Assembly (NCBI GenBank): GCA_017960525.1
Contig: JAGCZA010000100.1
Coordinates: 1 to 37,715, forward strand
Direction: 5' to 3'
Length of the DNA stretch: 37,715 bases
Source of the DNA: Prevotella sp.
Lineage (GTDB): Bacteria; Bacteroidota; Bacteroidia; Bacteroidales; Bacteroidaceae
Of the stretch, positions 1 to 37,715 are shown piece after piece; the first letter of the stretch is position 1; every line of letters begins with the position of its first letter. The position numbers were made by a program, and so were the translations under genes. The notes under the pieces were generated by a model that was not told the origin of the DNA, made no database searches, and saw only the letters and a program-made list of their open reading frames with translations.

Positions 1-1
1 G

Positions 2-103
2 GCAATAATACAAACATTTGAAAATCAGAATATTGCGAAGGTTTTAGGCAATTCAGCCCATCTGATGACCATGTACGGCGCAAGGCCTGTTATAATTATT
101 TAA
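2..103 (+). CDS. 3' end of an unidentified gene entering from the left
   Basis: An open frame runs from the window edge for 33 codons to a TAA at 101-103. The tail reads NIAKVLGNSAHLMTMYGARP. The phrase AKVLGNS...MY recalls the LGHS...Y box at the end of tyrosine recombinases, but the His is replaced and too little is visible to claim it. It converges with the minus-strand Rhs/immunity pair. It could also be a chance open frame. Confidence 0.25.
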   Translation, partial: AIIQTFENQNIAKVLGNSAHLMTMYGARPVIII

Positions 104-128
104 CTACCAAGTATTGCCATTTTCAACC

Positions 129-650
129 TTACAGGTCGAAATAATTCCTGAAGAAAAAATTCGAGTACCAAGACAAAATACCTTGAAGATAGTCCTTATG
201 ATATGGCCATATCCTATCAAGTATTTTTTTTTCGAAACTATTCATTACTTTAATACTTTCTGTTGTCGTATTTGCATACATTAGGCCACTACGTCTTTCT
301 TCGTATTTACTCATATTAGTTGTTACTCCAGTCAGAAATATTGACACGCCTTCCTGATTACTTTCGGTATCAAAAGACACATAGCAATCTATGTCGTAGA
401 GATAAGCATAACGAACTTTGTATCCATTTGCATACCAGTTCTTCCATTTGTCAAGACCTTGTAGCATAGTATCTCTTTTCACCAAATTATCGTATAATGC
501 AAGAAACTCTTGCGGTGCAATGTTTTTTAATATATAAATCTGGTAATTGTGAGGTCTTTCCCAGTTATCTCTTAAAAAGTTAAAGATAGAGAAAGAAACA
601 ATCAGAAATGATATGAGCAGACTTTTTTTAAAAGTAATTACTTTGGACAT
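129..650 (-). CDS. Candidate immunity protein for the adjacent Rhs-PLA2 toxin (membrane-anchored, unknown family)
   Basis: A 173-residue protein with a hydrophobic segment at about residues 9-27 preceded by Lys residues, so it is probably anchored by one N-terminal helix with the rest outside the cytoplasm. I recognise no domain; the body is rich in Tyr, Trp and Asp. Its ATG (650-648) lies one base after the TAG (654-652) of the Rhs gene, so the two are almost certainly co-transcribed and probably translationally coupled. A small gene immediately after a polymorphic toxin is, by the usual layout of Rhs loci, the immunity gene; that role is inferred from position only. Both genes are clearly AT-richer than the housekeeping DNA to the right. 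A membrane-anchored immunity protein would suit a toxin that attacks phospholipid, but this is a guess. Confidence 0.5.
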   Translation of the reverse strand: MSKVITFKKSLLISFLIVSFSIFNFLRDNWERPHNYQIYILKNIAPQEFLALYDNLVKRDTMLQGLDKWKNWYANGYKVRYAYLYDIDCYVSFDTESNQEGVSIFLTGVTTNMSKYEERRSGLMYANTTTESIKVMNSFEKKILDRIWPYHKDYLQGILSWYSNFFFRNYFDL

Positions 651-651
651 A

Positions 652-1782
652 CTACTTGTTCTTAATCAAAGTGTATTTGTATAACGACAAAGGAGCGAAC
701 AGCATATATGCAGACTTTGCCCAGAATCTTTTATTTTCCAAATCTGATGGGGAGTGATAATAGCTGTAAGCACTTCGCAAAGCCAGAAGAGCATCTTCTT
801 TCCATACCTTGCAATTTAACAGGACACCTGATGCACCAACAGCTCCAAAATTATCATATCCCTTATCATGCAAAAAAACCGCATAATCTAAGTCATCAAT
901 AGGGGGAACTGCGTATGAATAAGAATTCCTTTTTTCGAAAAGATAAGGATTGCTTGGCCCCAAATAGTTTCCATACCAATTGTTGTTTATACTTTCAATT
1001 TTTGTGTAGTTGCTTGAACCTATATGCAATGATTTGAAATCTGTTTCCGCGTATGTCAAAGCACCGTTTTTTGAATAAGTTCCATCTGAATGGAAATTAT
1101 AGAAGTCTATAGACTCTCTGTTTGGTATCATTACCCTGAAATTAGCGCCTTTATATTCAATATCATATGTATTTCTTTTCTCTCCATTATAATATATATT
1201 AATGACATCTTCCATGGAAGTGACCCTTGAATCGAAAAAGAAGAAAAAATTGCCAGAGTAATTAGCATAAATCCAGTCCTTTCCATCTGGGTCTACCGCA
1301 TTCATGGGGTTGTTCATGCAGTACGCATACGGATGGAAGTTGTAGTATTTCTCGCAGAGCGGGTCCATCTGAGTGAAGTGGCCCAGAATGGGGTCGTACT
1401 GGCGGGCACCGTAGTCGTAAAAGTTGAGACCGTGCATACGGTCCAGCTCCTTGCCGTTGTACTTGTACTTTTGGAGAACGTCGTTTGAACCTGCGTCAGC
1501 GAAGATGCTGCCAATCTCATACCTAATGGTATGAGAAGTGTCGAGCGTTTCCCCAGGCTCAGCATACACCTCCTCCCACACTGTTCCTGTGGGGAAGACC
1601 TCATTATAATCCCCTGCACACACGGTATAGGAAGAAACGCACATGCAAAAAGATACTGCTATAGTTTTATAATCAACCACTGTACTCATCATTATGTGCT
1701 TTTTTATTAATTGAAACATACCTTTCCCTTCTTCAGCAAAGGGTGATAACTGACTTGTGCTGGAACGACTTGCGCGTGACAA
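652..1782 (-). CDS. Short Rhs-core protein with a C-terminal phospholipase A2-like toxin domain
   Basis: A 376-residue frame. Residues 102-166 are the conserved Rhs-associated core: YKYNGKELDRMHGLNFYDYG, then ARQYDP, GHFTQMDPL, YAYCMNNPMNAVDPDG. Full Rhs proteins exceed 1000 residues, so this is a tip module without the YD-repeat shell. The variable tip (about 167-376) contains YLGPSNP at 273-279, then DDLDYAVFLHDKGYD (296-310) and an Asp at 330 in WKEDALLA. The order Y-L-G-P-x-N, D-x-A-x3-H-D-x2-Y, then Asp is the signature of parvovirus-type PLA2: calcium loop and His-Asp dyad H305/D306. Function as a phospholipase is inferred. The start is uncertain: Met22 begins a better leader with a hydrophobic stretch at about 40-55. 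The core is GC-rich and the tip AT-rich, as is usual for exchangeable Rhs tips. Transcribed from a promoter near 2000 and followed by a candidate immunity gene. Confidence 0.65.
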   Translation of the reverse strand: MSRASRSSTSQLSPFAEEGKGMFQLIKKHIMMSTVVDYKTIAVSFCMCVSSYTVCAGDYNEVFPTGTVWEEVYAEPGETLDTSHTIRYEIGSIFADAGSNDVLQKYKYNGKELDRMHGLNFYDYGARQYDPILGHFTQMDPLCEKYYNFHPYAYCMNNPMNAVDPDGKDWIYANYSGNFFFFFDSRVTSMEDVINIYYNGEKRNTYDIEYKGANFRVMIPNRESIDFYNFHSDGTYSKNGALTYAETDFKSLHIGSSNYTKIESINNNWYGNYLGPSNPYLFEKRNSYSYAVPPIDDLDYAVFLHDKGYDNFGAVGASGVLLNCKVWKEDALLALRSAYSYYHSPSDLENKRFWAKSAYMLFAPLSLYKYTLIKNK

Positions 1783-1817
1783 ATAAAGAATAGAAGTGTT
1801 AAAGTTTCCCTTTTCAT
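1707..1817 (-). pseudogene. Remnant: start and signal peptide of a secreted-protein gene, frameshifted
   Basis: An ATG at 1817-1815 opens a 36-codon frame that begins MKRETLTLLFFICHAQVVPA and continues QVSYHPLLKKGKV before a TAA at 1709-1707. It has a good signal peptide and reads like the start of small exported Prevotella proteins. It overlaps the 5' end of the Rhs frame in another register. The later Rhs-frame segment PTGTVWEEVYAEPGETLDTS (residues 65-84) looks like the continuation of such a protein. The most economical reading is that a secreted-protein gene was broken by an indel and its 5' part fused to the Rhs tip. Confidence 0.4.
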
Positions 1818-1927
1818 AATTGATTTTATTGATTGATATTCGTTTTAATTTCGCCTTCTGTCATATCTAAAGTTGACCAAACAGGAACTGTTAAATCAGA
1901 ATTGTTCTTTAAGCGGATTTCCCCGTT

Positions 1928-1949
1928 GGGCTGGATTTGAATCCAGCCC
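1928..1949. repeat. Perfect palindrome in the Rhs leader
   Basis: GGGCTGGATT, two bases, then AATCCAGCCC form a perfect 10-bp inverted repeat about 40-60 bases downstream of the predicted transcription start. In RNA it would make a stable hairpin in the leader of the Rhs gene. No T-tract follows, so it is not an obvious terminator. It could be an operator or a leader structure. Confidence 0.5.
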
Positions 1950-1990
1950 CAATGAGTATAAGCATCTGCGATGCGCTCTTTTCAGGACTG

Positions 1991-2021
1991 CAAAAGTAGT
2001 GCTTTTCCGCGAAACATGCAA
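1991..2021 (-). promoter_or_regulatory. Bacteroidetes-type promoter for the Rhs/immunity pair
   Basis: On the minus strand TTG (2021-2019), 20 bases, then TACTTTTG (1998-1991). This fits the Bacteroides primary-sigma consensus TTTG-N19-TAnnTTTG. It lies about 200 bases upstream of the Rhs start and overlaps the T-tract of the preceding terminator. Confidence 0.6.
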
Positions 2022-2059
2022 GAAAAGGGCGCACAAAAGTTTCCCACACCTGTGCGCCC
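2018..2059 (-). terminator. Intrinsic terminator after the lipoprotein gene
   Basis: Read on the minus strand: GGGCGCACA (2059-2051), a 15-base loop, TGTGCGCCC (2035-2027), then TTTTCTT. The 9-bp GC-rich stem and T-run sit 44 bases after the lipoprotein stop, closing the 5.5-2.1 kb transcription unit. Confidence 0.7.
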
Positions 2060-2102
2060 GCTGTCAAAAGATTTATCTTGTAATTTATATGGGGGCAAAA
2101 GG

Positions 2103-2513
2103 TCAAAGCCCCAGAGACTTAAAGATATACATATCATTTTCCCATTCCGACCATTCCGGCATCCAGACATATACTGATTTGTAGTCAACAGAAATGGGTT
2201 TCAGTCGCAACGTGTCAGATTTCACTATATAATTATATGTGAGAACGGCCCAATCAGATGACAGCGTAAGCTGATGCTCGTCTGAAATATAGTTAAAACA
2301 AATCGATACAGAGTCTCCAATCTGGATCATGCAGTGTTCACTTTCAAGTTCCATCCTTAAAACTCCGTCGTATGGCTTGAGACCATCTCCTTGATCTATC
2401 TCCGTTAGTTCCCACTTGCCTGCTATGGCCCCGACTTCATAGTTTGGCTCTGCAGTATCAGTTGAGCAGGCCCAGCATATAATGCAGAGTGATGCTAAAA
2501 TAAAGTGTTTCAT
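2103..2513 (-). CDS. Small lipocalin-like lipoprotein
   Basis: A 136-residue protein beginning MKHFILASLCIICWACS: a hydrophobic leader ending in Cys16 that probably serves as a lipoprotein signal, although the box (CWAC) is not canonical. The mature part begins with a short linker, then IAGKWELTEID, the 'G-x-W' opening seen in lipocalin-like small beta-barrel lipoproteins of Bacteroidetes, followed by alternating beta strands. It lies 52 bases downstream of the M4 protease gene, in the same unit, and is followed by a good terminator. Protease operons often carry an inhibitor or chaperone of the protease, so a partner role is possible, but nothing in the sequence proves it. Confidence 0.6.
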   Translation of the reverse strand: MKHFILASLCIICWACSTDTAEPNYEVGAIAGKWELTEIDQGDGLKPYDGVLRMELESEHCMIQIGDSVSICFNYISDEHQLTLSSDWAVLTYNYIVKSDTLRLKPISVDYKSVYVWMPEWSEWENDMYIFKSLGL

Positions 2514-2565
2514 TTTCTAAAACATTTTATTTAGAGTATTTGTGTTATTGTGTGAAAAGACAACG

Positions 2566-5076
2566 CTATTGTATTGTAATTTTTTTTGTTGCTGTTTCTT
2601 TTCCATAGTTTGCCTTTATAATATATGTGCCTGGGCTCCAATGTTTAGTGTCTATCATTTTATTATTAATAGAGTATTTTTCCCAATTGATAATCTCACC
2701 CGTTACAGCGTTTGTTATCTGAAGGGTAAACCCTGAACCAAATTGTACCTTATCTTGATTGTTATTGACAATTTCTATACAATTATCACGATATTTGATA
2801 TTTAAAAGTGGCCGTGGCTCTGTTATTGGATTATAGAAGGCTTTTATGGCCAATTGAAAATTACCACATCCGCTTAAATCTGATCCAGTTACAGTCAGGA
2901 GTTGGTCTTGCAAATTTGTATAAGGGAACTTCAGCTGAATAGTCCCGTTTCTATTGTCATTCCACAGACTAAGATTTGCTCCTGTATGAGATATGTACTT
3001 GCCAATGAAAAATGGAGAATAAAGAGTTATAAGGCAGGTCTGGTTGACATTAATAAAATCGTGATTATAAAAAGTCGTCTCAGGGATATCTGGATAGTTC
3101 CTATAATGATAATAATTTCCCTCTTGTGAATAAGTACCTGTAAAATTACCACTATAAATATGTTTATAAAGTACTGTAATTAAATTGCTACCATGATAGA
3201 TTGATGCGCGTAGTGTATTGTTAATTTCACTCCCATTTCCTATGACAACGGTACATTGATTAGTTTCTGGGTGGTTTTGGGTGATGAGTACATTTGAAGA
3301 TGGTTCGCTGTTTGTTAATGACCACACAACAGAACACTCACTTGGGAGACCATATACTGAATATTGTGCAGAATCACATATTTGTGTACTACCGAATAAT
3401 GACATTGAATGACTTCCCACTCCAACAGCATACCAAGCATTTAAGACTGAATTTTTAAGTCCATCAATATTCAAAGCAAGTGCGGCGTTATAGAAAGCCT
3501 CAGAAATCTTCGGATATGTATTTTGGCTTCTAAGATAATTGTCATAGACCGCTTTCACTATCAGTGCTTCTGCGGCATCCATACCAACTCCGTCCACTGC
3601 ATACCATCTCCCATTTTCATTTTGTCCATAGCCCCCATTCACTAACAAATAGAACCAATGTGAAAACACCCCACCTTTAACGTAATCATCGCCATTGTTG
3701 TAAGTGTTAGACAAATATGTGCTTGCGATTTTCTTATAAGCTAAATCCGAATTGGGCTGAGAAAGGTCCCTTAAACAGTTCGTCGTGTCGGAAGCAAAAA
3801 TGTTTTCTCCTATTTTCCAAGCATCATTGTCACTATATCCGAAACGATAGTCCATAATGGCTCCCCAAATGTCACTTAGTCCTTCATTTAGGTATCTTTG
3901 TGGGCTTCCCCATCCTATTTGATAGTCTGTTATGCCATGACCATATTCATGCGCTACTACGTCTACAGAAGAGAACGGTCTTTGAAAATTAGAACCTTTA
4001 CCAAAGAAAAGAATTTTGTCTTCTGTGTTCCACTGTGCATTATCTGTCGTAGTTGCAGGAGGAATAATCGACTGTACGATTGAGACTTTAACAAAAGCAT
4101 TTATGTCTTTGCCATTATTGTCAAAACTATTCTTGCCATATACATTCTTTAGCCTGTCGTAAATTTGTTGCAAAGTCCAGTGCACATCCAATGCCATGTC
4201 TGTCCTGTCCGTGAAATCAACATAATTCCAAACATTGTCAAGATCGGTTACTTCTTGAGCATCAGATTCGGTAAATAAAATAGAAAGATTATTCTGATAA
4301 TCTCTTGTCCAAATTACTGTACCTCTACTATTATCATAAAGACGATAAGAATTGTTTACATAATCCGTGTAAGCACTTTTTGCACCCATAAATCTTGTGT
4401 TAAATGTTCCCAAACTACTTAATGAATAGGCAGATGGCTCGCTAAATAAAATATCTCCGTTTGTTGCATCTATGTAAACTATCTCAGCTAAATATTCTTT
4501 TTTTGAAGATACATAAACCTTATATGTTAATGACGGTTTGCCGACATAAGAATAATCATCGGGTTGTATGTCTTTGATGCAAAGAACTGCATTATATGAG
4601 TCTATTAGTGAGGGGGATATTTTTTTATACTTTGCATATAGTATTTTTGACTCTTCCACACTTATAGAAGGTTTGGTAGGAACATTTGATACTTCAACAT
4701 AGTTGCCATGAGCATAAGTCATCACGCCATCATTGTCAAAGTGGAACGTAAAAAAGGCACCATCAACCTCTAACCCATTATATAATTGCACAAAAGTTTC
4801 GTTCTCTTTTGATAGACTTACCGACTTGTTCTTTACGTAGCAAACGCCATCTTCCATATTTAGCATCTTTTCAAAAAAGTCCTCTGCCGTTTTAGGGATT
4901 TCAATGGTAGTGTCCAGCTTTGAAAACATTACTGATTCAATATGATTCTTGCTGTCATATTGAATAATCGTTTTGTCACAGATATAATTATTATAAGCAT
5001 TTTCTAACTGTTTACCAGCTATGGATGCTGAAAAAAAGAAACAGATAGCTATTATAAGATTATTTTTCATAAACAT
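2566..5076 (-). CDS. Secreted M4 (thermolysin-family) metalloprotease with T9SS-type C-terminal tail
   Basis: An 836-residue protein. Residues 1-21 are a signal peptide. Residues about 40-210 are an FTP/PepSY-like propeptide with the usual KPSLTYKVYV and IDATNGDIL phrases. The catalytic domain (about 220-555) contains VAHEYGH (zinc ligands H376 and H380, catalytic E377), NEGLSDIWG (third ligand E398) and GGVFSHWFY (H473, transition-state His). After this come beta-rich segments, and the last ~75 residues, ending SPGTYIIKANYGKETATKKI plus three residues, match the style of a type A T9SS sorting domain. It should therefore be exported by Sec, pass the outer membrane through T9SS and act outside the cell. 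It is the second gene of a unit with the DUF3244-like protein (34 bases upstream) and the lipoprotein. The gene is AT-rich compared with region 2. Confidence 0.9.
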   Translation of the reverse strand: MFMKNNLIIAICFFFSASIAGKQLENAYNNYICDKTIIQYDSKNHIESVMFSKLDTTIEIPKTAEDFFEKMLNMEDGVCYVKNKSVSLSKENETFVQLYNGLEVDGAFFTFHFDNDGVMTYAHGNYVEVSNVPTKPSISVEESKILYAKYKKISPSLIDSYNAVLCIKDIQPDDYSYVGKPSLTYKVYVSSKKEYLAEIVYIDATNGDILFSEPSAYSLSSLGTFNTRFMGAKSAYTDYVNNSYRLYDNSRGTVIWTRDYQNNLSILFTESDAQEVTDLDNVWNYVDFTDRTDMALDVHWTLQQIYDRLKNVYGKNSFDNNGKDINAFVKVSIVQSIIPPATTTDNAQWNTEDKILFFGKGSNFQRPFSSVDVVAHEYGHGITDYQIGWGSPQRYLNEGLSDIWGAIMDYRFGYSDNDAWKIGENIFASDTTNCLRDLSQPNSDLAYKKIASTYLSNTYNNGDDYVKGGVFSHWFYLLVNGGYGQNENGRWYAVDGVGMDAAEALIVKAVYDNYLRSQNTYPKISEAFYNAALALNIDGLKNSVLNAWYAVGVGSHSMSLFGSTQICDSAQYSVYGLPSECSVVWSLTNSEPSSNVLITQNHPETNQCTVVIGNGSEINNTLRASIYHGSNLITVLYKHIYSGNFTGTYSQEGNYYHYRNYPDIPETTFYNHDFINVNQTCLITLYSPFFIGKYISHTGANLSLWNDNRNGTIQLKFPYTNLQDQLLTVTGSDLSGCGNFQLAIKAFYNPITEPRPLLNIKYRDNCIEIVNNNQDKVQFGSGFTLQITNAVTGEIINWEKYSINNKMIDTKHWSPGTYIIKANYGKETATKKITIQ

Positions 5077-5110
5077 TCTGTCTATATTAAAAAACTTACG
5101 AAACTGATGA

Positions 5111-5455
5111 TTAGAGGGTTATAGTACCAAAGAAATAGATGCTGCCAGTGTCGGGGAGAAGCAGGATTTCGTAATCGCCACTGAGGGTGGAGGGCAGAGT
5201 AACAGTGCTTGAAGTAATGATTGTGGAGTAAACCTCCTCACCGTTCTCGTCAAGCAGTTGGAGTGTGAAACCAATGCAAGCGGTGACGAACTCCAGTTCG
5301 TAACTATCGATACTTACCTCTGGAACAACAACTGGCCCTCTGTGAGGCTGGCCTTGATTTGAGTCAGGGTCATTATACCCGGTATGTAAGTCAACGTCTA
5401 CTCGGGCAGCTAACGTTTGAATACTTGTAAATGACAGCATAGCCATCACCAACAA
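5111..5455 (-). CDS. DUF3244-like small secreted protein; signal peptide broken by a T8 frameshift
   Basis: The frame as drawn starts at a TTG (5455-5453). A better start is the ATG at 5483-5481, which gives MKKRISILF before the frame is lost in a run of eight T (5461-5454). With seven T the product would be MKKRISILFLLVMAMLSFTS then IQTLAA, an ideal Sec signal peptide, joined to the conserved body. The body (VSIDSYELEFVTACIGFTLQ, LLDENGEEVYS, LSGDYEILL, GTITL) matches the DUF3244 pattern: a one-domain beta sandwich similar to the end part of T9SS sorting domains. It is the first gene of the unit with the M4 protease, with its own promoter at about 5550. The frameshift may be real, phase-variable, or a sequencing error. 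Function unknown. Confidence 0.6.
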   Translation of the reverse strand: MLVMAMLSFTSIQTLAARVDVDLHTGYNDPDSNQGQPHRGPVVVPEVSIDSYELEFVTACIGFTLQLLDENGEEVYSTIITSSTVTLPSTLSGDYEILLLPDTGSIYFFGTITL

Positions 5456-5534
5456 AAAAAAGAATACTAATACGTTTTTTCATAGTTCATTTAAATTGTT
5501 AGACATCATCGATTGGCCTATCGGTTTGTGGGTG

Positions 5535-5565
5535 CAAATATACGACAGAATGATTTTTTGACCAA
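5535..5565 (-). promoter_or_regulatory. Promoter of the DUF3244 / M4 protease / lipoprotein unit
   Basis: On the minus strand TTG (5565-5563), a 20-base gap, then TATATTTG (5542-5535), a close match to TTTG-N19-TAnnTTTG. The leader to the ATG at 5483 would be about 45-50 bases. Confidence 0.65.
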
Positions 5566-5582
5566 AAATCTTTCCGTGAAAA

Positions 5583-5660
5583 AATAAGCCAAAAATAAGC
5601 CAAGACTACTAAGCCTATGGATATCAAGTATTTAACCTAATAAGCCAAAAATAAGTCAAG
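5583..5660. repeat. Two 22-bp direct repeats between the TPR gene and the protease promoter
   Basis: AATAAGCCAAAAATAAGCC plus AAG at 5583-5604 recurs at 5639-5660 with one change (GCC to GTC). Start-to-start distance is 56 bp. Each copy is itself two tandem AATAAGYCAA half-units. The distal copy overlaps the stop codon of the TPR gene; the near copy lies 18 bp upstream of the -33 TTG of the protease promoter. It could be a regulator site or a duplicated gene end. Confidence 0.5.
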
Positions 5661-7416
5661 CTGTAAGAGCGCCCTTCAGATTTGAAGCTAGTGATGCTGA
5701 GTCATCAATATTGAAGAGTTTTTCGTTTGCGCGTTTCTTGGCAGTATTGATAGTTTGTGGCTTTGTTTGCCTCAAAATCGCAATTACCGACTCGTCATAG
5801 TCCAACAAAAGCAGTATGCAGACATAAAGCTGAAGAGGGGAAAGGCATTTCAACAAAGAATAAGCAGCTGGCATATCCTTTCGGAATTCCGACAAAAGTT
5901 CCCTCCATTCATCATTGGTTATGTTAGGGCTGCCTTTCCTGAAATCACTCTTTTCATTGATTATTCTTACGATTTCGCTATTTTCAAATGCCGACAGTTT
6001 ATCCTTCAACATAACATTGCGATATGCGTTATTATGTTCGGCAATGGTCTCGTTCAAGTATTCTATCTCCTTTTCTTTCCTTGCGATGATTCCGTCATAG
6101 TCTTTCGCATTTAGGCTGTCCAGCTCATTCCTCAGTTTTGTCCGCTCGGCAATGGTAGCCATATATTTTGCCCTCTGTAGTTTTCTTTGTCTATTATAAT
6201 GGTGGACGAGCAAGATGGTAATGGCAATGAGGGCCAGCAGCAAGAAGGTGGAAAGCAGAAACCGCAAATTGGCCCGGTGGGCTGCTTCGGCATTTCTGCT
6301 TGATTCTTTCTGGATGCTGTTATATTTGTAACTTGCAGCTAATTGGGCAGTCACCTCCCCGTCCTTTATGGCAATAGATGAGTCATTGACTGCACAGTAG
6401 AGCTGGGCATACTTTGCGATGGAGTCAGCTTGGTGCCGCTTCTTGAAAACGCTCAGTAGTCCTTCAAACATAGAGTTTTGCGAGGTAAGTAATATATTGG
6501 GATAATACATCTTTCTGTAATAGAACTCCGCTGAGTCTAATTGCCCTGTGTTTTCAAACCACTTCCCTTTATAACGGTAGAAAAGTCGTTTCTTCGAATG
6601 TAATTCGTGGTTCTCGTCAAAATCATCACTTTTACTGTCATACTCTTCAATGAGTCTTTTTAGTTCATCGGTTCTCTCTGGCCTTTCCACGTAGATATGC
6701 ATCAACATTGTCGATGCCAATAATGCTTCTTGCTCATACCCCATTTCTTTGTAGAAACGGATGACAGTATTGAGAATTAGTCTCGCGCTATCACACTTGT
6801 TCTGTATTATATATACGCTCGCAACTTTTTTCTGTTGATACATAGCAGACAATGTATCGCCATCAAGAAGATCATAGTGACCGGCTTTGCGATGGGCTTC
6901 TATTTCGTATGAGAGAAGTAACTGGTGACGATAAATATCTGCCATCTGACCATAAACGCTGGCCATTGTGCGGTAATCGCAATCGGCGGCGGTGGTGTCG
7001 GCGCAGTTGACGGCATCGAGATAGCTGTCGATGGCACGGGGAGCCTCGCCGAGGTCGCGGTAGACGCAGCCGAGCAGGTAGTGGGCCTCCATCCGCTCGT
7101 TGGGGGTGCCGTGGCTGTCGTAGTAGCCGGCCACCTCCTTCATCACGGAGTCGGTGGTGAAGTTGATGTAAGCCTTGTTCATCGCCTTGGCGCGTAGCAG
7201 CTCGTGGCGCATGCGCTGGCGGCGCGGCCATGTGCCGATGGGTGGTGCAGCAGCCGTGTCACAGGCCTGCAGCAGATGCAAGGCGGAGTCGGGGCGTGAC
7301 TGCATCAGGCTGTCGGCTGTGCTGTGCAGCGCGTCTATAGCGGGGTCTCCCCTCTGGCATGCGGCCAGAAGGGTCAGGAGGAGCAGGAGGGGGAAGAGGC
7401 GACGTGGGAAAAGCAT
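5656..7416 (-). CDS. TPR lipoprotein/membrane regulator with C-terminal DNA-binding-like segment
   Basis: A 586-residue protein. It begins with a lipoprotein-type leader (LLAAC, Cys20). Residues about 25-370 are helical tetratricopeptide-like repeats, with phrases such as AHYLLGCVYRDLGEAPRAID. A membrane helix lies at about 387-407 (LLSTFLLLALIAITILLVHHY), then a coiled coil to about 470. The C-terminal part (LSPLQLYVCILLLLDYDESV followed by AILRQTKPQTINTAKKRANE) resembles the LuxR-like helix-turn-helix of Bacteroidetes TPR/DUF6377-type sensor regulators. It probably senses something at the envelope and acts on DNA from the membrane; the target is unknown. The start codon lies inside a heptamer repeat. 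Base composition changes sharply near 6960 (residue ~152): the N-terminal part is GC-rich, the rest AT-rich, so the gene looks mosaic. It sits at the border of the accessory region. Confidence 0.75.
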   Translation of the reverse strand: MLFPRRLFPLLLLLTLLAACQRGDPAIDALHSTADSLMQSRPDSALHLLQACDTAAAPPIGTWPRRQRMRHELLRAKAMNKAYINFTTDSVMKEVAGYYDSHGTPNERMEAHYLLGCVYRDLGEAPRAIDSYLDAVNCADTTAADCDYRTMASVYGQMADIYRHQLLLSYEIEAHRKAGHYDLLDGDTLSAMYQQKKVASVYIIQNKCDSARLILNTVIRFYKEMGYEQEALLASTMLMHIYVERPERTDELKRLIEEYDSKSDDFDENHELHSKKRLFYRYKGKWFENTGQLDSAEFYYRKMYYPNILLTSQNSMFEGLLSVFKKRHQADSIAKYAQLYCAVNDSSIAIKDGEVTAQLAASYKYNSIQKESSRNAEAAHRANLRFLLSTFLLLALIAITILLVHHYNRQRKLQRAKYMATIAERTKLRNELDSLNAKDYDGIIARKEKEIEYLNETIAEHNNAYRNVMLKDKLSAFENSEIVRIINEKSDFRKGSPNITNDEWRELLSEFRKDMPAAYSLLKCLSPLQLYVCILLLLDYDESVIAILRQTKPQTINTAKKRANEKLFNIDDSASLASNLKGALTA

Positions 7417-7455
7417 AATTCATAATTCACAATTCATAATTCATAATTCACAATT
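7414..7455. repeat. Heptanucleotide array CAYAATT x6
   Basis: Six consecutive heptamers, CATAATT or CACAATT, fill the gap between dcuB and the TPR gene; the first contains the TPR start codon. It belongs to the family of 7-base repeats seen at many places in the window. Confidence 0.8.
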
Positions 7456-7457
7456 AA

Positions 7458-8792
7458 TCAATAGATAAGCCTAGCAAGGGCGTAGGCCACGATGGTAGAG
7501 GTGATGACGCAGATGAGGCCAGGCATCATAAACGAGTGGTTGAGCAGATATTTGCCGATGACGGTGGTGCCGGAGCGGTCGAAGTTGACGGTGGCGATGT
7601 CGCTGGGGTAGTTGGGGATGAAGAAGTAGCCATAGACTGAGGGCAGCACGCCGAGGAGCACCACGCCGTCGATGCCTAATGAGTAGGCCAGGGGCAGCAT
7701 TGACACGACGACGGCTCCCTGCGAGTTGATGAGCACGGAGACGAGGAAGAAGACGATGGCGATGGACCACGGGTATTGCTTCACTATGCTTTCGAGCATA
7801 GCCTGTATCTCCGGCATATAGTTGGAGAAATAGGTGTCGGCCATCCAGGCGATGCCGTAGATGGCGACGACGGCCACCATGCCGCTCTGCCAGACAGGGC
7901 CTGCGACGGCCTTCTTCGGCAAGGCTTTGCAGAAGATGATCATCAGGGCGGCAGCGGCTATCATCACAATCTGGATGACCAGGTTCATCTTCAGCGGCTT
8001 GCCTTCCCAAGAGGGCAACAGCGAGGGGAACACGGCAAACATAACGATGACGAGCAGGGCGCCGAGGAAAACGAACACAGCGTTCTTGGCTGACTGTGGG
8101 ATTTCAATGTCGAGCGTGGTTGCGTTGTTGCCATAAATGTACTTGTACTGCTCGGGGTCTTTCAGCTTAGCTTGGAACACAGGGTCTTTGTCTAAGTCAA
8201 GTCCACGCCGGTAGGAAGCGGCAGCGGCGGCCATCAGACCGCAGATACAGGCGGGTATCGACACCATCAGCACCTGTGGAATGGAAATGTTGAAGCCATT
8301 GTCGTTGGAGATACTGACGAAGGCGACAACGGCGGCGGCGATGGGCGAGCAGGTGATGCCCACCTGCGAGGCGATGGAGGCCACGCCGCAGGGTCGCTCG
8401 GGGCGTATGCCCTTCTTCAGGGCGATGTCGCAGATGATGGGCATGAGCGTATAGACCACATGGCCGGTGCCCACGAGCACGGTGAGGAAGAAGGTGCACA
8501 GCGGTGCCAGGAAGGTGATGCTGTTGGGGTGTTTGCGCAGCAGCTTCTCGGCCAGCTGAATGAGCCAGTCCATGCCGCCGGAGGCTTGCATCATGCCGGC
8601 GCAGGTGACGGCGGCGATGATGATGTAGATGACGTCGGTGGGCGGTGTGCCGGGCTTCAGTCCGAATCCGAACACGAGGATGGCCAGTCCGATGCCGGAG
8701 ATGGCACCGAGTGCGAGCGACCCGTAGCGCGAGCCTACCCACAATGCTCCCAACACGATGAGGAGCTGGATAATCATGGTTAGTGTAATCAT
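7458..8792 (-). CDS. dcuB: Anaerobic C4-dicarboxylate transporter, DcuA/DcuB family
   Basis: A 444-residue protein made of many hydrophobic segments, the normal length for the Dcu family. Conserved phrases include MMQASGGMDWLIQLAEKLLR, the GTGHVVYTLMPII motif, GIRPERP and QVGITCSPIAAAVV. The family exchanges succinate for fumarate, malate or aspartate across the inner membrane in anaerobic respiration. Succinate is a main end product of Prevotella-type fermentation, so a role in succinate export fits. It lies downstream of fbp, separated by a 69-bp gap filled with heptamer repeats. The A versus B subtype cannot be set firmly from the sequence alone; the N-terminal half seems closer to DcuB. 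Confidence 0.9.
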   Translation of the reverse strand: MITLTMIIQLLIVLGALWVGSRYGSLALGAISGIGLAILVFGFGLKPGTPPTDVIYIIIAAVTCAGMMQASGGMDWLIQLAEKLLRKHPNSITFLAPLCTFFLTVLVGTGHVVYTLMPIICDIALKKGIRPERPCGVASIASQVGITCSPIAAAVVAFVSISNDNGFNISIPQVLMVSIPACICGLMAAAAASYRRGLDLDKDPVFQAKLKDPEQYKYIYGNNATTLDIEIPQSAKNAVFVFLGALLVIVMFAVFPSLLPSWEGKPLKMNLVIQIVMIAAAALMIIFCKALPKKAVAGPVWQSGMVAVVAIYGIAWMADTYFSNYMPEIQAMLESIVKQYPWSIAIVFFLVSVLINSQGAVVVSMLPLAYSLGIDGVVLLGVLPSVYGYFFIPNYPSDIATVNFDRSGTTVIGKYLLNHSFMMPGLICVITSTIVAYALARLIY

Positions 8793-8795
8793 AGT

Positions 8796-8851
8796 AGTTA
8801 AGAATTAAGAATTAAGAGGTGAGAGGTGAGAGGGGAGAGGTGAGAGGTAGG
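8796..8851. repeat. Heptanucleotide array, eight units (AATTAAG / AGGTGAG types)
   Basis: Read on the plus strand: AGTTAAG, two AATTAAG, two AGGTGAG, AGGGGAG, AGGTGAG, AGGTAGG, all in exact 7-base register. It fills the gap between fbp and dcuB and mixes two heptamer sequences in one array. Confidence 0.8.
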
Positions 8852-8861
8852 ATGTATGAAG

Positions 8862-10844
8862 TTAGTTGCGTTTTTCCTTGATGATGCCGTGGCGGTAGGC
8901 ATAGAGCAAGTCTTTCAGCTCGCTGATTTGCTGCCGCAGCTCGGCACCCTTGTCGGTGTCGGCCACGAGCATGCGGTGGGTGGACATCTCCACGATTTGC
9001 GTGGTGCTCTTGATGTCGGTGCCGCGCATGATGGCGTCCTGTGTGCTGGTGAACGGCTCGTGCTGCACCAGCTGGAAGCCCCGGCTGTGATAGACCAGCG
9101 TATAGCCGGCAATGCCCGTCTCCTTGTGGTAAGCCTCCGAGAAGCCGCCGTCGATGACCATCAGCCGCCCGCCGGCCTTGATGGGGTTCTCGCCCGAACC
9201 GGCATGCACGGGCACATGGCCGTTGATGATGTGGCGTGGATGGGATTGACCATTGACCATTGACCATTGACCATTCACGCCGAAGGCATCGAGTATGCGG
9301 TCGCACACCTCCTGCGAGTCGCGCAGCTTGAAGTAGTTGCCTTTCTCCTCGTGGTAGGTGTCGCGGTCGGTGAGGAAGTAGCGCTCGAAGGTGGCCATCT
9401 TCGACTTGTCGAACAACGGCGAGTCCTTGCCGCACCAGAGGTAGAGGAAATAGTCGCGGGCATAGGCTTTCTGCTCCTGCGGCGTGTCGTTCTGGAAGGC
9501 GGAGCGCACCAGCTGGCCTATATACTCCATCAGTTGGCGGCCCTGGTACTTGCGGCCCATGATCTCCACGTCCTTCAGCGTGCCGTCGTCGTTGAGGGGC
9601 ACCGAGGCGTGGAAGAGCAGGTTCTGGTTGCAGATGTTGTACATGCAGCCGTGGCTCAGGATGGTGCGTATGTGCTTGCGCAGCTTCTCCGAGACGCGGA
9701 ACGAGTGGTGCAGCTTCTGCATTAGTTCTGTTTCTTCTGCCGTCAGGTCCATCGTGTTAGTAGGGAAGTGGCAACTCTTCATGGCGTAGTCTTTGCCGTC
9801 GACGACGCAGACTTGGCGGCCAAGGTCGATGTGCTCCAGCAGACAGCGGTCCTCCATGCCCCATTCCGGGTGGCGGTGGAAGATGCGTGCCTCTTCCTTG
9901 AGTTGTATGACGGTGATGGCCTTGTGCATCTTTGCCGTCAGTTGTAGTGTCTTCTCGTCGAGTTGCCCCTCCTTCTTCAGTTCCTTGGGGATGAACTCTT
10001 CGCAGGGGTCGTCGCCATAGACTTCGAGGGCAAACGTGGCCAGCGGCACGAGGTTGATGCCGTAGCCCTCTTCGAGCGTGGCCAGGTTGGCGTAGCGCAG
10101 CGACAAGCGCAGCACATTGCAGATGCAGGCGTCGTTGCCGGCGGCGGCTCCCATCCACAGGATGTCGTGGTTGCCCCACTGGATGTCCCACGAGTGGTAT
10201 TGCCGCAACGTGTCGAGGATGATGTGTGCGCCCGGGCCTCGGTCGTAGATGTCGCCGAGGATGTGGAGTTGGTCGATGGCCAGCCGCTGGATGACGTTGC
10301 AGATGGCTACGATGAAGTCGTCGGCACGGCCCGTAGTGATGATGGTGTCGACTATGACGGCCACATAGGCGGCCTTGTCCTGGTCGTCGCTGCGCTCGTG
10401 GAGCAGCTCCTCGATGATGTAGGAGAACTCCTGCGGCAGGCTCTTGCGCACCTTCGAGCGGGTGTACTTCGACGACACCTCGCGGCAGACGCGCACCAGC
10501 TGGTGGATGGTGATGTGGTACCAGTCGTCGATGTCTTCCTCCTGGGCCTTTATCAGCTCCAGTTTCTGTTCGGGGTAGTAGATGAGCGTGCACAGCTCCT
10601 TCTTCTCGCTCTCACGGATGGTGGTTCCGAAGATTTCGGAGACCTTACGCTTGATGTTGCCCGAGGCGTTCTTCAGCACGTGGATGAAGGCTTCGTGCTC
10701 GCCGTGCAGGTCGGCCAGGAAGTGTTCGGTGCCCTTGGGCAGGTTGAGGATGGCCTCCAGGTTGATGATTTCGCTGGCGGCATCGGCTACGGTGGGGTAG
10801 GCGGTGGAGAGCAGATGGAGGTAGCGTTCGTCGGTATGGGTCAT
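8862..10844 (-). CDS. fbp: Fructose-1,6-bisphosphatase, class III
   Basis: A 660-residue protein of the Firmicutes/Bacteroidetes class III type, which converts fructose 1,6-bisphosphate to fructose 6-phosphate in gluconeogenesis. It has the metallophosphatase motifs in order: ADLHGEH (44-50), GDIYDRGP (197-204), GNHDILWMGAAAGND (224-238) and later NGHVP (541-545). Typical phrases PQEFSYIIEELLHE and GENPIKAGGRLMVIDGGFSE support the family. At residues about 523-534 the protein reads VNGQWSMVNGQS, encoded by four tandem ATTGACC heptamers on the plus strand. Homologues, as I recall them, go almost directly from the FGVN-type phrase to HIINGHVP. This is an in-frame repeat insertion in a surface loop just before an active-site motif. 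Located 22 bases after the split glycosyltransferase-like gene, probably in the same unit. Confidence 0.95.
   Translation of the reverse strand: MTHTDERYLHLLSTAYPTVADAASEIINLEAILNLPKGTEHFLADLHGEHEAFIHVLKNASGNIKRKVSEIFGTTIRESEKKELCTLIYYPEQKLELIKAQEEDIDDWYHITIHQLVRVCREVSSKYTRSKVRKSLPQEFSYIIEELLHERSDDQDKAAYVAVIVDTIITTGRADDFIVAICNVIQRLAIDQLHILGDIYDRGPGAHIILDTLRQYHSWDIQWGNHDILWMGAAAGNDACICNVLRLSLRYANLATLEEGYGINLVPLATFALEVYGDDPCEEFIPKELKKEGQLDEKTLQLTAKMHKAITVIQLKEEARIFHRHPEWGMEDRCLLEHIDLGRQVCVVDGKDYAMKSCHFPTNTMDLTAEETELMQKLHHSFRVSEKLRKHIRTILSHGCMYNICNQNLLFHASVPLNDDGTLKDVEIMGRKYQGRQLMEYIGQLVRSAFQNDTPQEQKAYARDYFLYLWCGKDSPLFDKSKMATFERYFLTDRDTYHEEKGNYFKLRDSQEVCDRILDAFGVNGQWSMVNGQSHPRHIINGHVPVHAGSGENPIKAGGRLMVIDGGFSEAYHKETGIAGYTLVYHSRGFQLVQHEPFTSTQDAIMRGTDIKSTTQIVEMSTHRMLVADTDKGAELRQQISELKDLLYAYRHGIIKEKRN
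9245..9275. repeat. Heptamer array ATTGACC x4 inside fbp
   Basis: Four perfect ATTGACC units (9245-9272) followed by ATT. On the coding strand they are AATGGTC repeats and encode NGQWSMVNGQ. It is the same class of repeat as in the intergenic gaps but inside a catalytic gene and in frame with it. Confidence 0.85.
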
Positions 10845-10866
10845 GTGCTTTCTATAGTGTTTAGGG

Positions 10867-11181
10867 TTATAGTCTCAGGTGGTCGGCCAGTGCCTTGCGC
10901 AGGCTTCTGGTCAGTGTGTTGTCGATGGGTGGGCAGGGCATAAAGCCTTCTTCGAGCAGAGTCTGTTCCTGGAGCAGTGGCAGGATGCTCTGCATCAGGG
11001 GGCGCTGTTTCTCATCGTCGAGTGTGGCCATCAGCCGTTCTTCGTCCAGCAGGTCGTCGTGGAGGGCGCGGTGCAAATCAGTCAGCCGCAGCAGCGTGGG
11101 GCCGTTCTGCTGCACGTCGCGCAGCATGACCGCAATCGTCTTGTCCGCCATACTCTTGGGCTTCTGGTAGCCGCTGGGCAA
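10867..11181 (-). pseudogene. Downstream part of the glycosyltransferase-like gene, after the amber codon
   Basis: About 104 codons in the same reading frame as the gene piece at 11215-11793. The stretch between them reads stop-AAPPKEPIDNYLPSGYQKPK, with no other stop. The sequence KPKSMADKTIAVMLRDVQQN then helices rich in Leu looks like the natural C-terminal domain of the upstream protein, not a separate gene. If expressed alone it would start at TTG 11181 or ATG 11151. Function unknown. Confidence 0.55.
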
Positions 11182-11214
11182 ATAGTTGTCGATAGGCTCT
11201 TTGGGTGGAGCTGC

Positions 11215-11793
11215 CTAGTCCAGCACCTTCAGTCCTTTCTCCACAAGGGACTGCACGCCTTCCTGCTCGGCATAGATGTATAGCAGATGGAAGTTGATGC
11301 TGGCCGGGGTGGGGGACTGGGGAGCCAGTTCAGGGGTGATGGCTGCCTTCAGTAGTGTGGCGAGTGCCTGCCGTGTGTCAGCGTCCATGCGCTCCAGCGG
11401 GTTGGAGTCGAGCACGCGCCGATAAATGGCGGCAATGTGGGTGGCCGCCTGTTGAAAGTCAGTCGTCTTGGTCACGAGAGGGTTTCTCACCACCTCCACG
11501 CGCTCCCTGTGCAGCCGTCGGGCCTCCAACTGGCTGCGGGCGATGGTGGCGTAGGCGCGGCTGTCGCCCTCGGTCTCGCCGTGGGGGCTTACCACCAGCC
11601 TTGCGCCTTTGGGCAGTTTGCAGGCAGCCTGGCCGTGCAGGTGGATGATGTCAGCGGAACTACCGCTGACCACGGAACAACTGCCGTTGCCCTCTGACAT
11701 ACATTCCACGTCTGGGGGCATGGCGTCGCACAGCAGGCTGACATAGCGTGCCAACTGTGGGTTGTCCTGGCTGTAGACATGGCAGACCTTCAT
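11215..11793 (-). CDS. Glycosyltransferase-like N-terminal part, ended by an in-frame TAG
   Basis: 192 codons. The start MKVCHVYSQDNPQLARYVSL, followed by ADIIHLHGQAAC and LPKGARLVVSPHGE, has the pattern of the N-terminal Rossmann half of GT4-type glycosyltransferases. The C-terminal nucleotide-sugar half is not visible; instead there is a helical part. A TAG at 11217-11215 ends it, yet the frame stays open for more than 100 further codons with protein-like sequence to 10867. The intact gene would code for about 308 residues. It lies 13 bases after thiL and upstream of fbp. Either the gene is a recent pseudogene, the TAG is an error, or a shorter product is made. No precise function can be assigned. 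Confidence 0.55.
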   Translation of the reverse strand: MKVCHVYSQDNPQLARYVSLLCDAMPPDVECMSEGNGSCSVVSGSSADIIHLHGQAACKLPKGARLVVSPHGETEGDSRAYATIARSQLEARRLHRERVEVVRNPLVTKTTDFQQAATHIAAIYRRVLDSNPLERMDADTRQALATLLKAAITPELAPQSPTPASINFHLLYIYAEQEGVQSLVEKGLKVLD

Positions 11794-11806
11794 GCAATCT
11801 CGGCGA

Positions 11807-12916
11807 TTAGTCTTTCAGCGGATTCCATCCCTGCGCCTTCAGTTCAAACTCCTGACCGTCGCGGCTGACAAGGATATGGCCGAACTTCTCTTCGGTGATA
11901 TGTCCGATGAGGTGCACATCGTCGAGGGCCTTTACCTTCTCCAGGTCGCCGATGGGCACGGTGAACACCAGTTCGTAGTCTTCGCCGCCGTTCAGGGCGC
12001 AGGTGGTGACGTTCATCTCCATTTCCTCGGCCATCACCGCCGTCTGGTAGTCGATGGGCAGTTCCTTCTCGAAGATGCGGCAGCCGCAATGGCTTTGCTT
12101 ACAGATGTGGCGCAACTCCGACGAGAGGCCGTCGCTGACGTCCATCATCGCCGTGGGGCGGATGCCTGCCTCCCGCAGTTTTGCGACGATGTCGCCACGA
12201 TCCTCGGCTTGCAGTTGCCGTTGGAGCAGATATTCCTTGCCGCTGAAGTCGGGTTGGAAGGAGTTGAGGGATGAGAGTTGAGAGTTAAGTGACTTTAGTC
12301 TCGCCTCGTCATTGGCGGCCTTTGCCTTGGCTATCTGTTTGTTCAGTTCGTCGAGTTGCGAGTAGAAGACACTCTTCTCCCGCTCCAGCAGTTGCAGGCC
12401 CATATAGGCGGCGCCGAGGTCGCCGCTGACGCAGATGAGGTCGTTAACGCGGGCGCTGTTACGGTAGACGATGTCCTCCTTCCTTGCCTCGCCGATGCAG
12501 GTGATGCTGATGGCCAGGCCGGTGTAACTGCTGGTGGTGTCGCCGCCGACGATGTCGACGCCCCATTTCTCGCAGGCCAGCCGCAGACCACTGTACAGTT
12601 GCTCCACGTCTTCCACGGTGAAGCGTTTGCTCAGCGCTAGTGAGACGGTCAACTGCCGGGGCGTGCCGTTCATGGCGAAGATGTCGCTGATGTTCACCAT
12701 AGCCGACTTGTAGCCCAAATGCTGCAAGTCGGTATAGGTAAGGTCGAAGTGCACGCCCTCCATCAGCATGTCTGTGGTGACGAGCACCTCTGTGTCAGGA
12801 TAGTGCAGTACGGCGCAGTCATCGCCCACGCCGTACTTTGTGCTTTCGTTCTTGTTTCCTAAATCCTTGGTCAGACGGTCTATAAGTCCAAACTCTCCAA
12901 GTGTTGCTATTTCCAT
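11807..12916 (-). CDS. thiL: Thiamine-monophosphate kinase
   Basis: A 369-residue protein that phosphorylates thiamine monophosphate to the diphosphate cofactor with ATP. Family motifs: GVGDDCAVL (29-37), TTDMLMEGVHFDL (47-59), KSAMVNISDIFAMNGTP (70-86), VGGDTTSS (123-130), MMDVSDGL and NGGEDYEL. The family is usually about 320-350 residues; the excess lies at about 186-222, where a Lys/Ala/Asn-rich segment ends in KSLNSQLSSLNS (208-219). That piece is encoded by five heptamers of the GAGTTGA type, the same repeats found between genes. It lies 7 bases downstream of punA and 13 upstream of the glycosyltransferase-like gene, so co-transcription is likely. Confidence 0.95.
   Translation of the reverse strand: MEIATLGEFGLIDRLTKDLGNKNESTKYGVGDDCAVLHYPDTEVLVTTDMLMEGVHFDLTYTDLQHLGYKSAMVNISDIFAMNGTPRQLTVSLALSKRFTVEDVEQLYSGLRLACEKWGVDIVGGDTTSSYTGLAISITCIGEARKEDIVYRNSARVNDLICVSGDLGAAYMGLQLLEREKSVFYSQLDELNKQIAKAKAANDEARLKSLNSQLSSLNSFQPDFSGKEYLLQRQLQAEDRGDIVAKLREAGIRPTAMMDVSDGLSSELRHICKQSHCGCRIFEKELPIDYQTAVMAEEMEMNVTTCALNGGEDYELVFTVPIGDLEKVKALDDVHLIGHITEEKFGHILVSRDGQEFELKAQGWNPLKD
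12261..12295. repeat. Heptamer array inside thiL
   Basis: Five 7-base units in register: GAGTTGA, GGGATGA, GAGTTGA, GAGTTAA, GTGACTT. The last two also occur, slightly changed, in the porL-porM gap at 26887-26900. They encode the SLNSQLSSLNS segment of ThiL. Confidence 0.75.
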
Positions 12917-12923
12917 ACTGTGT

Positions 12924-13760
12924 TTAGTTGTTCTTTCCGCTGTCTATTTTCTCAGATCGTACAATCATTTCGCGTATGATTTCGGTCATCAGAGGCTGTG
13001 CCTTGTCGGCGGCCTCCTGCACCTCCTCGTGGCTTACCTCGACGGGGTTGTCGAAGCCGCCGAGGTCAGTAACGACGCTGATGCCGAAGGTGCGTATGCC
13101 GCAGTGGTGGGCCACGATGACCTCAGGCACAGTCGACATTCCCACGGTGTCGCCACCCAGGACACGGAACATGCGATACTCTGCAGGTGTCTCGAAGGTG
13201 GGGCCTTGCACGCCCATATAGACCCCGTATTGAAGGCGGATTTTCTTCTCGCGGGCAATCTTGCTGGCCAGTTTGATGAGTGCGGGGTCGTAGGTCTCGT
13301 GCATGTCAGGGAAGCGTGGGCCAGTAGGGAAATTCTTTCCGCGCAGCGGATGTTCGGGGAAGAAATTGATGTGGTCGGTGATGACCATCAGGTCGCCAAT
13401 CTTGAAGCCCGGGTTCATACCGCCGGCAGCATTGCTCACGAAGAGCGTCTTGATGCCCAGTTCGTACATGACACGCACGGGGAATGTGACCTCCTTCATC
13501 GTGTATCCCTCGTAGTAGTGGAAGCGGCCCTGCATAGCGAGGATGTCCACGCCACCCAGTTTGCCGAAGATGAGTTTACCGCTGTGGCCTTCGACCGTGG
13601 AGACAGGGAAGTTAGGAATGTCGGAATACAATATTTCCTGCTTGTCAGTTATTTCGGAAGCTAATTGTCCGAGACCCGTTCCCAGTATGATGGCTGTTTT
13701 GGGGCTTGTTGTCATCTTTGCCTTTAACCAGGATGCTGTTTCTTGAATTTTTGCGTACAT
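12924..13760 (-). CDS. punA: Purine nucleoside phosphorylase
   Basis: A 278-residue protein of the trimeric PNP family (PNPase I), which splits inosine and guanosine with phosphate to the base and ribose 1-phosphate. Motifs: TAIILGTGLGQLASEI (phosphate loop), TVEGHSGKL, MQGRFHYYEGYTMKEVTFPV, LFVSNAAGGMNPGF (active site), GDLMVITDHINF and the late GFDNPVEVSHEEV. The start at 13760 gives the N-terminus MYAKIQETASWLKAKMTTSP, typical for Bacteroidetes homologues, but places the first 116 bases inside the 3' end of lpxK in another frame. Confidence 0.95.
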   Translation of the reverse strand: MYAKIQETASWLKAKMTTSPKTAIILGTGLGQLASEITDKQEILYSDIPNFPVSTVEGHSGKLIFGKLGGVDILAMQGRFHYYEGYTMKEVTFPVRVMYELGIKTLFVSNAAGGMNPGFKIGDLMVITDHINFFPEHPLRGKNFPTGPRFPDMHETYDPALIKLASKIAREKKIRLQYGVYMGVQGPTFETPAEYRMFRVLGGDTVGMSTVPEVIVAHHCGIRTFGISVVTDLGGFDNPVEVSHEEVQEAADKAQPLMTEIIREMIVRSEKIDSGKNN

Positions 13761-14811
13761 AACCTAAAATATTTTCGTTAAACATTTTTTCTTGTTCAAG
13801 CATGAACGTCACGTGTATGGGCAATGCATAGATGGACTGCTGCACCTCTTCGCTCAGCCCTTCTGCCTCTTTCAGCCTGACGGCGTCCTTTTCGGTGGTG
13901 ATGATGCATTTCGGGGTGGGCAGGGCGGAGAAGGTGTCGTTGATTTTGCCGATGTCCTTGCGGCTGAAGTTGTGGTGGTCGGAGAAGTGGAGTGGGGTGA
14001 TGTTTGGGTACAGTTTGCCCAGGTCTTCCTCCATCTGCTGTGGCGAGCCGATGCCTGTGAGCAGGAGCACGTTGGTGTCGGGGGCGATGGCGTCGAGGGC
14101 CTTGGCCTCTCCGTTGAACAGGCCTTGGAGTGCGTCGTAGTCAAAGGTGGTGAAGTAGAGTGTCTGGTAGGCAAACAGTTCCATTCCCTTCTTGATGACA
14201 CGGAATTCCATTGGTTTCAGGTCTTTGGGGCACTTGGTCACAATCACTACGTCGGCGCGGTTCTTGCCGTTGAGCGGTTCGCGCAAGCGTCCGGCAGGCA
14301 GGAGCCTGTCGTAGATGATGAGGCGGTGGTAGTCGACGAGCATGATGTTGATGCCTGGCTTCACGTAGCGGTGCTGGAAGGCGTCGTCGAGCAGCACCAC
14401 GTCTATGTCGTCATACTGCTCCTGCAATTTCTTGATGCCGTGGACGCGTTTCTTGTCCACAGCAATGATGGCTTTCGGGTACTTCTGCTTCATCTGGAAC
14501 GACTCGTCGCCCAGGGTGCGTGCCGTGGCCGTGTCGTCGGCCAGTATGAAGCCTTTCGACTTCCGCTTGTAGCCCCGGCTCAGGACGGCCACCTTGCTTG
14601 TCTCTTGGAGCAGGCGCACCAGGTACTCCACGTGTGGGGTCTTGCCGGTGCCGCCTGCGGTGATGTTGCCCACGGCGATGACTGGCACATTGAAGGTGTG
14701 GCTCTTCAGGACTCCCATCTCGAAGAGCATATTTCGCAGCTTCACCCCCAAGCCGTAGAACCAGCTCAGGGGGAGCAGCCACTTGTTCACCTTTATGTGG
14801 TCACCTTCCAT
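13645..14811 (-). CDS. lpxK: Tetraacyldisaccharide 4'-kinase (lipid A synthesis)
   Basis: A 388-residue protein that phosphorylates the 4' position of the lipid A disaccharide at the inner membrane. Motifs: VPVIAVGNITAGGTGKTPHV (P-loop), VAVLSRGYKRKSKGF, DEsfQMKQKYP region, VVLLDDAFQHRYVKPG, LRepLNGKNRADVVIVTKCP and TTEKDAVRL. The N-terminal hydrophobic stretch LPLSWFYGLGVKLRNMLFEM fits peripheral membrane binding. The last ~39 residues (ending GNGSRTISFRNN) are read from DNA that also encodes the start of PNP, a 116-base overlap. It is 16 bases downstream of sppA. Confidence 0.95.
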   Translation of the reverse strand: MEGDHIKVNKWLLPLSWFYGLGVKLRNMLFEMGVLKSHTFNVPVIAVGNITAGGTGKTPHVEYLVRLLQETSKVAVLSRGYKRKSKGFILADDTATARTLGDESFQMKQKYPKAIIAVDKKRVHGIKKLQEQYDDIDVVLLDDAFQHRYVKPGINIMLVDYHRLIIYDRLLPAGRLREPLNGKNRADVVIVTKCPKDLKPMEFRVIKKGMELFAYQTLYFTTFDYDALQGLFNGEAKALDAIAPDTNVLLLTGIGSPQQMEEDLGKLYPNITPLHFSDHHNFSRKDIGKINDTFSALPTPKCIITTEKDAVRLKEAEGLSEEVQQSIYALPIHVTFMLEQEKMFNENILGYVRKNSRNSILVKGKDDNKPQNSHHTGNGSRTISFRNN

Positions 14812-14827
14812 GGACAGTCGCCTGTGC

Positions 14828-16624
14828 TTACTTGATGGTTGTCAGATAGGGGAAGCGGGCCTGCAGACGGTTGCGTTGGCAGTCTTTGCGGGCCTGCATG
14901 ACAGGCTCGTAGAGTTGGCCCAGTACCTGCTTCAGTTCTCCGTCAAGGTAGGTGCCCTTGTCTTCGGAGGCCGACTCGAGCAATGTCTCGAACCACTCCT
15001 TCTTTGCCGGGTAACTGCTGGTGTAGTAGTCGCCGTCGATGCTGGCCAGTTCTGCGGCCTTCTTCACAGCATCGTCGAGCGAACCCAACTGGTCAACCAA
15101 TTTGATGGGCAGGGCGTCGGAGGCCACCCACACGCGGCCCTGGGCAATCTCGTGCACCTCGTCGCGGGTCATGCCGCGCCCTTCGGCCACGATGTTCAGG
15201 AAGGTCTCGTAGCCACGGTTCACGTAGTTCTGCATCTGGCGCAACTCCTCGGCATTGTCTTTCGCAAAGATGAGGTTTGTCTCATAGTCGCCGTTCTTGT
15301 TGGTGGCCACGCCGTCCCAGGTCACTCCTAGCTTGTCTGTCACCAGTTCGCTCATATTGGGCACCAGTCCGAAGATGCCAATCGAGCCGGTCACGGTAGT
15401 GGGCTCGGCCACGATGTAGCTGGCCGGTGCGCTAATCATATAGCCGCCCGAAGCTGCATAGCCGCCCATCGACACCACGATGGGCTTCTTCTCCTTGAGC
15501 TGCTTGAGGGCGTGCCATATTTGCTCTGAGGCCATGGCGCTGCCGCCAGGCGAATTGACGCGCACCACCACGGCTTTCACGTCGTCGTCCTTGGCCAGGT
15601 CGTTCAGGTCGGAGACCATTTCGCTGCCCACGATGGCGTGCTCGCTGGAGAAGGCGCTGGCCTGTGCGTCGATGATTTCGCCGTAGGCGTAGTAGACGGC
15701 AATCTTGTCGCCCTTCTCCTTCTTGTCGGAGGGCAGGCCCTTCATGTCGCTCAAGGTCATCTGGTTGATGTCGTCATCGTCGCTGATGCCCAGTTTTGCG
15801 CGTATCACCTGCTTGATGCCGTCAGGGTAGAACTCGCCGTCAATGAGGCGTGCCTTCTTGTAGTCCTCGCTGTTGGCAAAGAGCATAATGCTGTCGTCGG
15901 CCAGTTGGTTCAGTTGCTCTGCGCTGACGCCTCGGCTCTCGGCCATGCTGTTCAGCCAGTTCTTCCAGATGGCCTGCAGATAGGCAGTGCGCTGTTCGCG
16001 GTCGTTCTCGCTCATGTCCTTGCGAGTGACGCTCTCGACGGCACTCTTGTACTTGCCGACGCGGATGCACTGGTAGCGCACGCCAATCTTCTCGTAGAGA
16101 CCGGTCATATAGTAGTTCTTGCCGCCTATTCCCTTGAAGTCGATCATACCGCCCTTGTTGAGGAAGAGCGAGTCGGCCACGGAGCATACATAGTAACTGC
16201 CCTGCAAGTACTGGTTGGCATAGGCAATGACCCACTTGCCGCTTTTCTTGAAGTCCTCCAGGGCGTCGCGTACCTGCTGGGCGGTGGCGGGGCCGTCAAA
16301 ACTGGTGGCACCTCCTTCAATGTAGATGCCCTTGATGTTTTCCTCGTTCTTGGCCTTTTCAATGGCGCTTACGATGTCATCGAGGCCCATAGCCTCCATA
16401 TCCATCTGGCCCAGGAGTTCGGCGATGGGGCTGTCGTCCTCGGCCCGCTCGCTGACCGTTCCGTCCAACTTGAGCACAAACACCGAGTTCTCTTTCGCCT
16501 TGGTTGGAGCACTGCTGCTGGCCACCATGCCGGCCAGTGAAATCATAAACATAATGCCGGCCAGAATGGCCAGAATCACGATGCCGCATATCGTGGCAAG
16601 CGTGTACTTGAAGAATTCTTTCAT
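14828..16624 (-). CDS. sppA: Signal peptide peptidase SppA, 67K type
   Basis: A 598-residue inner-membrane serine protease that degrades cleaved signal peptides. It has an N-terminal membrane helix (about 10-35), then two tandem crotonase-like protease domains. The catalytic Lys lies in GKYKSAVESVTRKDMSENDR (K193) and the nucleophile in SMGGYAASGGYMISAP (S392), the same Lys-Ser split between halves as in E. coli SppA. VRVNSPGGSAMASEQIW and the late GRVWVASDALPIKLVDQLGS are conserved. A TACCTTTG -7 element lies about 40 bases upstream, so sppA probably heads the sppA-lpxK-punA-thiL-fbp run. Confidence 0.95.
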   Translation of the reverse strand: MKEFFKYTLATICGIVILAILAGIMFMISLAGMVASSSAPTKAKENSVFVLKLDGTVSERAEDDSPIAELLGQMDMEAMGLDDIVSAIEKAKNEENIKGIYIEGGATSFDGPATAQQVRDALEDFKKSGKWVIAYANQYLQGSYYVCSVADSLFLNKGGMIDFKGIGGKNYYMTGLYEKIGVRYQCIRVGKYKSAVESVTRKDMSENDREQRTAYLQAIWKNWLNSMAESRGVSAEQLNQLADDSIMLFANSEDYKKARLIDGEFYPDGIKQVIRAKLGISDDDDINQMTLSDMKGLPSDKKEKGDKIAVYYAYGEIIDAQASAFSSEHAIVGSEMVSDLNDLAKDDDVKAVVVRVNSPGGSAMASEQIWHALKQLKEKKPIVVSMGGYAASGGYMISAPASYIVAEPTTVTGSIGIFGLVPNMSELVTDKLGVTWDGVATNKNGDYETNLIFAKDNAEELRQMQNYVNRGYETFLNIVAEGRGMTRDEVHEIAQGRVWVASDALPIKLVDQLGSLDDAVKKAAELASIDGDYYTSSYPAKKEWFETLLESASEDKGTYLDGELKQVLGQLYEPVMQARKDCQRNRLQARFPYLTTIK

Positions 16625-16662
16625 TTTGTGGTTGTTATTTGTTTTTGGTTTCTAATTGCCCG

Positions 16663-16670
16663 CAAAGGTA
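16663..16670 (-). promoter_or_regulatory. Likely -7 element of the sppA promoter
   Basis: TACCTTTG on the minus strand (16670-16663), 38 bases upstream of the sppA ATG. No TTG sits at the expected -33 position (TTT there instead), so the match is half of the consensus. Confidence 0.45.
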
Positions 16671-16711
16671 AGCATTTTTTTGTTATTTCTGAAAATAAAC
16701 AGGAAATATTT

Positions 16712-17200
16712 TCATTCGCTTGCCGTCATCTGGTGGTTCTCGTCGGCGTCGTACTCGCGTGGACGGTGCTTGAACAGGCGGTGATGGATGAAGTTCATGC
16801 CCTCTAAACAGACAATCACCATCCCCGTTGCGGCTGCCGCGAGGGCGTACATGCCCACACCGGCCGTCATGCCGATGGCCGACGTCACCCACAGGCCAGC
16901 GGCTGTGGTGAGTCCTTTCACCACGTTTTTCTGGAAAATGATGGTGCCCGCGCCGATGAAGCCGATGCCGCTGACCACCTGGGCGGCCATACGGGCCGGG
17001 TCGCGCTGGATGATGACCCCCGGCTGGCCCTCGAAGCCGTCGAAGCCGTGCATCGACAGCACCATGAAGAGGGCACTGCCCAAGCCCACGAGGAAGTGGG
17101 TGCGGAAGCCGGCCTCCTTCGAGCGGAACTCGCGCTCCAGGCCGATGGCTCCGCCGAGCATGGCCGCAATGAAAATCGTCAAGATGTAGTCTCCTGCCAT
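16712..17200 (-). CDS. MgtC/SapB-family membrane protein
   Basis: A 162-residue protein with about five hydrophobic helices. The motif block AAMLGGAIGLEREFRSKEAG followed by FRTHFLVGLGSALFMVLS is the hallmark of the MgtC/SapB/YhiD family, as are RMAAQVVSGIGFIGAGTI and GLTTAAGLWVTSAIGM. It lacks the C-terminal ACT-like cytosolic domain of true MgtC, so it matches the shorter YhiD/SapB form. The biochemical role of this group is uncertain (magnesium stress or ATP synthase regulation in MgtC itself). It lies 27 bases after the HD-domain gene and is probably co-transcribed with it. Confidence 0.9.
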   Translation of the reverse strand: MAGDYILTIFIAAMLGGAIGLEREFRSKEAGFRTHFLVGLGSALFMVLSMHGFDGFEGQPGVIIQRDPARMAAQVVSGIGFIGAGTIIFQKNVVKGLTTAAGLWVTSAIGMTAGVGMYALAAAATGMVIVCLEGMNFIHHRLFKHRPREYDADENHQMTASE

Positions 17201-17227
17201 AGTCTCTTATTTATTATATTGAACAGC

Positions 17228-17878
17228 CTAATTGTGAATTGTGGATACCGTGTTCTCTTCCTCAAAGATTTGGTCGAACAGCGCCCGCAGTTGTTGCGGC
17301 TGGGCCATGAAGTTGCGCAGTTCGTTCAGTTTCTTCTCGTTGGGCGAACCGGCAATCCACAGGCGGATATAGCCGTGGGCCGAATACTTTTCCTGCAAGT
17401 GGCTGCGGAACCGCTCCCATTGCGCTTCCTTGTCCAACTGCGGATAGTTCGCCAGCCCGAACTGCACCGTGCGGCGGATGACCACCAGCGGCTCGATGTC
17501 GCGGTCGGCCTCGGCCACAATCTTCCCGTAGATGCTGCGTGGCGACCGGGAGGCCGAGGCGCGGTGGTCCTCGATGGCCTCCTTCATTACGCGCAACTGC
17601 TCGGCGTTGAACCACCGCCGCAGCCTCACGTCCTGCGCCAGGATTTTGCCGCCCGTCAGGTGGTGGACGGCACGTGGTCCCGACATGCCGATGTCGTGAT
17701 AGGCGGCGATGGTATACACCATATCAATATCCGCACCCGTCTGACTGGCCAGCTGCAATGAGCGGCGTATCACGCGGGTGACGTGCTCCAGGTTGTGCGC
17801 CTTGTCAAATTCGGCGTAGCGCGGCAGAATCTGCGTCTCCACAAACTCCACCAAGTCGAGGCTTGCGTTGTTCTGCAT
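17228..17878 (-). CDS. HD-domain phosphohydrolase
   Basis: About 216 residues. The HD signature is KAHNLEHVTRVIRR (first metal His) and YTIAAYHDIGMSG (His-Asp), then VHHLTGGKI and EAIEDHRASASRSPRSIYGK, all in the order of small HD/YfbR-like predicted metal-dependent phosphohydrolases. The substrate cannot be told. The frame is open to a TTG at 17890, but that codon lies inside the -7 promoter element; ATG 17878-17876 is the sensible start and leaves only a few bases of leader. The last residues (STIHN) are encoded by two heptamers of the ATTGTGA type at 17231-17244. Confidence 0.85.
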   Translation of the reverse strand: MQNNASLDLVEFVETQILPRYAEFDKAHNLEHVTRVIRRSLQLASQTGADIDMVYTIAAYHDIGMSGPRAVHHLTGGKILAQDVRLRRWFNAEQLRVMKEAIEDHRASASRSPRSIYGKIVAEADRDIEPLVVIRRTVQFGLANYPQLDKEAQWERFRSHLQEKYSAHGYIRLWIAGSPNEKKLNELRNFMAQPQQLRALFDQIFEEENTVSTIHN

Positions 17879-17887
17879 AGCAACTTG

Positions 17888-17918
17888 CAAAGATACACTT
17901 TTTCATCCATACCTCCAA
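17888..17918 (-). promoter_or_regulatory. Promoter of the HD-domain gene, giving a very short leader
   Basis: On the minus strand TTG (17918-17916), 20 bases, TATCTTTG (17895-17888). The ATG is only ten bases after the -7 box, so the transcript should have a leader of roughly 3-6 bases. Confidence 0.6.
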
Positions 17919-17950
17919 AATATTTGTCAAGAATTAACATAGTAGTAAAA

Positions 17951-18032
17951 TTTGGACGAACCAAACCGGAAGTTTGGACGAACCAAACTATGACTTTGGA
18001 CGAACCAAACCAGAAGTTTGGACGAACCAAAC
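17951..18032. repeat. Array 1: four direct TTTGGACGAACCAAAC units, period 22 bp
   Basis: Perfect 16-base units start at 17951, 17973, 17995 and 18017. The 6-base spacers differ: CGGAAG, TATGAC, CAGAAG. Each unit is an imperfect palindrome, TTTGG-ACGAA-CCAAA. The array lies between two divergent promoters, 34 bp before the -33 element of the pectate lyase promoter and 33 bp beyond that of the HD gene. Confidence 0.95.
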
Positions 18033-18065
18033 TTTTAGGCCGAAAAAAATAAGATTCCCACTTTC

Positions 18066-18096
18066 TTGGCCAGTTCGTTTTTTTGTTGTACCTTTG
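18066..18096 (+). promoter_or_regulatory. Promoter of the pectate lyase gene
   Basis: TTG at 18066-18068, a 20-base gap, TACCTTTG at 18089-18096, followed by a leader of about 45 bases to the ATG at 18147. A good match to TTTG-N19-TAnnTTTG. Confidence 0.65.
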
Positions 18097-18146
18097 CAGG
18101 CGGATTGCGAAATGAAACTAACTAACTAACAACTAATCTTATCACA

Positions 18147-20858
18147 ATGAAACTACAGACCATTACATTGCTGGCCATTATGGCCACAACCGTACAGGCA
18201 CAGCAACTGAAGGTGGACATCAGTATCACCAACCGTCAGGCACAGGAAGTGCAGGAGCCGGGCTACACGCTCTGGCAGGCCGCACAGGGCAAGAGCACAT
18301 CCATCGACATCGACGGCATCACGTGCACACTCTCGTGCCCCAGCAGTGCCTCCTACGAGATACGCACAGGCTGGAGCAAGACGTTTATTCAGAACACCAC
18401 ATACAAGGAGCAGAACGGGCGTCTCACCTTCGACGGCATCAGTCTCGACCCCCGCACTTACGGCTCGTTCACGCTGCGCCTGGAGGGTCTGCCAGTCGGC
18501 CAGCACTCGCTGCAGACATACCATAATTGCTGGGAGAACCCCACGTCCTTCTACGCCGCCCCGATGACGGTAAAACTGAACGGTGAGGTGGTGCATGAGA
18601 ACGTGCAGCCCTCGTTCCTGCAGGCCGTGGCTGCCAACGCCACCCTGCTCGTCACGCCCTTCACCATCGCCAACGACGGCGACGCCGTGGAGTTGGAGTT
18701 CATCACCAGCGCCGACAATCCCGGCACGCCCGACAATGGCCAGGCCAACGAGTTCCAGGCCCCGCTGCTCAACGGCTTCGAGTTGAATACTGCCGACATC
18801 ACCGTGCAGGCCAAGGAACCTTATCCCGCCAACAACGATTTGCACGCCGACTGCGACGGTGGCAGCGTGACCCTCAGTTGGACTGCTGCTTCCGACAGGG
18901 TCAAGGAACATCGCCTCTACTTCGGCAAGAGTGAGGACGCTATGGCATTGCTGGCCACTACCGTCGAAACAGCCTATACCGTCAATGACCTCTACAGCGG
19001 CGACACCTACTTCTGGCGCATCGACGAAGTAGCCCAGGACGGCACCGTCAGCGAGGGCACCGCCTGGTGCTTCAAGCCCCGTCAGTTGGCCTTCCCCGAG
19101 GCCGAGGGCTACGGACGCTTTGCCAATGGCGGACGCGGCGGTAGTGTCTACCACGTGACCAGCCTTTCGGGCGACAACGTGCCCGGTACGCTGAAGTACG
19201 GTCTGCTGCTCGACGAGCCGCATACCATCGTCTTCGATGTCTCCGGCATCATCGACTTGGGTTTCGAGGCCATCTTCACCAAGCCCAATATCACCATTGC
19301 CGCCCAGACGGCTCCTGGCAAGGGCATCTGCCTGAAGGCGTCGAACATCAACATCGGCTCTGACAACATCGCTCGCTTTGTCCGCTTCAAGCGCGGTCTC
19401 GGCGTATACGGCGAGAATACGGGTAATGCGATGGGTATGAGTGGTGCCGACCACGCCATCGTCGATCACTGCACGGCAGCGTGGGGAACGGATGAGACCG
19501 TCTCAGGCCGTGGCGCGAAGAACATCACGTTCCAGTACAGCGGCATCTTCGAGGCCCTTGGCATCACCGGCCACAAGAACTACAGCGACGGCACCAACCA
19601 CGGTTATGCCGCCACCATCGACGGCCAGAAAGGCTCGTGGCACCACAATCTCCTGCTCAACTGCGAGGGCCGCAACTGGAGTATGGGCGGCGGTATGGAC
19701 GGCCAGAACCGTCCCATTGGCGGCCTTGACCTCTTCAACAACGTGTGCTACAACTGGCACAACCGCACCACCGACGGCAACTGCCACGAGGTGAACTTCG
19801 TGAACAACTATTATAAAATGGGCTCTGATACCAGGCGCAAAGAACTATTCATTATGGATTTTGAACTGGCCACCGACGTTGCCGACAACCGCACCAATAC
19901 GGCATACATCAGCGGCAATATCCGTGAGAACAAGAACCACACGCAGACCAAAGACAAGAAGGGCGATACCTATACTGCAACAGGGTATGTTCCTACCGAC
20001 TATCAATATATGGTCAACGAACCGCTCTTCCCCTCGTATGCCACCATCCATTCGGCCACAGACGCTATGAAGATTGTCACCAGTTACGGCGGTGCCTTTA
20101 TGCCCGTGCGCGACGAGCAGCACCAGCGCGTTATCCGTGAGACCCTTCAGGGTACATATACCTATGTAGGCTCGAAGTCGAAAATCAAGGGCGAGATTGA
20201 CAACGAGGCTGACATCACCGACGCCGCAAACGGCGGCTGGGAGGAATGGCCGGAGGAGACCCGTGCCGCCGACTGGGACACCGACCAGGACGGTATGCCC
20301 AACTGGTGGGAGCGTTGCGTGAACAGCGACCCTGCGACAGCCAACCACAACGACGACCCGGACGGCGACGGCTGGACGTTGTTGGAGGATTATCTGGAAT
20401 TCCTTGCCCACCCCTACGTCATCATCGAACCTAACGGTAGTGGCACCATCGACCTGAAGGAGCACTTCGCCGGTTTCTTCGGACAGAACGGCAATAGCGT
20501 CACGCCGACCTTTACCACCGAAAACTTGGAGGGCGGCCTCTTTGCCACCAGCATCGAGGGCACCACGCTGACCGTCAATGCCATCAAGCCTGACACCGAG
20601 AGCGTGGGCGTCTTCAATATCACCTGCTCCGACGGCACCACCACCTTCACTCAGCGCTTCGGTGTGGCCATCACCAGTGGCACCGAGACCACGGCCATTA
20701 CTGACCGCGCCTCAGAGTATGGCGGTGTGGTCAGCCGTGAGTTCTTCACCCTCGACGGCAAGTGCGTCTCAGAGATGCAGCCTATGGAGGTCTATCTGAT
20801 GAAAGAGACCCGCGCCGACGGCACCACTCGCACCACGAAAGTTATGAAGAGTCGCTAA
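18147..20858 (+). CDS. Secreted multidomain pectate lyase (PL1-like)
   Basis: A 903-residue protein. Signal peptide at 1-18 (ending VQA). Residues about 20-222 form a beta-rich domain that looks like a carbohydrate-binding module. Residues 228-311 are a fibronectin type III domain (GGSVTLSWTAASDRVKEHRL, TYFWRIDEV). The lyase domain (about 313-700) begins FPEAEGYGRFANGGRGGSVY and has the parallel beta-helix phrases TIVFDVSGIIDL, NITIAAQTAPGKGI, RFVRFKRG, DHAIVDHCTAAWGTDETVS and HHNLLLNCEGRN. A calcium-binding-type stretch DTDQDGMPNWWERCVNSDPA follows, then a C-terminal region ending FFTLDGKCV...GTTRTTKVMKSR, similar to tails of Prevotella exported enzymes. It would cleave polygalacturonate by beta-elimination outside the cell or at its surface. 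No susCD pair is visible nearby. Substrate is inferred from the family. Confidence 0.85.
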   Translation: MKLQTITLLAIMATTVQAQQLKVDISITNRQAQEVQEPGYTLWQAAQGKSTSIDIDGITCTLSCPSSASYEIRTGWSKTFIQNTTYKEQNGRLTFDGISLDPRTYGSFTLRLEGLPVGQHSLQTYHNCWENPTSFYAAPMTVKLNGEVVHENVQPSFLQAVAANATLLVTPFTIANDGDAVELEFITSADNPGTPDNGQANEFQAPLLNGFELNTADITVQAKEPYPANNDLHADCDGGSVTLSWTAASDRVKEHRLYFGKSEDAMALLATTVETAYTVNDLYSGDTYFWRIDEVAQDGTVSEGTAWCFKPRQLAFPEAEGYGRFANGGRGGSVYHVTSLSGDNVPGTLKYGLLLDEPHTIVFDVSGIIDLGFEAIFTKPNITIAAQTAPGKGICLKASNINIGSDNIARFVRFKRGLGVYGENTGNAMGMSGADHAIVDHCTAAWGTDETVSGRGAKNITFQYSGIFEALGITGHKNYSDGTNHGYAATIDGQKGSWHHNLLLNCEGRNWSMGGGMDGQNRPIGGLDLFNNVCYNWHNRTTDGNCHEVNFVNNYYKMGSDTRRKELFIMDFELATDVADNRTNTAYISGNIRENKNHTQTKDKKGDTYTATGYVPTDYQYMVNEPLFPSYATIHSATDAMKIVTSYGGAFMPVRDEQHQRVIRETLQGTYTYVGSKSKIKGEIDNEADITDAANGGWEEWPEETRAADWDTDQDGMPNWWERCVNSDPATANHNDDPDGDGWTLLEDYLEFLAHPYVIIEPNGSGTIDLKEHFAGFFGQNGNSVTPTFTTENLEGGLFATSIEGTTLTVNAIKPDTESVGVFNITCSDGTTTFTQRFGVAITSGTETTAITDRASEYGGVVSREFFTLDGKCVSEMQPMEVYLMKETRADGTTRTTKVMKSR

Positions 20859-20879
20859 ACTCTAAACACTCAACACTCA
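20859..20879. repeat. Short heptamer array between pectate lyase and hypD
   Basis: ACTCTAA, ACACTCA, ACACTCA in register fill most of the 30-bp gap. The same units occur in the porL-porM gap at 26929-26956. Confidence 0.7.
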
Positions 20880-20888
20880 ATAAGAATT

Positions 20889-23288
20889 ATGAACTTCAGC
20901 ATCAAGCACCCCGAAAACGAAGGAGGTATGAATGAGCGCATCAAGCGTCTCCGCCAACAGAATTTCGACACCCCAACCACGCTCAGCATCGAGCGCGCCT
21001 TGATAGAGACCGCGTTCTACAAGAAGAACTATGGCACGATGTCCACGCCCGTGCTCCGTGCCAAGAACTTCTACGAGATATGCAAGCGCAAGACTATCTA
21101 TATCGGCGAAGACGAACTGATTGTGGGCGAGCGCGGGCCGAAGCCCAAAGCCGTGCCAACGTTTCCGGAGTTGACGTGCCACTCGGTGGAAGACCTGCAC
21201 ACGCTGAACGAGCGCGAACTGCAACGCTACACCATCTCGCAGGAGGACATCGACACCTACGAGCGTGAGGTCATCCCCTACTGGCAGGGAAAGACGCAGC
21301 GTGAGCGCATCTTCAACCACGTCTCGCAGGCGTGGGAGGAGGCCTATCACGCCGGTGTCTTTACGGAGTTTATGGAGCAGCGCGCCGCCGGCCACACGGC
21401 TATGGACGGCAAGATGTACCACGAGGGCCTGCTTGACGTGAAGGCCCGCATCGAGGCCAAAATCAAGAGCCTCGACTACATCAACGACCCAGAGGCCACC
21501 GACAAGCAACAGGAGTTGGAGGCAATGGCCATCTCGTGCGATGCTGCCATCCTCTTTGCCGAAAGGCACGCCGAACTGGCCGAACAGATGGCTGCCAAAG
21601 AGCAGAATCCGCAACGCAAGGCCGAACTGGAGAAGATTGCCGACGTCTGCCGCTGGGTGCCCGCCCACGCCCCGCGTGACCTGTGGGAGGCCATTCAGAT
21701 GTACTGGTTCGTGCACCTCGGCACCGTGACGGAGTTGAACGGCTGGGACTCGATGAACCCCGGCCACATCGACCAGCACCTCTTCCCCTTCTACGAGCAG
21801 GGGCTGAACGACGGCACGCTGAACCGCGACAAGGCCAAGGAACTGCTCTCCTGCCTCTGGATAAAGTTCAACAACCAGCCCGCGCCGCCAAAGGTGGGTG
21901 TGACGGCCTTGGAGAGCGGCACTTACAACGACTTCACGAACATCAACATCGGCGGCGTCGACCGCAACGGCAACAGCGCCACCAACGAACTGTCGTATAT
22001 GATTCTGGAGATTCAGGAGGAATTGCACGAATTGCAGCCCGGCCTCTCTATCCATATCGCCGACGTCACGCCCGACGACTTCCTGCTGGAGGGCATCAAG
22101 GTGATACGCCAGGGGCACGGCTATCCCAGCATCTTCAACCCCGACACCTATATCAAAGAACTTGTGCGCGAGGGCAAGACCCTGGAGGATGCCCGCGAGG
22201 GCGGCTGCTCAGGCTGCATCGAGGTGGGCGCTTTCGGCAAGGAAGCCTATCTGCTTACGGGCTACCTCAACACACCGAAGATTCTGGAGATTACGCTTAA
22301 CAACGGCATTGACCCGGAGACGGGCAAGAAACTTGGGCTGGAGACCGGCGACCCGCGCACGTTCACCAGTTTCGAGCAACTCTATGACGCCTGGCACCAG
22401 CAGATGGAGTACTTCGTCAATCTGAAACTTTCGGTCAACAACTACATCGAGCGGATGTTTGCCCTCTACGCCCCTGCCACGTTCCTCTCGCTCTACATCG
22501 ACGACTGCATCGAGAAGGGTCGCGACTACTACAACGGCGGCGCCCGCTACAACACCACCTATATCCAGTGCACGGGCCTGGGCACCATCACCGACTGCTT
22601 CACCACCCTGAAGAAGCACGTCTTCGAGGACCATCGCTACACAATGGACGAGATACTCGAAGCCTGCAATAACAACTGGAAGGAACAGGAAGTGGTTCGC
22701 CAGTACATCCGCAACCACACACCGTTCTTCGGCAACGACGACCCGTATGCCGACGATATTGCCGTGCGCGTCTACGACGACCTGGTGAAGGCCATCGAGG
22801 GGCGCCCGAACACTCGGGGCGGCAAAACGCAATTGAATATGCTCTCCACCACCTGCCACAACTACTTCGGCAGCGTCTGCGGCGCCACGCCCAACGGCCG
22901 CTTCGCCCATTTCGCCATCAGCGACGGCACCAGCCCCGCCCACGGCAGCGACAGCCACGGCCCCACCGCCGTCATCAAGTCGTTGGGCAAACTCGACCAG
23001 ACTAAGAGCGGCGGCACGCTGCTCAACGTCCGCTTCGTGCCCCAGTTGTTGAGGCGCGAGGAAGATATGAAGAAACTGGGCTCGCTCATTCGCACCTACT
23101 TCCGCTTCGGCGGCCACCACATCCAGTTCAACATCGTCGATACGGCCACGCTCCACGACGCGCAGAAGCACCCAGAGAACTACCGCGACCTCCTGGTCCG
23201 CGTGGCCGGATATAGTGATTATTTCAACGATATGACGGAGCAGTTGCAGAACGAAATCATCGCCCGCACGGAGAACGAGGATTTATAG
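20889..23288 (+). CDS. hypD: Glycyl radical enzyme, probably trans-4-hydroxy-L-proline dehydratase
   Basis: A 799-residue glycyl radical enzyme. The radical site is RVAGYSDYF near the C-terminus (Gly774). The thiyl loop is GCSGCIEVGAFGKEAY with Cys443, Glu445 and a Tyr at +16 (Tyr459), the arrangement I recall for HypD; pyruvate formate-lyase has two adjacent Cys and diol/glycerol dehydratases have GCVEP. HypD dehydrates hydroxyproline to pyrroline-5-carboxylate, allowing use of collagen or plant-wall hydroxyproline. The loop differs from the HypD form I remember (GCVETGCFG) at two places (Thr to Val, Cys to Ala), so a neighbouring subgroup is possible. The start could also be Met14 (20928), directly preceded by AAGGAGGT. 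No radical SAM activase or proC is adjacent. It begins 30 bp after the pectate lyase gene, with which it may share a transcript. Confidence 0.75.
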   Translation: MNFSIKHPENEGGMNERIKRLRQQNFDTPTTLSIERALIETAFYKKNYGTMSTPVLRAKNFYEICKRKTIYIGEDELIVGERGPKPKAVPTFPELTCHSVEDLHTLNERELQRYTISQEDIDTYEREVIPYWQGKTQRERIFNHVSQAWEEAYHAGVFTEFMEQRAAGHTAMDGKMYHEGLLDVKARIEAKIKSLDYINDPEATDKQQELEAMAISCDAAILFAERHAELAEQMAAKEQNPQRKAELEKIADVCRWVPAHAPRDLWEAIQMYWFVHLGTVTELNGWDSMNPGHIDQHLFPFYEQGLNDGTLNRDKAKELLSCLWIKFNNQPAPPKVGVTALESGTYNDFTNINIGGVDRNGNSATNELSYMILEIQEELHELQPGLSIHIADVTPDDFLLEGIKVIRQGHGYPSIFNPDTYIKELVREGKTLEDAREGGCSGCIEVGAFGKEAYLLTGYLNTPKILEITLNNGIDPETGKKLGLETGDPRTFTSFEQLYDAWHQQMEYFVNLKLSVNNYIERMFALYAPATFLSLYIDDCIEKGRDYYNGGARYNTTYIQCTGLGTITDCFTTLKKHVFEDHRYTMDEILEACNNNWKEQEVVRQYIRNHTPFFGNDDPYADDIAVRVYDDLVKAIEGRPNTRGGKTQLNMLSTTCHNYFGSVCGATPNGRFAHFAISDGTSPAHGSDSHGPTAVIKSLGKLDQTKSGGTLLNVRFVPQLLRREEDMKKLGSLIRTYFRFGGHHIQFNIVDTATLHDAQKHPENYRDLLVRVAGYSDYFNDMTEQLQNEIIARTENEDL

Positions 23289-23296
23289 GCATCTGA

Positions 23297-23357
23297 GTTT
23301 GGACGAACCAAACCCCTACTTTGGTTCGTCCAAACTACCAGTTTGGTTCGTCCTGAT
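23297..23357. repeat. Array 2: three 22-bp-period palindrome units, first two facing each other
   Basis: Units start at 23298 (TTTGGACGAACCAAAC), 23320 (TTTGGTTCGTCCAAAC, opposite orientation) and 23342 (TTTGGTTCGTCC, then degenerate). Spacers are CCCTAC and TACCAG. Units 1 and 2 form a perfect 16-bp inverted repeat with a 7-base loop. The array fills most of the hypD-porP gap, so it could end the hypD transcript or control porP. Confidence 0.9.
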
Positions 23358-23416
23358 TTTGGACATCTTTTTGCCACCATAAATAATAAATGCCGTAATC
23401 ACACGTTATAATAAGC

Positions 23417-24355
23417 GTGTTTAGGCGTAGGCTATGGATATTGCTCCCGATGCTGATGGGCTCGCTGTATGCGGGTGCCCAGTACGACCCGTCGTTCAGC
23501 CATTACTGGGCGATGGAGCCGTTTTTTAATCCTGCCGCATCGGGCAAGCAGGAGAAAATCAATGTCAGCGTGGCCTACAATATGTCGATGGTCGGCTTTG
23601 AGCACAATCCACGTACCATCTACCTTTCCGGCGATATGCCTTTCTATGCCCTCGGCGCCTATCATGGCGTGGGCGTTCAGATGGTGAACGACGATATTGG
23701 TGCCTTCTCCCACAAGAAATTCTCGGTGATGTATGCGTTCAAGCAGAAACTGCTCGGGGGCGTTCTCAGCATCGGCGTGCAGCCGGCTATGCTCAGTGAG
23801 AACCTGAACGGCTCGAAACTGGAATTTGAGGAGTCCGGCGACCTGGCTTTCTCTACGTCGGAAGTCACGGGAACAGCCTTCGACCTGAGTGGCGGCATCT
23901 ACTATCAGCGCAATAACTGGTATGCCGGACTGTCGGTTCAACACGCGCTGGCGCCCACCGTGGAACTGGGAGAAACCAATGAGTTGAACCTGATGCAGTC
24001 GTATTATTTTACGGCAGGATGCAATATTCGACTTAAAAATCCGTTTCTAACAATACAGCCGTCAGCGCTGCTCCGTTCAGACGGGGTTGGCTATCGTGCC
24101 GACATCACAGCCCGCCTGACCTATACCTACGAGCAAAGGCTGATGTATGCTGGCTTAGGCTACAGCCCTACCAATTCCGCCACGGTCTACCTTGGCGGCA
24201 AGTTCCACGGAATTATGTTGGGCTACAGTTACGAGATTTACACCTCGGCTATCAGCCTTCGCAACGGCAGCCACGAGTTGCACGTGGGTTACCAGACCGA
24301 CGTCAACCTGTTCAAGAAAGGCAGGAACAAGCACCAGAGCGTAAGACTGCTTTGA
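23417..24355 (+). CDS. porP: T9SS outer-membrane protein PorP/SprF family
   Basis: A 312-residue protein with a signal peptide (LWILLPMLMGSLYAGAQ) followed at once by YDPSFSHYWAMEPFFNPAAS, the diagnostic opening of PorP/SprF proteins, and then a beta-barrel of alternating strands ending in aromatic residues. The family docks the PorKN ring or specific cargo at the outer membrane. It starts at GTG 23417; no ATG fits in frame upstream. First gene of the T9SS core cluster porP-porK-porL-porM-porN, with a 78-bp gap to porK. It lies after palindrome array 2. I see no convincing TAnnTTTG promoter in front of it. Confidence 0.9.
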   Translation: MFRRRLWILLPMLMGSLYAGAQYDPSFSHYWAMEPFFNPAASGKQEKINVSVAYNMSMVGFEHNPRTIYLSGDMPFYALGAYHGVGVQMVNDDIGAFSHKKFSVMYAFKQKLLGGVLSIGVQPAMLSENLNGSKLEFEESGDLAFSTSEVTGTAFDLSGGIYYQRNNWYAGLSVQHALAPTVELGETNELNLMQSYYFTAGCNIRLKNPFLTIQPSALLRSDGVGYRADITARLTYTYEQRLMYAGLGYSPTNSATVYLGGKFHGIMLGYSYEIYTSAISLRNGSHELHVGYQTDVNLFKKGRNKHQSVRLL

Positions 24356-24433
24356 AATGAGGGCGGCGTGATGACAGTGTGATAACGATATAACGTGATA
24401 ACGAAAAAACGATAATAACGAAATAACGACAAG

Positions 24434-25909
24434 ATGGTAAAAACAATGTTCAAATCTATAGTTGGAGGTGGAATGTTCCTTCTCATTTTGTTGCTCACCT
24501 CCTGCTTTGGTGGCAAGGAGACAACAGCATCGGGCGGTGAACTGACTGGCTCCAGCGGCAAGTCGTTCTCGGAACCGGCACCCTATGGTATGGTCCTCAT
24601 CAAGCGTGGCCATCTGAAGATGGGTATGGAAACGCCCGATTCGCTTTGGGGCAAGGAGACACCGGTGAGAGACATCTCCGTGGAGGGATTCTGGATGGAC
24701 GATACCGAGATTACCAATTCTGAGTATCGCCAGTTCGTGAACTATGTGCGCGACAGCATCATCCGCGAGCGTCTGGCCGACCCCAATTACGGTGGCGACG
24801 AGAGTTTCAAGATTGAGGAAGACAAAAACGGCGACCCCATCACGCCTCACCTGAACTGGAAGAAGCCCATCCCCCGCAAGCCTAACGAGGACGAGCAGAG
24901 GGCTATTGAGAGTGTCTACGTCGTCAATCCTGTAACGGGCGAGAAGATGCTTGATGCCAACCAGATGAACTTCCGCTATGAGGTGTACGACTATACGGAG
25001 GCCGCCCTGCGCCGCAACCGCCTGAACCCCGAGGAGCGCAACCTGAACACCGATATCCCCGTGGATCCCAATGCCGAGGTGTGGATTTCAAAGGACACCG
25101 CCTATATCAACGACGAGGGAAAGATCGTGCGTGAGACCATCAACCGCCAGTTGACCGGCCCGTGGGACTTCCTTAATACGTACATTATTAATATATACCC
25201 CGACACGACTTGCTGGGTGAACGACTTCCCCAACGCCGACAACGAGGTGTATATGCGCAACTATTTCTCCAACGCGGCCTACAACGAATATCCCGTGGTG
25301 GGTGTCACTTGGGAGCAGGCCAACGCCTTCTGCCAGTGGCGCACCGACTTCCTGCTCAAGGGCCTCGGCCCGTCGGCCCGCTTCGTGCAGCGTTACCGTC
25401 TGCCGACGGAGGCCGAATGGGAGTATGCCGCACGCGGCAAGGACGGCACAGAGTTCCCCTGGGAGAATGAGGATGTGGCCAGCGGCAAGGGCTGTTTCTT
25501 TGCCAATTTCAAGCCTGAGGGCGGCAACTACACCAAGGACGGCAATCTCATCACCTCGAAGGTGGGCATCTATAGCGCCAACAGCAACGGCCTCTTCGAT
25601 ATGGCCGGCAACGTGGCCGAGTGGACATCGACCATCTATACCGAGGCAGGCGTCGATGCTATGAACGACATCAACCCGCAACTGAAGTACAATGCCGCCA
25701 AGGAAGACCCTTATCGGTTGAAGAAGAAGAGCGTGCGCGGCGGCTCGTGGAAAGACCCCGAAAGTTACATTCGCTCGGCCTGGCGCAGCAGCGAGTTCCA
25801 GAACCAGCCCCGCTCCTTCATAGGCTTCCGTTGCGTCCGCTCTCTGGCCAGCACCAGCAGTGAGAAGGCAAAGCCGGCCAAGGCGACAGTAAAGAAATCA
25901 AAGAAGTAA
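24434..25909 (+). CDS. porK: T9SS ring lipoprotein PorK/GldK
   Basis: A 491-residue lipoprotein: hydrophobic leader ending LLTSC (Cys24). The body is an FGE-sulfatase/formylglycine-generating-enzyme fold: YGMVLIKRGHLKMG, FWMDDTEITNSEYRQFV, YPVVGVTWEQANAFCQWR, RLPTEAEWEYAARG, NGLFDMAGNVAEWTS, VRGGSWKDPESYIRSAWRSS and IGFRCVRS. In GldK/PorK the fold is structural: with PorN it forms the periplasmic ring under the outer membrane. The C-terminal tail is basic (KPAKATVKKSKK). The 19 bases before its ATG are nearly identical to those before porL. Confidence 0.95.
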   Translation: MVKTMFKSIVGGGMFLLILLLTSCFGGKETTASGGELTGSSGKSFSEPAPYGMVLIKRGHLKMGMETPDSLWGKETPVRDISVEGFWMDDTEITNSEYRQFVNYVRDSIIRERLADPNYGGDESFKIEEDKNGDPITPHLNWKKPIPRKPNEDEQRAIESVYVVNPVTGEKMLDANQMNFRYEVYDYTEAALRRNRLNPEERNLNTDIPVDPNAEVWISKDTAYINDEGKIVRETINRQLTGPWDFLNTYIINIYPDTTCWVNDFPNADNEVYMRNYFSNAAYNEYPVVGVTWEQANAFCQWRTDFLLKGLGPSARFVQRYRLPTEAEWEYAARGKDGTEFPWENEDVASGKGCFFANFKPEGGNYTKDGNLITSKVGIYSANSNGLFDMAGNVAEWTSTIYTEAGVDAMNDINPQLKYNAAKEDPYRLKKKSVRGGSWKDPESYIRSAWRSSEFQNQPRSFIGFRCVRSLASTSSEKAKPAKATVKKSKK

Positions 25910-25935
25910 CAACGTGATAACGAAATAACGCCAAG

Positions 25936-26886
25936 ATGACTAAGTATAGCAAATTCAATATTATCTATCTGCTGCAGAGGTGGCTCGACAGCGTGCCCGG
26001 GCAGACGTTTATGAATTACGCCTACAGTTGGGGTGCTTCTATCGTGATTCTGGGTGCACTCTTCAAACTGACCCACCTGCCGGGAGCCAACTTTATGCTG
26101 TTCCTGGGTATGGGTACTGAGGTGCTTGTGTTCTTCATTGCCGGTTTCGACCGACCATTCGACAAGACCGAGGACGGCAAGGAACTGCCCACCCACGTTG
26201 GCGAAGATTTGCAGACCGAAGTCGAGACACAGGGCCAGCAGACTACCATCATCGGTGGTGGCGGCAGTGGTACTATCGTCATCGGCGGCGGCTCTGCCGA
26301 AGTGACTGGCGAAGAGGGTGCCGAGGTCCACACAGAAGGTGGTGGCGGCGGTATCATCGGCGGCGGTGGCTACATTGGCGGCGGCGGTTACGTCGGCGGT
26401 GGTGGCGGCTACATTGGCGGTGGCACAGTTGGCGAAGGCGAGGCACCTGCAGTCGAAGGCGACGGAACCATTTCTGCCGGCGGTGGCGGCATCATCGGCG
26501 GTGGTATCATCGGTGGCGTGGTTGCTCCTCAGCAGCCCGAACTGCCCGAAATCGACCCCGAAGAGATGGAGGAGGCCACGCAAGGCTATGTGGAGCAGTT
26601 GAAGGCTCTTACCGAAACTCTGAAGAAGGTGTCGGAGCAGAGCGAGCGCCTGACCCGCGACAGCGAGGAGATGGAGAACCTGAACCGCACGCTGACCGGC
26701 ATCTGCAAGGTTTACGAGATGCAACTTAAGGGCGCCAGCCAGCAAATTGGCACCATTGACCAAATCAACGACCAGACCCGCAAGATGGCCGAGCAAATCG
26801 CCGAACTGAACCGCATCTATGCCCGTATGATTGAGGCTATGACCACCAATATGCCCCAAGTGAAAGGTTCAGAGTTAAACGTTTAG
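25936..26886 (+). CDS. porL: T9SS inner-membrane motor protein PorL/GldL, with long glycine-rich linker
   Basis: A 316-residue protein. Two membrane helices at about 27-45 and 52-70; the second carries Glu62 in FLGMGTEVLVFFIAGF, matching the conserved Glu of the GldL proton-driven motor. The C-terminal cytoplasmic part (about 201-316) is a coiled coil. Between them, residues 107-195 are a glycine-rich, low-complexity stretch with units such as GGGGYIGGGGYVGGGG and IIGGGIIGGV, encoded by GGCGGY-rich DNA. PorL and PorM form the rotary complex that energises T9SS. The last residues (GSELNV) and the stop are made from heptamer repeats that continue into the porM gap. Confidence 0.95.
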   Translation: MTKYSKFNIIYLLQRWLDSVPGQTFMNYAYSWGASIVILGALFKLTHLPGANFMLFLGMGTEVLVFFIAGFDRPFDKTEDGKELPTHVGEDLQTEVETQGQQTTIIGGGGSGTIVIGGGSAEVTGEEGAEVHTEGGGGGIIGGGGYIGGGGYVGGGGGYIGGGTVGEGEAPAVEGDGTISAGGGGIIGGGIIGGVVAPQQPELPEIDPEEMEEATQGYVEQLKALTETLKKVSEQSERLTRDSEEMENLNRTLTGICKVYEMQLKGASQQIGTIDQINDQTRKMAEQIAELNRIYARMIEAMTTNMPQVKGSELNV

Positions 26887-26956
26887 AGTTGAGTGACTTT
26901 ACACACTCTCAACCCCCAAACTAAAGTCACTAAACTCTAAACACTAAACACTCAAC
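26873..26956. repeat. Twelve-unit heptamer array with a 21-bp near-perfect inverted repeat, porL-porM gap
   Basis: Seven-base units in register (e.g. CGTTTAG, AGTTGAG, TGACTTT, ACTAAAC, TCTAAAC, ACTCAAC). The segments 26881-26901 and 26922-26942 are reverse complements with one mismatch, separated by 20 bases, and would fold into a long mRNA hairpin. It lies inside the T9SS operon. Confidence 0.8.
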
Positions 26957-26963
26957 AAGAAAA

Positions 26964-28529
26964 ATGGCAATAAAGAAAAGACCCGTTTCTCCGCGCCAGA
27001 AGATGATCAACCTGATGTACGTCGTCTTGATGGCTATGCTCGCCTTGAACGTCTCCAACGAGGTGCTCAACGGCTTCGCCATCGTCGGCGAAAGCATCGG
27101 ACGAACCACGGAGAACGCCATCAAAGATAACCAGGCCATCTACGAGGCTTTCGAGGAGCAGATGAAGGCCAACCCGCAAAAGGTGAAGGAGTGGTACGAC
27201 AAGGCCCAGTTGGTGCGCCAGATGAGCGATTCGCTCTACGACTTTGCCGCCGAACTGAAACTGGCCATTGCCCGCGAGGCTGATGGCGAGGACGGCGACC
27301 CCAACCACCTGAAGGGCCAGGAAGACCTGGAAGCCTCGAACCAGGTGATGCTTGCGCCGGGACGCGGCAAGGGCGAGGCCCTGAAACTGGCCATTGAGAG
27401 TTATCGAGAGCGCATCCTGAAGATGATTCCTGACACGGCCAAGCAGCGCAACATTGCAAGTGACCTGACCACTGAGGTGCCGGAAGACAAACGCTCGTTA
27501 GGCAAGAACTGGCAGGAGACACAGTTTGAGGCTATGCCTGCCATCGCTGCCGTCACCATCCTGTCGAAGTTGCAGGGCGATGTGCGTAACGCCGAGAAAG
27601 AGGTGCTGCACACGCTGGTGCAGAACATTGACGTGAAGGATATCCGTGTGAACCTCCTTGAGGCATTCGTCATCCCCAACTCGCAGACCATCGTGCAGGG
27701 CGACAAGTTCTCGGCCAAGATAGTGATGGCCGCCATCGATACCACGCAGGTGCCGGACATCTACATTGGTGGCAAGAAGATGGATCTGAAGGACAATGTC
27801 TATGAGCAGATATGCGGTCGTACTGGCGACTTCACCCTCACAGGCTGGATTGAAACCGTCAATGGTAATGGTGACAAACTGCGCCGCGACTTCGAGCAGA
27901 AATACACGGTTGTGGAGCCTTCGGCCACCGTTTCTGCCGACCTCACCCGTATGCTCTATGCCGGTTACTCGAACCCCATCAGCGTCTCGGTGCCTGGCGT
28001 GCCACTCAACAAAGTGTCGGCCTCGATGACCAACGGAACCCTTACGCCCAGCGGCCCCGGCAAGTATATCGCCAGACCGTCGAAGATTGGCCAGGATGCC
28101 GTCATCACCGTCACATCGACCAACACGGGCCGCCCGCAGACGATGGGTTCTTTCGCCTTCCGCGTGCGTAAGTTGCCCGACCCCACGCCGTTTATTGACG
28201 TGAAGGACGAGGCTGGCAATCCCGCCCGCTTCAAGGGAGGCAATATGAGCAAGGGTGGACTGATTGGCGCGGAAGTTGTTGGCGCCGCCATCGACGATGG
28301 AATCCTCGACATTGCTTTCCGCGTGCAGTCGTTTGAGACCGTGTTCTTCGACAATATGGGTAATGCCAAGCCGCTGGCCAGCGACGGCCCGCGCTTCTCG
28401 GCTGCCCAGAAAGACCTCTTCCGCAAACTTACACGTGGCCGCCGCTTCTACATCTCGCGTGTCGTCGCTGTAGGCCCCGATGGCATCGAGCGTACGCTCA
28501 ACACCGCTATGGAAATAAAAGTTCAGTAA
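26964..28529 (+). CDS. porM: T9SS motor stator/shaft protein PorM/GldM
   Basis: A 521-residue protein. The N-terminus KKRPVSPRQKMINLMYVVLM followed by AMLALNVSNEVL is the conserved single membrane helix of GldM/PorM. The periplasmic part contains the four expected beta domains: helical D1 (LAPGRGKGEALKLAIESYRE), then D2-D4 with NSQTIVQGDKFSAKIVMAAI, GNPISVSVPGVPLNKVSASM-like and FRVRKLPDPTPFIDVKDEAG. It spans the periplasm as a dimer and links the PorL motor with the PorKN ring. Length is normal for the family. PorN follows within four to thirty bases. Confidence 0.95.
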   Translation: MAIKKRPVSPRQKMINLMYVVLMAMLALNVSNEVLNGFAIVGESIGRTTENAIKDNQAIYEAFEEQMKANPQKVKEWYDKAQLVRQMSDSLYDFAAELKLAIAREADGEDGDPNHLKGQEDLEASNQVMLAPGRGKGEALKLAIESYRERILKMIPDTAKQRNIASDLTTEVPEDKRSLGKNWQETQFEAMPAIAAVTILSKLQGDVRNAEKEVLHTLVQNIDVKDIRVNLLEAFVIPNSQTIVQGDKFSAKIVMAAIDTTQVPDIYIGGKKMDLKDNVYEQICGRTGDFTLTGWIETVNGNGDKLRRDFEQKYTVVEPSATVSADLTRMLYAGYSNPISVSVPGVPLNKVSASMTNGTLTPSGPGKYIARPSKIGQDAVITVTSTNTGRPQTMGSFAFRVRKLPDPTPFIDVKDEAGNPARFKGGNMSKGGLIGAEVVGAAIDDGILDIAFRVQSFETVFFDNMGNAKPLASDGPRFSAAQKDLFRKLTRGRRFYISRVVAVGPDGIERTLNTAMEIKVQ

Positions 28530-28559
28530 GAAATGATAAATGATATAAAGGAAAGAACT

Positions 28560-29657
28560 ATGAAGAATAATATGTTTCGAATGAATAACAGATGGATGAT
28601 AGTGATAGGTTTATCATTTATCATTTGTCATTTATCATTTAGTGAAGCGTTTGCCCAGCCGAAGAAGAGTCGTGTGCAGCAGCAACAGAAGGCTGCCCAG
28701 CAGAAACAGCAGGGCGCTACTTCTCAGGGTGGTATGACCAAGCGAATGGAGATTATGTACCCCACTGCTGTGGATATGCCTGAAGAGGTGGTTTGGCGCC
28801 GCGACATCTACCGCGAAATCGACCTCAACAAGGAGGAGAACGCCGGACTCTACGACCCCGTGGAGCCGCAGGGCAAGCGTCTGAACCTCTTTACCTATAT
28901 ATTCAAGTTGGCATTGGGCAACTACATCCCTGTCTATGAATACAACCTTGACGGCAATGAAGTATTGGAGGCCTCGGCAAAGGTTGATATGAAGACCATT
29001 TTGGATAACTATCACATCTTCTACGAGGAGCAGGACGGCAAGGTGAAGGTGGACAACAGCGACATCCCTTCGGCTGAAGTGAAGATGTACTACCTGAAGG
29101 AGAGTGCCTACTACGACCAGGCCAACTCGTCGTTCCACATCAAGCCGATAGCCCTCTGTCCCGTTATGCTCCGTGAGGACGATTTCGGTGGCGAGGCAGC
29201 CAAGTACCCGTTGTTCTGGGTGAAGTACAGCGAGGTGGAACCCTATCTGAGCCGTCAGACCATCAAGACCAGCGACGTGAATGACGCTGCCATGATGAAC
29301 CTTGACGACTATTTCACCCTGAACAAATACAAGGGCAATATCTATAAGACGGCCAATCGACTGGGAAGGACGCTGGCACAGGTAGCCGGTAACGACTCTA
29401 CCAAGTTCACCAACGAACAGAAACGCATAGAGGCAGAGTTGCAGGCTTTCCGTGACGGTATCTTTGGCAACAAGGAGAAAACCGATTCCATAGACAGTAT
29501 CGCTGTGGCTGATCCTAAGAAGGCTAAGGCACTCCGACAGCAGCGGGCTAAGGAACAGAAGAGTACCACACGGGCGACCCGCAGCCGCAAATCGTCGGGT
29601 GGAGGTTCCTCTTCTGGCGGTTCTTCCCGTGTGTCCGTCCGTCGTGAGAGACATTGA
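28560..29657 (+). CDS. porN: T9SS ring protein PorN/GldN
   Basis: About 365 residues from the ATG at 28560, which follows AAAGGAAAGAACT; an in-frame ATG also exists at 28533. It has a signal peptide (WMIVIGLSFIICHLSFSEAF then AQ) whose middle is encoded by four TCATTTR heptamers. The mature part has the GldN phrases VVWRRDIYREIDLNKEENAG, LFTYIFKLALGNYIPVYEYN and AVGF-like VKMYYLKESAYYDQANSSFH, ILALCPVM-type ALCPVMLREDDFG and LFWVKYSEVEPYLSR. The C-terminus is basic and low complexity (Arg/Ser/Gly-rich). It pairs with PorK in the periplasmic ring. Confidence 0.9.
   Translation: MKNNMFRMNNRWMIVIGLSFIICHLSFSEAFAQPKKSRVQQQQKAAQQKQQGATSQGGMTKRMEIMYPTAVDMPEEVVWRRDIYREIDLNKEENAGLYDPVEPQGKRLNLFTYIFKLALGNYIPVYEYNLDGNEVLEASAKVDMKTILDNYHIFYEEQDGKVKVDNSDIPSAEVKMYYLKESAYYDQANSSFHIKPIALCPVMLREDDFGGEAAKYPLFWVKYSEVEPYLSRQTIKTSDVNDAAMMNLDDYFTLNKYKGNIYKTANRLGRTLAQVAGNDSTKFTNEQKRIEAELQAFRDGIFGNKEKTDSIDSIAVADPKKAKALRQQRAKEQKSTTRATRSRKSSGGGSSSGGSSRVSVRRERH
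28614..28641. repeat. Heptamer array TCATTTR x4 inside the porN signal peptide
   Basis: TCATTTA, TCATTTG, TCATTTA, TCATTTA in exact register encode IICHLSF and flanks, the hydrophobic core of the signal peptide. Confidence 0.8.
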
Positions 29658-29691
29658 AGTTTTAACGTTAAACCTTTAATTATAATCGATT

Positions 29692-30336
29692 ATGAAGAAA
29701 TTTATTAGCACAATGATTGTGGCAGTGGCTCTGATGGCAGCCACACCCGCACTAGCCCAAGGCTTCAAGTTTGGTGTCAAGGGCGGTTTGAATGTCACCA
29801 GTATGAGTTTCGACAGTTTCAACAATGCCGTTGATATGGCCAAGAAAAACAAGGCCGGATGGTATATCGGACCCACGGTGAAGTTCTCATTGCCGATTGG
29901 TCTGGGCTTCGATGCAGCCGCCTTCTACGACCAGCGCAACACTCAAATGGAGGGTAACGACATCAAGCAGAAGACAGTCTATATCCCTATTAACCTTCGC
30001 TACAACATCGGTCTGGGAGGTCTGGGCAGCGTCTATGTGGCTGCCGGTCCTCAGTTCGGCTTCAACGTGGGCGACACCGACATCGACGTGATGTATCTTG
30101 GAGAGTCGAAAGAGCAGATTAAGGACAATTTCCAGATCAGGAAATCTACTTTAGGCATCAACCTTGGAGCAGGCGTTTCGCTCCTGAAGCATCTTGAGGT
30201 GGGTTTGGTGTACAACATTCCTTTCGGCAATACTGCCGATGTGAAGGGTGGCTTGAAGGATATGTACGAAGATCTGAAGTACAAGTACGACGTGAAGAGC
30301 AACACCTTCCAGGTGTCTGCCGCCTTCTATTTCTAA
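29692..30336 (+). CDS. Outer-membrane beta-barrel protein (PF13568-like)
   Basis: A 214-residue protein with a clear signal peptide (MKKFISTMIVAVALMAATPA LAQ, cleavage after ALA) followed by GFKFGVKGGLNVTSMSF, the usual opening of Bacteroidetes small barrels often called 'PorT family'. Alternating strands and a final Phe (FQVSAAFYF) fit BAM-dependent insertion of an eight- to ten-strand barrel. It follows porN by 34 bases and may be on the T9SS transcript, but the sequence gives no sign that it is the true PorT. Confidence 0.8.
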   Translation: MKKFISTMIVAVALMAATPALAQGFKFGVKGGLNVTSMSFDSFNNAVDMAKKNKAGWYIGPTVKFSLPIGLGFDAAAFYDQRNTQMEGNDIKQKTVYIPINLRYNIGLGGLGSVYVAAGPQFGFNVGDTDIDVMYLGESKEQIKDNFQIRKSTLGINLGAGVSLLKHLEVGLVYNIPFGNTADVKGGLKDMYEDLKYKYDVKSNTFQVSAAFYF

Positions 30337-30351
30337 GAAACCGTCAAGACT

Positions 30352-32601
30352 GTGTTTGTCGACGTCATCCTTCCTTTGCCGCTCGACGGCCAGTTCACAT
30401 ACGCTGTTCCGCCTTCGCTTGAAAAACAAGTGGAGGCGGGGCTGCGTGTTCTTGTGCCATTTGGCAAAAACAAGACCTACGTGGGAATTGTCACCCGGCT
30501 GCATGAAGAAAAGCCGGAGGCCTACGAGGTGAAAGACATCTTGCAGTTGCTCGATGAAAAGCCCATTCTGCTACCAGCGCAGTACCGGCTTTGGCAGTGG
30601 ATGGCCGACTACTATATGTCGCCCATCGGCGAGGTCTATAAAGCGGCGTTGCCGTCTGGCCTGAAGGCTGAGGAGGGGTATCGGGCGCGTACAGAGACTT
30701 ACATCCGGCTCACCCCGAAGTATCAGAACGAGCAGGCCCTTCACATCGCCCTCGATATGCTGGTACGGGCCAAAAAACAGCAAGAGGCGTTCATCGCCTA
30801 TCTGTCACTCTCACATTGGGACCTCATCGGGAGCGAAACATCAATTGTGGAGATTACCCGCGAGGAACTGCTGAATGCTTCTGGTGCCACGTTGGCCACC
30901 GTGAACGCCTTGCAGGCAAGAGGTATGCTGGAGACTTACGAGGTGGAGGTGGGGCGTCTGAATCACGGTGGCGAGCCGCACCCGGAACTTACGAAGCGGT
31001 TGAACCCAGCGCAGCAGGAAGCCTACAATCAGATTCTGATGTCGATGCTGAAGAAGCAGGTGACCCTGCTGCACGGCGTCACCAGCAGCGGAAAGACAGA
31101 AATATACATCCACCTCATACAGCGCGAGTTGGAGCACCACCGACAAGTGCTCTATCTTTTGCCAGAGATCGCCCTTACTGTGCAGATGATGGATCGTTTG
31201 CACCGTGTTTTTGGCAATCGTCTGGGCATTTACCACTCGAAATACAGCGACGCCGAGCGGGTTGAAATCTGGCAGAAACAACTTTCTGCCGACCCCTACG
31301 ACATTATTCTTGGCGCCCGCTCTGCCGTGTTCCTTCCTTTCCAGCGCCTCGGTCTCGTCATCGTGGACGAGGAACACGAAACCAGTTACAAGCAACAGGA
31401 TCCGATGCCCCGCTATCACGCAAGAAGCGCGGCCATTATGCTGGGCGCAAAGGTTCTTCTCGGTACTGCCACGCCTTGTGCCGAGACCTATCACAACGCC
31501 CGTACTGGCAAGTATGGCCTGGTGGAACTGACTGAACGCTATCAAGGCATTGAATTGCCCGACATACAAGTGGTGGACACGAAGGACTTACAGCACCGCA
31601 AGATGATGCGCGGCCCCTTCTCACCGCTGTTGCTGGCCCGTGTGCGCGAAGCCCTGGAGCGGGGCGAGCAGGCCATCCTCTTCCAGAACCGGCGCGGATG
31701 GGCACCGATGGTGATGTGCAGTCAGTGCGGATGGGTACCTCGTTGCGAGTATTGCGATGTCAGTTTGACGCTGCACCGCACCACCAACCAACTCTCGTGC
31801 CACTATTGCGGATTCACCTACTGCATACCCACTGAGTGCCCGGCCTGTGGCAGCAAGGACTTGAAGGGTAGGGGATACGGCACAGAGAAAATAGAGGAAC
31901 AGATACGCGACATACTGCCTGACGCCCGTATTGCCCGTATGGACTACGACACCACACGCACCCGGAATGCTTACGAGCGCATCATTGATGACTTCGCTGC
32001 CGGGCGCACCAATCTCCTCATCGGCACGCAAATGATCAGCAAGGGGCTTGACTTCGACCGCGTGGCCGTAGTGGGCATACTCGATGCCGACACGATGCTC
32101 AACTACCCCGACTTCCGAGCCTACGAACACGCCTTCATGATGATGGCTCAGGTGAGTGGGCGGGCAGGACGCAAGAACAAGCGCGGACTCGTCATCCTGC
32201 AGACCCGTAACCCCAATCTGGAGGTCATCCGCCAGGTGGTGCGCAACGACTTTCCGTCGTTCTTCCGCGACCTTATGGCCGAGCGGCAGGCGTTCCGCTA
32301 TCCGCCCTTCTGCCGGCTAATCTACGTCTACTTGAAGCACAAGAGCGACACGCTGGCAGATACCGCAGGACACGAAATGGGCAGCCGGCTGCGCCAATGG
32401 TTTGGCAACCGTGTACTGGGACCCGACAAGCCCGCCGTGGCCAAGGTGAAGACGCTCTGTATCCGCAAGCTCGTCATCAAACTGGAAAACGGTCTCGACC
32501 TGGCTCAGGCCCGCCACTATCTGAGGCTCGCCCAGCAGCAGATGCTGCAGGACAAGCGTTATGCATCGCTACAAATCTACTACGACGTAGATCCGCTATA
32601 G
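30352..32601 (+). CDS. priA: Primosomal replication helicase PriA
   Basis: A 749-residue superfamily 2 helicase that restarts stalled replication forks. The N-terminal DNA-binding domain begins VDVILPLPLDGQFTYAVP; Walker A is HGVTSSGKTEIYIHL; the DEAH-like box is LVIVDEEHETSYKQQDPMPR; motif III is LGTATPCAE. Four Cys pairs bind two zinc ions (CSQC, CEYC, CHYC, CPAC). Late motifs IGTQMISKGLDFDRV and QVSGRAGRKNKRGLVILQT are intact. The start is GTG 30352; an in-frame TAA (the stop of the previous gene) is only five codons upstream, so no longer form is possible. Gap of 15 bases to the barrel gene. Confidence 0.97.
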   Translation: MFVDVILPLPLDGQFTYAVPPSLEKQVEAGLRVLVPFGKNKTYVGIVTRLHEEKPEAYEVKDILQLLDEKPILLPAQYRLWQWMADYYMSPIGEVYKAALPSGLKAEEGYRARTETYIRLTPKYQNEQALHIALDMLVRAKKQQEAFIAYLSLSHWDLIGSETSIVEITREELLNASGATLATVNALQARGMLETYEVEVGRLNHGGEPHPELTKRLNPAQQEAYNQILMSMLKKQVTLLHGVTSSGKTEIYIHLIQRELEHHRQVLYLLPEIALTVQMMDRLHRVFGNRLGIYHSKYSDAERVEIWQKQLSADPYDIILGARSAVFLPFQRLGLVIVDEEHETSYKQQDPMPRYHARSAAIMLGAKVLLGTATPCAETYHNARTGKYGLVELTERYQGIELPDIQVVDTKDLQHRKMMRGPFSPLLLARVREALERGEQAILFQNRRGWAPMVMCSQCGWVPRCEYCDVSLTLHRTTNQLSCHYCGFTYCIPTECPACGSKDLKGRGYGTEKIEEQIRDILPDARIARMDYDTTRTRNAYERIIDDFAAGRTNLLIGTQMISKGLDFDRVAVVGILDADTMLNYPDFRAYEHAFMMMAQVSGRAGRKNKRGLVILQTRNPNLEVIRQVVRNDFPSFFRDLMAERQAFRYPPFCRLIYVYLKHKSDTLADTAGHEMGSRLRQWFGNRVLGPDKPAVAKVKTLCIRKLVIKLENGLDLAQARHYLRLAQQQMLQDKRYASLQIYYDVDPL

Positions 32602-32632
32602 AAACGGAATCATAAACCAACAATAGAGAAAG

Positions 32633-35600
32633 ATGAAGACTATCAAAAAGAAAATGGCCATATTGGCCTTGCTACTGCTCCCGACCGTGATGGCGTGGGC
32701 AGGAAACGTTAGTGAGACTGACGCAATGAAGAAAGCGCAGCAGTTTCTCGACAAACGTGGAACTGGTGGCGCCATCCAGATGAAAGCGGCTGCCAGAGGC
32801 CCGCGCAGGGCAGCTCCGACAGCTGTTCAGAGCGATTACTACGTGTTCAACGTAGGGAGCGGCGACGGCTTCGTCATCGTCAGTGGCGATGACCGCACGA
32901 CAGATATTCTTGGCTATGCCGACAGCGGCAGATTCGACGAGGAGAACATGCCCGACGGGCTGCGCTATCTGTTAGACGGCTATGCCGAGCAGATGGCCTG
33001 GCTTGATGCCCATCAGGCTGAGGTTAGTGCTGCTCCTGCAGCTATTTCGCCAGCCCGTTCCCCCATTGCGCCGCTCATTGAGACACGCTGGGATCAGGGC
33101 GCACCCTACAACAACCTCTGCCCGGAGATTGATGATGAGAAAACCGTAACGGGTTGCGTAGCCACTTCTATGGCGCAGCTGATGTACTACCACAAGTGGC
33201 CTACGGCTGCATGCACCGACATTCCTGGCTATACTACTAATACAAAAAACAAAAATGAAGCGAGCTATTCATTGTCCGTAAGCGGCCTGACGTCTACCTC
33301 TTTCAACTGGGGAGCTATGACCAATACATACGCTTCTAACGCTACGGGTGCTGCCGCCGATGAGGTTGCAAAGCTGATGAAGTACTGTGGTGTCTCGCTG
33401 CAAATGACTTATGGCCTTAGGCAAAATGGCGGTTCGGGTGCTTTTAGCGAAGCCATCCCCTTTGCCCTGAAAACTTACTTTGGCTATGATGGCGGTGTGC
33501 GCCATACCTATCGTAAATGCTATAGCTATACCGAGTGGGTAGATCTTATCTATAGTGAACTGGCCAGCAGACGGCCAGTCGCCTTGCACGGGCAGAGTAT
33601 GGGCGGCGGTCACTCCTTCGTGTGCGATGGCTACGACACCGACGACTACTTCCACATCAATTGGGGATGGGGCGGTGACGGTAACGGTTATTTCCGCCTC
33701 TCAGTCCTTCAGCCTTATGTGCAGGGTGCCGGAGGCTCGTCAACACTCGATGGTTTCAGCTTTAGCCAAGGCGCTGTCATTGGTATTCAGCCTCCCGTAG
33801 ATGGCAACAAGGACTACTGCCTCTCGCTCGAAGGTCTGCGATTTGGCTCGTCTGATGCAAGTGCCAGCAAAAACTTTACCCGCGAAAACAAGACAGATAA
33901 CTTTACCGGCATCAGCCTTTACTATGTGGTTTATGACTATTACTATGGCAGCAATGCTTTCGACTATGCCGTGCAATTGGTGGACGCTAATGGTGGTATT
34001 GTGCAGTCTTTCCATACTGAGGAAAATGTACAGATGAGTTGGAATCAGACAAATACCGAGCCCAATAATACCAACAGTAAGGGACGTACCCTCTCTGGAC
34101 TCTCCATCCCTTCGTCTGTGGACGACGGAACTTATTATATCAAGGTGATGAGCCGCCCTGCTGGCACCAGCAACTGGCAGGAGTGCTACGACGGTGACCG
34201 CTACCAGCTGACCGCCGTCATCAGCGACAACAGTCTGACCATCACTGTGCCCATTCCTGCCACTATTAATCCTGCTTCGGCCACTCTCGACGTTAGTGGC
34301 AACCTGACCCAAGGCTACGAGCAGGAGGTGACGGCTACTATTACTGGTGGTAGTATTGACTTTCATGACGATGTCATCCTTCGCGTGAATGGCAAATCAG
34401 TTATGGGTAAGGTGCTCGACGTACCAGCTGGACGGTCTGTGGTTGCACGCTTTGTCTATACACCACTCACAGCGGGTGACAACGTGCTTACTCTATGGTC
34501 TAGAAGTACTAACTCACAGATTGGTTCAAGTACTACTGTATCCATTACAGAAAGTGATGCCACCAGCAACCTGACGCTAACCGTTAATTATACCATTGGT
34601 AATTTGAGTGATGGTAAACTCTATGGAAACGCTTTGCGCGTAACGGTTAGGGCTAACAATCCTTCGACAGAGAACACTTATGTTGGCAGACTGAATTGTT
34701 CGCTGCGGGAGTATGCTAGTGCTGATGCAAATATTGATGACTATGTCAGTAACTACGTAACCAAATACATCGTTATTGAGAAGGATAGTTATACTGATGT
34801 CGGCTTCGATTATATGGAATTGGAAGTAGGCAAGTTTTACCGATTGCGATTCAGCTATTCACAGAACTATATAGATGATGGCAAGATGAAAACTCGTCTC
34901 GTAGCGTTTGACCCTACTGAACCTTATGAGATGATAGAGGGCTATAAGACCTACAACGCAGACGGAACAACAACTATCCTGTCTAAACCCGTTAATAATG
35001 CTATCAATGGTGGCACAGCCCTGTGTATAGACTTGACAGGACTCACAACAATCCCAACCATCACCCCCAGCTCGAACACCAACTGCGTCTACCTCTTGCC
35101 TGATGGAGTGGAGGTTCCGGCCTCGCTGAGTGGTTGTAATGTGGTTTGCGGTAGTACAGCGAACAATCTGACGCTGACCGACGGCGAAGACTTCTTCACC
35201 CCCATTGCTTTCACCGCCGAAAATGCCTCATACACCCGCACCTTCACCCTCGCAGCGGCTGGCACAAGCGGCTGGAACACGCTTTTCCTGCCCTTCACCG
35301 CTACGACTGTCTCTTGCGTGGGCTTGGGCGATGTCGACTGGTTCCAGTCTGCTGGCGATACTGATGGCAACTTCTGGCTCCGAAGCTTTACTGGTGACGG
35401 TGAGGGCAGCGTCACTTTCGACTATGCCAACACCACCTCTATTGCCGCCAACACGCCTTATATCATTGCCGTGCCTGGCTCGGACTTCGGCAGCTGGCAG
35501 ATGACCGGAAAGGAGGTCACTTTTAGTGGAACTAATGTCAGCATCGCTGCCACTTCGCCTGTTTCTGGCGTCAGCGGCAACCACTACAAGTTTGTGGGCA

Positions 35601-35899
35601 GCACCGTCGGCACGACCGTTTCCAACGTCTATGTGCTCAACGACAAGGGCAGCAAGTTCGTAAAGACTACTGACAAAGAAGTTGAACCCTTCCGTGCCTG
35701 GTTCACGCCCATCAGCATCAGTTCACTCAGTCGCCCATCGCTTGTCATCTTCAGCCCTGAAGAAACGGGAATAGAACTCCCCTCTGCTGAAGGCGAGGAG
35801 AGCGGCTGTTACTTTACCCTCGACGGGCGCAGGCTTCCTGCCGCTCCCTCCGTTCCAGGCATCTATGTGTTGAATCGTAAAAAAGTGATTGTCAAATGA
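32633..35899 (+). CDS. Secreted C10 cysteine protease (streptopain/interpain-like), 1088 residues
   Basis: Signal peptide 1-23 (ends AWA). Residues about 24-130 are the C10 propeptide (VSETDAMKKAQQFLDKRG, YYVFNVGSGDGFVIVSGDDR). The catalytic domain has Cys175 in TVTGCVATSMAQLMYYHKWP and His327 in GQSMGGGHSFVCDGYD, followed by YFHINWGWGGDGNGYFRLS with the Asn/Trp pair of the papain-like site. After about residue 390 come long beta-sandwich regions and a tail ending YFTLDGRRLPAAPSVPGIYV then LNRKKVIVK, close in style to the pectate lyase tail and suited to T9SS or surface sorting. It digests extracellular protein. It lies 31 bases after priA with no clear promoter. Its stop overlaps the start of a 49-codon ORF. 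Confidence 0.9.
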   Translation: MKTIKKKMAILALLLLPTVMAWAGNVSETDAMKKAQQFLDKRGTGGAIQMKAAARGPRRAAPTAVQSDYYVFNVGSGDGFVIVSGDDRTTDILGYADSGRFDEENMPDGLRYLLDGYAEQMAWLDAHQAEVSAAPAAISPARSPIAPLIETRWDQGAPYNNLCPEIDDEKTVTGCVATSMAQLMYYHKWPTAACTDIPGYTTNTKNKNEASYSLSVSGLTSTSFNWGAMTNTYASNATGAAADEVAKLMKYCGVSLQMTYGLRQNGGSGAFSEAIPFALKTYFGYDGGVRHTYRKCYSYTEWVDLIYSELASRRPVALHGQSMGGGHSFVCDGYDTDDYFHINWGWGGDGNGYFRLSVLQPYVQGAGGSSTLDGFSFSQGAVIGIQPPVDGNKDYCLSLEGLRFGSSDASASKNFTRENKTDNFTGISLYYVVYDYYYGSNAFDYAVQLVDANGGIVQSFHTEENVQMSWNQTNTEPNNTNSKGRTLSGLSIPSSVDDGTYYIKVMSRPAGTSNWQECYDGDRYQLTAVISDNSLTITVPIPATINPASATLDVSGNLTQGYEQEVTATITGGSIDFHDDVILRVNGKSVMGKVLDVPAGRSVVARFVYTPLTAGDNVLTLWSRSTNSQIGSSTTVSITESDATSNLTLTVNYTIGNLSDGKLYGNALRVTVRANNPSTENTYVGRLNCSLREYASADANIDDYVSNYVTKYIVIEKDSYTDVGFDYMELEVGKFYRLRFSYSQNYIDDGKMKTRLVAFDPTEPYEMIEGYKTYNADGTTTILSKPVNNAINGGTALCIDLTGLTTIPTITPSSNTNCVYLLPDGVEVPASLSGCNVVCGSTANNLTLTDGEDFFTPIAFTAENASYTRTFTLAAAGTSGWNTLFLPFTATTVSCVGLGDVDWFQSAGDTDGNFWLRSFTGDGEGSVTFDYANTTSIAANTPYIIAVPGSDFGSWQMTGKEVTFSGTNVSIAATSPVSGVSGNHYKFVGSTVGTTVSNVYVLNDKGSKFVKTTDKEVEPFRAWFTPISISSLSRPSLVIFSPEETGIELPSAEGEESGCYFTLDGRRLPAAPSVPGIYVLNRKKVIVK

Positions 35900-36045
35900 A
35901 TAAGAAAACCTACAAGAAGCCCGCGACAAGAACTGTCGCCCTTCATCACCAGCAGCATTTGCTTACTGCTACTGAAACATCACCTCGTCCTTCCGCCAGT
36001 TTTATGTCCAATCCCGGCATTGGCGATACCGACGACGACGAATAG
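35896..36045 (+). CDS. 49-residue small protein translationally coupled to the C10 protease
   Basis: The ATG (35896-35898) overlaps the protease TGA in ATGA, so ribosomes finishing the protease can restart here. The product begins MNKKTYKKPATRTVALHHQQ, then HLLTATETSPR, and ends GIGDTDDDE before TAG. It has no signal peptide: a Lys-rich start, a central hydrophobic HLL, and an acidic tail. I recall similar short Bacteroidales products of the form 'KKxYxKPxxxVxxLxHxxxLL' with acidic ends, but cannot check. Possible roles are a peptide precursor, a protease partner or inhibitor, or a regulator. It ends before palindrome array 3. Confidence 0.6.
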   Translation: MNKKTYKKPATRTVALHHQQHLLTATETSPRPSASFMSNPGIGDTDDDE

Positions 36046-36064
36046 GAATAAATCAACTCAAAAG

Positions 36065-36124
36065 TTTGGTTCGTCCAAACTCCCACTTTGGACGAACCAA
36101 ACTCATAGTTTGGACGAACCAAAT
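36065..36124. repeat. Array 3: three 22-bp-period palindrome units, first two facing each other
   Basis: Units start at 36065 (TTTGGTTCGTCCAAAC), 36087 (TTTGGACGAACCAAAC) and 36109 (TTTGGACGAACCAAAT); spacers TCCCAC and TCATAG. Bases 36064-36079 and 36087-36102 form a perfect 16-bp inverted repeat with a 7-base loop. The last unit overlaps the -33 region of the next gene. Confidence 0.95.
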
Positions 36125-36142
36125 TTTTATTTGCTAACTTTG
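36110..36142 (+). promoter_or_regulatory. Probable promoter of the second C10 protease gene, overlapping array 3
   Basis: TTG at 36110-36112 inside the last palindrome unit, 22 bases, then TAACTTTG at 36135-36142; the ATG is about 31 bases further on. The spacing is 2-3 bases longer than ideal. Binding of a protein to the palindrome would block or reposition polymerase. Confidence 0.45.
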
Positions 36143-36173
36143 CAATCTGTATTTTAGATTCTCATTCTGTTGC

Positions 36174-37715
36174 ATGAAAAAGTATTTTGTTTTATGTTTA
36201 GCCTCTGCGTTTTGCCTGTATTCATTAACGTCATTTTCACAGGCAAAACATAATTCTGTTGTAAAAAGCTTCCTGGCAACAGCCCCCGACACCGTAGAAC
36301 AGGGTGTGCCTTTCGTAGTCGATTATTCCTTGGAAGCAATGGTGTGGGATGCGGGAGGTAAGCCATTAGAGGGGAATGGGTGTCGTTTGCAAAATGTAAG
36401 CTATAATAAAGTTTCGGGAACACCTTATTCGAAATTGAAGGCAAAGTGCATTTATATAACCTCAAAGACAGGAAGCATAGAACTGCCTGGAATGGTGATG
36501 AGCGTGCGGAAGAAAAAAGTGACCACTACCCCTAAAACCATTTATGTCAAGCCCAACAGAAATTATGGTGAAGAAATGGGGGTGGCACACAAATGGCTGA
36601 CTGGCCACGGATTGAACGACGATTCGCTGTGCCTGACAATCTACGAAAGTCCTTTAGCAAAAGAATTCTATATATTCAGGGATGAAAGGCATCAAGGATT
36701 TTGCGTTGTAGCAAAAAAGGACGGCTGGAATGTCGTGGGACAACCAATTCTGGCCTATAGTACCGAAAACTCGCTCCTTTTGACAAATTGGAAAGGGTAT
36801 ATGAATTTGTTGAACCCATACAATGAACAGATAGCCGCACTAAAAAAACGCCCAAATTCGCATACAACGGGGGATGATATGCACTATGGCAGGAAAAACG
36901 ACCGCGTGGCACCAATGCTTGGTAATCTGCAATGGGGGCAGTCAAGTCCGTACAATCACCATGTGGTTTTTAGTGTGAACGGAAAGCGGGGGGTAATTGG
37001 CTGTGTTCCTTTGGCAGTAGCTATGGTTATGAACTACTACAAATGGCCAAACCAGGCACAGTCGCATGTCTACTATCAGACGGAACACAAAATCTACAAA
37101 ATGGATATGGACAGCTTTAAGCCTGAATGGGATGCGTTCAGGAACTCCTATTCGGAGAAGGACACTACACAGTGCGATAATCTGGCATTATTGCTGTCAA
37201 GACTTGGTGTTGCTGTCGATGCAAACTATATGGGTAAAGAGACTTCAGCCAATTTGGTGAATGCCAAGTCCACGATGTGCAACAATTTCAAGTATTCAGG
37301 GAAAATGAATATGAACGTCACACCTCTTCCCGACCAAGATATGATGACACTCATTTACAAAGAGCTTGACAATGGCAGGCCGTTGATTGCCAGCACCAAT
37401 GGACATGCTTTCGTATGCGATGGATACGATGACGATTTCCTGCATTACAACTTGGGATGGCATGGGGCGGCAAATGGTTATTATAGGCTGAAACTGGGAG
37501 ATTATGAAGCAGAAAACAGTCTTCTTATAATTAAGAATGTCTTATATGGCATAGAGCCGCAACGTGAAGATGTAAATAAGGATGTGGTGTTGAATGTCGC
37601 TGGGACACTGGAGCAATTGCTCAGCGACGACGAGAAAGGCAGTGTCACGCATCTTACTGTCAGCGGCCCATTGAACAGCAAGGACATCAGGCTTCTGAGA
37701 AAGATGGCAGGGGCA
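36174..37715 (+). CDS. C10 cysteine protease with BatD-like N-terminus and BspA-type LRR start (3' end outside window)
   Basis: The frame is open for 514 codons to the window edge. Residues 1-23 are a signal peptide (MKKYFVLCLASAFCLYSLTS). Then FLATAPDTVEQGVPFVVDYS, which resembles the first beta domain of BatD-like (oxygen-tolerance) proteins. A C10 propeptide-like part follows (FYIFRDERHQGFCVVAKKDG). The catalytic domain has RGVIGCVPLAVAMVMNYYKW (Cys nucleophile) and STNGHAFVCDGYDDDFLHYN (His), then LGWHGAANGYYRL. The visible end, AGTLEQLLSDDEKGSVTHLT then VSGPLNSKDIRLLRKMAG, is the typical lead-in to BspA-like leucine-rich repeats. The predicted product is an exported protease joined to an adhesion-type LRR. 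It has its own promoter and palindrome array, and is AT-richer than the first protease. Confidence 0.8.
   Translation, partial: MKKYFVLCLASAFCLYSLTSFSQAKHNSVVKSFLATAPDTVEQGVPFVVDYSLEAMVWDAGGKPLEGNGCRLQNVSYNKVSGTPYSKLKAKCIYITSKTGSIELPGMVMSVRKKKVTTTPKTIYVKPNRNYGEEMGVAHKWLTGHGLNDDSLCLTIYESPLAKEFYIFRDERHQGFCVVAKKDGWNVVGQPILAYSTENSLLLTNWKGYMNLLNPYNEQIAALKKRPNSHTTGDDMHYGRKNDRVAPMLGNLQWGQSSPYNHHVVFSVNGKRGVIGCVPLAVAMVMNYYKWPNQAQSHVYYQTEHKIYKMDMDSFKPEWDAFRNSYSEKDTTQCDNLALLLSRLGVAVDANYMGKETSANLVNAKSTMCNNFKYSGKMNMNVTPLPDQDMMTLIYKELDNGRPLIASTNGHAFVCDGYDDDFLHYNLGWHGAANGYYRLKLGDYEAENSLLIIKNVLYGIEPQREDVNKDVVLNVAGTLEQLLSDDEKGSVTHLTVSGPLNSKDIRLLRKMAGA

Follow-up and report, generated by a model that had tools for sequence, protein, structure and literature searches.

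REP/BIME and REPIN elements are extragenic repeats with species-specific sequences, and REPs are located after stop codons, while the palindromic elements of Rickettsia (RPEs) are longer single elements. We know of no means by which dispersed palindromes spread outside the RAYT families. REPs are described as short palindromes that usually number more than 100 per genome (PMC2817692), and the REP doublets described in SBW25 are inverted and measure 71 and 110 bp (PMC3116915). For the CGTC REPs, neither the transposase nor the means of spread was known to the authors of PMC3733652, and the repeats of R. conorii are described there as intragenic. BrickBuilt, a repeat of Porphyromonas gingivalis, is reported to consist of 23-nt units without spacers, to possess a leader and a tail, and to occur in 19 copies in ATCC 33277 (PMC4596501).

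Here we describe arrays of a palindromic unit, TTTGGACGAACCAAA, in a window of 37,715 nucleotides (Prevotella sp., assembly GCA_017960525.1, contig JAGCZA010000100.1, positions 1 to 37,715) and in the genome from which this window comes (G000; 3.97 Mb in 146 contigs), referred to below as the source genome. Like the GTAG and CGTC REPs, the arrays are high-copy, palindromic and extragenic in the source genome, but their units end in TTTG/CAAA arms and have no terminal GTAG or CGTC tag; CGTC is found only inside the core, and it is absent from the cores of several other species, such as GAGGCTT and CTTACGG. Whereas REPs form singlets or inverted doublets, the array units stand in 22-bp register, and, in contrast to REPs and REPINs with their RAYT, no RAYT was found beside the arrays. 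The replicating unit of a REPIN is two inverted palindromes, whereas 51 of the 61 arrays with at least two units have ends in the same orientation and only 10 have inverted ends. The arrays may resemble RPEs in lying inside genes in some species (in genomes other than the source genome), but they differ from them in being modular 22-bp arrays and in that none overlaps a called gene in the source genome. With BrickBuilt they share their occurrence in Bacteroidota, an intergenic position, a short tandem unit and length change by whole units; unlike BrickBuilt, they have palindromic units of 22 bp, each including a 3-bp word that varies, and neither a leader nor a tail was found. Among the papers listed in searches of the open-licence PMC literature, none was seen to describe this repeat family: those containing at least two of four sequence words had neither 15-mer, and the searches by topic listed no such description.

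Arrays in the window and in the source genome

The window holds nine exact copies of TTTGGACGAACCAAA and one degenerate copy, grouped in three arrays in which all steps measure 22 bp from start to start (Table 1). Both mismatches of the degenerate copy fall in the outer arm (TTTGGTTCGTCCTGA). The original prediction had listed ten copies of a 16-mer at an exact 22-bp period; the three arrays and their steps were confirmed, but the 16-mer or its reverse complement is present at full length in only 7 of the 10 copies, being incomplete at 36109 (which ends AAAT), at 23320 (preceded by C, not G) and at the degenerate copy. When up to two mismatches were allowed, the window gave 19 pattern matches, counted on both strands so that a single site may be counted twice, compared with a mean of 0.88 in 100 shuffles (sd 1.0, maximum 4).

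Table 1. Positions of the array units in the window, with their orientation and surroundings.
Feature	Position	Strand	Remark
Array 1, unit 1 (TTTG-GACGAAC-CAAA)	17951..17965	+	exact
Array 1, unit 2	17973..17987	+	exact
Array 1, unit 3	17995..18009	+	exact
Array 1, unit 4	18017..18031	+	exact
Array 1 with bounding AAAA / CTTTT tracts	17947..18036	.	gap between two divergent genes
Array 2, unit 1	23298..23312	+	exact; 9 bp past stop of glycyl-radical enzyme gene 20889-23288
Array 2, unit 2, inverted	23320..23334	-	exact on - strand
Array 2, unit 3, degenerate	23342..23356	-	two mismatches
Array 3, unit 1, opposite in orientation to units 2-3	36065..36079	-	exact; predicted fold pairs unit 1 with unit 3, z -9.2
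Array 3, unit 2	36087..36101	+	exact
Array 3, unit 3	36109..36123	+	exact
Array 3 with bounding AAAAG / TTTTT	36060..36128	.	sequence

Downstream of array 2 lie the genes of a T9SS operon (PorP, GldK, GldL, GldM and GldN), and downstream of array 3 a gene with a Peptidase_C10 match, in agreement with the gene names first assigned, whereas the supposed pectate lyase next to array 1 (gene 18147-20858) is a PelZ match at 74.6 bits, far below the cut-off of 840. Arrays 2 and 3 are each also just downstream of a gene, array 3 beginning 19 bp past a 49-codon frame read by eye. This frame (35896-36045, by eye) overlaps the preceding stop and precedes the C10 protease gene. The gene that ends before array 2 is of the trans-4-hydroxy-L-proline dehydratase-type glycyl radical enzyme class and stands immediately 5′ of the T9SS PorP-GldKLMN genes.

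In the whole source genome the pattern TTTGGNYGNNCCAAA matched 353 times and its reversed control 0 times. Array statistics were taken from stretches totalling 1.37 Mb, about one third of this genome, part of which had been picked from contigs with known matches or T9SS genes. This sample contained 63 arrays and 209 units, degenerate units counted in, and 57 of the 63 arrays comprised 3 or 4 units. Unselected stretches amounting to 328 kb contained 8 arrays; judged from these two counts, the genome would hold very roughly 100-180 arrays in total, if the sample is representative. Exact 15-mers lying at most 70 bp apart in the 1.37-Mb sample were separated by 22 bp in 63 cases and by 44 bp in 14, and by no other step, the 44-bp step usually enclosing a degenerate unit between the exact copies. 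The exact 22-bp spacing, which the original prediction had taken as a sign of an operator, was thus kept throughout the third of the genome that was sampled. In 80 loci from other records, with the recruiting pair excluded, the steps were 22 bp (38 times), 44 bp (twice) and 66 bp (once).

The repeated frame can be written AGTTTG-N7-CAAACT-N3, that is, a unit of about 19 bp which together with a 3-bp word makes up 22 bp. In the source genome the core is GACGAAC in 171 of 209 units, and minority cores are GACGGAG (8 units) and CCGTAAT/G (3 units). The N3 words (n=146) fall largely into five classes, ATG/CAT (39), CCC/GGG (29), ACC/GGT (21), AGG/CCT (16) and CAC/GTG (7), which together hold 112 of the 146 and occur in both orientations in similar numbers; only 13 of the 146 words have complementary outer bases. 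Adjacent words were identical in 14 of 85 pairs, compared with 6.1 by shuffling, and adjacent word pairs were common to different arrays 74 times against 33 expected, as would be expected from unit duplication and array copying.

An A-tract was present at the left end of 33 of the 63 arrays and a T-tract at the right end of 33, both tracts being found in 15 (AAA background, 6.4% of intergenic 4-mers). Beyond these tracts no flank was common to most arrays, and the array flanks were mostly unrelated. A candidate outer flank motif was rejected: it exceeded the cut-off in 50-58 of 126 flanks, compared with 26-31 for the reversed controls, and its consensus contained little beyond T-runs. Long flanking stems were likewise rejected as a general feature, having been found in 3 of 44 arrays and in about 3% of shuffled pairings.

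Some loci showed further repeats. At L294:18452 in the source genome, a third arm sequence, AGTTATATACCTTATAACT, forms a 22-bp repeat with 3-base words between the copies. An interspersed intergenic repeat of about 60-80 bp is common to the flanks of four arrays (L036:14851, L037:12796, L039:12003 and L058:10985). Repeats of AAATCGGYCATTAG occur in four loci, on both sides of the array in L061 (10289, 10392) and L270 (506, 618), on one side in L096 (1474), and as an inverted pair about 430 bp from the array in L236 (834, 895); these repeats are perhaps an outer element.

Placement relative to genes and promoters

Genes were called with a crude caller of our own making (coding fraction 0.85 to 0.86), which misses some genes as well as the true start at 36174; by these calls, arrays overlapping genes in the source genome numbered 0 of 44 and 0 of 63 in two sets. 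For the 47 of 63 arrays situated between called genes that are 100-800 bp apart (345 gaps), the counts and the expectation from gap length were 31 and 30.8 for tandem, 15 and 13.8 for divergent, and 1 and 2.4 for convergent gaps. Gaps upstream of a start with a TAnnTTTG box, which we take to be the Bacteroidota -7 element, contained 34 arrays against 32.7 expected. The box itself was found in 51 of 63 array-bearing upstream gaps, compared with 4-13 of these gaps for six of seven decoy motifs and 34 for the remaining one, CAAAnnTA.

Arrays lay upstream of the TAnnTTTG box in 48 of 51 cases, whereas random placement would give about 37, and 26 of the 51 lay 60-119 bp upstream of it, compared with 9.2 under a plain random null. 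This excess was considered as a regulatory sign and rejected, because it disappeared once the null was also kept out of the region that begins 60 bp upstream of the box and extends to the start codon: the promoter distances were then 16.5/11.5 observed and 16.6/11.4 expected, in a comparison from which the 6 of 34 arrays violating this avoidance were omitted. Array placement matches that of a random model from which promoters and 5′ UTRs are excluded. Of 35 arrays in tandem gaps, 30 were nearer the upstream stop codon, at a median of 26 bp past it, and the strand of the core was independent of that of the gene (19 vs 17).

The families of 48 genes starting beside an array were mixed and, among 25 of 99 families, included ribosomal protein S15, NadA, DXP synthase and GH2, 50 random genes serving as a rough control for neighbour families; GH2 glycosidases accounted for 4 of the 48 genes. 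The T9SS tail model gave 14 matches in the genome. Enrichment of the arrays at promoters of T9SS cargo, as originally anticipated, was not observed: none of 13 sampled T9SS-tail genes had an array in the upstream DNA examined, which extended up to 3 kb but covered less than this for three genes (C81, C77 and one on C35), and for the gene on C119 the scripted frame start fails to enclose the matched stretch. One sampled T9SS-tail gene had an array 53 bp past its stop.

Distribution among relatives and comparison of sites

Among 299 genus genomes, the own-type pair pattern was found in the source genome and in two others, those two with another core. The more general frame TTTG-N7-CAAA at 22 bp was found in 37 of 398 genus genomes, the source genome included, although the reversed-pattern control also matched in 7 of the 398 and some of the 37 positives are single matches or plain tandem repeats (G120). 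In an order-wide draw of 247 genomes, none of the 246 others carried the frame. The matches listed in a scan of named genomes were mainly Prevotella MAGs, many of them from ruminants, together with a few Bacteroides, Xylanibacter brevis and one Treponema MAG. In this last genome, outside the Bacteroidota, a 22-bp GTTTG-N7-CAAAC tandem (L250) lies within an open frame, beyond the YrdC domain of a Sua5-type gene; its spacers are identical, and it may be a plain tandem repeat.

The core varies by species. GACGAAC in the source genome is replaced elsewhere by GAGGCTT, GTTACGG, CTTACGG, CTCCGTC, AACGCTC and others, and several cores recur across different species. A geometry scan revealed a palindrome unrelated in sequence, TGGAA-N7-TTCCA, whose copies are likewise spaced at 22 bp in 6 of 199 genus genomes (controls 0); this TGGAACA-NNN-TGTTCCA-type family occurs in G141, G166, G056, G035, G186 and G116, and G141 contains both families. 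When any palindrome pair at 22 bp was accepted, 3 were found in 200 kb of G016, none in 200 kb of G024 and none in 89 kb of G034, the last two genomes also showing no 22-bp peak, indicating that not every member of the genus shows this geometry. Once the first frame had been masked, 9 of the 11 22-bp pairs in other species' loci were the first family read from the spacer centre, and the other two (L265) belonged to the TTCCA family.

At one orthologous site, the array of X. brevis was longer than that of G116 by exactly one 22-bp unit. When array sites of other species were projected on the source genome, 3 of 61 flanks were occupied, compared with 3 of 57 for the opposite-side control, the 61 flanks not being independent since loci repeat (e.g. 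L155/L156/L246). Three-unit arrays in L247 (~1969) and L274 (~1057) occupy the same place in an orthologous outer-membrane efflux gene of two species; their cores differ and one spacer is identical, and we conclude that this shared site reflects a change of core in place or a hot spot, and not a fresh insertion. Of 103 loci from other genomes, 31 had an array traversed by an open frame of at least 120 residues, some of these frames being antisense. Pfam matches were obtained for 11 of 15 such array-containing proteins; in 10 of these the array did not fall within the best-matching domain, whereas in the remaining one (L075) it did. Homologues of the L251 protein carry a different loop at the place of its array-encoded peptide. 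A 1.75-kb test query caught no clean empty site in 59 other genomes, its best match being 82% identical over 584 bp. In two alignments at empty sites, divergence was so high that neither ends nor target duplications could be recognised, and it likewise obscured the insertion ends in the alignments of five further locus pairs.

A link with a TnpA-REP-type transposase, another point on which the original prediction could be checked, was not observed. The Y1 transposase PF01797 matched in 12 of 20 genomes but, at the threshold used, in neither of the array-rich genomes G289 and G297, and no array was found within about 1.5 kb on each side of 22 Y1 loci. Viral contigs contained no copy of the source-genome core and one stretch with the generic frame, and searches of phage and plasmid records gave no match to array 1, which makes a phage or a plasmid an unlikely vehicle.

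Origin of the arrays

We consider it likely, at a rough probability of 0.77, that the arrays are a dispersed non-coding family of palindromic repeats of the REP/RPE kind, built from a rigid 22-bp module and spread by a putative mobiliser. A REP-like palindromic element had been named at the outset as the rival to an operator, and it is supported in kind. The arrays are abundant and strictly phased at 22 bp, their intergenic placement mostly avoids promoters, and their cores are species-specific; no functional theme was found, one length difference between close relatives is unit-wise, and some arrays in other species lie within reading frames. We propose that arrays would spread to new places as hairpin-forming copies through the putative mobiliser, and that they would lengthen or shorten via exchange between adjacent units, which would preserve the 22-bp step; selection would then remove those arrays that hit promoters or 5′ UTRs. 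Several observations argue against a repeat family of this kind. The 3-bp words depart strongly from randomness, contrary to what would be expected of neutral spacers; the L247/L274 site is common to two species; neither an empty site nor a mobiliser was found in the searches described above; and the 60-119 bp excess stands when no avoidance constraint is imposed (26 vs 9.2), the avoided zone itself being broken by 6 of 34 arrays.

What is conserved might be the 22-bp geometry of arm, 7-base core, arm and 3-base word, and not the sequence, with a dedicated recombinase- or transposase-like enzyme other than RAYT copying or swapping the cores. We regard this as a tentative and rather improbable proposal, although unrelated palindromes that share one geometry, and cores that are exchangeable in place while arms and spacing are kept, form the pattern expected for an enzyme recognising arms two turns apart.

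The arrays could also be bound by a protein that structures the chromosome or belongs to the nucleoid, for which palindromes phased at 22 bp would be required but the identity of the downstream gene would not matter. Hundreds of copies, a strict phase, the prevalence of 3-4 units per array and a core nearly invariant in the source genome are consistent with such sites. By contrast, positions are not kept between species, the exact frame is absent from 361 of 398 genus genomes, and some arrays elsewhere lie within reading frames, so that we consider this role unlikely.

When the three window arrays were folded as single strands, their predicted folds were much stronger than those of shuffled sequences (z -5.2 to -9.2), array 3, with its inverted first unit, forming one long stem. 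These folds, and the position of arrays just past stop codons in tandem gaps, are what would be expected of tandem transcript hairpins with a role in RNA termination or protection, such as REPs are known to have. However, the arrays have no strand preference relative to genes, 15 of 47 lie in divergent gaps, which is about the length expectation, and between window positions 17500 and 36500 no Rfam match exceeded any family's gathering score; an element acting at the RNA level is accordingly very unlikely.

The least probable reading is the one first put forward, a phased operator for secreted enzymes and their secretion machine, in which every palindrome would be bound by a dimeric regulator, with cooperation between copies separated by two helical turns: the strict phase, the avoided promoter-to-start zone with most arrays upstream of the box, and the genes that follow the three window arrays speak for it, but there are some 350 copies with mixed downstream genes and no link to T9SS cargo, the null that avoids the promoter zone fits fully, tandem arrays lie mostly near the upstream stop, sites are occupied between species no more than in the control, and the core word changes between species. 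The operator idea fails the tests set beforehand, spacing excepted, and the features of a transcription-factor operator, namely fixed promoter placement, a related gene set and retention at orthologues, were not found in the arrays.

The arrays call for caution, since a phased palindrome in front of an appealing gene may be no more than an ordinary repeat, and promoter annotation in Prevotella is affected. Among bacterial repeats, dispersed palindromes are common, and their means of spread can be approached through a family in which spacing is better conserved than sequence.
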